Source of the DNA: Lolium rigidum
Taxonomy: Eukaryota > Streptophyta > Magnoliopsida > Poales > Poaceae
Length of the DNA stretch: 64,000 bases
NCBI RefSeq assembly: GCF_022539505.1
Contig: NC_061510.1
Coordinates: 101,696,292 to 101,760,291, forward strand
Direction of reading: 5' to 3'
Shown here one piece after another: positions 1-64,000 of this stretch (its first letter is position 1; each line of letters starts with the position of its first letter). A program made the translations under genes and the position numbers. The notes beneath the pieces are model-generated. The model was not told the DNA's origin. It saw only the letters and a list, made by a program, of their open reading frames with translations, and did not search any database.

Positions 1-1144
1 TAGAAATTATCTAGACTTTAGAGAGACCAAATATGCAAACCAAATTTTAGCAAGCTCTATGTATTTCTTCATTAATGGGTGCAAAGTATATGATGCAAGA
101 GCTTAAACATGAGCACAACAATTGCCAAGTATCAAATTATTCAAGACATTTTAGAATTACTACATGTAGCATTTCCCGATTCCAACCATATAACAATTTA
201 ACGAAGAAGATTCAACCTTCGCCATGAATACTATGAGTAAAGCCTAAGGACATATTTGTCCATATGCAACAGCGGAGCGTGTCTCTCTCCCACACAATGA
301 ATGCTAGGATCCATTTTATTCAAACAAAAACAAAAATAAAAACAAACAGACGCTCCAAGCAAAGTACATAAGATGTGACTGAATAAAAATATAGTTTCGA
401 GGGAGGAACCTCGATGATGTTGTCGATGAAGAAGGGGATGCCTTGGGCATCCCCAAGCTTAGACGCTTGAGTCTTCTTAAAATATGCAGGGGTGAACCAC
501 CGGGGCATCCCCAAGCTTAGAGCTTTCACTCCTCTTGATCATAGTATATCATACTCCTCTCTTGACCCTTGAAAACTTCCTTCACACCAAACTTCAAGCA
601 AACTCATTAGAGGGTTAGTGCACAATAAAAATCCACATGTTCAGAGGTGACACAATCATTCTTAACACTTCTGGACATTGCACAAAGCTACTAGACATTA
701 ATGGAACAAATAAATTCATCCAACATAGCAAAAGAGGCAATGCGAAATAAAAGGCAGAATCTGTCAAAAACAGAACAGTCCGTAAAGACGAACCTGGAAG
801 GGGCACTTAACTTGCTCAAACGGAAAAACTCAAAACTAATGAAAGTTGCGTACATATCTAAGGATCCCGAACGTAAATTTGCAGATTTTTTTGATTTTTT
901 TTACAGATACTTCTGCGCGAATTCGTGACAGACAGCAATGCTGTTTCTGTGCAGCAATCCAAATCTAGCATCAACTTTACCATAGAGACTTTACTTGGCA
1001 CAAAAACGTGATAAGGAGAGGTTGCTACAGTAGTAAACAACTTCCAAGACTCAAATTTAAAACAAAGTACTGTAGTAAAAACATGGGTTGTCTCCCATAA
1101 GCGCTTTTCTTTAACGCCTTTCAGCTAGGCGCAGAAAGTGTATA

Positions 1145-1798
1145 TCAAGTATTATCAAGAAATGAAGCATCGGCATCATTACCAGGGGTGTTGGGAGTTT
1201 TCTCAACTATGCATTTTATCTCATCTATGTGAGTTTCAGAGGCTCCCTTTTCATTATTCTTAGGTTTGCTATCCTCGTCAAACAAATTTTCAGGGACAAG
1301 CCAACCATAATTAGTTTCTAGAGCATCGCTCATTCCTAGGAGCTTACAAGGTATTGTTGTCTTAATCTCCCCACCATCATTAATATTATTAGTGTACCTT
1401 ACTTTCTCCATGTCCATCTTTTCAAGGATACTAACAAAATTGGTATAAGAGCCAAGCATATTGTATTTAATAAAGACCTTTCTAGCCTCTCTTGCTACAC
1501 CACCAAATTCTTTAAGAAGGGTTTCTAAAACAAAATCTTTCTTTTCCCCTTCCTCCATATCACCGAGTGTGAGAAACATGTGTTGGATTATAGGATTGAG
1601 ATTAACAAATTTAGTTTCCAACATGCGAACTAAAGAAGTAGCAGCAATTTTATAAGTAGGAGCAAGTTCTGCCAAGTGTCTATCTTCAAAATCTTCAGCG
1701 GTACTAACATGAGTGAAAAAATCTTCTATATTATCTCTTCCAATTATAGACCCTCAGCCTACCGGTATGTCTTTTAGAGTGTAGTTAGGAGGAAACAT
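1145..1798 (-). pseudogene. Uncharacterised ORF of element A, one in-frame stop
   Basis: The uninterrupted stretch (176 residues from 1675) begins MAELAPTYK and is hydrophilic and alpha-helix-like, with EGEKKDF and DMEKVRY segments. Reading upstream in the same frame gives a longer version starting at an ATG at 1798 (MFPPNYTLKD), interrupted by a single TGA at 1753-1755. The ORF lies about 220 bases inside the primer site, where gag would be expected, but I see no zinc knuckle and no recognised gag motif. E1, E2 and EC have a different ORF in this place. It may be a derived gag-like or packaging protein; the function is unknown. Confidence 0.5.
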
Positions 1799-2016
1799 GA
1801 TGAAATAAACAAAAGGTAAATAAAATAAATGCAAGTAACTAATTTTTTTGTGTTTTTGATATAGAGAGCAAGACAAGTAAATAAAGTAAAGCTAGCAACT
1901 AATTTTTTTGTGTTTTGTTTAAGTGCAGCAAACAAAGTAGTAAATAAAATAAAGCAAGACAAAAACAAAGTAAAGAGATTGGATTATGGAGACTCCCCTT
2001 GCAGCGTGTCTTGATC

Positions 2017-2034
2017 TCCCCGGCAACGGCGCCA
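2017..2034 (-). other. Primer binding site, tRNA-Asp type (element A)
   Basis: The plus strand reads TCCCCGGCAACGGCGCCA, the 3' end of plant tRNA-Asp(GUC) including CCA, so the minus strand carries the complementary primer binding site. It lies 11 bases from the LTR edge and fixes the element's direction as minus. Confidence 0.85.
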
Positions 2035-2045
2035 GAAAAAATGCT

Positions 2046-2954
2046 TGATGCGTGCAATTAACACACGTCCGTTGGGAACCCCAAGAGGAAGGTGTGATGC
2101 GTACAGTAGCAAGTTTTCCCTCAGAAAGAAACAAAGGTTTATCGAACCAGGAGGAGCCAAGAAGCACGTTGAAGGTTGATGGCGGCGGGATGTAGTGCGG
2201 CGCAACACCAGGGATTCCGGCGCCAACGTGGAACCCGCACAACACAACCAAAGTACTTTGCCCCAACGAAACAGTGAGGTTGTCAATCTCACCGGCTTGC
2301 TGTAACAAAGGATTAACCGTATTGTGTGGAAGATGATTGTTTGCAGAAAACAGTAAAGAACAAGTATTGCAGTAGATTGTATGCGATGTAAAGAATAGGA
2401 CCGGGGTCCACAGTTCACTAGAGGTGTCTCTCCCATAATATAAATAGCATGTTGGGTGAACAAATTACAGTCGGGCAATTGACAAATAGAGAGGGCATGA
2501 CAATGCACATACATGATATGATAAATATAGTGAGATTTAATTGGGCATTACGACAAAGTACATAGACCGCTATCCAGCATGCATCTATGCCTAAAAAGTC
2601 CACCTTCAGGTTATCATCCGAACCCATTCCAGTATTAAGTTGCAAACAACAGACAATTGCATTAAGTATGGTGCGTAATGTAATCAATAACTACATCCTC
2701 GGACATAGCATCAATGTTTTATCCCTAGTGGCAACAGCACATCCACAACCTTAGAACTTTCTGTCACTGGTCCCGGATTTAATGGAGGCATGTACCCACT
2801 ATCGAGCATAAATACTCCCTCTTGGAGTTAAGAGCAAAAACTTGGCCGGAGCCTCTACTAATAACGGAGAGCATGCAAGATCATAAACAACACATAGGTA
2901 ATAGATTGATAATCACCATAACATAGTATTCTCTATCCATCGGATCCCGACAAA
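2046..2954 (-). repeat. Partial LTR of element A (5' LTR), cut by assembly gap
   Basis: The LTR edge is TGATGCG next to the primer site. The sequence matches the first 900 bases of the EC LTR (44537-45450) closely and stops at the N run in the phrase ATCGGATCCCGACAAA, which is intact in the EC copy. The missing part should hold about 690 bases ending in GACGTATCA. Confidence 0.8.
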
Positions 2955-3054
2955 NNNNNNNNNNNNNNNNNNNNNNNNNNNNNNNNNNNNNNNNNNNNNN
3001 NNNNNNNNNNNNNNNNNNNNNNNNNNNNNNNNNNNNNNNNNNNNNNNNNNNNNN
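2955..3054. other. Assembly gap (100 N)
   Basis: A run of exactly 100 N, the usual placeholder for a gap of unknown size. The left flank is mid-LTR in one orientation and the right flank is an LTR end of another type in the opposite orientation, so the flanks do not continue each other. Confidence 0.98.
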
Positions 3055-3222
3055 CGCTACTTTCACATCACCCTCGTTACTAGTGCTTTTCCAGGTGCAG
3101 CTGAATTGACAACTCAGTTGTTAAGGATTATAAGTATTCTTTACCTCCCCTTGTGTCGAATCAATAAATTGGGTTTTACTTCCCTCGAAGACTGTTGCGA
3201 TCCCCTATACTTGTGGGTCATC
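3055..3222 (+). repeat. LTR terminal fragment ending GTGGGTCATCA
   Basis: This is 168 bases of the end of an LTR of the class whose other strand starts TGATGACCCACAAGTATAGG, a common Triticeae repeat recalled from memory. It ends at 3222 directly against Tat-element sequence, so it is probably the 3' edge of another nested insertion whose body lies in the gap. The first five bases after it are CTTGT; the matching target duplication is not visible. Confidence 0.6.
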
Positions 3223-3372
3223 ACTTGTCCAAACCTCGCTTCTGGGGAGGGCCTCGTCGGTCAGACTCGATGCCGGGGAAACGGTCCTTGGCCTGAAAGA
3301 ACAAGAAAGATAAAAAGGGGTTAATCACAATGCAAAAGTTACGCAGTACGCCGACCCGAGTTGCGTAACTTC

Positions 3373-4504
3373 TTACATCTTGGGTCGGGGGTTAGTGGAA
3401 CCGAGAGGCCGAAGGCCCCATTCCCAATCCTCCGGCATGGCGGTCTGACAAATCTGGCCGGCCTTGAGGACAACGTCCTTCTTGCTAAGAGGAATTCCGG
3501 TGATCTTTGTAGGATCACCGGGACCGTACATCTCGCCCATCTTGTGCATGCGGCGCTTGAGCGGAAGCACCCGGCGCGAGCTAAAAGGCGCGGATGATAT
3601 CATCTGAGCAGATGTTGATGTCCTTCATCAATTGCCTCATAAAGCGTATAATCCGGTTGGTCTCTATGTGAGACTCCTTCGGATTGTAGCTCCAGTTGGC
3701 CCTCGAGGGTGGCGCCGGATTGAAAGGTGGCAGGTTGATAAGGTCTGCGGCGCCCTTGTTCTTCACGTAGAAAAAGGTCCCTTGCCATAGCCGGCATGAC
3801 TCGAGACCGGAGAACTTGAAAAAAGGGCTCCCTTGACGGGAGCCGATGATGCAAGACCCGCATTGAACGTGGGGTTTGGGTTTAGGAATTTCCTTGCCCT
3901 GAACGGAATCGATCCGAAGAGCAAAGAAGCGGGCAAACGTCTCGCGAGTGGGACGAATGCCGATATAAGCCTCCATGAAGGTGGCATAGCAAGAGAGGTA
4001 GAAGATGGCGTTGCCGGGAGATGGTGAGGTTGAAGTTGATAAAAATCGAGGAAACGCCGGAAGAAATCGTGAGGCCGGAAGGCCGAAGCCGCGCTCAAAG
4101 TGAGCAAGAAAGACAACTCGTTCACCGGGTTCGGGCACCGGTATGATCTCGTCGCGAGGAAGCCGGCAGGTCACTCCTTCCGGAACCCTCCCGGACCGGT
4201 AAAGCCGGCCGATCTCGAACTTGGTAACGTTGGAGCCCATCCAGGCCCCACGGGTGATACCGGAGGAATCCATACCGGAACCTTCACTAGAACTACCGGA
4301 TGCACGATTGCTACCGGACTCAGCCGTCCATCCGGCAAGATCGGCGGACGAGTCCGTCGGAAGATCTGCTACGCCGGCTAGCGGAGGAAGAGGCAGAAGA
4401 AGAAGTAGAGGAAGATTCCCCACTAGACATGGAATTTGGCGAAGAGAAACAAGAATCCCACAATATACCCCCGCGTGAAGATCTACGAAGGAGAGAAAAA
4501 GCAA
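3373..4504 (-). pseudogene. Antisense extra ORF of Tat element, resembling Pfam 'putative gypsy type transposon' (PF04195) proteins
   Basis: A 307-codon minus-strand ORF (3581-4504) has a Ser/Glu-rich N-terminus, then a conserved block with LPRDEIIPVPEPGERVVF, HFERGFGLPAS, GNAIFYLSC, and NLPPFNPAPP near the C-terminus. I recognise this block from grass proteins annotated as PF04195. Around 4020-4080 the expected text (FFRRFLDFYQLQPHHLP) is in another frame, so two compensating small frameshifts are present. A further shift at about 3590 moves the C-terminus (RRVLPLKRRMHKMGEM...) into the 3373-3603 frame. The gene runs opposite to the element's own direction. Molecular function unknown. Confidence 0.65.
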
Positions 4505-4589
4505 GAAAAAGAAGAGGTAAATACACTACCGAGACGAGATCTGGAAAGCAAGCAAAAGAGGGGCAAATTCAGATTAACCCTAACCTGAG

Positions 4590-4903
4590 GCGGCGGAGTT
4601 GCTGAGGAAGAAGTTCGCCGGAGGAATGACGAGCCAAGGGCCGGCGAGGAAGTCCATCGGCGGCGAGGTGAGGAAAAGCTCGAAGAAGCACCAATGCCGC
4701 GGCGGGGGCAGAAGCGCTGCAGGAGTTCTTCACGCGGGGAAGTCCGGCGAAGTCCGGCGAAGCAGTAGCGAAGATTCGCTGGGCGGCAGAGCTCAGGCGG
4801 CGAAACGGAGCGGCGGAGGCGCAGAGAGCAAGGAGCACTTGTGCGCGAGGAACTGGAGAATGCGAGAAGAGGAAGAAGGATGAGCGGTTCCCCCTTATAA
4901 GGA
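4590..4903 (-). promoter_or_regulatory. Candidate antisense promoter, leader and splice donor
   Basis: On the minus strand CCTTATAAGG (around 4894-4903) could act as a TATA box. It is followed by a GC-rich leader and a CAG/GTTAGGG donor-like site near 4590, upstream of the ATG at 4504. This suggests the antisense ORF had its own spliced transcription unit. Inference from motifs only. Confidence 0.35.
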
Positions 4904-5364
4904 AAGGGGAGTCGTGGGCCGAAAACCGCTGGGCTTCGGCGGTTTGGGTCGTGGGCCGCGACGGTTCGCCCCACGGGCCGCCACGTGGCATGGTGATACA
5001 CGCGAGAAAATAGTAAGCCACAGGAAGGTGCACACGGATCCAGAGAGCTGGTTGGGATTCACTGTGAAGCAATTAATGCGCGCGCAGAAGCCGAAGGGAA
5101 GTGACCCCTGACACTGGCGCGTCAGTCACAGTGCGCATGTCACTGACAGGCGCGGGGCCCGAGATATTCTCGACTTCGCCGAGGAAGTGTTTAATGACTA
5201 AGATGCCGGAGGATAAGACACCGGATAATGTCTTGTGAAAAAGAGATAGCCATGATCCAGGCAAAGGTGCCGGGATCCAAACCCAATGCCGGATAGATTA
5301 AACCGGTATCCTAAAATAAAAGAACTCTGGCATGGTCCGTTGGATAGGATCCGCAGACTATACC

Positions 5365-5379
5365 AGCTTCGGGGACTAA
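5365..5379 (+). other. Polypurine tract of Tat element
   Basis: AGCTTCGGGGACTAA lies directly before the TGTTGGGG start of the 3' LTR, the expected plus-strand priming site. It sets the element direction as plus here. Confidence 0.7.
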
Positions 5380-6101
5380 TGTTGGGGGGATGACCCCGGT
5401 ATGCCAAAGGCATGCCAAACCGGATGGTTTGAGCCATCAAGATACCGGTTTAATGTTCGTACCGGAACGTAAAGATAGGAATTAGGCTAAGTGAGGCTAA
5501 GCTCGTATCCCCAAGAGGGGTATGCCGGAACCGGATAAGAAGATACCGGCTACCGGAAGGAAGAGCGTGTCGGCACGACTGGTCAAAGATTCTCTCCAGA
5601 GCTAGAAGACAAGGATGAGCTAAGCAAAGTAACTTTAAATGAAGGGCTGACGATAAAGAGAAGGATGACGGTCAAAGAAGCCGGAGGACGTCAGCATCCT
5701 TGATTAAAGAGGACTCCGGTGTCATCTACGATTAAAGTAGCTTTATAAAGTAGTTTGTCTAGTCAAAGATGCCATTAGGGTTTCTTGCCTTGTAAGCCAC
5801 CCTCTCCCCTATATAAGGAGAGGGGGCAGCCCTTCTCACGGGGAAACGCACGAAGAGAGCTAGGTTTAGAAGAACACTTGTACTGAGAAACTTGTAACCT
5901 GTTGAGATCAATAAAGAAGATGATCTAGAGCGAGTTCTTCCTTATGTCTTTCTTCTTCAACCTCTAGCCTTGGCTAAGTTCTTGAGGAAACCATCCGGAA
6001 GTTCATCCCGTCTAATCACAAACCCTCCCCCGAATCCTCTTGCGTCCATTCGGCCCCAACTTAAGCCATCCTATGGCATCTGTCTGTTCACCACGACGAC
6101 A
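5380..6101 (+). repeat. 3' LTR of Tat element (722 bp)
   Basis: The LTR starts TGTTGGGGGGATGA and ends CACGACGACA. It matches the reverse complement of 47794-48517 (724 bp) throughout. A TATA box (CCTATATAAGG, about 5809-5819) and a downstream pyrimidine/purine-rich leader mark the element's promoter. The LTR is bounded on the right by the target duplication GAACC (6102-6106). Confidence 0.9.
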
Positions 6102-6366
6102 GAACCTTATGAATCTCTTCAAGAAGTTGTGCAAGGATTTCGGTCATTGGGAAATTTCAACACTGTAAACCCTGCTGAAAGGCGATATATTCCACACCCG
6201 GCGCTACTGAGGACAGGCAGGTAGAAGGCCATCGCAGCGCATCCGGAATGATATGGATGAATCTGAAGCAGGAGGGCCAACGAAACAATGTTTCCTATGC
6301 AATGAATTTGGTCACTGGGACACTAATTGTCCAACCTTCGGCACTAGCACAGCAAGAAGGGGGCAG
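6102..6366 (+). pseudogene. C-terminal piece of MULE transposase with CCHC zinc knuckle
   Basis: The first codons read LMNLFKKLCK, the phrase expected right after the RNKN at which the transposase on contig C (48518) is interrupted. Further on, after a frameshift near 6222, comes a tail typical of MULE/FAR1 proteins: YIPHPALLRTGR, a basic linker, and CFLCNEFGHWDTNC, a C-x2-C-x3-GH-x4-C knuckle. The frame then runs into E1 and resumes at 26776 with an RGRRGRGRN basic end and TAG at 26812-26814. Only about 100 codons remain after the interruption, so the middle of the C-terminal half, including any SWIM finger, is deleted. Not functional. Confidence 0.7.
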
Positions 6367-7850
6367 TGATGTCTACGCACGCTTCTATTCCTGTAGACAG
6401 TGTTGGGCCTCCAAGAGCAGAGGTTTGTAGAACAGCAGCAAGTTTCCCTTAAGTGAATCATCCAAGGTTTATCGAACTCAGGGAGGTAGAGGTCAAAGAT
6501 ATCCCTCTCAAGCAACCCTGCAATTAAGATACAAGAAGTCTCTTGTGTCCCCAACACACCTAATACACTTGTCAGATGTATAGGTGCATTAGTTCGGCGA
6601 AGAGATAGTGAAATACAAGTAATATGGATGATTATAAGTAGTAATTGCAATCTGAAATAAAAATGGCAGCAAGCGAACATGTAACAGAACTTGTTGGAAA
6701 CGGTGTTTCAATGCTTAGAAACAAGGCCTAGGGATCATACTTTCACTAGTGGACACTCTCAACAATGATCACATAATAAATAAATAACTTCTCCTCACTT
6801 GTGCTACTTTCAAACACTCTCTTGTTGGATAACAAACATCATTCATTGTGTAGGGCTATAAGCACACCTCAAGCCGGAGTAAACAAGCTCCACAACTTCA
6901 CGGAGTTCATATTAAAGTAACCTCTAGAGTGCATAATAGACCATTGCAATTTAGACCGAGTACTAACTAGCATACACACTGTCAACAATAGCTATGAAAG
7001 GGGGAATAGATCGCATCAATACTATCATAGTAATAGTTAACTTCATAATCTACAAGAGATTACAATCATAACCTACGCCAAGTACTACATGATGCACACA
7101 CTGTCACCTTTACATCATGGAGGAGGAATAGACTACTTTAATAACATCACTAGAGTAGCACATAGATTAATAGTGATACAAAGCTCATGATCACATAAAG
7201 ATCACACCATGGGAGAGAGAGATGAACCACATAGCTACCGGTAGAGCCCTTAGCCTCGGGGGAGAACTACTCCCTCCTCATCATGGGAGACAGCAACGGC
7301 GATGAAGATGGCGGTGATGTCGATGGAGATGACTCCGGGGGCAATTCCCCGTCCCGGCGGCGTGCCGGAACAGAGACTTCTGTCCCCCAAAACGGAGTTT
7401 CGCGATGCCGGCGGCGTCCCTGGAGTCTTTCTGGAGTTTCGTCAAATGTTGTAGGGTTTTCACGTCACGAGATATTATATAGGCGAAGAGGCGGCGCAAG
7501 GGGGTGCTTGGGGGGCCCACCCCATAGGGCGGCGCCCCCCCCCCTCCTAGGCCGCGCCCTGTGTGGTGTGGGGGCCCTGGGCCTCCTCTCCGGCTGCCCT
7601 TCGTTGTTCTGGTCCGTCTCGGTGAAATAAGATGTTCGGCTTTTGTTTCGTCGAATTCCGAGAATATTGCCCGAACAGCCTTTCTGGAACCAAAAACAGC
7701 AGAAAACAGGAACTGGCAACTTGGCATCTTCTTAATAGGTTAGTTCCGGAAAATGCATAAAATCATTATAAAGTGTGAGCAAAACATGTAGGTATTGTCA
7801 TAAAACTAGCATGGAACATCAAAAATTATAGATACGTTGGAGACGTATCA
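6367..7850 (-). repeat. E1 3' LTR
   Basis: In plus orientation it starts TGATGTCTACGCACG and ends GATACGTTGGAGACGTATCA. It is nearly identical to 25291-26770. A short GC-rich block near 7340-7580 gives several spurious ORFs on both strands. Confidence 0.92.
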
Positions 7851-8197
7851 AGCATCCCCAAGCTTAGTTCCTACTCGCCCTCGAGTAGGTAAACGATAAC
7901 AAGGATAATTTCTGAAGTGACATGCTACTATCATAATCTTGATCAATACTATTGTAAAGCATATGAGATGAATGAAGTGATTCAAAGCAATGGTAAAGAC
8001 AATGACTAAACAATCGAATCATATAGCAAAGACTTTTCATGAATAGTACTTTCAAGACAAGCATCAATAAGACTTGCATAGGAGTTAACTCATAAAGCAA
8101 TAAATTCTTAGTAGAAAGTTTTGAAGCAACACAAAGGAAGATATAAGTTTCAGCAGTTGCTTTCAACTTCAACATGTATATCTCATGGATGTATATC

Positions 8198-9857
8198 TGA
8201 TGTCTACGGGAGCTTCTATTCTTGTAGACAGTGTTGGGCCTCCAAGAGCAGAGGTTTGTAGAACAGCAGCAAGTTTCCCTTAAGTGGATCACCCAAGGTT
8301 TATCGAACTTAGGGAGGAAGAGGTCAAAGATATCCCTCTCATGCAACCCCGCAACCACGAAGCAAGAAGTCTCTTGTGTCCCCAACACACCTAATAGGTG
8401 CACTAGTTCGGCGAAGAGATAGTGAAATACAGTGGTATAAATAAGTATGAGCAGTAGATAACGCAGCAGTAGTAACGCAAAGAAACAAGTAAACAAGCAA
8501 GCTGATAGCAATATTTAGGAACAAGGCCTAGGGATTACACTTTCACTAGTGGACACTCTCAACATTGATCACATAACAGAATAGATAAATGCATACTCTA
8601 CACTCTCTTGTTGGATGATGAACACATTGCGTAGGATTACATGAACCCTCAATGCCGGAGTTAACAAGCTCCACAATTCAATGTTCATATTTAAATAACC
8701 TTAGAGTGCATGAAAGATCAACACGACTAAACCAAGTACTAACACAAGCATGCACACTGTCACCTTCACACTATGTAGGAGGAATAGATCACATCAATAC
8801 CATCATAGCAATAGTTAACTTCATAATCTACAAGAGATCATAATCATAGCCTACGCCAAGTACTAACACGGATGCACACACTGTCACCATTACACCGTGC
8901 AGGAGGAATAAAACTACTTTAATAACATCACTAGAGTAGCACATAGATAAATTGTTATACAAAACACAATGCAATCATAAAGAGATATAAATAAGCACTT
9001 CACTACGCCATTCATAACAGTGAATAAGTATTCTGTGAAATATAGCCTAAGAGACCCACACGGTGCACACACTCGTCACCTTTACACACGTGGGACAAGG
9101 AGTCTCCGGAGATCACATAAGTAAAACCCACTTGACTAGCATAATGACATCTAGATTACAAGCATCATCATATGAATCTCAATCATGTAAGGCAGCTCAT
9201 GAGATTATTGTATTGAAGCACATAGGAGAGAGATGAACCACATAGCTACCGGTACAGCCCCGAGCCTCGATGGAGAACTACTCCCTCCTCATGGGAGACA
9301 AGCAGCGTTGATGGAGATGGCGGTGGTGTCGATGGAGGAGCCTTCCGGGGCACTTCCCCGTCCCGGCGGCGTGCCGGAACAGAGACTCCTGTCCCCCAGA
9401 TCTTGGCTTCGCGGTGGCCGCGGCTCTGGAAGGTTTCTCGTACCGTGGCTTTTTCCGTCTCGAGGTTTTAGGTCTGGGACCTTTATATAGGCGAAGAGGC
9501 GGCGTCAGAAGGTCGAAGGGGCGACGACACCATAGCGGGGCGCGGCCAAGGCCTGGGTCGCGCCACCCTGTCGTCTGGGGCCCACAGGGCCCTCCTCTGG
9601 CGGCTCTCGGGTGTTCTGGATGCTTCCGGGCAAAATAGGAACCTGGGCGTTGATTTCGTCCAATTCCGAGAATATTTCGTTACTAGGATTTCGAAACCAA
9701 AAACAGCAGTAAAACAGAACCGGCACTTCGGCATCTTGTTAATAGGTTAGTTCCAGAAAATGCACGAATATGACATAAAATGTGCATATAACATGTAGAT
9801 ATCATCAATAATGTGGCATGGAACATAAGAAATTATCGATACGTCGGAGACGTATCG
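8198..9857 (-). repeat. E2 3' LTR
   Basis: Starts TGATGTCTACGGGAG and ends GATACGTCGGAGACGTATC; the final A is G (9857). The polypurine phrase (GCATCCCCAAGCTTAG on plus) follows. It pairs with 20426-22091. Confidence 0.92.
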
Positions 9858-11810
9858 GCATCCCCAAGCTTAGTTCCTGCCGTCCCGAGCAGGTAAACGA
9901 TAAACAAAGATAATTTCTGGAGTGACATGCCATCATAAACTTGATCATATTGTAAACATATGTAATGAATGCAGACGATCAAAACAATGGTAATGACATG
10001 AGTAAACAATCGAATCATAAAGCAAAGACTTTTCATGAATAGTACTTAAAGACAAGCATCAATAAGTCTTGCATAAGAGTTAACTCATAAAGCAATAAAT
10101 CAAAGTAAAGGTATTGAAGCAACACAAAGGAAGATTAAGTTTCAGCGGTTGCTTTCAACTTGTAACATGTATATCTCATGGATAATTGTCAACATAGAGT
10201 AATATAACAGGTGCAATATGCAAGTATGTAGGAATCAATGCACAGCTTCACACAAGTGTTTGCTTCTTGAGGTGGAGAGAGATAGGTGAACTGACTCAAC
10301 ATAAAAGTAAAAAGAATGGTCCTTCAAAGAGGAAAGCATCGATTGCTATATTTGTGCTAGAGCTTTTATTTTGAAAACATGAAACAATTTTGTCAACGGT
10401 AGTAATAAAGCATATGAGTTATGTAAATTATATCTTACAAGTTGCAAGCCTCATGCATAGTATACTAATAGTGCCCACACCTTGTCCTAATTAGCTTGGA
10501 CTACCGGATCATCGCAATACACATGTTTTAACCAAGTGTCACAAAGGGGTACCTCCATGCCGCTCGTACAAAGGTCTAAGGAGAAAGCTCGCATTTTGGA
10601 TTTCTCGCTTTTGATTATTCTCAACTTAGACATCCATACCGGGACAACATGGACAACGGATAATGGACTCCTCTTTAATGCATAAGCATGTGGCAACAAT
10701 TATTATTCTCATATGAGATTGAGGATATATGTCCAAAACTGAAACTTCCACCATGAATCATGGCTTTAGTTAGCGGCCCAATGTTCTTCTCTAACAATAT
10801 GCATGCTCCAACCATTAAGGTGGTAGATCTCTCTTACTTCAGACAAGACGGACATGCATAGCAACTCACATGATATTCAACAAAGAATAGTTGATGGCGT
10901 CCCTGAAACATGGTTATCGCACAACAAGCAACTTAATAAGAGATAAAGTGCATAAGTACATATTCAATACCACAATAGTTTTTAAGCTATTTGTCCCATG
11001 AGCTATATATTGTAAAGGCGAATGATGGAATTTTAAAGGTAGCACTCAAGCAATTTACTTTGGAATGGCGGAGAAATACCATGTAGTAGGTAGGTATGGT
11101 GGACACAAATGGCATAGTGGTTGGTTCAAGGATTTTGGATGCATGAGAAGTATTCCCTCTCGATACAAGGTTTAGGCTAGCAAGGTTTATTTGAAACAAA
11201 CACATGGATGAACCGGTGCAGCAAAACTCACATAAAAGACATATTGTAAACATTATAAGACTCTACACCATCTTCCTTGTTGTTCAAAACTCAATACTAG
11301 AAATTATCTAGACCTTAGAGAGACCAATTATGCAAACCAAATTTTAGCAAGCTCTATGTATTTATTCATTAATGGGTGCAAAGTGTATGATGCAAGGGCT
11401 TAAACATGAGCACAACAATTTCCAAGTATCAAATTATCCAAGACATTTTACCAATTACTACATGTAGCATTTTCCGTTTCCAACCATATAACAATTAACG
11501 AAGCAGATTCAACCTTCGTCATGAAAAATAAAAGCTAAGAACACGAGTGTTCATACGAACCAGCGGAGCGTGTCTCTCTCCCACACAAGCATGAATTTAT
11601 TCAAACCAAACAAAAATGAAAACAAAAGCACATAGACGCTCCAAGTAAAGTACATATGATGTGACCGAATAAAAATATAGTTTCAAGAGAAGGAACCTGA
11701 TAATTTGTCGATGAAGAAGGGGATGGCTTGGGCATCCCCAAGCTTAGATGCTTGAGTCTTCTTGAAATATGCAGGGATGAACCACGGGGGCATCCCCAAG
11801 CTTAGAGCTT

Positions 11811-12982
11811 TGTTATCACCAGAATTTAACCGAGTTAGAGGTGGGCCGCAATCAAGGTGGGTTTAAAGGAAGTATACATGGAGAATTATGTGAATCGGCC
11901 TGTTATGCTAAGTTGGGCTTCATTGCCCTTGTATCTGTAAAATATTAGATTGCATCTTAGTTTAGAAAGTAGAATCTTACTCGTGCACGGTTAGTGCACG
12001 CCCACATTAGAAAGTCCGCTGGACTATAAATATGTACCTAGGGTTTATGGAATAAACAACAACTCACGTTCAACCCCAAACAAACCAATCTCGGCGCATC
12101 GCCAACTCCTTCGTCTCGAGGGTTTCTATCGGGTAGCGACATGCTGCCTAGATCGCATCTTGCGATCTAGGCAGCACAAGCCCCACGTTGTTCATGCGTT
12201 GCTCGTATCGAAGCGCTTTTGATGGCGAGCAACGTAGTTATCATTAGATGTGTTAGGGTTAGCATTGTTCTTCGTTTAAGCATGCTTACGTAGTGCAACC
12301 CTTGCATATCTAGCCGCCCTCACGCCTATCTCAGTGTGGGGGCGGCACCCCGCTGATCATTATTTAGTAGATCTGATCCGTTACGATTGCTCCTTGTTCT
12401 GCAAGGATTAGTTTAATATCTGCAATAGTTAGGCCTTACAAAGGGGGGGAGGATCCAGTGGCACGTAGGGTGGCGTTCGCAAGTCCTAAACAGGATGTTC
12501 CGAGGACCAACGTCATGTTGGTGGTTTGGCCTTGTTTAGGATCGGCTTACGAGCACCGTGCGTGGCCGCGAGGCCCAACCTGGAGTAGGATGATCCGATT
12601 ATGCGGTGAAAACCCTAAATCGTCGTAGATCTCATTAGCTCTATCTTGATCAAGCAGGACCACCAAGTATTCGTGCACCCCGTACGAATCATGGGTGGAT
12701 CGGCTCTTTGAGCCGATTCACGAGATAACCCGAGAGCCGATCGAGGCTCGTATTTAACGTTTACATGTATGCCCTGCAGAAACTAAGCGAGGCATCCCCA
12801 TCACCTTCCCGACCAGGTATAGGTCAGGTGGCACGCCCTGCACTTCGCATCGCCGCGTGTGACCAGAAGAGCATTGCGGGCCGTCGCTCGGAGGGGTCTC
12901 AGCCAGCCGCAGCTCTAGGCTCTTCCCGGCTCTACGGTGTTGACAAGGCCGCTGCCCGCCGGTGGGTTTTTGGCAGTCAACA
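11811..12982 (+). repeat. E3 5' LTR
   Basis: TGTTATCACC...GGCAGTCAACA. A TATA box (CTATAAATATG, about 12024-12033) precedes a leader with three hairpins: arms TGCTGCCTAGATCGCA (12142-12157 / 12161-12176), CGTTGCTCG (12197-12205 / 12226-12234) and GCCGCCC (12313-12319 / 12340-12346). Confidence 0.92.
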
Positions 12983-12987
12983 CATTC

Positions 12988-13005
12988 TGGCACGCCCGGT
13001 GGGAC
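12988..13005 (+). other. Candidate primer binding site of E3
   Basis: TGGCACGCCCGGTGGGAC begins five bases after the LTR and starts with the TGG expected opposite a tRNA CCA end. I could not assign the tRNA. Confidence 0.6.
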
Positions 13006-13043
13006 AATCGTCTACATCAACCACATCGCCATCTACATCTGAG

Positions 13044-15811
13044 ATGGCGGCGGACGGCACGCCAGTCACCTACGAGGAGCTACCTGCCGAGCTCAAGAAG
13101 AAACATGACGAGATCAAGGCCACCCTCGAAGCCGACCTCATCGGCTCTTTTCAGAGAACCCGTACCCATGGCATCAGATGGAAGGGATTCTCACCGCAAG
13201 GTGCACTCGATGGGATGGACCTCTCTACCCCGTCGGAGGAACGCACCAGGGGACTGCGGCAGGAGATCAACTACTTGGTGGCTCACTCGCTACATCGCCA
13301 CTCTGAAAACTTGGTCAACGTGTTGGAGCGTGTCGCTCTGCGCGTAATCCAGGAGATCATGAGCCGCCAGTACTCGCCGTCAGGACCAGCTCTCGGGACT
13401 CATCGAGGAGAGTTGCCATTCCAGTCCCGTCCACCGCTGCCATATGCATTGGCAGCACCTGCTGAAGTGCCGACTACACCGGCATTCCTCGTCTACAAGA
13501 TTGGTGGTGACCCTAGTGACTACCAGTTCTTAATGGGGGCGCCTAAGGAGATCCCTCAAGGATACGCGTGCACGTATGTGCCAGATTGTGGTGACTGGGC
13601 ACTCACAAACTAGGCCACAACATCGGGGACTCCGGCGAAGACAGGAGGGACGTCAGCAACAGAGCTCGAGAAGCAGACGTGGCTAACTAAGTACGCCACA
13701 CCGACGAAACTCCCGAGCCCAGCTCCTGCAGTTGGCTCAGAGCTGGAAAAGCAAACGTGGCTGGCTAAGTACGCCACCCCGGCGAACCTTCGAGTGCAAC
13801 TCCTACAGCCAGCACAGCGGATCAGATCGGTACTCATACCGAGAGACCAGTTCGGCATGGTGCCGAAAGAAGGGCGATCGGCTATTCCAAGCCGTACCCC
13901 GACGATTACGAGATGATCCCGCTGCCACCTAAATATCGGCTCCCGACTTCTCCAAATTCAGTGGATCAGATGGCTCCAGCTCCATCGAGCACGTCGGCCG
14001 ATATTTGGCTCAACTAGGACCGGCTTCGGTGTCGGATCAGCTACGCGTGAGGCTCTTTCGCAGTCCCTCACGGGATCGGCTTTTGGATGGTATACCTCTC
14101 TGCCGACAGAACTCCATCCAGTCTTGGAAGCAATTGGAAGAACAGTTCCATATGCAATACCATTCAGAAGCTTCCGAGTCTCGGCATTGCCGATCTAGCA
14201 CAACTACGTCGAAGCGCGGGAAACGGTGGCGAGTACATCCAGCGCTTCAGGAATCTTAGGAACCGATGTTATTCGGTTCGTATAACCGAAAAGGAAGCGA
14301 TCGAGTTGGCGTAGCCGGCCTTGCAACACGGCTCAAGGACATGGCCTCCCAAGCAGATTATCCTCGCCGGCGCACATGGTTCGAAACTATCAGCATATGA
14401 ACAGCGCCACCCGGGACCTGTACTCAAGACAAGTTCAAACGTGCAGTAGTCATGGTCGATACGGAGGAAGATGAAGTGCCTGCGGGAGACCAAGAAGTAG
14501 CGAGGCTGAGTGGACTCGGGGAGAGACCCCGTGTCCCGCAAATGGGTAAAGCCACCAGGGCCGCCCAGGGGATTTGATTTTGACGTGACCAAGACCGAAC
14601 AAATCTTCGACCTCCTGCTCAAGGAGAAACAGCTTGACGATTCCCGAAGGTCTCAAGTTCCCCACGGCGAAAGAGCTGAACGGAAAGCCGCATCGCAAAT
14701 TCCACAACTCGCTCTCCCATGCCACCAACGACCGCAGGGTGTGGCGTCAAGCACATCCAAGCGGCGATAGAGAAGGGGCGGCTAATTTTCAACCAGTACG
14801 CCATGAAGGTCGACACCCAACCCTTCCCCGCCGTTAACATGGTGGAAGTCACCTACCCCGAGGGTTGCCAGCCAGGTCCCTCGTTCAGCATCAACATGGT
14901 AGGACCTGGGAACCACTCTGGCAAAGATGGAGATGAGGGCAGCTGCTCTCATAGCAAGGATACAGAGGAGGCCGCTCCACGCGATCGGCTCCGTCATGAC
15001 GGCAAGCGCTATGTCACAGAGGGAGAGGTGAAGAATATAAGATATCAGCGACCCCTCTCTGATCACCTCCTCAACAAATATGTGAGTCAGTTTGACCAAC
15101 GCCGACGGTCCAATTATGATGATAGAGGAGATCGTCCGGCTAGAGAAGCCGAAGATATCGTCGGCGGGATCGCGATAAGGAGGAGCACGAGCGCCGTGCC
15201 ACGGAAACATCAAGGGAGCAAGATGACAACGCCGGACATCGGGACTGCCCCTTCTTCGTACACTCGCCGGGATTCAGGAATGAGCCGATTGCCCACAATC
15301 GGCAATTGCCCGAATGCAACAAGAAGAAGAAGGAGGCAGCCAACGTGTCCGTGTTCGAGCGCCTAGGGCCTCTCCCGCCACAAAGCAAACGCGCCGAGTC
15401 ACCTCGTTGGGCAGATCTTGAGGATTCGGAAGACGAGGGAGAAGTAGAAGAAGACAGTACCACCGGCCAAGGTGGTGCCCCGACGGACTCAGCCGTTCCC
15501 AAAAGCGCAGGGTTCAGCGATTGCGCGGCCTGGAGGAAGCCGAAAGGTTATACCTGCACACGCTAAGGAAGGCACGACCTGATCTGGCTGCAAAGGTTCA
15601 GCGAGCCCTGGATGAAGAAGGTCGTCCACGGAAAATGGAGTGGCGCCCTAAACAGAGGAAAGCCGATGATGAGACATCGGCTGGTACAAACATGGTACTC
15701 GTCTTGCCGACAGAGCTTCGTGCCCCACGACTCTACGGCGCACTCAAGGTGGACGACAGCAAGCGCATCAAGTCAGAGGTTGGGTTGGTTTTATCCAGCC
15801 TAACTGAATAG
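13044..15811 (+). pseudogene. Degenerate gag of E3 (Retrotrans_gag type)
   Basis: The first frame (ATG at 13044, stop at 13613) begins MAADGTPVTYEELPAELKKK. Homology continues in shifting frames. Around 13940-14320 is the core gag block (SDGSSSIEHVGRYLAQLG, SWKQLEEQFHMQYHSEAS, YIQRFRNLRNRCYSVRITEKEAIELA). From about 14560 follow EQIFDLLLKEKQL and GRLIFNQYAMKVDTQPFPAVNMVEV, then an acidic C-terminal part (DLEDSEDEGEVEED near 15420) ending about 15811. At least five frameshifts and several stops break it. Gag packages element RNA in cytoplasmic particles; this copy cannot make a full-length protein. Confidence 0.75.
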
Positions 15812-16915
15812 CAAGATCAAACCAATGAGCAAATCGGGCAAGGCTGATCCTTGTGATAAAACCTTCAGCGAGCAAAACCTTCAGCGAGCAAGCAACGTGG
15901 AGGCCGATTCCAGCAATCGGCCAAAATTATCCTCACCCACCATTCTGCCTGGGTTCAACATGTTATCCAACAGAGCCGATACCATCAATTCTCTTGACAG
16001 AATCGGCTCGGGGGGGCACCCCGGTAGATAAAATACGAGGATATGCAACGGAAGCATCTCATCTTCTGGTGATGGGTATTGCAATATGGGGGCCGATGCA
16101 CAGGTCGGCCGTAAAAATATATGAAAATTCGAAAATTTTCGAGCACAGCCGATGCAGCAGACATCGACTTAAGGATATGAAAGCCGATGCATGGCCATCG
16201 ACTCAAGAGGAGTAACTGTTACGATCAGAGGGTCAATGGAGCACAAAGGGAGATATTTTATGAAGGAACTCCTCAATGGAGTAGTTTGGAAGCTCAGATC
16301 CTCTCTTCAAGAACAATGTCAGGAGCAGCCTGGGCATGCAGATCAGGTCAAAGATGGATTGCATCAGGTCCACCAAAGGGAAAGCTCGGGGGGCAGTGCA
16401 CCTTGAAGGCTTTCCGCTTAGCGGAGCCGATTTTGTGTTCAAATCGGCTGGCTCTGCATAAGGAGCTTCCCCACACACGATCAAGCCCAGGTCTATGCAG
16501 CTCATTTACGTATCCTCGTCTCTGTCTTGCCTTGGCTGAGACTCGGGGGGCAACAGGCCTGGTAGGTGCTCTATTGAAGGGCCGATTGAAGTAACATCGG
16601 CTGATCTTCGTTGCAACCTTCTTCACAAAACGATGAACGCTCGCTAAGGAGTTGAAGAATAGAAGGATGAATGTCGAAGGACCGAGGCGTTGTTATCGGC
16701 TCATTACGCATTGGCAAAGGGGACGAATCGGCAAGGTCAGTAGAAGAGAGAATCGGCTCAATTAAACTCAGAAGGAATCGGCAAAATCAAAATTGGGGAA
16801 AAGTTCTTCATTGATTAAGATGAGATTTCTTACATAAAGGGCTAATTACTCTCAAAAGGGAAATACTAGGGGATCCATCGCCCCATCTGCTACTACTGGC
16901 CCTATTCTAGAGGTC
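15812..16915 (+). other. Non-coding hairpin-rich spacer of E3
   Basis: No coding homology is seen. The stretch is dense in AGCCGAT/ATCGGCT, often as perfect inverted pairs: 15902-15909/15915-15922, 15973-15980/16002-16009, 16091-16096/16105-16110, 16425-16433/16441-16449, 16581-16586/16596-16601. It occupies the place where pol would be in an autonomous relative. Confidence 0.6.
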
Positions 16916-16917
16916 CT

Positions 16918-17440
16918 ATCTATGGGCCATCACTGCCCTCGTCGTCGCCGTCGTCGCCACTATCGGCGCTGCTCCCGGCGGGCTCGTCGTCGCTCCAATG
17001 GCCGCCGACCGGGCCCTCGTTGTCTTCATCTTCTTCGTCAGCGTCGTCCTCGCCGCTGTCGAAGTCGCTAAGATTGCCCGGCCAAGGGCAGGACCGCTTG
17101 GCCGGCGGCTCGTCGGAGGAGCTCTCGTCGTCGTCCTCCTCCTCCTCTTCCTGCTCCTCCTCCTCCCCGGAAGAGGCGAAGTCGCAGGAGAAGCTGTCGT
17201 CGTCACTCTCCTCCTCCGTTTCCCCAACAGCGAGGAAGCGGAGGTCGCTCTCCCCGTCCGTCGAGGACTGGTCGTCCTCGGACCGAGATGGAGAAGTCGT
17301 GGTCTCGACTCCTCCCCGGCCGCAATGGCGCGGCGGGTGTTGGCCGCGTGGACCGCCGCCGCGTTGTACTCCGGCGTCGGCTCACGGGATGTGGAGGGTT
17401 GGCTGGCAAGATCCGATGGGGCAGAGGAGGAAGAAGACAT
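16918..17440 (-). pseudogene. Antisense acidic extra ORF of E3
   Basis: The minus-strand ATG at 17440 gives MSSSSSAPSDLASQPSTSREPTPEY, a start typical of antisense extra ORFs in Tat-lineage grass elements. Downstream the plausible continuation lies in another frame and is extremely acidic: stretches such as EEEQEEEEEDDDE and DADEEDEDNEG, ending SDGP and TAG at 16918. One or two short indels near 17285-17320 separate the parts. A TATA-like CACTATATC on minus (about 17508-17516) lies some 70 bases upstream. Such extra ORFs are known in the literature but have no assigned function. The plus-strand serine-rich ORF across the same DNA is a shadow. Confidence 0.6.
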
Positions 17441-17712
17441 GGTGGCTGGGAGGGCTTTTGGAGTGCTAATGCGAAGGAGAAGAACTGTGCAGAACGGTCA
17501 AATCAAAGGAAGATATAGTGGAAATTCAATGCCACAGCAGTTTCCGAGGGAGTGGTGCCTAAAAAAGAAAAAAAAACTGCCAGGTCACGCGGAGAAGTTG
17601 AGAAGGCAAGGCATCATCGTGAGGGATACTGTGACGTTTCTGCCACGACATGACCCGACGAAGGAAAGCAGAGTGATTTTGGAATTACCAATTCCAAAAC
17701 CAGGGGGGCATG

Positions 17713-18884
17713 TGTTATCACCAGAATTTAACCGAGTTAGAGGTGGGCCGCAATCAAGGTGGGTTTAAAGGAAGTATACATGGAGAATTATGTGAATCGG
17801 CCTGTTATGCTAAGTTGGGCTTCATTGCCCTTGTATCTGTAAAATATTAGATTGCATCTTGGTTTAGAAAGTAGAATCTTACTCGTGCACGGTTAGTGCA
17901 CGCCCACATTAGAAAGTCCGCTGGACTATAAATATGTATCTAGGGTTTATGGAATAAACAACAACTCACGTTCAACCCCAAACAAACCAATCTCGGCGCA
18001 TCGCCAACTCCTTCGTCTCGAGGGTTTCTATCGTAGCGACATGCTGCCTAGATCGCATCTTGCGATCTAGGCAGCACAAGCCCCACGTTGTTCATGCGTT
18101 GCTCGTACCGAAGCGCTTTTGATGGCGAGCAACGTAGTTATCATTAGATGTGTTAGGGTTAGCATTGTTCTTCGTTTAAGCATGCTTACGTAGTGCAACC
18201 CTTGCATATCTAGCCGCCCTCACGCCTATCTCAGTGTGGGGGCGGCACCCCGCTTGATCATTATTTAGTAGATCTGATCCGTTACGATTGCTCCTTGTTC
18301 TGCAAGGATTAGTTTAATATCTCGCAATAGTTAGGCCTTACAAAGGGGGAGGATCCAGGTGGCACGTAGGGTGGCGTTCGCAAGTCCTAAACAGGATGTT
18401 CCGAGGACCAACGTCATGTTGGTGGTTTGGCCTTGTTTAGGATCGGCTTACGAGCACCGTGCGTGGCCGCGAGGCCCAACTCCGGAGTAGGATTATCCGA
18501 TTATGCGGTGAAAACCCTAAATCGTCGTAGATCTCATTAGCTCTATCTTGATCAAGCAGGACCACCAAGTATTCGTGCACCCCGTACGAATCATGGGTGG
18601 ATCGGCTCTTTGAGCTGATTCACAGGATAACCTGAGAGCCGATCGAGGCTCGTATTTAACGTTTACATGTATGCCCTGCAGAAACTAAGCGAGGCATCCC
18701 CATCACCTTCCCGACCAGGTATAGGTCAGGTGGCACGCCCTTGCACTTCGCATCGCCGCGTGTGACCGTAAGAGCATTGCGGGCCGTCGCTCGGAGGGGT
18801 CTCAGCCAGCCGCAGCTCTAGGCTCTTCCCGGCTCTACGGTGTTGACAAGGCCGCTGCCCGCCGGTGGGTTTTGGCAGTCAACA
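17713..18884 (+). repeat. E3 3' LTR
   Basis: Same length (1172 bp) as the 5' LTR. It carries the same TATA box and leader hairpins (18042-18057 / 18061-18076). Several of the few differences from the 5' copy are at CAG or CTG triplets. Confidence 0.92.
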
Positions 18885-19680
18885 AGCTTTCACTCTCCTT
18901 GATCATAGTATATCATCCTCCTCTCTTGACCCTTGAAAACTTCCTCCACACCAAACTCGAAACAACTCATTAGAGGGTTAGTGCACAATAAAAATTAACA
19001 TGTTCAGAGGTGACACAATCATTCTTAACACTTCTGGACATTGCATAAAGCAACTGGACATTAATGGATCAAAGAAATTCATCCAACATAGCAAAAGAGG
19101 CAATGCGAAATAAAAGGTAGAATCTGTCAAAACAGAACAGTCCGTAAAGATGGATTTTATTGAGGCACCAGACTTGCTCAAATGAAAATGCCCAAATTGA
19201 ATGAAAGTTGCGTACATATCTGTGGATCACTCACGTAAATTGGCTTAATTTTCTGAGCTACCTACAGAGAATTAGGCCCAGATTCGTGACAGCAAAGAAA
19301 TCTGTTTCTGCGCAGTAATCCAAATCTAGTATCAACCTTTCTATCAACGACTTTACTTGGCACAACAAAACACAAAACTAAGATAAGGAGAGGTTGCTAC
19401 AGTAGTAAAAAACTTCCAAGACACAAATATAAAACAAAGTACTGTAGCAAAATAACACATGGGTTATCTCCCAAGAAGTTCTTTCTTTATAGCCGTTAAG
19501 ATGGGCTCAGCAGTTTTAATGATGCTCACATGAAAAATAGAGTATGAAGCAAAAGAGAGCATCAAGAAGCAAATTCAAAACAAATTTAAGTCTAACATGC
19601 TTCCTATGCATAGGAATCTTGTAAATAAACAAGTTCATGAAGAGCAAAGTAACAAGCATAGGAAGATAAAACAAGTGTAG

Positions 19681-20265
19681 CTACAAAAATTTCAGCACAT
19701 AGAGAGGCATTTTAGTAACATGAAAATTTCTACAACCATATTTTCCTCTCTCATAATAACTTTCAGTAGTATCATGAGCAAACTCAACAATATAACTATC
19801 ACATAAAGCATTCTTATCACGAGTCTCATGCATAAAATTATTACTCTCCGCATAGGCATAATCAATTTTATTAGTTGTAGTGGGAGCAAATTCAACAAAG
19901 TAGCTATCATTATTATTCTCATCATCAAATATAGGAGGCATAATATCATCATAATAAACTTTATCCTCCATAGTAGGCGGCACCAAAAGACCACTATCAT
20001 TATAATCATCATAAATGGGAGGCATATCATAGTCAACATAAACTTTCTCCTCAATACCTGGAGGGCTAAAGAGATCATTTTCATCAAAACCGACCTCCCC
20101 AAGCTTAGAATTTTCTATATCATTAGCAACAATGGTATTCAAAGCGTTCATACTAATATTACTACCAGCATGCAAATAAGATTCCATAGGTTTTTTAATT
20201 TTCGCATTAAACCATTCATGTCTTGACTCAGGAAATAGTACAAAGAGCTCACAGATGTTTTCCAT
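19681..20265 (-). CDS. Orphan ORF of E2 (MENI... family)
   Basis: This 194-residue ORF starts about 130 bases inside the primer site. Visible segments: an N-terminal KKPMES motif, repeated acidic PPIYDDYNDSG/PPIFDDENN units, FAPTTTNKIDYAY, ALCDSYIVEFAHD, YYERGKYGCRNFHVTKMPLYVLKFL. Homologues are at 24356-25117 and 43607-44272, where the C-terminus continues with a hydrophobic, probably membrane-spanning segment that is cut off here by an earlier stop. No known domain is recognised. Confidence 0.55.
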   Translation of the reverse strand: MENICELFVLFPESRHEWFNAKIKKPMESYLHAGSNISMNALNTIVANDIENSKLGEVGFDENDLFSPPGIEEKVYVDYDMPPIYDDYNDSGLLVPPTMEDKVYYDDIMPPIFDDENNNDSYFVEFAPTTTNKIDYAYAESNNFMHETRDKNALCDSYIVEFAHDTTESYYERGKYGCRNFHVTKMPLYVLKFL

Positions 20266-20397
20266 TATGCCTTACTAGTGTAAAACAAGAAACAAAAAGA
20301 TGCAATTGCAGGATCTAAAGGAAATAGCTTCGAGTACTTACAACGGCGAAAATAGCTTAGTAGCCGAGATCCGGAGTGTGAGTACCTTTACCTTTCC

Positions 20398-20415
20398 TCC
20401 CCGGCAACGGCGCCA
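20398..20415 (-). other. Primer binding site, tRNA-Asp type (E2)
   Basis: TCCCCGGCAACGGCGCCA on plus, complement of the primer site, 10 bases from the 5' LTR at 20426. Confidence 0.85.
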
Positions 20416-20425
20416 GAAAATAGCT

Positions 20426-22091
20426 TGATGTCTACGGGAGCTTCTATTCTTGTAGACAAGTGTTGGGCCTCCAAGAGCAGAAGTTTGTAGAACAAGCAAG
20501 CAAGTTTCCCTGAAGTGGATCACCCAAGGTTTATCGAACTCGTGGAGGAAGAGGTCAAAGATATCCCTCTCATGCAACCCCGCAACCACGAAGCAAGAAG
20601 TCTCTTGTGTCCCCAACACACCTAATAGGTGCACTAGTTCGGCGAAGAGATAGTGAAATACAGGTGGTATAAATAAGTATGAGCAAAGTAGTAACGCAGC
20701 AAGTAGTAACGCAAGAAAAACAAGCAAACAAGCAGCGATAGCAATATTTAGGAACAAGGCCTAGGGATTACACTTTCACTAGTGGACACTCTCAACATTG
20801 ATCACATAACAGAATAGATAAATGCATACTCTACACTCTCTTGTTGGATGATGAACACATTGCGTAGGATTACACGAACCCTCAATGCCGGAGTTAACAA
20901 GCTCCACAATTCAATGTTCATATTTAAATAACCTTAGAGTGCATGAAAGATCAACACGACTAAACCAAGTACTAACACAGCATGCACACTGTCACCTTCA
21001 CACTATGTAGGAGGAATAGATCACATCAATACCATCATAGCAATAGTTAACTTCATAATCTACAAGAGATCATAATCATAGCCTACGCCAAGTACTAACA
21101 CGGATGCACACACTGTCACCATTACACCGTGCGGTGAGGAATAAAACTACTTTAATAACATCACTAGAGTAGCACATAGATAAATTGTGATACAAAACAC
21201 AATGCAATCATAAAGAGATATAAATAAGCACTTCACTACGCCATTCATAACAGTGAATAAGTATTCTCGTGAAATATAGCCTAAGAGACCCACACGTGCA
21301 CACACTCGTCACCTTTACACACGTGGGACAAGGAGTCTCCGGAGATCACATAAGTAAAACCCACTTGACTAGCATAATGACATCTAGATTACAAGCATCA
21401 TCATATGAATCTCAATCATGTAAGGCAGCTCATGAGATTATTGTATTGAAGCACATAGGAGAGAGATGAACCACATAGCTACCGGTACAGCCCCGAGCCT
21501 GGATGGAGAACTACTCCCTCCTCATGGGAGACAGCATCGTTGATGGAGATGGCGGTGGTGTCGATGGAGGAGCCTTCCGGGGGCACTTCCCCGTCCCGGC
21601 GGCGTGCCGGAACAGAGACTCCTGTCCCCCAGATCTTGGCTTTGCGGTGGCGGCGGCTCTGGAAGGTTTCTCGTACCTTTGCTTTTTCCGTCTCGAGGTT
21701 TTAGGTCTGGGACCTTTATATAGGCGAAGAGGCGGCGGCAGAAGGTCGAAGGGGCGACGACACCATAGGGGGGCGCGGCCAAGGCCTGGGCCGCGCCACC
21801 CTGTCGTCTGGGGCCCACAGGGCCCTCCTCTGGCGGCTCTCGGGTGTTCTGGATGCTTCCGGGCAAAATAGGAACCTGGGCGTTGATTTCGTCCAATTCC
21901 GAGAATATTTCGTTACTAGGATTTCTGAAACCAAAAACAGACGTAAAACAGAACCGGCACTTCGGCATCTTGTTAATAGGTTAGTTCCAGAAAATGCACG
22001 AATATGACATAAAATGTGCATATAACATGTAGATATCATCAATAATGTGGCATGGAACATAATAAATTATCGATACATCGGAGACGTATCA
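20426..22091 (-). repeat. E2 5' LTR
   Basis: Starts TGATGTCTACGGGAG, ends GATACATCGGAGACGTATCA. Pairs with 8198-9857; compared with that copy it has extra bases at several CAG triplets (for example near 20455, 20493 and 20690). Confidence 0.92.
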
Positions 22092-22096
22092 ATATC

Positions 22097-24355
22097 TCAT
22101 GGATGATTGTCAACACAAAGTAATATGATGAATGCAAATAAGCAAGTATGTAGGAATCAATGCACACATTTGACACAAGTGTTTGCTTTTAAGATAGAAA
22201 GAAATAGGTAAACTGACTCAACATAAAGTAAAAGAAAGGCCCTTCGCAGAGGGAAGCATGGATTACTATTTTTGTGCTAGAGCTTTTCATTTTGAAAACA
22301 TAAAAACAATTTTGTCAACGGTAGTAATAATTCATATGTGTTATTCATAAGAAATCCTATAAGTTGCAAGCCTCATGCATAGAATACCAATAGTGCTCGC
22401 ACCTTGTCCTAATTAGCTTGGATTTACATGGATTATCATTGCATAACATATGTTTCAACCAAGTGTCACAAAGGGGTAACTCTATGCCGCCTGTACAAAT
22501 GTCCAAGGAGATAGATCGCATTTGATTTCTCGTTTTTGATAGATATCAACTAAGGACATCCATACCGGGACAACATAGAAAACAGATAATGAACTCCTCT
22601 TTAATGCATAAGCATTCAACAACAGATAATATTCTCATAAGAGATTGAGGATTAATGTCCAAACTGAAACTTCCACCATGATTCATGGCTTTAGTTAGCG
22701 GCCCAATGTTCTTCTCTAACAATATGCATACTCAAACCATTTGATCATGATAAATCACCCTTACTTCAGACAAGACGAACATGCATATCAACTCACATGA
22801 TATTCAACAAAGGTGTAATAGTTGATGGCGTCCCCAGAAACATGGTTACCGCTCAACAACCAACTTATAAGAAATAAGATACATAAGCTACATATTCTTT
22901 ACCACAATAGTTTTAAGACTATTTTCCCATGAGCTATATATTGCAAAGACAAGGAATGAAATTTTAAAGGTAGCACTCAAGCAATTTACTTTGGAATGGC
23001 AGAAAAATACCACATAGTAGGTAGGTATGGTGGACACAAATGACATAGTTTTTGGCTCAAGGATTTGGATGCATGAAAAGAATTCCCTCTCAGTACAAGG
23101 CTTTGGCTAGCAAGGTTGTTTGAAGCAAACACAAGTATGAACCGGTACAGCAAAACTTACATAAGAACATATTGCAAGCATTATAATACTCTACACTGTC
23201 TTCCTTGTTGTTCAAACACTTCACCATAAAATATCAGACTTTAGAGAGACCAATCATGCAAACCAAATTTCAACAAGCTCTATGGTAGTTCTTCATTAAT
23301 AGGTGCAAAGTACATGATGCAAGAGCTTAAACATGATCTATTTGAGCACAACAATTGCCAAGTATTAAATTATTCAAGACAATATACCAATTACCACATG
23401 AAGCATTTTCTGTTGCCAACCAAATAATAATGAACGAAGCAGTTTCAACCTTCGCCATGAACATTAAAAGTAAAGCTAAGAACACCAGTGTTCATATGAA
23501 CGAGCGGATCGTGTCTCTCTCCCACACAAGGAATGCTAGGATCCGATTTTATTCAAACACAAACAAAAACAAAAACATACAGACGCTCCAAGTAAAGCAC
23601 ATAAGATGTAACTGAATAAAATATAGTTTCACTAGAGGTGACCTGATAAGTTGTCGATGAAGAAGGGGATGCCTTGGGCATCCCCAAGCTTAGATGCTTG
23701 AGTCTTCTTGAAATATGCAGGGATGAACCACGGGGGCATCCCCAAGCTTAGACTTTTCACTCTTCTTGATCATATTGTATCATCCTCCTCTCTTGACCCT
23801 TGAAAACTTCCTCCACACCAAACTCAAAACAAACTCATTAGAGGGTTAGTGCATAATCAAAAATTCACATATTTAGAGATGACACAATCATTCTTAACAC
23901 TTCTGGATATTGCTCAAAGCTACTGAAAGTTAATGGAACAAAGAAATCCATTCAACATAGCAAAAGAGGCAATGTGAAATAAAAGGCAGAATCTATCAAA
24001 ACAGAACAGTCCGTAAAGACGAATTTTTTAGAGGCACTTAACATGCTCAGATGAAGAAGCTCAAATTGAATGAAAGTTGCGTACATATCTGAGGATCACT
24101 CATGAATTTTCGCTGATTTTTCTGAGTTACCTACAGAGAGACCTACTCAAATTCGTGACAAGCAAGAAATCTGTTTCTGCGCAAGAATCCAAATATAGTA
24201 TCAACCTTACTATCAAAGACTTTACTTGGCACAACAATGCAATAAAATAAAGATAAGGAGAGGTTGCTACAGTAGTAACAACTTCCAAGACACAACAAAA
24301 CAGTAGCAAAATAAAAACACGGGTTATCTCCCAAGAAGTGCTTTCTTTATAGCCA
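22097..24355 (-). other. E1 interior, 3' portion, non-coding
   Basis: This resumes the E1 interior after the E2 insertion (the phrase ATATCTCATGGATGATTGTC continues what was left at 8180). It is AT-rich, contains the internal GCATCCCCAAGCTTAG phrases near 23670-23750, and has no supported gene. Confidence 0.7.
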
Positions 24356-25117
24356 TTAAGATGGGCTCAGTAATTTTAATGATGCTCTCATGAAAATAGA
24401 AAATGAAGCAAAAAGAGCATGAAGAAGCAAATTCAAAAAAAAATTAAGCCTAATCCGCTTCCTATGCATAGGAATCTTGTACACAAATAAATTCATGAAG
24501 AACAAAGTGACAAGCATAGGAAGATAAAACACGAGTAACTTCAAAATTTTCAGCATGTACAGAGGTGTTTTAGTACCATGAAAATTTCTACAATCATATT
24601 TTCCTCTCTCATAATAATTTCCAATAGCATCATGAACAAACTCAATAATATAACTATCACATAAAGCATTCTTATTCACATGCATAAAAGTATCATTACT
24701 CTCCACATAAGCATAATCAATTTTATTAGTAATAGTGGGAGTAAAACTATCACAACCATCATTGTAATCATCATAAATTGCAGGCATGGTATAATCATAA
24801 TAAACTTTATCCTCCATAGTAGGTGGCACCAAAATACCACTATCATTATAATCATCATAAATGGGAGGCAAAATATCATCAAAGAAATTTTTCTCCTCAA
24901 AACTTGGGGGACTAAAAATATCACAACCAGCTTCCCCAAGCTTAAATTCTTCCATAGCATTAGCAATAATAGTGTTCAAAGAGTTCATGCTAATAACATT
25001 GCTACAACTATTTTGCAAACAAAGTTCCATGGGTTTTTTAATTCTCTCTTCAAACACATCATGTCCTAATTCAATATAAAGTTCATAAAGATCCCTAATT
25101 TTTTTGTTGTTTTCCAT
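24356..25117 (-). CDS. Orphan ORF of E1 (MENN... family), complete
   Basis: A 253-residue ORF beginning MENNKKIRDLYELYIELGHD about 145 bases after the primer site. It has ERIKKPMEL, two acidic PPIYDDYNDSG-type repeats, TITNKIDYAYVESND, ALCDSYIIEFVHD and YYERGKYDCRNFHGTKTPLYMLK. The C-terminus is hydrophobic (FYLPMLVTLFFMNLFVYKI), which looks like a membrane segment, and is followed by a basic patch (PMHRKRIRLN). This is the longest of three homologues in the window and has no interruption. It has no recognised Pfam-type domain and no retroviral motif. Confidence 0.6.
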   Translation of the reverse strand: MENNKKIRDLYELYIELGHDVFEERIKKPMELCLQNSCSNVISMNSLNTIIANAMEEFKLGEAGCDIFSPPSFEEKNFFDDILPPIYDDYNDSGILVPPTMEDKVYYDYTMPAIYDDYNDGCDSFTPTITNKIDYAYVESNDTFMHVNKNALCDSYIIEFVHDAIGNYYERGKYDCRNFHGTKTPLYMLKILKLLVFYLPMLVTLFFMNLFVYKIPMHRKRIRLNFFLNLLLHALFASFSIFMRASLKLLSPS

Positions 25118-25262
25118 TAAGCCTAACTAGTGAAAATAAAAACAAGAAATAAAAAGATATAATTGCAGGATCTAAAGGAAATAGCTTTGAGCACTCACAC
25201 ACTGGCAATAGTGCTAGGAAATAGCTTAGTAGTCGGAGGATGTGAATACCTTTTACCTTACC

Positions 25263-25280
25263 TCCCCGGCAACGGCGCCA
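25263..25280 (-). other. Primer binding site, tRNA-Asp type (E1)
   Basis: TCCCCGGCAACGGCGCCA on plus, 10 bases from the 5' LTR at 25291. Confidence 0.85.
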
Positions 25281-25290
25281 GGAAATAGCT

Positions 25291-26770
25291 TGATGTCTAC
25301 GCACGCTTCTATTCCAGTAGACAGTGTTGGGCCTCCAAGAGTAGAGGTTTGTAGAACAGCAGCAAGTTTCTCTTAAGTGAATCACCCAAGGTTTATCGAA
25401 CTCAGAGAGGTAGAGGTCAAAGATATCCCTCTCAAGCAACCCTGCAATTAAGATACAAGAAGTCTCTTGTGTCCCCAACACACCTAATACACTTGTCAGA
25501 TGTATAGGTGCACTAGTTCGGCGAAGAGATAGTGAAATACAAGTAATATGGATGATTATAAGTAGTAATTGCAATCTGAAATAAAAATGGCAGCAAGCGA
25601 ACATGTAACCGTAACTTGTTGGAAACGGTGTTTCAATGCTTAGAAACAACGTCTAGGGATCATACTTTCACTAGTGGACACTCTCAACAATGATCACATA
25701 ATAAATAAATAACTTCTCCTCACTTGTGCTACTTTCAAACACTCTCTTATTGGATAACAAACATCATTCATTGTGTAGGGCTATAAAAGCACACCTCAAG
25801 CCGGAGTAAACAAGCTCCACAACTTCACGGAGTTCATATTAAAGTAACCTCTAGAGTGCATAATAGACCATTGCAATTTAGACCGAGTACTAACATAGCA
25901 TACACACTGTCAACAATAGCTATGAAAGGGGGAATAGATCGCATCAATACTATCATAGTAATAGTTAACTTCATAATCTACAAGACATTACAATCATAAC
26001 CTACGCCAAGTACTACATGATGCACACACTATCACCTTTACATCATGGAGGAGGAATAGACTACTTTAATAACATCACTAGAGTAGCACATAGATTAATA
26101 GTGATACAAAGCTCATGATCACATAAAGATCACACCATGAGAGAGAGAGATGAACCACATAGCTACCGGTAGAGCCCTTAGCCTCAGGGAGAACTACTCC
26201 CTCCTCATCATGGGAGACAGCAACGGCGATGAAGATGGCGGTGATGTCGATGGAGATGACTCCGGGGGCAATTCCCCGTCCCGGCGGCGTGCCGGAACAG
26301 AGACTTCGTCCCCGAAACGGAGTTTCGCAATGGCGGCGGCGTCCCCGGAGTCTTTCTCGAGTTTCGTCAAATGTTGTAGGGTTTTCACGTCACGAGAGAT
26401 TATATAGGCGAAGAAGCGGCGCAAGGGGTGCTCGGGGGCCCACCCCATGAGGCGGCGCCCCTCCCTAGGCCGCGCCCCAGTGTGGTGTGGGGGCCCTGGG
26501 CCTCCTCTCCGGCTGCCCTTCGGTGTTCTGGTCCGTCTCGGTAAAATAAGATGTTTGGCTTTTGTTTCGTCGAATTCCGAGAATATTGCCCGAACAGCCT
26601 TTCTGGAACCAAAAACAGCAGAAAAACGAGAACCGGCACCTTGGCATCTTGTTAATAGGTTAGTTCCGGAAAATGCATAAAATCATTATAAAGTGTGAGC
26701 AAAACATGTAGGTATTTTCACAAAACTAGCATGGAACATCAGAAATTATAGATACGTTGGAGACGTATCA
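25291..26770 (-). repeat. E1 5' LTR
   Basis: TGATGTCTACGCACG...GATACGTTGGAGACGTATCA; pairs with 6367-7850. Followed by target duplication GGCAG (26771-26775). Confidence 0.92.
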
Positions 26771-26814
26771 GGCAGCGAGGCACACGGGGACGTCGCGGGA
26801 GGGGAAGAAACTAG
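26771..26814 (+). pseudogene. Last codons of MULE transposase after E1 insertion
   Basis: After the GGCAG duplication the frame left at 6366 continues as RGTRGRRGRGRN and ends at TAG 26812-26814. The Arg/Gly-rich tail fits a nuclear DNA-binding protein end. Confidence 0.6.
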
Positions 26815-27038
26815 TTCGCAACTTCTTTGCAATTTTATGTAGTGAACAATGAATTTGTAATAAGTACGAAACTACTTTGCAATTTGAAATGTGAACCTAT
26901 CTTATTGTACCTTTATGTATTGAACAATGAATTTGTAATAAGTATGTAACTACTTTGCAATTTTATTATGGTCATGTACGTTACAAACTATGTTATCATT
27001 TGTAATGAGTAAGAACGACTGTTTTGTTGTTTACAAAA

Positions 27039-29771
27039 ATGGCAGGAAGATCATTGCTCAATAGGGACATTGAGAGGGCGCACCGTGCGGCCAAGCTAGA
27101 GGCCAACCCTAATAGCTTGTCACCAATGGTGACACGCGGGGGTATTCAAAATTGGCAGATGCACCCCGGTTGGGATCAGAGGTATGTGGGATTTATTTGG
27201 TATATTCAATTTGAAGTATTGTCACATACTAATTGGATTCTTATATGAATTTGTAGGTTGAAGTGGGCTGGACTTCTACCTTTTGCACGGTTGGTTGTGG
27301 CCACTAGGTCAGAGGTCAGCGGTGAGCGAGTAGGCACACCAATCAAGCGCCTTCAGCAGGACCACTCCCTACTGACCAGCCTCGTGGATCGGTGGAGGCC
27401 CGAGACACACACGTTCCACTTTCGATGGGGGGAGATGGCCCATACTCTCCGAGACGTGTCTTTCTTATCGGGCCTACCGTTGGCGGGTCAGCCCATAGGC
27501 CCGCCGGCGTAACCGGTGCTTTGGGATGAAGAAATGTCTACACGTTTTGAGGGAACTCGTGCGGGCCAGACTGAGTTTCTCTGTGAGGACCACGGTCCAA
27601 AGTGTGACTGGTTACTCAACTTCGAGGTAACCATTGTTATTACAAATTTATTTATGGTTATTGCGTTGTTATAACTAACATTTTTTTTCATGGTTGTAGG
27701 TTTCACAGTTCACACCGCCGATGAGTGAGGCACAGATCACTAGGAGTCTCGAGGCGTACATATTGTGGCTGCTTGGGAAGGTCATGTTCACAGAGAACCA
27801 TCAGACCACCATCAACAGTCGCTTCATCCCCATTGCACTGGAGATAGCAGAGGCACAAACTGCCGAAGACATCATACGGCGGAGTTGGGGTTCCGCGGTT
27901 CTAGCAGCTACATACCGAGGTTTGTGCAATGCTTGTACACTTGTCTCCCCCAAGTCCGGGCTTCTTGGCTGCCCACTGTTCTTGCAGCTGTGGTCCTGGG
28001 AGAGTTTCCCGGTTGGTCGGCCAGACATAGATGCTGAGCGCCCTTTCGGGGCAACGAGTTGGATGATCCGGACCACATCGATATGCCTACTTTCGGCATA
28101 CTTTGGACACGTCGCGAGGTATGTATACTGTCGAACATAGTTCTTTCGTAATTTATAGTTTTGCACGAGTACTGACTATTTCTCTCCGCAGAGACGATTT
28201 GCTCGCGACCAGGTCAGGAACTGTTACCCTGCGTTCACCATGCAGTTCGACGTGCTCGATGACAGGGCGGTGATCTGGCAGCCCTATATGGCCGCCGCCG
28301 TGCATGCAAGGTACCCCGGCGGGATCTCTAACCTCTGCTATAGAGATTGTGCGTACTACATGGCATAGTCGAAGATCATCTTCGATGTGTCCGTGGAGAT
28401 AATGGCCCAGCAGAGGATCATGAGGCAGTTCGGCTCTCGGCAGCTGGCCGACCCTTCACCACCGATAGCACCTCTCCATGCCTACGTCCACAAGTAAGTT
28501 CTGAGCGTCGCTAAGTTTAAGACTATTCATCATGGTTCGGCTAACTGACACAATTATTTTCTGCACGTACAACGGGAAGGGTACTAGCCACTCCTCGACA
28601 TGGTGGCTTCAGCGCGTTGGCTCGTATGTTGCTGAGTGGGATGGCGCGACAACACACGTCTAGCCGAACGATGAGCAGTTTGACCCACAGGAGTTTGACG
28701 CATATCTGCAGAGGTACACTGCAGCCACGCGAGTGCGCCTCATCCCGCTGACTGATCCAGCTGAGGCGCCACCTGCGTCTATGCACGATATGTACCCGAC
28801 TCAGTCCACAGCCGGTAGTCGACAGCATGCGGTACGTACAACTTTCTATTCCACCATCATACTTGTCGTTTATCTATTGAGTTCTACGATTTATATGCTA
28901 CCATGATTTTTCAGGGTCAGCTGACTGCAGACGTACAGGATGAAGTCGCTCGGTACACACGTCAAGTGTCCAGTGCGCCTCTTCTGCATCATGACCAACA
29001 TGTGTCCTGGTTGAGGAGTCTCGAGGACAAGCTACGCGAGATCTACTCGGCTATCATGTGTAGCCGTAGTTCCGACGTCGTTCAGCGCCACCTCCTTCCA
29101 CCGCGACCCTCCACACAGCAGCAGCGACGGCCACATCTCACACCGACCGCGACACCCAGATCAATCAGGAGGTTCGTCGTGGCAGCAGCACACTCCTTCC
29201 GTCGACGACTTTCAGTACCAGCACCACGGATCACGGCCACGTCTCACACCGACGCCGACACCCAGACCACCACCTCCTGACCAGGCAGGAGGTTCGTCAT
29301 GGCAGCAGCAGCACACTCCTTCCGTCGACGACTTTCAGTACCAGCATCACGGTTTGTTCGACGACTATCAGCAGCAAACTGCTTTCGACCAGTGGCAGCA
29401 GCAGCAGGCCCCTTTCATGGGAGGAGCAGGATACACACAGGGTATGTACTATTCTATATATTGTGTTCCATATAGACTATACTCCACTTAGTTTGACATC
29501 ACTTATGTTTCGTGGCACAGGATACACGCAGCACACTGCGTCCAATCCTTCATGGGGAGCTAGTGAACAGGATCCTGAGCACATCGAGTATTACAGCACG
29601 CAGCAGAACTATGTCGGTATGCAGACTCCTCCACCAGAGCCCACACAGGAGACACAGTACGACCCCGAGTCCGGGTCCTGGATCCCTGCTCGCATAACCA
29701 GGGCCCCGGACAGGTTCGGTTGGACACCCCGTGCTACGCCGCCCCCACGAAACCCCAGACGCCGTCTATAG
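27039..29771 (+). pseudogene. Plant mobile domain (PMD/MAIN-like) gene of the MULE, broken
   Basis: Exons inferred from GT-AG sites and homology: 27039-27181, 27257-27626, 27700-28118, 28192-28493, 28567-28831, 28915-29441, 29521-29771. The protein starts MAGRSLLNRDIERAHRAAK. Exon 2 carries the PMD hallmark (SLVDRWRPETHTFHF, GEMAHTLRDVSFLSGLPLAGQPIG); exon 3 has LLGCPLFLQLWSWE. The C-terminus is Gln-rich (YQQQTAFDQWQQQQAPF) and ends PRRRL. PMD proteins belong to the MAIN/MAIL1 family and occur as extra genes in transposons. Defects: stops TAA at about 27510, TAG at 28366 and 28662, a 1-base loss near 28041, a frameshift in the duplicated part of exon 6, and AC instead of AG before exon 5. It lies just downstream of the transposase tail, in the same direction. 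Confidence 0.75.
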
Positions 29772-30104
29772 TCTCAAACATTTATGTATCTATGTATCAG
29801 AAACATTTATGTATGCATCACCTATGTATCAGACTTTATGTATGAACTATGTATGGACTATGTATCAGTATGTTGTAGCGTTTAAAAATGACGTCATAAG
29901 TGCCTTAAGCTATACCCCTGCTAACCCTAAACGTTCGTGCAAACGAAGCAAAATACATCCATGCAAATAATCTTGCTGTCCAGTTGGTCAGCTATCGACC
30001 AACGAGACTGGCAATTTGGAGGGAGACCGCAGCCAATACCCAGTCGGTTTACTGCTGTCCGATCGGCCTGCTGCAGGCCGACCAAGTCACACTATTGGAA
30101 ATTT

Positions 30105-30171
30105 TTGAAAACGCGTGATAGTCCTAGAATTAAATAATTAATTCGTATTATTTAAAAAAAATCGCCAAAGT
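30105..30171 (+). repeat. MULE terminal repeat, right end
   Basis: The segment from TTTTTGAAAACGCGTGATAG to AAAAATCGCC is nearly the same as 50934-50999. Just inside lie GTCCGATCGGCCTGC-type subterminal repeats shared with 50780-50910. The 10 bases CAAAGTTCTG straddling its outer edge (30171-30180) match, inverted, those outside the other copy, as a MULE target duplication of 9-10 bp would. As assembled, the two copies point the same way. Confidence 0.75.
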
Positions 30172-30275
30172 TCTGTGTGTTGTGTACGGAGCTTCAGTTC
30201 GGAGCTACAGACTTGAGCAAAGCTTCAATCCATTGTGTGCTTGTGCACCCTTAGGCATCTGTTTGAACCATTAAG

Positions 30276-30535
30276 TACTCTCACTATCTTAAAATAGGAT
30301 GACTATTATATTTTAATAAAGTCAAACTTTTTAAAGTTTGATCAACTATATAGAAAAAATTATCAACATTTATAATTTTTAATTAATATTTTTAGAACCA
30401 TCATGAAATATATTATCATATTATGTGCATTGAAAATTTTAGATGTTGATATTTGTTGTATGTAGTTGCTCGAACTTTAGAAAGTTTGTTTTTGACTAAA
30501 AACTATAGGCATCCTAATTTGGGAAGGAGAGAGTA
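30276..30535. mobile_element. Stowaway-like MITE
   Basis: 256 bases between TA dinucleotides (30276-30277, 30534-30535). The ends are imperfect inverted repeats (CTCTCACTATCTTAAAATAGG and its counterpart CCTAATTTGGGAAGGAGAG). The AT-rich interior with AAGTTTGATCAACTATA/AAAGTTTGTTTTTGACTAAA arms is typical of Tc1/Mariner-derived Stowaway elements of grasses. Confidence 0.75.
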
Positions 30536-31953
30536 TGACCGATTCGAATACTGGTGCAACCGAAAAGGGAAACTTCCATCACAATGACTATTTTGTCACA
30601 TGCCTATATAAGGGCCCACCCCATGGGCTAGGGTACGCCTTTCGGTTCCGAGATATAAATATGTACACTATGTGTGAAAGCCTCCTCTCATCCTCGAGCA
30701 TATCTGAATAGAGGAAAAAATAAGTTGAACTTACTCAAGCCTAAAGCAAGAGCACCAACTAGTTTAGAGATTTCCGTTGGTTACTATGGAAGATTTGCCA
30801 TCTTTTAGTTGTTCATGCATCATTTGGGAGCTTTCAATTTGTGGATCTTCCTCGAGCAAATTTGTGTAATCTCATGGATCACCTGAAGACCTACCATGAG
30901 TGATGAGTCATTTCATAATATGCATACTTGTTGTCGAAACCATCACTATCAGCAAAGCAACCTCTGTACCTAGAAAGGACTATGAACGAAGAATCTGCAG
31001 TGGCCGCTAACATGTTTATGCCGAGATGCACGTGGAACGTCTCCCACCACACTCGTGGGCCCCGGGACTGCCCCCAAACCACCGGCCTCCCCCACCATGT
31101 CGTGAGAAGTGATGCCAGTAGATCCATATGCCCTAGAGCCACATCTCCGGTAAACTGGTCACTCTCCCGCGTGACCCATGCTAGTTAGAACCGCCACTGT
31201 GCCACGAGAGAGGACCAGACATCGTTGCTCTGGTCGGCAACGTCTTCTGATGTCGGTGATGGGCGCAAGGGAGGAAAAGGGAAACATGGAAGGAGAGTGG
31301 GGGTAGGGTTTCTGTGTGTCATCCCTGTGAGGTTATTGATTTTGTTTTGTGTGTAACACTTAAACCCAAAGGTGACGTGTGATTTAGAGCCAATTTCCTT
31401 CCGTCCTCAAATTAAGGCACACGCCATTCACAGCACGAAAGACTTAACAAATGAGGGAGCGCATGCCTTTTTTGCTCATGTGCAGGATCGCTTCCAACGC
31501 ACATGCGGAAGATGGCATGCATCGGATGCTTGACATGGAAGACGTTGCCGAGTCAATGTCCAGAAAGAAAATAAAAAGGTTACTATAGGAAAATCTTGCC
31601 GTAGTCTTACGATGCCCGTTCGTTGACCTTGGGGATCGTGGCGGGAGCGATCTTGTCCGGCTGTTGGCTAATTCCGTGATTATGCATCAGACCTGCTCGC
31701 GCCATCGTATTCATATACAATCTCTCTCTCAATAAAAGAAGAAGAAAATTATTTCTACGTGAATACGATGCACTTGTCAGGTACAGTACATACGCTGGTG
31801 CCTCAGCGAGGCAGCGTGGCGTGCCGCCGACAAGGCGACAATCATGGCCGGGAAGGAGGGTCCAGTTGGTCATGGAGCCAGCGACGCTCACCTAAACACG
31901 CTGAACCATGAGCCAGTCTCTGTGACCGTGTCTCTTTCCATCTCTTTCGCTTA
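30536..31953. other. No gene seen
   Basis: Low-copy-looking sequence without homology I can name. Short ORFs at 30891-31188 and 31607-31891 have no recognisable domain and overlap on opposite strands. Confidence 0.5.
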
Positions 31954-31969
31954 ATTAGAATTGGTCGCC

Positions 31970-33408
31970 CTGGAGAAACCCGTTCGTCCTGCCCGCTCCC
32001 GCGAGTGGGTGGGCGAACCCTAACTCCTCCCCGCCGCCAGCCTCCTCCCCCTCCCTCCCACCCCTGCCGCCGCCACAAGGCGTCGCCGGGCAAAGCCCGG
32101 GGGCGCCGGCGGCGGCGGGACCTCTTCTCCCCTCGTTTGGCGGTGGCGGCGCGGGCCGATGCGGTCGGCGGGGCGCGGCGCCGGACGTGGGCGCGGCGGC
32201 GTGGCCGCTTGACGGCGGCGTGGTGGCTACGGGTCTTCGGCGTGCGCGCGGCGGTGGCTTCGCTCTCGGGCGAGGCGACGGCGGCGGGCGGCGCGAGCCG
32301 GCGCCCGATCCGGATCGGGAAGGAGGCCGGGGTGCTGCGACGTGAGGGCCGGCGCGGCCCGGGAGGCCGCCGGTGGTGCGGTGGTGGTTTCCGGTCGGGA
32401 TCCCGGCGGGGAGTGGGCGGTGCGGCCGTCCGCCGCCTCGAGCTCGGGCCGGGCGGGGGCCCCGGTCCCATGTCGAGCCCATCCTCCTCTCGCCCTAGAT
32501 CCGGTGACGCCGACAGCCCATGGGGGCAGCCGGGTGTCGATCCGGAAGGGAACCCCTTCCGGAGCCTCGCCGGTATCCGGGGTCCTCGCGGCGGAGTTTT
32601 TTCCCGTCTCCTCTCTCGTTCTTCGGTGCTCCGAGCCGGGACGGCCGGGCGGCGGCCCCGGAAGGTGGGAGTCATGTTGGTTGGCGGGCGAGCCAATGAC
32701 TTCGGTGCTGGCCGGTGACCACGGCCGTGGGGGCGGCGTGGTGGTCGGCGAGTTGAGTGTCGTGGGGTGTAGATGGCGGTGATGTTGCCAAAGGGAAACC
32801 TTTGCCCCTCGGGCCACGGCGGCGGCGTCCGCGGACGGCGTTCCCTTGTTGAAGGCGACGTGAGGCCAATCTCCGTCACTCTATTTCGTCCGGGTGAAAA
32901 CCCAAGATCCTCGGATCGGGCGGTGGCGGCACTCTGGTGTCGTACTCTTCTTGAAGACACCGTCTTGGAGCCCACAGCGCGAGGCTCACCGTTGGTTGTG
33001 ACGGAGGTGATTCTTCGGCGATCTTCGGCAAGGCTTGCTCCGTGCCCTCCCCTTGTCGAGCTTCCTTGGCGCTGCTGTTCGGTTTGTGAGCAATGTGGGT
33101 CGGTCCCCGGTGGTGGTCGGCTTCCGGTGGCGTTTCCGCGACGGTGGAGTGCTTGTTGAGGCGCGCGTGAAAAATGGCTCACTCTCGAGTGAGCTCCGGC
33201 CCGACACTCGTAGACTCCAGCTCTACCCCGAGTCCTTGTAGGCGCTTTGGCTGAGCTTGTTGGTCCAATTCTGGCTGTAGTTTCTTCGGTAGTGCGTGTG
33301 GGTGTGTGGTGTCGTTTTGTAAGCTGGGTTCAGCACTTTGTATCGTTCTCGCCGTTGATGGCTTTGTTAATTCAAAGTCGGGCACCTGAGTGCCTTTTAT
33401 CTAAAAAA
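31970..33408 (+). mobile_element. Poly(A)-tailed non-autonomous retroposon with 15-16 bp target duplication
   Basis: ATTAGAATTGGTCGCC occurs immediately before (31954-31969) and after (33409-33424) this 1.4-kb insert, and the insert ends with seven A residues. Both are marks of LINE-type target-primed reverse transcription. The 5' two thirds are extremely GC-rich. The 3' end (GATGGCTTTGTTAATTCAAA, then CCTTTTATCTAAAAAAA) is a tail I recall from many grass repeats. No reverse transcriptase is encoded, so it depended on an enzyme in trans. The long ORFs on both strands reflect GC richness; none shows a domain. A processed copy of a cellular RNA is the alternative. Confidence 0.75.
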
Positions 33409-33424
33409 ATTAGAATTGGTCGCC

Positions 33425-34015
33425 ACCTCGTCGTGGGTTGATTCTTCCAATACAATGTGTCATCCGCCACAACGCGCCTAACTACGATCGTCGCCTTCGA
33501 TGACTAATTATCTGTTATAGTATTACTACAGATTGATTGACCAAGAGCATCATCCCGGCGGCACCAATAACGACCCCACTAGATCTGCTAGGTGTCCACT
33601 ATAAAATGGGTTTCCACCTGGCACCGGCAACCTATAATGGTCCGGCATAATTTAGAGTTCAATACTATAATGACGACCTTCCGTCGGCTCTGTCTATAGT
33701 TATCATAATCACTCTACTATACGATTTTACGACTTTACGATTCAAATTGAGCGAAATGATTGTACGATTCTACTAAATAGAATCTAAGATTTTACGATTT
33801 TGATAGTTAAGATCCTATAGTTTGCGATCCTACCATAGAGGTTTCGATCCGATTTAGAATCACGATTCTAACAAGGGTCAGGTTAGGAGTACCGACACTC
33901 TAGGCCACGTCAGATTTCCCTAGCGGAACCCCCTTGGCAGCCCGCACACGTTCATTCTCCACCCCTTCCAACTTTTTCGATCCATCTCCTACCCCGTAGA
34001 CGTAACCGCCTCCTG
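33425..34015. other. No gene seen
   Basis: AT-rich sequence with repeated ACGATT(T/C) words around 33720-33860; no coding homology noted. Confidence 0.4.
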
Positions 34016-34269
34016 ATGCTTGCCTCCCACTCGCCTACCCTAGAATCGCCACCACCACCGACACCACCTCCACCTCCAGCCAAGTGTCGTGTGGTTCGGC
34101 CGGAACAACCACTACTTCCATTGTGCTCCGGGAGTAATTCGACGGTGCCGTTGAGCCCCTACCTCTTCTACTTCCTCCACCACATGACATCGGGCCCCTC
34201 TTGTGCGGCGTCACACGTCCTCTTCAACCTCGACTCGCCGGCACAACAACGACGGTCATCAACGTCATT

Positions 34270-34923
34270 TGTTCGCCACAAGGTGTTCGCAACAGAAAAC
34301 AATGACAAGATGATGATGGAATTGTTGATGAAAGAGTAGGTTGATGCCGCTGCTGACGATGAACAACGGCTGATGATCTTGTATGCTATTCTTTGTTCCC
34401 GAGAGCAACTCTATGTCGTTCCTCGGCATGGTGGTTCGAGGGTTGGGAAGACGAAGAACAAGGACCTGCATCGTCTTGCGGGTGCTATGTTTCTTGAATA
34501 TGCGGATTGTGTTCAGCATCAAGAGTATGAAGACTACTTCATATTCAAGAAAGACTGCACCAGATTGTAGGGCTTCTCATAGGTTGATCAGAAATTACTT
34601 GGCAAAGGACTGTACAAAGGTCATACCGAGGAGTGTACTGTGAGACTTGAAGTTGTGGTAGATTATGACCAATGAATTTGGCATGATTTCATTGGGATGG
34701 AAGGAACTTACACTGACATTAACATGTTGCAGCGCTCTCTAGCGTTTGCAAGGCTAGATCTTACCCAATTTGATCAGGTGGCATTAGTTTGTTGCTTTCT
34801 TACCATGCATCAAGATGCGAGATGCAAGGTTCATACTCAACTTTAAAATGAACTAGTGGAGCGTTTGTGTGCAAGGAGAGAAAACACAGCCCGGTTGTTG
34901 AACAAGTTGAACCAATTTATATG
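34270..34923 (+). pseudogene. PIF/Harbinger transposase (HARBI1/ALP1-like) relic
   Basis: Fragments follow the order of Harbinger nucleases: DAAADDEQRLMILYAIL, RHGGSRVGKTKNKDLHRLAGAMFLE, DYFIFKKDCTRL (stop where the family has W), then WHDFIGMEGTYTDINMLQRS, which corresponds to the catalytic region ending in the ND motif, and DARCKVHTQL-NELVERLCARR at the C-terminus. A large central part of the nuclease is missing. Stops at 34337-34339 and 34568-34570 interrupt the frame. The upstream ORF from 34016 (proline-rich) may be its N-terminus or unrelated. Inactive. Confidence 0.65.
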
Positions 34924-35943
34924 AAATCTTGTATGAATAAATTTATTTGTATGTTTGGATTCTTGTGTTCAATATATACATGCCATGCGTCTAAATATTT
35001 AGATAACATAAATTAACTTTGGATCGTAGATGTAGATGCATCCATTGTCCAAAAACAACATTTTAAAATGTCTAAAGAATCTGAAATAGATATTTTGGTG
35101 CATTCTATATTTGCATACAAAGTTTTGCAAAAAAATGATATTTTTTTGTTGTGTATTTAATATAGAGAATTTTCGGTGCTCCAAATAGCTTTTTACGAGA
35201 CTTTTACTTTTTACACATGCCATAAAAAAAAATTACAATCAATACCACATATATTCATAGCAACAAATAGTACATGGTAGAGATACATGAACTGACTCCA
35301 ACAATTACAAAATAAAGTCTAAAAGATAGTAACAAATTTTCGAGGTCTTCAATTTTTTTCTTCTTAACACAATCTTGTACTGTTCTGAAGGCAGCCAAAG
35401 ATAAATAACAAACCATAGACTTGTAGATACCAACGAAGTTCTCCCATAATTTTTTGAGCCGCAATGCCAAGGCTGCGTACACCCATAAAAAACTTTTTCC
35501 CATACAATTTTGTGCATAAACATAGAATGTTCGAATGTACACCCAGGAATTACTTCTTATTTTCCGTGATGTGCACATCTAGACCTATATATGAGCTAAA
35601 ATTCGGTAGATAAAGTTTTATTAACTGAAAATTGTATACCCTATATTGAATTACAAAATCTATACATGGTCCATACGTCATTGAGACGCTGTGGATAAGC
35701 TGTTGGCCGGCTGGGCCCGTCATTGGAGTATGGGTCGGCGGCTCGGGATAGCAAATCATTGCTACAAGAAACAAAAAGGGGAAGACGAGAGAAGCAGATT
35801 AAAACTGAAGATGGGAAAAAGGTTGCAGGGATTCATTAGGGTGGAAGCCAGTGTTAGATTAGTCAGTACTTTAATCGCAGGCAGCAGCCGGAGGTAGGAG
35901 GCAGACTGGCAGGGACAGAGAGGAAGGGGGAGGAAGCCAGCAG
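34924..35943. other. Upstream intergenic region of VTC1-like gene
   Basis: AT-rich, no supported gene. The last 250 bases, GA-rich then CT-rich, form the probable proximal promoter of the gene that follows. Confidence 0.4.
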
Positions 35944-35950
35944 TATAAAA
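35944..35950 (+). promoter_or_regulatory. TATA box of GDP-mannose pyrophosphorylase gene
   Basis: TATAAAA is followed about 30 bases on by a pyrimidine-rich leader. This predicts transcription starting near 35975-35980. The predicted leader exon (to 36139) contains no ATG. Confidence 0.6.
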
Positions 35951-36139
35951 CCATCGCCGCGTCGTTGGCAGCGATCCTGCGACTCAGCCGACGCTTTTCC
36001 CCCCTCTGACTTCTCCTCCTTCCTCAATTCTCCTCCTCGGCGCCAGCCATTGACGGGGCTCGGCTCGGGAGGATCCGAGGATTCAGGCGCGTCGTCGAGT
36101 CTCGCTGCACCGCCGGCCGGCTGCCTTCGCGTCGTCAAG

Positions 36140-37166
36140 GTACGTACGTTCACCACGCAGCGCCACGCCGGTCGATCTTCTTCCTGTTATTGTTGGTTTC
36201 TGCTCTGTTCGTCGCTAGGCGTTCCAAGGTTTTGTCCGTATTGCCAATTTGCCAAGCGACCTGCCATCCGCCATTAGAGTTGCTCCGTTGGCCTGGTGGT
36301 CATTGGCTCGTGGTGAGCGAGCGGTGGAGGTAGGATCCGGAGGCCAGATCTGCAGCGAGCAAACCGCCGCTGTTCATTACTTCCAAATCTTCCACTTTTG
36401 TTCTGTTTCTCTTGGTCTCTTGCCCGCGGCGGTTAGGCAGGTGCTCCGACGGCCGCGAGACCATTTCATCGCCTCATCTTGGATCCAGCCTGTAACCATT
36501 ACCAGTACCATGTAAAATACAGAAGTAGTTGTGCTGAGGAAGAAAGAACCAAACCAGGAAGATCACAAAAAGAAAAAGGCCATCTCTTTTTGTGCTCTGT
36601 ACTGCTGGCCTGGCCGGGCTGGTGGCTGGAGATCTATTTTATCATTATTGAGTTGGTTTTTGGGTGGAAACTACACGACACCATTACACCCATAGGTTCT
36701 TTGATAGATGGACGGATTAGGCTCTGCTGACACCTGATCTATCTCCTCCATCCGCCTGCATTCGCCGTCTTCCTCCCCACCTACTACATAGGACCATCGC
36801 CTGCTTCCTTAAATCTGAGCACTGTCCCGTCTTCCAAACGAGGTCTCTGACTGCAACCGGTGTTCAAGGATCAGCTTGTCCTTCTGTCCCACTGCCTTCA
36901 AGTCAGTGCCGCCGTTTTACTTTTATGTTTATACATGTGTATACTACCTTCTTGCTCCTGAATTGCTTATGCAAACTGGCCTCTGTCGATGCTCAGATGG
37001 ACTCTGTCTTGGGACACATGCCATCAGTAGCCGTGTAGGCAGGGTAGAGAGGGGGTCTTGTGTCTTGTTCTAAAGTCTGAAATATAGCCTCCGCCTCTCT
37101 GTGACCGCAAATTATGGATCAGATCGTCTCATTCTTGTTCTCATGTTGCTTGCTGCGTTTTCACAG
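36140..37166 (+). other. 5'-UTR intron of GDP-mannose pyrophosphorylase gene
   Basis: A strong donor CAAG/GTACGTAC at 36140 and an acceptor TTTTCACAG/GG ending at 37166 flank 1027 bases rich in T and without supported coding. Splicing would place a 33-base second leader exon (37167-37199) before the ATG. Long leader introns that raise expression are common in plant housekeeping genes; that role is inferred. Confidence 0.55.
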
Positions 37167-37181
37167 GGTTGCGGAGGTTGA

Positions 37182-38926
<1,745 letters not shown>

Positions 38927-39173
38927 TGTGACGAGCAAGCTGCTGGACCCATACTACATGGTGATCATGCCAAAGTTCATGGAAACAGGGGTCATGTATT
39001 TCTTCATATGTTTGTTGTTTTATTTATCTTTGAAAGTGTAACCAGTTGTCCAGTTGTCTGTCGGGCTATATATCTAGGTGTATCACAAGCCTTTTTTTGT
39101 TTCTTTTTTGAAGGCAAAATGTGTCTTAGTTAAGCTTAAGTCTGGGCTTGTAGATAGGTGTCAGATGAATGGG

Positions 39174-39179
39174 AATAAA
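39174..39179 (+). terminator. Polyadenylation signal of VTC1-like gene
   Basis: AATAAA lies 248 bases after the stop codon, preceded by T/G-rich sequence (TTTGTTGTTTTATTTATC near 39010). Cleavage would fall shortly after 39190. Confidence 0.5.
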
Positions 39180-39199
39180 GTATCAGTTTTGCAATGTCT

Positions 39200-40151
39200 G
39201 TTTCCATTTTCTGTGTGATGCGTTCTTATATGAAAGTGAGTTGCTAGGCTGTCCTTTTATGCGGACCCTGAACTTTGCCACGTTTTCATTTTGGTGATGT
39301 TGTGGCGGCATTGTGGCAGTGATGCAGAAGCTTCTGATCCTGAGTTTATTTATGTTGGCAAATGGCAAGGAAGCAGCAGCTTGTGATGGTGCGGTGTAAG
39401 TTACTGTTTGTGCACACCGATCGTTAGCTGTATGATAGCAACTGAGAGAACAATACGAGACTGTTTCGTCAAGCACAAACCTTAACCAGAAAAGCTGAAC
39501 TTCAAGCAGTATCGCGTGTACTTCAGTTAATTTCTGGATGGTGGTAAGGCTCCACTGGCATGTGAATATTTATCTGTGAACCTCCTAAGATCCCCTATTT
39601 GCACATTAAACAAAGCGTTCTAGACCTAACAAATTTTATAATTATTCAATTCTGCAACCGCATGCACTTGGCATTTAGAAAGGGGAAGATGGATTTAGAA
39701 GTTGACGTGCTGACACTGGTGGATTCCGTCCCCAACTCCAAGGACAAAATAATGTGTACGAAAGCCGAACGTGCGATCAACGAGCCGCCCCCAGTTCTTG
39801 TCTACTCCGTACTTGTTTTCAAGGGCACACAGACAACTTGACAAGCCATTGCCTGTTTCAAGCGATAAGGACATCGCACCTAACCGAGACTGATTGAGTT
39901 GAGCGGTTCAATGAAATAGGGGAGGGCCCTTAGAGCATCCCGGCAATTTCATTGTAGTAGCTCATGCTTAAACATCGTCATCATTGAGGTGGTGTCAAAG
40001 AGATTGTTACTCCAGACAAAAACAGCCTCTTGTACTTGAATGCTACTAGTAGACATTAGACAAGTCGTTTGTTAGTTGTAACTGATAACTCATCTCACGT
40101 GGTCTACATTCTCACACAAAGATGCATGTTACTCGAGGCGTATTTGCATCC
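39200..40151. other. No gene seen downstream of VTC1-like gene
   Basis: Low-copy-looking sequence. The ORF at 39599-39841 has no recognisable domain. Confidence 0.4.
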
Positions 40152-40464
40152 GGAAGCATATGCTATTGGTTTTTGAATGACTTTTAAACGTTAAAATGTT
40201 AAAAAAATTGACGCGTACATCTCAATATTATACATGTTCATAAAGCATCTTTTGTGTCGTGTGCAAAAAACACAAAATTTGGTGCTTAATTTTTTTTTTC
40301 ATGAGACATTTTTTTAACTTTCTGACACAGGACACAAAAAATATCAATTTTCTGTGAAACTAGGCGTCTGTACATACAATGTCAACATATACGCGTCAAA
40401 TTTGTATTTACATATTATTGGCATTTCAAAATGTTTTTTTGCGGGTACCAGGAGCATAAGCTCC
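40152..40464. mobile_element. Possible MITE
   Basis: The two ends resemble each other inverted (GGAAGCATATGCTATTGG at the left, and the complement of CCAGGAGCATAAGCTCC at the right). The interior is AT-rich and hairpin-like, with ACGCGT-AC words near both ends. No clear target duplication, so family and exact limits are uncertain. Confidence 0.35.
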
Positions 40465-41037
40465 CAGGTTCAGATGTGGTTTTCCGGTTACTCTCCTTCC
40501 TTTTCCTAATATATAAGGCATGTCATAATTTGCTTAGACATGGATTTGTCCCACACTTGTTCTTTTAGCATGTTGTTTATGTGGTATAAATTATTGCTGC
40601 TTCCGTGTGTTGCATTAAGCCATTGTAAACTGAATCGTAGAGAAAAACATCGCCATAAGAAAATAAAAGCGAGTGGAAATATGAAATTATAGGGGTACTT
40701 TTACGCAACACCAAAATAAAACTCCATCGATGATGCACCAATTTATACCGTACTATTTACACAAATAATCACATCTGAGTATATCTTCTATTAAGCATAT
40801 CTCATCGGAAGTTTCAACACTATTCACCTCACATGTTAAATATGAGCCATGACTATCTTTTGTAGCAAATATATTTCGAAACATGTTGAATAAATTTTAG
40901 TTTGAGGGAGAAGCATAAGAATTTACATGACAGTTTGCAACAAAATCTAGAAAATAGCATGAATGTTATGGCACTTGTGTTAGTAAAAAATGGAAGATAG
41001 AAATACATGCAGTCTTACCAATATTTTCATAACATAG

Positions 41038-41137
41038 NNNNNNNNNNNNNNNNNNNNNNNNNNNNNNNNNNNNNNNNNNNNNNNNNNNNNNNNNNNNNNN
41101 NNNNNNNNNNNNNNNNNNNNNNNNNNNNNNNNNNNNN
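41038..41137. other. Assembly gap (100 N)
   Basis: A placeholder gap. To its left is non-repetitive sequence; to its right an LTR-element interior begins abruptly about 110 bases inside where its 3' LTR should be. The contigs on the two sides conflict in orientation (see findings). Confidence 0.98.
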
Positions 41138-43606
41138 GATGCAGCGATCAAAACAATGGTAATGACATGAGTAAACAAGTGAATCATAAAGAAAAGACTT
41201 TTCATGAATAGTACTTCAAGACAAGTATTAATAAGTCTTGCATAAGAGTTAACTCATAAAGCAATAAATCAAAGTAAAGGCATTGAAACAACACAAAGGA
41301 AGATTAAGTTTCAGCGGTTGCTTTCAACTTGTAACATGTATATCTCATGGATAATTGTCAACATAGAGTAATATAACAAGTACAATATGCAAGTATGTAG
41401 GAATCAATGCACGGTTCACACAAGTGTTTGCTTCTTGAGGTGGAGAGAGATAGGTGAACTGACTCAACATAAAAGTAAAAAGAATGGTCCTTCAAAGAGG
41501 AAAGCATCGATTTCTATATTTGTGCTAGAGCTTTTATTTTGAAAACATGAAACAATTTTGTCAACGGTAGTAATAAAGCATATGAGTTATGTACATTATA
41601 TCTTACAAGTTGCAAGTCTCATGCATAGTATACTAATAGTGCCCGCACCTTGTCCTAATTAGCTTGGACTACCGGATCTTTGCAATGCACATGTTTTAAC
41701 CAAGTGTCACAATGGGGTACCTCCATGCCGCTCGTACAAAGGTCTAAGGAGAAAGCTCGCATTTTGGATTTCTCGCTTTTGATTATTCTCAACTTAGACA
41801 TCCATACCGGGAAAACATGGACAACAGATAATGGACTCCTCTTTAATGCATAAGCATGTGGCAACAATTATTATTCTCATATGAGATTGAGGATATATGT
41901 CCAAGACTGAAACTTCCACCATGAATCATGGCTTTAGTTAGCGGCCCAATGTTCTTCTCTAACAATATGCATGCTCCAACCATAAAGGTGGTAGATCTCT
42001 CTTACTTCGGACAAGACGGACATGCATAGCAACTCACATGATATTCAACAAAGAATAGTTGATGGCGTCCCCGAAACATGGTTATCGCACAACAAGCAAC
42101 TTAATAAGAGATAAAGTGCATAAGTACATATTCAATACCACAATAGTTTTTAAGCTATTTGTCCCATGAGCTATATATTGCAAAGGTGAATGATGGAATT
42201 TTAAAGGTAGCACTCAAGCAATTTACTTTGGAATGGCGGAGAAATACCATGTAGTAGGTAGGTATGGTGGACACAAATGGCATAGTGGTTGGCTCAAGTA
42301 TTTGGGATGCATGAGAAGTATTCCCTCTCGATACAAGGTTTAGGCTAGCAAGGTTATTTGAAACAAACACAAGGATGAACGGTACAGCAAAACTCACATA
42401 AAAGACATATTGTAAACATTATAAGACTCCATACCGTCTTCCTTGTTGTTCAAAACTCAATACTAGATGTTATCTAGACTCTAGAGAAACCAAATATGCA
42501 AACCAAATTAGCAAGCTCTAAGTATTTCTTCATTAATGGGTGCAAAGTATATGATGCAAGAGCTTAAACATGAGCACAACAATTGCCAAGTATCAAATTA
42601 TCCAAGACATTTTAGAGTTACTACATGTAGCATTTTCCAATTCCAACCATATAACAATTTAACGAAGAAGAAACTTCGCCATGAATACTATGAGTAGAGC
42701 CTAAGGACATACTTGTCCATATGCTACAGCGGAGCGTGTCTCTCTCCCATAAAGTGAATGCTAGGATCCATTTTATTCAAACAAAACAAAAACAAAAACA
42801 AACCGACGCTCCAAGCAAAGTACATAAGATATGACGGAATAAAAATATAGTTTCAGGGGAGGAACCTGATAATGTTGTCGATGAAGAAGGGGATGCCTTG
42901 GGCATCCCCAAGCTTAGACGCTTGAGTCTTCTTATAATATGCAGGGGTGAACCACCGGGGCATCCCCAAGCTTAGAGCTTTCACTCTCCTTAATCATATT
43001 GCATCATACTCCTCTCTTGATCCTTGAAAACTTCCTCCACACCAAACTCGAAACAACTCATTAGAGGGTTAGTGCATAATAAAAATTCACATGTTCAGAG
43101 GTGACACAATCATTCTTAACACTTCTGGACATTGCATAAAGCTACTGGACATTAATGGATCAAAGAAATTCATCCAACATAGCGAAAGAGGCAATGCGAA
43201 ATAAAAGACAGAATCTGTCAAAACAGAACAGTCCGTAAAGATGGATTTTATTAGGCCACCAGACTTGCTCAAACGAAAATGCTCAAATTGAATGAAAGTT
43301 GCGTACATATCTGAGGATCATGCTCGTAAATTGACTTAATTTTCTGAGCTACCTACAGGGAGATAGACCCAGATTCTTGACAGCAAAGAAATCTGGAACT
43401 GCGCAGTAATCCAAATCTAGTACTTACTTTACTATCAAAGACTTTACTTGGCACAACAAAACTCAAAACTAAGATAAGGAGAGGTTGCTACAGTAGTAAA
43501 CAACTTCCGAGACACAAATATAAAACAAAATACTGTAGCAAAATAACACATGGGTTATCTCCCAAGAAGTTCTTTCTTTATAGCCGTTAAGATGGGCTCA
43601 GCAATT

Positions 43607-44272
43607 TTAATGATGCACTCGCAAGAAATAGTAGTTGAAGCAAAAGAGAGCATCAAAAGGCAAATTCAAAACACATTTAAGTCTAACATGCTTCCTATGC
43701 ATAGGAATCTTGTAAATAAACAAGTTCATGAAGAGCAAAGTAACAAGCATAGGAAGATTAAACAAGTGTAGCTTCAAAAATTTCAGCACATAGAGAGGTG
43801 TTTTAGTAACATGAAAATTTCTACAACCATATTTTCCTCTCTCATAATAATTTTCAGTAGCATCATGAGCAAACTCAACAATGTAACTATCACATAAAGC
43901 ATTCTTATCATGAGTCTCATGCATAAAATTATCACTCTCCACGTAAGCATAATCAATTTTATTAGTTGTAGTGGGAGCAAATTCAACAAAGTGGCTATCA
44001 TCATGTATAGGAGGCATATTGTAATCATAAAATAAAATTTTCTCCTCAATGCTTGGGGGACTAAAAAAATCATGCTCATCAGAGCCAGCTTCCCCAAGCT
44101 TAGAATTTATCATAGCATTAGCAACAATGGTGTTCAAAGCATCCATAGTAATAACATTCCCATTAGGATGCATATAAAGTTCCATGGGTTTTTTAATTCT
44201 CTCTTCAAACACATCATGTCCTAATTCAAGATAAAGTTCATAAAGATCTCTCATATTTTTGTTGTTTTCCAT
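43607..44272 (-). CDS. Orphan ORF of EC (MENN... family)
   Basis: 221 residues, starting MENNKNMRDLYELYLELGHD about 235 bases from the primer site. It is collinear with the E1 ORF: ERIKKPMEL, MDALNTIVANAM, an acidic NMPPIHDD unit (one repeat instead of two), FAPTTTNKIDYAYVES, ALCDSYIVEFAHD, YYERGKYGCRNFHVTKTPLYVLK, then a hydrophobic segment (FNLPMLVTLLFMNLFIYKI) and KIPMHRKHVRLK. Length differences between copies are whole repeat units and the frame is kept. Function unknown. Confidence 0.6.
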   Translation of the reverse strand: MENNKNMRDLYELYLELGHDVFEERIKKPMELYMHPNGNVITMDALNTIVANAMINSKLGEAGSDEHDFFSPPSIEEKILFYDYNMPPIHDDSHFVEFAPTTTNKIDYAYVESDNFMHETHDKNALCDSYIVEFAHDATENYYERGKYGCRNFHVTKTPLYVLKFLKLHLFNLPMLVTLLFMNLFIYKIPMHRKHVRLKCVLNLPFDALFCFNYYFLRVHH

Positions 44273-44507
44273 TATGCTTAACTAGTGAAATAAAAACATG
44301 CATGATATTAAGTGAAGTAAAACAAGTAACTAATTTTTCTGTGTTTTTGATATAGCAAACAAGATAGTAAATAAAGTAAAGCTAGCAACTAATTTTTTTT
44401 GTGTTTTGATATAATGCAGCAAACAAAGTAGTAAATAAAATAAAGCAAGACAAAAACAAAGTAAAGAGATTGAGAAGTGGAGACTCCCCTTGCAGCGTGT
44501 CTTGATC

Positions 44508-44525
44508 TCCCCGGCAACGGCGCCG
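44508..44525 (-). other. Primer binding site of EC, last base altered
   Basis: TCCCCGGCAACGGCGCCG on plus. The other copies have CCAGAAAA here; this one reads CCGTAAAA, the same CAG-to-CGT change seen elsewhere, so it may be a sequencing artefact. Confidence 0.8.
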
Positions 44526-44536
44526 TAAAAAGAGCT

Positions 44537-46138
44537 TGATGGCGTGTATTTCACACGTTCGTTGGGCAACCCCAAGAGGAAGGTATGATGCGCACAGCAG
44601 CAAGTTTTCCCTCGGAAAGAAACCAAGGTTTATCGAACCAGGAGGAGCCAAGAAGCACGTTGAAGGTTGATGGCGGCGGGATGTAGTGCGGCGCAACACC
44701 GGAGATTCCGGCGCCAACGTGGAACCTCGCACAACACAACCAAAGTACTTTGCCCCAACGAAACGAGTGAGGTTGTCAATCTCACCGGCTTGCCGTAACA
44801 AAGGATTAACCGAATTGTGTGGAAGATGATTGTTTGCGAGAAAACAGTAAAAACAAGTATTGCAGCAGATTTGTATTTCAAGTATTAAAGAATGGACCGG
44901 GGTCCACAGTTCACTAGAGGTGTCTCTCCCATAAGATAAAAGCATGTTGGGTGAACAAATTACAGTCGGGCAATTGACAAATAGAGAGGGCATAACAATG
45001 CACATACATGACATGATAAGTATAGTGAGATTTAATTGGGCATTACGACAAAGTACATAGACCGCCATCCAACCGCATCTATGCCTAAAAAGTCCACCTT
45101 CGAAGTTATCGTCCGAACCCCTCCAGTATTAAGTTGCAAAGCAACAGTACAATTGCATTAAGTATGGTGCGTAATGTAATCAACAACTACATCCTCGGAC
45201 ATAGCGCCAATGTTTTATCCCTAGTGGCAACAAGCACAACACAACCTTAGAACTTTCCGTCACTCGTCCTGGTGTCAATGCAGGCATGAACCCACTATCG
45301 AGCATAAATACTCCCTCTTGGAGTTAAAAGCAAAAACTTGGCCAGAGCCTCTACTAGTAACGGAGAGCATGCAAGATCATAAACAACACATATGTAATAA
45401 CTTGATAATTAACATGACATGGTATTCTCTATCCATCGGATCCCGACAAACACAACATAGAGTATTACGGATAGATGATCTTGATCATGTTAGGCAGCTC
45501 ACAAGATCCAACAATGAAGCACAATGAGGAGAAGACAACCATCTAGCTACTCGCTATGGACCCATAGTCCAGGGGGTGAACTACTCACTCATCACTCCGG
45601 AGGCGACCATGGCGGTGTAGAGTCCTCCGGCAGATGAATCCCCTCTCCGGCGAGGTGCCGGAGGAGATCTCCGGGATCCCCCGAGATGGGATCGGCGGCG
45701 GCGGCGTCTCGGCAAGGTTTTCCGTATCGTGGTTTTTCGCATCGTGGGTTTCGCGACGGAGGCTTTAAGTAGGCGGAAGGGCGAGTCGGGGGCCCGACGA
45801 GGGGCCCACACCACAGGGCGGCGCGGGCCCCCCTTGGCCGCGCCGCCATGTGGTTTGACCACCTCGTGGCCCCACTTCGTATGCTCTTCGGTCTTCTCGG
45901 AAGGTTCGTGGCGAAATAGGCCCCCGGGTCTTTGTTTCGTCCAATTCCGAGAATATTTTGTTACTAGGATTTCGAAACCAAAAACAGCGTAAAACGAGAA
46001 CCGGCACTTCGGCATCTTGTTAATAGGTTAGTTCCAGAAAATGCACGAATATGACATAAAGTGTGCATAAAACATGTAGGTATCATCAATAATATGGCAT
46101 AGAACATAAGAAATTATCGATACGTCGGAGACGTATCA
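44537..46138 (-). repeat. EC 5' LTR (1602 bp)
   Basis: Starts TGATGGCGTGTATTTC, ends GATACGTCGGAGACGTATCA. Same LTR subfamily as 2046-2954; its last 450 bases resemble the E2 LTR ends. Confidence 0.9.
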
Positions 46139-47435
46139 TTCAGCCAGATTCTTGTCGGTCCTACCAGAAACGTTGGCACGATTCTCACGGCCCAACGCCG
46201 GTTTCCTCCTCCGGCTACGACACCTCCGCCACCAGCAACGTATACCGCGGTCACGTAATCCGCGAGCCAGTCTTCCGGCTTAGTGGTGCCATCGTATGTT
46301 TTGGTGTCACGGGGCAACTGAAAGTTGAGAACTTGTGGTTATTCTTTCATGATCCTTGGGCCAAAGCACTTTGGACCCGGAGGACCCTCTGCCTCAATCA
46401 TTTCAGACAGGTACACTCTGTCCAGACGGTGCCTCGCATCCCGTTCCGGCAAGTTTCTTTCTCCCAACCGCTCTCCCAAAGGTTTCCGGTAAGCGGTGAG
46501 TCTTGTTGAATCAGCTTCATCGTAATGTTCCGGTACCGCGGCCCTTGCCTCGCCGGTACCTTGGTGGAGGCATCTCCTCATCATCATATGCTGCCCTTGC
46601 GGCTCGGATAGTTTTGCCCGGTTTCGTGTCTACCGGCATGATTGTTTCCGGCATAGCCTACTTTGGCGTAGCCTCGCTCCGCCCCTTGGCTTTTTCTACC
46701 GGCATCGTGTTGCCCGGCTTGTTGTTTACCGGCAAGGACCGGATCGTACACGGTCATCCGCCGTGCGTTCACCTCTTTTCTTCTTCTGTCCGGATGGGGG
46801 GACGAGGCCTGCCCATGGGACTTGCTTCCGGCATTCTTTGTTGAACGCGCGGATTTTGAGGCCATAGCCTTGTTCAGCTTAGCCAGCTGCTCAGCGTTCT
46901 GCTGCTCTACGGTGTCCAACAGCTCTCTGACACGCTCTTGTTGTTTTGCCAAAGCCTCACCGGTAAGCGAGTCGCACAGCTCTACGGCAGCCTTAGCAGC
47001 TTTTATGGTTTTATCCGGGCTGCTATACTTAGGTTTCTCTACGATGCTAACAGATGCAGAGGTACTCTTGCCGGTAAGAACTTCCTTACGCAAATCTTGA
47101 TCTAGATTGCGAGCCTTAAGCCGGTTCTCCGGTATCCTAGCAGCATGTGCGCTAACAGAAGCAACGCCATGGGCAGCGTTATACTCACGTACGGTTAGGT
47201 TCAGCTCGCGCTGCGCCCTGACGACGTCCTTGCCGCTCTCGAGTATCTTCTGCCGTTGCGCCTCCAGCTCCGCCTGAGCCGTTGCCGGGTCGATGTTCTG
47301 CGCGATGGGCGTTGCCAGCACGTTCATCGCCGCTTGGAGAGGTGTTGCCGGTGGTGCGGAAGACGCTCCCGGTGCGCCGGTGTCGCGCTCCAGCGGTGGC
47401 TTGGTCGCGCGGGTCGCAGCCGCACGACCAGGCAA
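46139..47435 (-). pseudogene. gag of the Tat element, frameshifted and interrupted
   Basis: The first ORF (283 residues from 47435) has an Ala-rich start, a Gln/Glu-rich helical part (AQAELEAQRQKILESGKDVV, KQQERVRELLDTVEQQNAEQL) and a basic region. The frame shifts near 46587 to MMMRRCLHQGTGEA and then LDRVYLSEMIEAEGPPGPKCFGPRIMKE. A stop at about 46336 follows, and the same frame continues with FQLPRDTKTYDGTTKPEDWLADY and NRRWAVRIVPTFLVGPTRIWLN, the gag core, where EC interrupts. Part of the coding may begin further upstream, in other frames, between 47435 and the primer site. Inactive. Confidence 0.7.
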
Positions 47436-47773
47436 CTTCGTCCGCAGCCTCCTTGCCCGCGCCGGCTGCGCCAGCCATCATTACCTCGACGCCGCCGGCG
47501 GCACGGCCAGCACAGAGCCACCTTGGCGGGTCCGGTGCCACCAGCACCGGCGAGAGGCGCCGGCGCACGGGGACGGTGCCGAAGTAGACGCGGTGGCTGC
47601 CGAACTCGATGATGCGGCCGTTCTTGGGAAGATGCCGCCGTTGGCGAAGCAGCCCGCGTTGTCGTTGATGAAGTCGATGGAGTAGAAGCGTTGGACGAGC
47701 GCAGACACTGTTCGCTCGCCGGCGACCTCGAGGATGCCCGCCCGAATATGTACTCCAGCAAACGCCACTTCAT

Positions 47774-47791
47774 GCCCCACGGTGGGCGCCA
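47774..47791 (-). other. Primer binding site, tRNA-Lys type (Tat element)
   Basis: Plus strand GCCCCACGGTGGGCGCCA equals the 3' end of plant tRNA-Lys; the complement on minus adjoins the LTR end two bases away. This proves that 47794-48517 is a 5' LTR reading minus. Confidence 0.8.
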
Positions 47792-47793
47792 AC

Positions 47794-48517
47794 TGTCGTC
47801 GTGGTGAACAGATAGATGCCATAGGATGGCTTAAGTTGGGGCCGAATGGACGCAAGAGGATTCGGGGGAGGGTTTGTGATTAGACGGGATGAACTTCCGG
47901 ATGGTTTCCTCAAGAACTTAGCCAATGCTAGAGGTTGAAGAAGAAAGACATAAGGAAGAACTCGCTCTAGATCATCTTCTTTACTGATCTCAACAGGTTA
48001 CAAGTTTCTCAGTACAAGTGTTCTTCTAAACCTAGCTCTCTTCGTGCGTCTCCCCGTGAGAAGGGCTGCCCCCTCTCCTTATATAGGGGAGAGGGTGGCT
48101 TACAAGGCAAGAAACCCTAATGGCATCTTTGACTAGACAAACTACTTTATAAAGCTACTTTAATCGTAGATGACACCGGAGTCCTCTTTAATCAAGGATG
48201 CTGACGTCCTCCGGCTTCTTTGACCGTCATCCTTCTCTTTATCGTCAGCCCTTCGTTTAAAGTTACTTTGCTTAGCTCATCCTTGTCTTCTAGCTCTGGA
48301 GAGAATCTTTGACCAGTCGTGCCGACACGCTCTTCCTTCCGGTAGCCCGGTATCTTCTTATCCGGTTCCGGCATACCCCTCTTGGGGATACCGGCTTAGC
48401 CTCACTTAGCCTAATTCCTATCTTTACGTTCCGGTACGAACATTAAACCGGTATCTTGATGGCTCAAACCATCCGGTTTGGCATGCCTTTGGCATACCGG
48501 GGGTCATCCCCCCAACA
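47794..48517 (-). repeat. 5' LTR of Tat element (724 bp)
   Basis: On minus: TGTTGGGGGGATGACCC...CACGACGACA, with the TATATAAGG promoter element near 48080. Opposite in orientation to its partner at 5380-6101. Confidence 0.9.
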
Positions 48518-50197
48518 GGTTCTTGTTCCTGAATTGTGTGTAAAAATTGGCCCCCAGGTGGCGCATGCACCAACGGCTCTGAATGTCAATCCATGGCGTT
48601 TCTTGCCCTGGCTCTTTGAGTGTCTTAACAGCTTTCAGTATACCTGCATGCCTGCCATGAAGGATGCAAACATTCGGCGTGTCCTTCACAATTGAAATCT
48701 TCAACTGTCTGAAGAACCATAACCAGCTTTCGGTGTTCTCACTCTCCACGAATGCAAAAGCGAGTGGCACGATTTGATTGTTTCCGTCCATTCCAATGGC
48801 GGTCAAGATTTGACCCTTGTACTGACCGGTCAGAAACGTGCCGTCCACACATAACACGGGTCGACAATGCCTGAAAGACTCGATGCAGACACCGAACGAG
48901 AAAAAAGCTCTATGCAGAACCCTGTAAGTTGGGTACTCTGGCAAAAAACAAGTCCTGGATGTTTATATATGTGTCTGGGTTCCTCTCCTGCAGTGTCCGC
49001 AACAAACGAACAACTGCGTCGTATGCGTCTCGAAACGACCAAATCTCATCTCCAGCGCCCTCTGTTTAGCCCCCAAGCCTTGCCATAAGAAATGTTGTAC
49101 AAATGATGCTTCTTCACATTCTTAATTATGCCCCTTACTCCCATGGCTTGCCCTTCCACTATTTCAGTGTACAGCAGCCGAGCTATCAGATTAGACGACA
49201 GGTAGCAATGGTCGCTGCGGATACTAGCAAGCTCACAAGTGTGCGCCACAAAGTCGCTCACACGCCATGTTATGTCATACTTAGGAACATACCCATGCAC
49301 CCTTCCAGGACAATTGATGTCATGGCATTCCATCGGCAGGTATTTTCCAGATGACACGGTTGTTCTGAGCAACCTTTGGGTCGCCATTGCCCACTTAACT
49401 ATTGCATCCTGCTTATGTCGCTTGGACGGAAACATAGCCCCTACGACGACATTATTCTGGTGATACTCCCAGTTAGAATCAAGGCCATCGTTGATTGTCA
49501 TTGCAGATGAAAAGTTCTGATTCCATCTGCCAGGAATAGGCACCTCCGCGCCATCATCAGACCCATCGGAATCATCAGCATCACTTTCACCTTCTGTATC
49601 TTCCTCTTCCATCTGGTTCTGCATGTATCCATTTTCTTCATCACCATCAACCTCACCGTCTTCTCCTACGTAACCATCACCCTGACCACCATAAACATCT
49701 TCCGCATGACTGCTCTATCTAGGCTTGTAACCACCGCCACCACCGGGTGCTTGACTGCTCTGGCCTGATTCATAACCACCGCCACCGCCCGGTGCTTGAC
49801 TGCTATGGCCTGATTCGTAACCACCTCCTCCACCATAACCGCCTTCAGGAGGCGCTACCTCCTTCGCCACCGGAAGAACTAATGCCACAGGGTTAGTTCC
49901 TCTCCTATCAGACCCTTTTAACCAGCTCACCCACTTAGAGGTATCATCTACAGGCCCCAGATACCATAAAATGTTTGATAACGACTTAGTCCATAATGCA
50001 TGCACACCCAGTGTGTGCACTTCAGGATTAAGCCCGAAACATTCTGTCAACCAGTTCTTCACCTGCTCAATTGTCCATGTTCTAGGGGCAGTCAAATTCA
50101 TCTCTACGGACTTGAACTCACTCAGATCAACTCCCATCTCATTTGATCGGACACTACCCAAACCATAGTAAAATACTATCTTCACTACATCTGTCAT
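48518..50197 (-). pseudogene. MULE transposase (mudrA-like), N-terminal two thirds
   Basis: From the ATG at 50197: an N-terminal domain (MTDVVKIVFYYGLG...), a Gly-rich repeat (SSQAPGGGGGYESG, twice), then a TAG at 49715-49717. The same frame continues with an acidic stretch (EEEDTEGESDADDSDGSDDG), the MuDR-type DNA-binding region (WEYHQNNVVVGAMFPSKRHKQDAIVKWA, CPGRVHGYVPKYDITWRVSDF) and KAWGLNRGRW. Small shifts near 49010-49030 and 48930 lead to the MULE catalytic domain (LHRAFFSFGVCIESFRHCRPVLCVDGTFLTGQYKGQ). The first Asp (VDGTF) is present, but the second, normally in a DRHAGI phrase, reads GRHAGI. It stops at RNKN, where the Tat LTR begins. Transposases of this family cut and paste DNA in the nucleus; this copy is dead. 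Confidence 0.8.
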
Positions 50198-50933
50198 CTT
50201 TGCTCACCTAAAAAAACATTCGTCCGTGTCAACTACTAAAACCAGCCCACATAAATACACTAACACTAAAACCAGCCCACATTAACCTACACAGTTAGCA
50301 CTACTATGCAAAGATTAGGGTTTACCCTTGTAGCGTGAGCAGCCTCTCCAACTGCAGCAGCACGAACAGCATGAACAACACGCAACAGCTCAGCACCACC
50401 ACGAACCAGCAGCAGCTCAGCCCCTTACACCACCACCAACCTCCACCACTTCATCACCATTGCTGCTAAACAGCACCACCAATCCTCTCCAAAACCTAAC
50501 CCATCTGTAGATCGAGCTTCCCTCAACTAATAGCAGTAAAATTGTGAAGTTTTATTGGCTAAATCACTAGGGATCTGCGAAATATGGTGAAGTTTTTGAG
50601 CTGTTCTTGTGCAGCCAGGGAAGAAAGCGAGCAGGAAAGAGAGAAGGGAAGAAGAGAGGAGAGAGGAGGAAGAAGAAAGAAGAAAAGGGAGGCCGGGGAG
50701 AGAGCGTCTGCCCGAGGGCGTCTGCGCGTGGTCGGGTTGAGCGACGTCTGCACGCGCATGGCCGGGCCATGCCACGCTTTGGCTGCTAGCGTCCGATCGG
50801 ACTGCAGCAGTCCGACAGGGTGCTGTCGTCTGACGGGCCACTGCAGGGACCTGCAATCGGCCTGCTACGGTCCGATCGGCCCGCTCCTGTCCGATCGGTC
50901 TGTTGCATGCCGATAGAGTCATACTTTTGGATT
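50198..50933 (-). other. MULE leader and subterminal region
   Basis: Between the transposase ATG and the terminal repeat lies a CA/CAG-rich leader (50330-50510), a purine-rich stretch (50617-50700) and a block of GTCCGATCGG(A/C/T)CTGC repeats (50780-50910) shared with 30050-30080. Such subterminal repeats are typical transposase-binding sites. The overlapping small ORFs are not supported. Confidence 0.5.
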
Positions 50934-50999
50934 TTTTTGAAAACGCGTGATAGTCCTGGAATTAAATAATTAATTCGTATTATTTAAAAAAAAAATCGC
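50934..50999 (+). repeat. MULE terminal repeat, transposase end
   Basis: Nearly the same 66 bases as 30105-30171 (two extra A, one G/A change), on the same strand as that copy in this assembly. The outer flank begins CCAGAACTTTG, the complement of CAAAGTTCTGG. Confidence 0.75.
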
Positions 51000-53030
51000 C
51001 AGAACTTTGATATGCTTTAAAGAGACATTCCAAAACCAAATCCATGTAAGCTAACTTGAAACTCGGTGTAACCAACTTTTTGATTCCACGGTCAATACAT
51101 GGCCTTAAGCGAGTAACAAGAGGCAAAATACGGTTGTGCCAATTTCAAAACCGCTCTTAAAAAGTGTGATGCAAACAACACACACAAGAAATGTTCCCCC
51201 GAAGTGAAACCCGGTAGCACCGAACAGAAAAACTGGGACTTGGTCACGTCAATAACAGAAATGTTTTTTAGAAACACCAAATCAGAACCAGACTGGTTTC
51301 TAATGCCAATCAGGACGACCTTCAAGGACAAATGTCCGTAACTCTAAATACAAAGGCCATTTTTGTTAGCACCGGTTTCAACAAAAGCCACATCACTTTG
51401 AAACTCTAGGAGACAGAATTGGAAAGCAGTTAAGTCCTAGCCCTCGCAACAGGGGCCAAAAATGGTAGCACCAACATCAAAACCGGTCATACCAAAAGTC
51501 ACACAAATTTGTACGTATATTACGATATTTCAAATAATATGTTGTAAATGAGTGATCCTAATTGGCAAAACATTCAAGTTTCGCCCACTCGATTAGGTAT
51601 CTTACCCATATTTATTGTACAAGCTCTCCTATACTCAATGTGAGTATTCAAACTACCAAAACAACTAGAGAAGCATCACTAGTCTTCTAGCTTTAAGCCA
51701 TCATTTCTCCTTAATATTTTACGGGGTTGACAACCATCAAAAAAAATTAAACCAATTCTTCTTGCTATATCACCTTACACTTAAATACATTTGTTATTAA
51801 TCAAAGGCAACTAGTGGCACTTGATGGACTTCGAAATATCTTGTTGAACCGTGGTCCAACCATATCTAAAACAACACATTTTATTTGGGACCAACTTGTT
51901 TTGGTATTATTATATTTTGTGATGTCATGTGAAGTTAGTATCGTTAGAAGAAATACTTATAAGGCTGGTCATAATGGGGAGTAACTTACACACTAGTAAC
52001 ATCCATATATTACTAATTTATGTTAGTGCCTACATTGTAGATAGCAACTAATATGTGGTTTCATGCATTATTTTATTTATTATGTTATAGACCCATCTTG
52101 TCTTGGAGTAGCTAACAACATGCTCTCGATGAGAGAAAAACCCAATCCTCTATGAAGCAAGAGTACAAGCTCAAGTGTGTGTGCTTATATGGGACTAAAA
52201 TTCCCGAGGGCGACATGAATTCACTAGCATCTGAGTTCTAAACAACAGGTAAATATTTTTTCAAGCTTTATTCAATTAGGGGCGGAGGCTAAGTTAGGTG
52301 CAGCCATAAATATATGCAAATACACCTCTTATGATGTGTCCTAGAGCTATTTTCATGAGCAAGTATAGGAATCATTAAGATATAAATGTCCCACCATAGC
52401 CATAAGATCATTGGTTCCCGACATAAACCCCTCTAATGCAACCCATATTATTGGAAGACAGTTTATGTCATTCTGACCCTTCCAACACTAATGCATTACA
52501 TTAAAGTGCAGCTCTATGAGCCCATATAGGTGAAGTAATATGCAGTCGACGTTCATATAAAACCATCATAGAACAACATAAAAGATAGAAAACTTGACCA
52601 GATACTTATTGCACATCATATAGAATCATAGCCAGATCATCATGTGCCCTCAGAAACGTGGGGAACTACTCACAAGTGTCGAACAAGATATGGACTAGAG
52701 GCATAATGATTAAAACACAATCTGAATATATAATCTCGCCACCAAATAATGACAATGTACCAATTACGAACATGCAATAGCACTAAAATAATATATGGGG
52801 TTCAATTCAACAAAAAACTATGAGGGGGGTGACCTCGATCTCGTAGATGGAGAGGATGGTGATGATGGAGATGTTGATGAAGATACTTCCTCCCAAGCCA
52901 AGGAGGAGTGGGGATGTTGATGGCGTCGATTTCCTATTCACCAGAGGCACATGTGCAGTAGGATCCGCCCTCTCCCGAAGCAGGAGAGGACTTTCGCCTC
53001 CACCGCCACATCAATAAATTTTGGGAAAAT
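51000..53030. other. No gene seen; possible MITE near 51961-52140
   Basis: AT-rich, low-information sequence. Words like CCGGTAGCACCG recur at 51200-51500. AAGGCTGGTCATAATGGGGAGTAAC at 51961 resembles one end of a MITE common in grasses, but I do not find a convincing partner end. No coding homology. Confidence 0.35.
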
Positions 53031-53440
53031 ATAGCTTAGGTTTTTAGGCGAAATGGAGTTTCTGGTATAAAAGGGGGGACGAAATGATGCCGAGGTGTGA
53101 ACGACCTCGGGTGGCGCGCCCTACATATTTGGGCGCACCACCTGGGTCCTTTCGACCCTCGTGGATCCCCTCGAGTGATTCTTTCGCCCACTGTCCTTTT
53201 CCAGGTGAAAAAACGGATCAACTATTTTTCCCTCGATTTTTAGCGATCCAGAAAGTTCTGAAACAAATAAAATACGAAAAAGAAGGTTTTCTGCCTCCTA
53301 GAAATTAAATACCAATAAAGAGAACTTTATAGAAATGTTCAGGAAATCGACAGAGAATGCATAAATAAAAATGTATAATGGTAAATAACAATGGAAAGTA
53401 ATCATATATGCAGCAATAATGATGATGCAAAATGCTCGTA
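53031..53440. repeat. Degenerate LTR-like fragment
   Basis: A GC-rich block (GGGCGCACCACCTGGGTCC, TCGTGGATCCCCTCGAG) is followed by AGAAAGTTCTGAAACAAA and an A-rich tail. This is the compositional pattern of the 3' part of Triticeae LTRs. Boundaries not found. Confidence 0.3.
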
Positions 53441-54955
53441 TCACACTCCCTCCATTTTGTGGGAGCCAACATCAGTTGGAGTATATAATTAGATACGATT
53501 CTATACCAAATTTCAGAATCTGTCTACATTGACAATACATGCTTTCACTGGAGTATAAGACCTTACAATTTCGTTCTAAAAAAAATATAAACCAGGTACC
53601 AAAATACAAAATTTGAGCAATGACATAAACATAATTAGATATAGTTCTTTTTTCATTTCAACGGACGATCTAAGTTTTGACTTGAACTCAGAATCTTGAT
53701 GTACCCAGGAACTCTTGTAGTATTAGTACCAACGATTAAACAATGACCACTTAACACGAAATTCAGTCGACCTGTAAGCTACTCCACAAAATTTGTATAT
53801 GCAACCTCTTCGTACGCCCGTCAGATTCACATGATCGAATTTGATCACATCGGTGTTGATCAGTGGCTAATCAATAACATCACTGATAGATCTGAGGCAT
53901 GCATCCTCTTGCCCGTGCAGCATTTATCAGCGTGTGGTATGACTCCTAGGCCCTAGGTACATCTAGGGGATAGATGCAGAAGAGAACTCCCTGTTGCACA
54001 TTATCTCATCCCACTTCACATAGAATTCTATCTTACCACAAACAATACTACATACTGTAGAACTAACGGTATAACATGTGCCTCTTTTATTAGCAACTGC
54101 AAAGCTTCTCCTCTGCATCTCTTAAAGTGACTCAATCATCTTATCCGGTAGATGCAGCTTCTTGATTTGTCGGTGAGACTGACGGTTGCTACAAGTGGCA
54201 ACATTTATCCACGTGTTGTACAACTCTCAAAACTGTACGTGTGTATGCTTTGGACGGGATCACCTGATGTTGTGAACTCTACCTTTGAGTCCATGGCAAC
54301 TGGGACCCACATATCAGCGACCCAAGGTCAGGGCATGGTAGGGATTCAAACATCAGAGGATCCATGTCCTGTATGATTTGGTTACTCAATATTGTTGTTT
54401 CTATATTCCGCTACGTACATATATTATACTCCGTATTTTAAATTTGTGAAGATCTAGTTGGTGATCAAGACGCGAGGAGTATTGCGCATCGTCGGCGTAC
54501 ATTCATGGCCATCTCATGCAAAATTTTCATCCATTCAATTTGCCTTAATATTTGTGCCTCGATTTTTTTGTTAGCTCCACCCTCACAAACTCAATCCACC
54601 ATCTGCGCTCCTAATGAGATCCTGCCAATATAAAATCTCCTCCCAAATGTCTATTACCGATGCTACGTTGATTCCGCCAAGCCTAAAGTGAAGAGAGGAA
54701 GAAGACATGAGCAAATTAGATGACTCTACCCACATGAACAGGAAGTAGACCTCGCCGATGATGAGGGATTGGTTTTTCAGAACACCATCATAGGTACACA
54801 CCCGTATCTAGATCATACATCTTTGTGATGCTGATGAGACCCGTGCATAAAGTTCTTTTTTGTTTCTCCAAATGGAAGAATATAATAATTTGAAACTTTG
54901 CAAGTAACCTACGATGATGCTAGAGATGAGATACACAAGTGAGGTGTTGATGAAA
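53441..54955. other. No gene seen
   Basis: ORFs at 54152-54376 and 54583-54801 (minus) show no domain I recognise. Confidence 0.4.
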
Positions 54956-55418
54956 GCTAATAGCAACGCTAAAAAGATCTTGATACGTTGGGACTAGAGG
55001 TGCAGAGTGTTGTATCAACGGAGTATTTTCCCCACAAGGGTGACGCGACGGTTTATATCGAACTCTCAGGGAACTGGATGTAAGAGTATTGTCCTCCATC
55101 TTCTTCAAACAATCCTGCAGGTAAAGTAATGCCTAATGTCTTGTGTCTCCAACTCCACCGTGTGGTTATCAAGCACAAGGTTTCGTGTAAGTAAATAACA
55201 CAAATAGAAATAAAACAAGTAAAAACTAAGCTAGATAAAATAGCTAAGTAAAAACTGTAAAGAGGTTGATTGTTTTTGGTGTTTTGGATGCAAATAAGAA
55301 AATTAAATATTTTCGTATTTTCGGATTAAATAGTGCAGCAAATAGAAAACAAGGTAAAATCAATATAAAGGTGCTTCTCATGATAAAAATTGGACCGGGG
55401 TTCATGGGTTCACTTGAC
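54956..55418. repeat. Gypsy LTR fragment
   Basis: GACGCGACGGTTTATATCGAACTCTCAGG and TTGGACCGGGGTTCATGGGTTCACT correspond to phrases in the same LTR superfamily as E1/E2/EC (FTATCGAACT..., GACCGGGGTCCACAGTTCACT). Both ends are lost. It is interrupted or bordered by the CACTA terminus at 55422. Confidence 0.45.
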
Positions 55419-55761
55419 TATCACTACAAGAAAAGTTGCCATGGCCGACGAAGTTGAAGTAGCGCCGTGGTTGCTGGTGCACCATGGCCGGCGATTTTTG
55501 GTCTCTCCGTTGTGCATGTCAAAACGTTTTTTTTCTCGTTTTTGAGGCCACCTAGCCTGACGAAAATGGCCAAAACGTCGCGTATGGTGTCCCGGGACGT
55601 GGTGCATCTCGAATTCTCGGGTTCGCCGGCCGAGTCAATGCAAATCCGCACCGCCGAGGGATGTAGGGCCCAGATGGCAGCCTCTCTGGCATTGTTTTTT
55701 TTCTCTATCGCGCCATCTCGTTCAACGCTTTCCGATCGAGCCGTTTACGATGCAGGATCAT

Positions 55762-58700
55762 GGGTCCCGCATGTCATCCTCTATGAACCAAAATTCTTTC
55801 TATTCTTGGATTTTTTTGACCCCCTGATTTTTGGCTACTTCCTTTTTCTTTTGATCCCTTGCCGCCTTGGAAACGTTGAGACCGCTGCTGCTAATTGGGA
55901 CCCGCATGCCATCCTCTATGAGCAATCAAATTTCTTTTCTTGGAGTTTTTTTTGGCACCTCATATTTGGTCACTTGCCTTTTTCTTTCGATCCCCTGCCG
56001 CCTCTCAAACGGTGATACCGCTGTTGCTAAATGGGACCCGCATGTCATCCTCTATGTACTATTAAACTTTCTTTTCTTGGATTTTTTTTGGCACCTCATA
56101 TTTGGTCACTTACCTTTTTCTTTCGATCCCTGCCGCCTCTCAAACGGTGAGACCGCTGCTGCTAAATGGGACCCGCATGTCATCCTCTATGTACTATAAA
56201 ACTTTCTTTTCTAGGATTTTTTTGGAACCTCATATTTGGTCACTTGCCTTTTTCTTTCGATCCCGTGCAGCCTCTCAAACGGTGATACCGCTGCTGCTAA
56301 ATGGGACCCGCATGTCATCCTCTATGTACAATCAAGTTTCTTTTCTTGAATTATTTAAGGCTCCTGATATTTGGTCACTTGCCTTTTTCTTTCGATCTCA
56401 TGCCACGTTTGAAACGTTGAGCAACCTGCAGGCTCATGGGACCCGCATGTCATCCTCTATGTACTATAAAACATTCGTTTCTTGGATTTTTTTTGACTTG
56501 TTTCTTGGATTTATTTTGGCACCTCATATTTGGTCACTTGCCTTTTTCTTTCGATCCCCCGCCGCTTCTCAAACGGTGATACCGCTGCTGCTAAATGGGA
56601 CCCGCATGTCATCCTCTATGTACAATAAAGTTTCTTTTCTTGAATTATATTTGGCTCCTGATATTTGGCCACTTGCCTTTTTCTTTCGATCTCATGCCAC
56701 GTTTGAAACGTTGAGGACCCTGCTGGCTCATGGGACCCGCATGTCATCCTCTATGTGCTATAAAATTTTATTTTCTTGGGTTTTTTTTTCACCCTCTGAT
56801 TTTTGGCTATTTCCTTTTCCTTTTGATCCCCTACCGCCTTGGAAACGTTGAGTAAGCTGCTGACTCATGGGACCCGCATGTCATCCTCTATGTACAATCA
56901 ACTTTTTTTTTCTTTTGATCTCAAGCCGCATTTGAAACGTTGAGACCGCTGCTTCAAGCCGGCAGTTTTACCCATGGGCACGTCCACCCATGGGCACCCG
57001 ACCCGAATAGGCCGGGTATGGGTTGCTATATTCACCCATGGGTTACCCATGGGCGACCCGATTAATCATGGGCAGGGTATGGGCACAGACTTGTACCGAT
57101 GGATCGCCCGATGGGTCGCCCGATTAGCTGCCAGGTGGGTCCTTAACATACTAGAACTGAAAAAACGCAGGCCACGAGGCCCACGACCCACCCAACATGG
57201 CCCATCAGGCCATCTGCAGTGCCGAGTGCCCGAGTGGGGACTGGGGACGAGGTGGTTTTGGTGCCCATCGACCACTCCCCAATCCTAACCTAGCCACAAT
57301 TTGACGCCACGGAGACCCCAATTCCCGAATCCTCCTCTCCTCCTCACTGCCTCACATGCACAGCCTCCGCACGCCGCCCCGCTAGATGCGTCCGGTCGCC
57401 ACCGTCCCGTCGTCCCCCATCTAGACGGACCGTGCTGCCCGGTGCCTGCATCTCCCCGCGGCACCGCCTCCGCACGCCGCCCCCGGACACCCGCACGACG
57501 CCCCGTTTTCCTTGATGTTGGATGCCGCCTCCGCATCTTCCCGACCCTGGACGCTGCCACGTCGCCTAGCCTGCATCTCCCTGACCCTGGACGCCCTACT
57601 GCATCTCGCCTGCTGCCCTGCATCTCCCGGGACGACGCCCCCTGCATCTCCCACGGACGCCACTGCCAGCAACACTGCATTAGGTTAGGGTTTTGGTATT
57701 TTTTGCTTTGTTTGGCATGTGTACTGCTTGCAAATTCGTGAATATTTGAGGCCACTGACATCTCATTTGCTGCTTTCTTCGCGTTGGATTTTTGGGCGTT
57801 CACATTTCTGGACCAAGTGAAGATGTGTTGTTTGATTTCTTGGCGTTCACATTTGTGTAATCATGCTTCAATAGTTGAATATCAAGACTTGAATATTAGT
57901 GTCATTGTGTAGCCTGTGACTCTGTGAGGTGATTGTGAGTTTGTGAGCCTGTGAGTCTGCACAGGGGAGATGGACTGCACTATTTATTTCTGTAATCTGA
58001 TTTGTGAGTTTGTGACCTGCTTGATGCCTTGACTTCTACTTATATATATTTCTGAGATTATCTATATCTGTTTGGCATGCATTTGAACACTGGATTATGC
58101 ACTAGTGCTTAAAATTCTGAAAATGCTGTTGTTTGCTGTGTTGACTGTGCAGACCCGATGGGTGCCCATCGGGTCGGGTTACCCGTCGGGTTCGGGCGTG
58201 GGTGACATCTCACACCCATGGGCAGGGTAATGGGCACAGACCCTTGCCCATTTGTTAATTGGGCATGGGCGTGGGAGAGCTCGACCCGGCCAAACCCGAC
58301 CAATTGCCGGCTTGACCGCTGCTGCTAATTGGGACCCGCATGTCATCCTCTATGTACAATAAAGTTTTTTTCTTGGATTATCTTTGGCTCCTGATATTTT
58401 GTCACTTGCCTTTTTCTTTCGATCTCATGCCGCCTTTGAAACGTTGAGTAAGCTGCTCGGCTCATGGGTCCCGCATGTCATCCTCTACGAACAATAAAAG
58501 TTTCCTTCCTTGGAGTTATTTTTGACCCCTAATTTCTGGCTATTTGCCTTTTTCTTTTGATCTCCTGCCCCTTTGAAACGATGAGGACGTCTGTTAGTGT
58601 GTCGGTCCCACATGTCATCCTCTGTGAACAATAAAAGTTTCCTTTGATGGATTTATTTTGAACCCCTAATTAATTTCTGGATATTTTCTTTTTTTTTTTC

Positions 58701-60170
58701 CTTTGATCCCCTGCCGCCTTGGAATCGTTGAGGATGCTGCTGCCTCATGGGCCCCGCATGTCATCCTCTCAGAACGGTAAATGTTTCTTTTCTTGGATTT
58801 TTTTTACCAAATGATTTTTGGCTAATTTTTTTCTTTCGATCTCCTGCCGCCTTTAAAACGTTGAGGACGCCTGCTGGCTCACGGTCCCACATGTCGGCAT
58901 CTATGAACAATAAACGCCGAGGATGCTCGCTGCCTCATGGGTCCCGCATGTCATCCTCTTAGAACGAAAATGTTTGTTTTCTTGGATTTTGTACCAACAT
59001 ATTTTTGGTTTATTTTTTCTTTCCATCCCATGCCGCCTTTAAAACGTTGACGACGCTCTGGCTCATGGGTCCCCGATGTCAGCCTCCCCGTACAAGAAAC
59101 ATGTGATATCTTGATTATTTTGCAGACAATAAACAGTGTATTGCGCTCTGAGCTATTGCAAACGGATAAATTAAATATTTATTTTTACATAAACAAACTT
59201 ATATGTTGAATCTCCTTGTCTTTTTGTTTTTGCGAAGCATAGGACGTTCCTGTTTTTTTTAGAAAATTCCGAACTTTCCTGATTTGGAGTGGGCTGAAAT
59301 TGTACGAATCAAAAGGCCAAGCAGGATAGTTCGAAGGCCCAGATGTCCAGATGCAGCCCAATTGAAATCTTTCTTTTCTTGGATTTTTTTCACCCCCTGA
59401 TTTCTGGCTACTTCATTTTTCTTTTGGTCCTGTGCCACCTTGAAAACGTTGAGACCGATGCTGCAAAATGGGACCCGCATGTCATCCTCTATGTACAATA
59501 AAATTTCTTTTCTTGGATTATTTTTGGCTCCTGATATTTGGTCACTTGCCTTTTTCTTTCGATCCCGTGCAACCTCTCAAACGGTGATACCGCTGCTGCA
59601 AAATGGGACCCGCATGTCATCCTCTATGTACAATCAAGTTTCTTTTCTTGAATATTTTTGGCTCCTGATATTTGGTCACTTGCCTTTTTCTTGCGATCTC
59701 ATGCCACGTTTGAAACGTTGAGGAACCTGCAGGCTCATGGGACCCGCATGTCATCCTCTATGTACTATAATTTTTTTTTCTTGGATTTTTTGGCACCTCA
59801 TATTTGGTCACTTGCCTTTTTCTTTCGATCCCCTGCCGCCTCTCAAACGGTGATACCGCTGCTGCAAAATGGGACCCGCATGTCATCCTCTATGTACAAT
59901 CAAGTTTCTTTTCTTGAATTATTTTTGGATCCTGATATTTGGTCACTTGCCTTTTTCTTTCGATCTCATGCCACGTTTGAAACGTTGAGGAACATGCTGG
60001 CTCATGGGACCCGCATGTCATCCTCTATGTACTATAAAAGTTTCTTTTCTTGGATTTTTTCACCCTCTGATTTTTGGCTATTTTCTTTTTCTTTTGATCC
60101 CCTGCCGCCTTGGAAACGTCGAGACCGCTGCTGCTAAATGGGACCTGCATGTAAGGTTCGTGAATAAACT
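55762..60170 (+). repeat. 135-bp tandem array (about 22 units, interrupted)
   Basis: GGGACCCGCATGTCATCCTC recurs at 55762, 55897, 56033, 56168, 56303, 56438, 56597, 56732, 56869, then 58331, 58466, about 58603, 58749, 58883, 58939, 59067, then 59470, 59604, 59739, 59871, 60006, 60140. Most spacings are 134-137. Two unit types are intermixed: one with CTGCTGCTAAATGGG and AACGGTGATACCG, the other with GGCTCATGGG and GAAACGTTGAG. The gaps at 56954-58315 (hAT) and 59090-59360 are insertions or lost units. The in-frame period opens long ORFs without known domains. Confidence 0.85.
56954..58315. mobile_element. hAT-type non-autonomous transposon inside the array
   Basis: TCAAGCCGGCA at the left and TGCCGGCTTGA at the right are terminal inverted repeats. 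The 8-bp target duplication CCGCTGCT flanks them (56946-56953, 58316-58323). Both subterminal regions are filled with ACCCATGGGCA/GGGTATGGGC words, as in hAT elements. The interior (about 57150-57760) is GC-rich, with overlapping ORFs on both strands and no recognised domain; it may be captured host sequence. Confidence 0.8.
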
Positions 60171-60786
60171 TTCTTTTCCATGAATGCTCTTGTCGCACAG
60201 CTTGTATAGTTATTCCTGCGTGCATGTCTGGTCTTTGTATTATCGTAGACTAACTTGTCAATGTTATTTTTCTAGGGATTGATCATGCGAACCACTTATT
60301 AGAATATCCAACATTAACAGCGGGGACGCTAGGGAAGGTCGGAATCTGGGTTCTTGGTTGGTAACTTTGGCAGTTTACTTCCGTTATTATCTATAACCTA
60401 TATGCATTGTTCCTTATGCAAGAGATTAACACTTGGAACCCTGCCATAGCAATGCCATCCATGCTTTACTATGTTTCTGCCTATTTGATATGCTTGTCTT
60501 GGAGCAAGCTGCGAAGGTGATTTGAACTCGACATTTGGTCATTCTTAATGCCGCTTTACTTTATGTGGAAAACCTTGGCATTACCCTACTCTAAATCTGA
60601 ATGTCCGAAATTCGTATCTCATGCAAAGCAACATCTAGTTGGTTTTAATCTGATATCTGGTAAATATTGGCTTATTCATTTGGCAGCTCAAGTTTTTTGT
60701 TATTTGAAACCAGCTGACTTGGTCTCAAATGTGATATCTAAACACAGATTAAGGACAATGGAGCAGGAGGATTAGCATTTCACTTG

Positions 60787-61595
60787 ATGGCTGAACCTAA
60801 AATGACAGGCATGTCGACCACGACTAGTGCACGCAAGAGAAGGACCCACAGACGAGCCAGTATGTTCCGCTACATGCTCGTTATCTGATCTCTACATTGC
60901 ATAATACATGTTTGAATAGTTAATTGTTTTAACTATTTTTGCAATATTACCGTAATGCATTTTTAGTGAAGCGGTCATCATTAGAAGATAGTCGCCAAAG
61001 CGACTCTCGTGCAACATTATGATGTAAGTCCGCTTAGTACAAGTTTCATACATTGTCTTATTTATGCAACTTGTTATTATCTTATATCTACATTGCATAA
61101 TAAATGTTTGAATAGTTCACCGTTGTAACTATGTTTGCAATATTACTAGAATGCAGCTTGTAATGAAGAAGTCCTTAGTAGAAGATAGAGCGCAAAAAAG
61201 GTTCCGGGGTGAGCCTATGCAACGATATAATGTAAGTCTGCGCTTAGTACTTGTGACTATCTCATATCGACAATGCTTAATACATGTTTGCATAGTTCAT
61301 CGTTAACTCTTTTTGCATTATTATCGAATGCGGTTACGATGAAGCAATCTTCATCGAAGAGAGGCCCACAAAAAGTTCTGATCTTTCTTCGATGCATCCT
61401 CTCATAGCCAGTCAACCTAGACCATTCCTTTCATCAAACAGTAGAATATCTCAAGGTCGTACTTTATAAAAGACATGGTATTGCTGATTTAAGGTCTGTA
61501 GCTGATATGTTGACCAAGAGTACACAAGATTCAATCAAGGCGATTGCCAAATGTCAACGTGTTATTGATGATGCTAATAGAAGTCCTCAATGATT
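60787..61595 (+). pseudogene. Small multi-exon gene relic with triplicated exon
   Basis: A possible start MAEPKMTGMSTTTSARKRR lies at 60787, with donor at 60860. Then come three similar exon-intron units: exons 60967-61023 (KRSSLEDSRQSDSRA), 61157-61231 (MKKSLVEDRAQKRFRGE) and about 61333-61385 (MKQSSSKRGPQ), each preceded by a related intron (CTACATTGCATAATA...TTGAATAGTT...GCAATATTA) and, for the first two, followed by GTAAGTC. A last segment near 61430-61593 (YLKVVLYKRHGIADLRSVADMLTKST) ends in TGA. Probably part of the CACTA gene set; product unknown. Confidence 0.4.
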
Positions 61596-61734
61596 CTATG
61601 TATTTTTTTTATTTGGGCACATTAATTGCCTTGTAATTTTCCTAGTTATTTTATTTGTGTATGTAATTGTGTGTATCATTGATATCAGATTTTAGGCTCA
61701 TGAAATTTAATGCAAGTTGACTAGTCAAACAACC

Positions 61735-62392
61735 AGGGCCCTACAACAGATTGGGCCGGCCCATTAACAGTAGTGTGGGACCCACTTTCATTTTGGGCCG
61801 GCCCGTTAACACGATAGTTGGCCCACCTGCTTATTGGGCCAGCCCACTATCTTGTTGGGCCAGCCCACTTGCTATATGGTGGACCCCACATACTAAGCGG
61901 GCCTGTCGTTTAACAGGCAAGTGGGACCCACCTGTGTTTTGGCCCGGCCCACTATCTTGTTGGGCCGGCCCACTTGCTATATGATGGACCCCACATACTA
62001 AATGGGCCGGCCCTTTAACAGGAAAGTGGGACCCACCTGCATTTTTGGCCCGGCCCACTTTCTTGTTGGGCCAGCCCACTTGCTATATGGTGGACCCCAC
62101 ATACTAAATGGGCTGGCCCTTTAACAGAAAGTGGGACCCACTGCGTTTTTGGCCCGACCACTATCTTGTTGGGCCGGCCCACTTGCTATATGGTGGACCC
62201 CACATACTAAATGGGCCGGCCCTTTAACAGGAATGTGGGACCCACCTGTGTTTTTGGCCCGGCCCACTGGGTTGTTGGGCCAGCCCATTTGATCTATTGT
62301 GGACCCCACGTACAAAATGGGCCGGCCCGATAGCAGGAAAGTGGGACCCACATGCTAATTGGCCGGCCCAATAAATTTTTGGGCCGGCCCAC
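61735..62392 (+). repeat. 105-bp tandem array with GGGCCGGCCC
   Basis: Units centred on TGCTATATGGTGGACCCCACATA start at about 61870, 61974, 62081, 62183 and (variant) 62290, spacing 103-107. Each carries GGGCC(G/A)GCCC palindromes and GTGGGACCCAC. The array is truncated at 62393 by an LTR. Confidence 0.8.
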
Positions 62393-63646
62393 TGAAAGGA
62401 TCGTATGCCGCACCTAGAGGGGGGGGGGTGAATAGGTGCTAACCAATTTTTAGTTCTTTTTCAGTTTAGGCTTGACACAAAGGTAGATTCTCTAGATATG
62501 CAACTAAGTGAATTTACCTATATGACAAGATAAGCAACTAAGCAAGATATAGCTACACAATATAAGAGATAGAATAGGATAGAGGTAACCGAGAGTGGAG
62601 CACGCGATGACACGGAGATGATTCCCGTAGTTCCCTTCCTTTGCAAGAAGGTACGTCTACGTTTGGAGGAGTGTGGTTGCTACGAAAGCCAAACCAATGC
62701 AGCCACGAAGGCTTCACTCGGATCGCCCGTGAGCAACGCCACAAAGGCCTAGCCCACTTCCACTAAGGGATTTCCTCAAGGCGGAAACCGGGCCTTTACA
62801 AGGTTCTTGGGGCACACATCCACAACTGAATTGGAGGCTCCCAAATCCGTAACAATACAACAATCAACAACAACACATCAACACAAATCAACTAGGGAAC
62901 CAAATAGGAACACTAGCATGAGATCCCTCAAACAAATGAGGGGGAAATGAAAAACGCTTCGGTGAGGATGTAGATCGGTGGCTTCTCCTTCGAATCTCCA
63001 AAGATCAAGAGATTTGGTTGGGGGAGGAAGGAGATCTTGCAAATCTTGTGTTTCTTGAGGTGGCTCTAATGGAGGTGAAGCTTGCGTATTTCTTGTGCAA
63101 TGATTGAGCAAAGGGGGAAGGAAGAAGAAGAGGGGTATAAATACCCTCCCCAAAATCCAGCCGTTGAGCCTTCCGGGGGCCGGATAATCCGGCCTAAGTT
63201 AGGGCCGGATAATCCGCCCCCCGGATAATCCGGCCTCCCGGTACAAAACCAGGACAATGTCCGGCAACTGTCCGGCCCCTATCCGGACACGCATTTCTTC
63301 GGGTCCTTAGCCGTTTTCGAGGGGGCGGATATTCCGAAATATCCGGCCCGGATAATCCGGCCCCGGGACAAAACCAGGACAATATCCGGCAATTGTCCGG
63401 CCCCTATACCGAGCCGCATTTCCTCAAGTCCTTAGCCGAAATTCAGGGGCCGGATATTTTGGAAATATCCGGCCCGGATTATCCGGCCTCGGTGAGCTTT
63501 TTGTCGATACTTTTTGACAAAGATCGACCACATCCAACACACATACAGATGTATCTATATAATCCTTGTACCACTTAAACAAACATTAGTGTATCACATA
63601 CATTGACATCAAACACTCAAAACATAATATGAGAGATGTTCTTTCA
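62393..63646 (-). repeat. 3' LTR of a Copia-like retrotransposon (1254 bp)
   Basis: The edges are TGAAAGGATCG and GTTCTTTCA, a 6-bp terminal inverted repeat (TGAAAG/CTTTCA). On minus a polypurine tract CAAAAAGGGGAGAT (about 63647-63660) precedes the LTR, so this is a 3' LTR reading minus. CCGGATAATCCGG palindromes cluster at 63180-63490. The phrase CATCAAACACCAAAAAGGGG before the LTR is one I recall from grass Copia elements of the SIRE/Maximus type. Confidence 0.75.
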
Positions 63647-64000
63647 ATCTCCCCTTTTTGGTGTTTGATGACAATATACGGATTTGCAAGAGAATTACTA
63701 TAGAGACAAGCATGATGGCAAAAACATAGAGGCACTCCCCCTACATGTGTGCATATAAGTAATTTGCATTTGAATACAAATACACAACACATAGGAGCGA
63801 GGTGCCTCAACACAAGAGGTATCCATCATGAGCTCTCACAAGAGACATAAACATATATGAAGTTGAGATAGGATGCTAGAAATCATACCCATGTGTAGAT
63901 ATATGATACGGAGATATAGCATCACACATAATATAATAGCCTTGATCTCAACATATAGAAATCCGAAAACCATAACAATGTCTCACACCACATAGCACAT
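63647..64000 (-). mobile_element. Interior of the Copia-like element, continues out of the window
   Basis: AT-rich sequence next to the polypurine tract. No coding frame is seen in the 350 bases available. Confidence 0.6.

What the first reader, a model, noticed from the sequence alone, without database searches (positions are those of the whole stretch)
3055..64000. Contig C (41138-64000) appears inverted relative to contig B: scaffold error or inversion
Three independent structures are split between contigs B and C in opposite orientation: a Tat element, the MULE that hosts it, and the MULE transposase reading frame. Placing the reverse complement of contig C before contig B repairs all three at once: 5' LTR and 3' LTR in the same direction, terminal repeats inverted, transposase then PMD gene on one strand. 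Both contig joins are 100-N placeholders. The gap would then have to hold the EC 3' LTR, the Tat pol region and the rest of the LTR whose end is at 3222.
Basis: partly seen in the sequence, partly recalled or inferred. Interest (0 to 1): 0.93.

Follow-up and report, generated by a model that had tools for sequence, protein, structure and literature searches.

The report
Contig placed backwards in plant scaffold
Two neighbouring contigs of a plant chromosome scaffold face opposite ways across an unsequenced gap, cutting one transposon and the retrotransposon inside it in half, and the likely cause is an ordinary scaffolding error rather than a real DNA inversion.

Summary
Contig B (3055-41037) and contig C (41138 on) carry, in opposite orientation, the two halves of one Mutator-like transposon (MULE) and of the Retand/Tat-like retrotransposon inserted in it. 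Four marks agree on the original adjacency (reverse-complement C, then B): the Tat duplication GAACC is split between the contigs; the MULE duplication CAAAGTTCTG is split too and occurs nowhere else in the window; the transposase frame continues from C into B at the exact base (best of 75,271 window words); and one other MULE copy in the same genome has the empty Tat site. Both joins are 100-N placeholders. B is 37,983 bp, between contigs of at least 102,954 and of 100,839 bp. The likely cause is a misoriented contig, probably B flipped in place; reversing C instead gives the same adjacency and is not excluded. A 98% identical second copy of B's right end, on another contig 1.1 Mb away, shows duplicated sequence (likely a haplotig) in this scaffold. 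A real inversion would postdate the Tat insertion (about 0.4 My) and need both breakpoints in N gaps. No reads, Hi-C or second assembly could be examined. Useful as a correction; otherwise ordinary.

The parts
2955..3054 (.). Gap 1, 100 N (join A-B)
41038..41137 (.). Gap 2, 100 N (join B-C)
3055..41037 (-). Contig B, 37,983 bp, complete in the window; inferred orientation relative to contig C is reversed (x -> 44092 - x if flipped in place)
3055..3223 (.). LTR-like end (..GGGTCATCA, 169 bp; called an LTR by its terminus) of a further element nested in Tat: the other Tat copies listed in the genome match only from about 3215-3223 on; not the EC family
3224..5379 (+). 3' part of the Tat/Retand-like internal region, with an antisense ORF (3584-4525, -) matching PF04195 Transposase_28
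5380..6101 (+). Tat 3' LTR
6102..6106 (+). Tat target-site duplication GAACC, right copy
6106..6366 (+). MULE transposase, continuation after the Tat site, with a zinc-knuckle-like end (below Pfam cut-off); interrupted by element X
6367..26770 (.). LTR retrotransposon X (TSD GGCAG) with nested Y (8198-22091, TSD ATATC) and Z (11811-18884, TSD AGCTT), wholly inside B
26776..30165 (+). MULE right part: predicted transposase C-terminus, PMD gene (PF10536, 27348-28443), right terminal inverted repeat from 30052
30166..30175 (+). MULE target-site duplication CAAAGTTCTG, right copy (8 bp if the outer C/G belong to the TIR)
37203..38923 (+). GDP-mannose pyrophosphorylase gene (PF00483, PF25087; the name VTC1 is recalled) on contig B
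41138..46138 (-). EC element: internal 41138-44536, 5' LTR 44537-46138; 3' LTR missing, cut by gap 2
46139..47793 (-). 5' part of the Tat internal region; begins with a primer-binding-site-like stretch (label recalled) at 47792
47794..48517 (-). Tat 5' LTR
48518..48522 (-). Tat target-site duplication GAACC, left copy
48518..50203 (-). MULE transposase N-terminal half (PF09322, PF03108 below cut-off, PF10551), with frame breaks
50884..50999 (-). MULE left terminal inverted repeat
51000..51009 (-). MULE target-site duplication CAAAGTTCTG, left copy

Best explanation
Contigs B and C stand in opposite orientation to the arrangement in which a MULE and its nested Tat/Retand-like element inserted, and this is likely a scaffolding error in which one contig, probably the short contig B, was placed backwards between two 100-N placeholders. 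Shown: both elements are split, and their target-site duplications, LTR order, terminal repeats and reading frame fit only rcC-B (equivalently rcB-C). Inferred: that no real inversion happened, and that B rather than C was turned. The presumed mechanism, untested, is that contigs broke at young nested LTRs the assembler could not resolve (A ends inside an LTR, B starts in an LTR-like end, C starts about 110 bp from one by comparison with Y), leaving no overlap at the joins, and that long-range data oriented a 38-kb contig weakly.
For: Tat TSD GAACC on both contigs, with the 5' LTR in C and the 3' LTR in B. MULE TSD CAAAGTTCTG only at the two flanks. In-frame transposase junction: aligned to the C half alone, 96 of 120 listed relatives could be read 12 residues on, and the best-scoring word in the window is B 6106-6141; in an earlier alignment to the joined peptide 95 of the 120 were usable and all 95 continued with at least 4 of 12 B-side residues. 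Empty-site paralog L048, one copy read: bases 1-75 match rcC 48591-48517 at 98.7%, bases 69-101 match B 6101-6133 at 97% (33 bp only), with one GAACC. Of 11 PMD-bearing relatives listed I scanned 10: in 9 the PMD lies downstream of the transposase domains, one showed PMD only. The PF04195 antisense ORF sits just before the 3' LTR in B, as in Retand elements (passages of PMC11963269, PMC7264820). Both joins are bare N; no overlap among 2-kb contig ends. B is much shorter than A and C. A 98% second copy of 33409-41037 starts exactly at another 100-N gap. Published: orientation errors rise for short contigs (passages of PMC7672694, PMC6719893).
Against: No read, Hi-C or second-assembly evidence could be examined. 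The second copy of B's right end is in the same (+) orientation as B; if that contig is oriented correctly, C and not B is the turned one. Contig A gives no test: its end lies in nested LTRs, and the 5' half of an older Retand there was not found in A, B or the fetched part of C, so the A-rcB join is unverified. I do not know how this scaffold was built or oriented.
Confidence: 0.9

Rival explanations
1. A real, young inversion: the chromosome (or the assembled haplotype) truly carries contig B inverted relative to C, with breakpoints inside the nested retrotransposons of the two gaps.
For: The sequence proves only the ancestral adjacency; both present joins are unsequenced, so breakpoints could lie there, and repeats in the gaps could have mediated it.
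Against: Both breakpoints would have to coincide with N gaps. It must postdate the Tat insertion (LTR K = 0.0098 +- 0.0036, 0.38 +- 0.14 My at a recalled rate of 1.3e-8). No inverted repeat was found between the 2-kb ends of B, and the EC-family elements at the A end and C start are in direct orientation, which does not favour inversion between them.
Confidence: 0.06
2. The reader's version, a sub-case of the best explanation: contig C (and what follows it) is the reversed and displaced one, while B is right.
For: Gives the same repaired adjacency. The second copy of B's right end lies in + orientation like B.
Against: Needs reordering as well as reversal of a 100,839-bp contig; a longer contig should be easier to orient than B.
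Confidence: 0.25
3. Two unrelated Tat and MULE copies: one half-element happens to end contig C and another contig B.
For: The MULE family is multicopy in this genome (39 other places among 40 scored of 327 candidates, up to 97%), as is the Tat family.
Against: Exact match of two independent target-site duplications and of the reading-frame junction. No second copy of the MULE flanks was seen (51000-52104; 30166-30269 and 30544-31800), within lists of 40 scored candidates each.
Confidence: 0.01

Closest known systems
Contig orientation errors in scaffolds (HiC-Hiker, PMC7672694; SALSA2, PMC6719893; Lolium perenne Kyuss v1.0, PMC10940895 and PMC12376112; passages seen)
   Same: Contigs in wrong order or orientation between gaps, reported as commoner for short contigs; in Kyuss v1.0, scaffolded on barley, order and orientation errors were suspected and two pseudo-chromosomes were reversed
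   Different: Here it is detected from transposon anatomy alone; no contact map or reads were available, and the scaffolding method of this genome is unknown to me
Retand lineage of Ty3/gypsy (Tat) LTR retrotransposons
   Same: LTR TG..CA, 5-bp TSD, antisense ORF with PF04195 before the 3' LTR
   Different: No reverse transcriptase, gag or pol domain was found in the two pieces in the window; it would lie in the gap, or the copy is non-autonomous. Lineage not tested by phylogeny
Mutator-like elements with a plant mobile domain gene, as in Lolium gene models
   Same: PF09322, MuDR-like and MULE domains, then PMD on the same strand; long terminal inverted repeats
   Different: This copy is decayed (frame breaks, stops, sequence lost after the Tat site) and carries nested retrotransposons

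Membership tests
Scaffold orientation error | Joins are placeholders without sequence | tested here: met
   100 N at both joins; no overlap of 2-kb contig ends
Scaffold orientation error | One linear element divided between contigs in opposite orientation | tested here: met
   Tat and MULE TSDs, frame junction, one empty-site paralog
Scaffold orientation error | Reads or contact maps support the other orientation | not testable with these tools
   No reads or Hi-C held
Real inversion | Sequenced breakpoints in the present orientation | tested here: not met
   Both joins are N
Real inversion | Inverted repeats at the breakpoints | tested here: inconclusive
   None between the sequenced ends of B; gap contents unknown
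MULE | MULE transposase domain | tested here: met
   PF10551, E 1.3e-19
MULE | Terminal inverted repeats and 8-11 bp TSD (range recalled) | tested here: met
   118-column repeat and 8-10 bp TSD once one contig is turned
Retand/Tat LTR retrotransposon | Antisense PF04195 ORF between pol and 3' LTR | tested here: inconclusive
   3584-4525(-), E 1.8e-07, antisense and just before the 3' LTR; that pol lies on its other side could not be seen
Retand/Tat LTR retrotransposon | Reverse transcriptase places it in the lineage | not testable with these tools
   No pol domain in the pieces present

The most novel reading that the evidence does not exclude
A genuine inversion of at least 38 kb carrying VTC1, less than about half a million years old, with both breakpoints inside stacks of nested retrotransposons, perhaps still polymorphic in an outcrossing grass.
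Probability: 0.06. Interest if true: 0.4.

Novelty: not a real feature. Interest (0 to 1): 0.15.

Why it matters
Uncorrected, the scaffold would report a false 38-kb inversion around VTC1, put the gene on the wrong strand relative to its neighbours, and hide one MULE and one Retand-like copy from annotation. The method is of modest general use: target-site duplications split between contigs give a base-exact, read-free check of contig orientation in repeat-rich genomes.

Tried and rejected
Two independent half-elements: rejected on matching duplications and frame. The end at 3055-3223 as the missing EC 3' LTR: rejected; the EC LTR starts differently and the best similarity (scores 12-19 to EC and A) is not above 30 shuffles (top five 17-20). 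The older Retand in contig A as the missing part of the window's Tat: rejected, only 69-80% similar. Genes on contig C for synteny: no Pfam domain at E 0.001 in six frames of 51002-64000, so no gene-order test. A second copy of the MULE flanks that could bridge the element: none among the scored candidates (lists capped at 40 scored, and the tool warns that no match does not show rarity). The second copy of B's right end runs about 70 bp past 41037 and then into a retroelement, which matches several elements in the fetched region, best one at 67.4-71.8 kb in contig C (92%); of what follows I read only L045 and L046, with stretches between and beyond unread, and saw no unique match to the A end or C start, so it did not show B's right neighbour. 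A 10-kb query from contig A returned repeats only, not even itself. Paper searches for target-site duplications as a misassembly or contig-orientation check: no paper held all the terms. One search printed False for the TSD of Y because my coordinates were one base off; the sequence printed shows ATATC on both sides.

Full report
What was checked. The window lies on C3:101696292-101760291 of a 2.44-Gb genome in 1764 contigs. It holds two 100-N runs, 2955-3054 and 41038-41137. With 100 kb fetched on each side, contig A is at least 102,954 bp, contig B exactly 37,983 bp and contig C exactly 100,839 bp. The best-scoring named relatives of the MULE transposase are mostly from Lolium multiflorum and L. 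perenne, so a ryegrass or near relative is likely; no call names the species or the assembly.

Tat element. The LTRs 5380-6101 (+, B) and 48517-47794 (-, C) align over 722 bases with 7 substitutions and 2 single-base gaps. The C copy is followed, in its own orientation, by a primer-binding-site-like stretch (label recalled) and is therefore taken as the 5' LTR; the B copy ends the element. Outside them stands GAACC on both sides: reverse-complement C reads ..AAGAACC|TGTTGG and B reads ..CGACA|GAACCTTATG. Random 5-bp agreement was 211 of 200,000. The B part carries an antisense ORF with PF04195 just before the 3' LTR, which the literature gives as typical of Retand elements (passages of PMC7264820 and PMC11963269); that fits B holding the 3' end on the plus strand. 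No gag or pol domain was found in the three sense frames of either piece, so the lineage rests on this ORF alone, and the missing middle would lie in the gap or the copy is non-autonomous.

MULE. The terminal repeats (30052-30167 and 50884-51001 as aligned) lie in direct orientation as assembled and become inverted when one contig is turned. Their outer flanks then show CAAAGTTCTG on both sides, a 10-mer with only these two occurrences on either strand of the window. Three retrotransposons nested wholly in B (X, Y, Z) show ordinary 5-bp duplications by the same reading, a positive control for the method.

Reading frame. The C half ends ..RHLGANFYTQFRNKN and the B side begins LMNLFKKLCKDF, in frame when the duplication is counted once. 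Of 120 listed relatives (182 found), 96 could be read 12 residues past the C half when aligned to that half alone (dropped: 11 low score, 11 ending early, 2 too short). Scoring their continuation against 75,271 stop-free 12-residue words in six frames of the window gave B 6106-6141(+) first with 39.9, the next 21.9. Of the 11 listed relatives with a PMD domain I scanned 10 (P0109 left out): in nine the PMD follows the transposase domains, in P0011 with a PMD score below Pfam's cut-off; one (P0081) showed only PMD.

Empty site in the same genome. The C-side transposase DNA has 39 other places among 40 scored of 327 candidates, the best 97% identical. I could read the sequence beyond one of them, on C6: bases 1-75 match reverse-complement C up to 48517 (98.7%), bases 69-101 match B 6101-6133 (97%), with one GAACC between. 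The B-side match is only 33 bp long, because the window's copy has lost sequence after it; farther on the C6 copy carries a retroelement LTR. A search with the B part of the MULE did not complete.

What it means. The adjacency reverse-complement C then B, the same as reverse-complement B then C, is shown. It is not shown whether the chromosome was later inverted or the scaffold is wrong. For error: both joins are bare N, 2-kb contig ends do not overlap, B is short, and three of the four ends lie in or next to LTRs. Passages of PMC7672694 and PMC6719893 report that orientation errors increase for short contigs. The first Kyuss ryegrass assembly, scaffolded on barley, had reversed pseudo-chromosomes (passages of PMC10940895 and PMC12376112); the same passages report the later ryegrass assemblies as correct by Hi-C, so the genus as such proves nothing. 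This scaffold holds a second, 98% identical copy of 33409-41037 at C3:100587110-100594755 whose contig begins exactly at another 100-N gap, most simply a retained second haplotype. A real inversion would have to be younger than the Tat insertion, about 0.38 +- 0.14 My at a recalled substitution rate, and have both breakpoints in gaps.

Which contig. Flipping B in place (x to 44092 - x) is one change. Against my preference, the second copy of B's end is also in plus orientation; its own orientation is unverified. Contig A could not decide: its right end is EA, inserted in an LTR of a sister element (EA0), itself inserted in an older Retand whose 5' half I did not find in the fetched stretch (the integrase reading of the EA0 flank is by eye), so gap 1 is probably also more than 100 bp.

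Gap content. By comparison with Y, EC lacks about 110 bp and one 1.6-kb LTR; Tat lacks its middle; the element ending at 3223 lacks its rest and is not EC's, and the other Tat copies listed in the genome match contig B only from about 3215-3223 on. The 100 N of gap 2 therefore stand for several kilobases at least (inference).

Noticed in passing
window 33409-41037 and G000:C3:100587110-100594755: A second copy of the right end of contig B, VTC1 included, 98% identical, 1.1 Mb upstream on C3 in the same orientation; its contig starts at a 100-N gap. Likely an unpurged haplotig, so VTC1 copy number here may be inflated.
   Followed up: partly
window 26776-28450; P0011, P0025, P0034, P0046, P0076, P0084, P0091, P0106, P0112: The MULE family carries a plant mobile domain gene downstream of its transposase, and gene models (eight from Lolium, one from Paspalum) fuse the two.
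   Followed up: partly
window -30000..2954 (L016-L018), contig A: EA retroelement inserted in an LTR of a sister element (EA0), which sits in what reads by eye as the integrase region of an older Retand on the minus strand; its 5' half was not found in the fetched stretch.
   Followed up: partly
55750-56914, 58314-59121, 59365-60178, 61750-62393: Tandem arrays with units of about 135 bp (three blocks) and about 105 bp on contig C, no Pfam domain around them.
   Followed up: no
34604-34760 (+): PF04827 Plant_tran match, likely a PIF/Harbinger-type transposase remnant upstream of VTC1.
   Followed up: no
43610-44281 (-), 24359-25126 (-), 19684-20271 (-): The EC, X and Y elements have similar minus-strand ORFs (start ..MENN/MENI..); the one scanned (43610-44281) has no Pfam match. 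X, Y, EC and EA share sequence and look like one related group.
   Followed up: no
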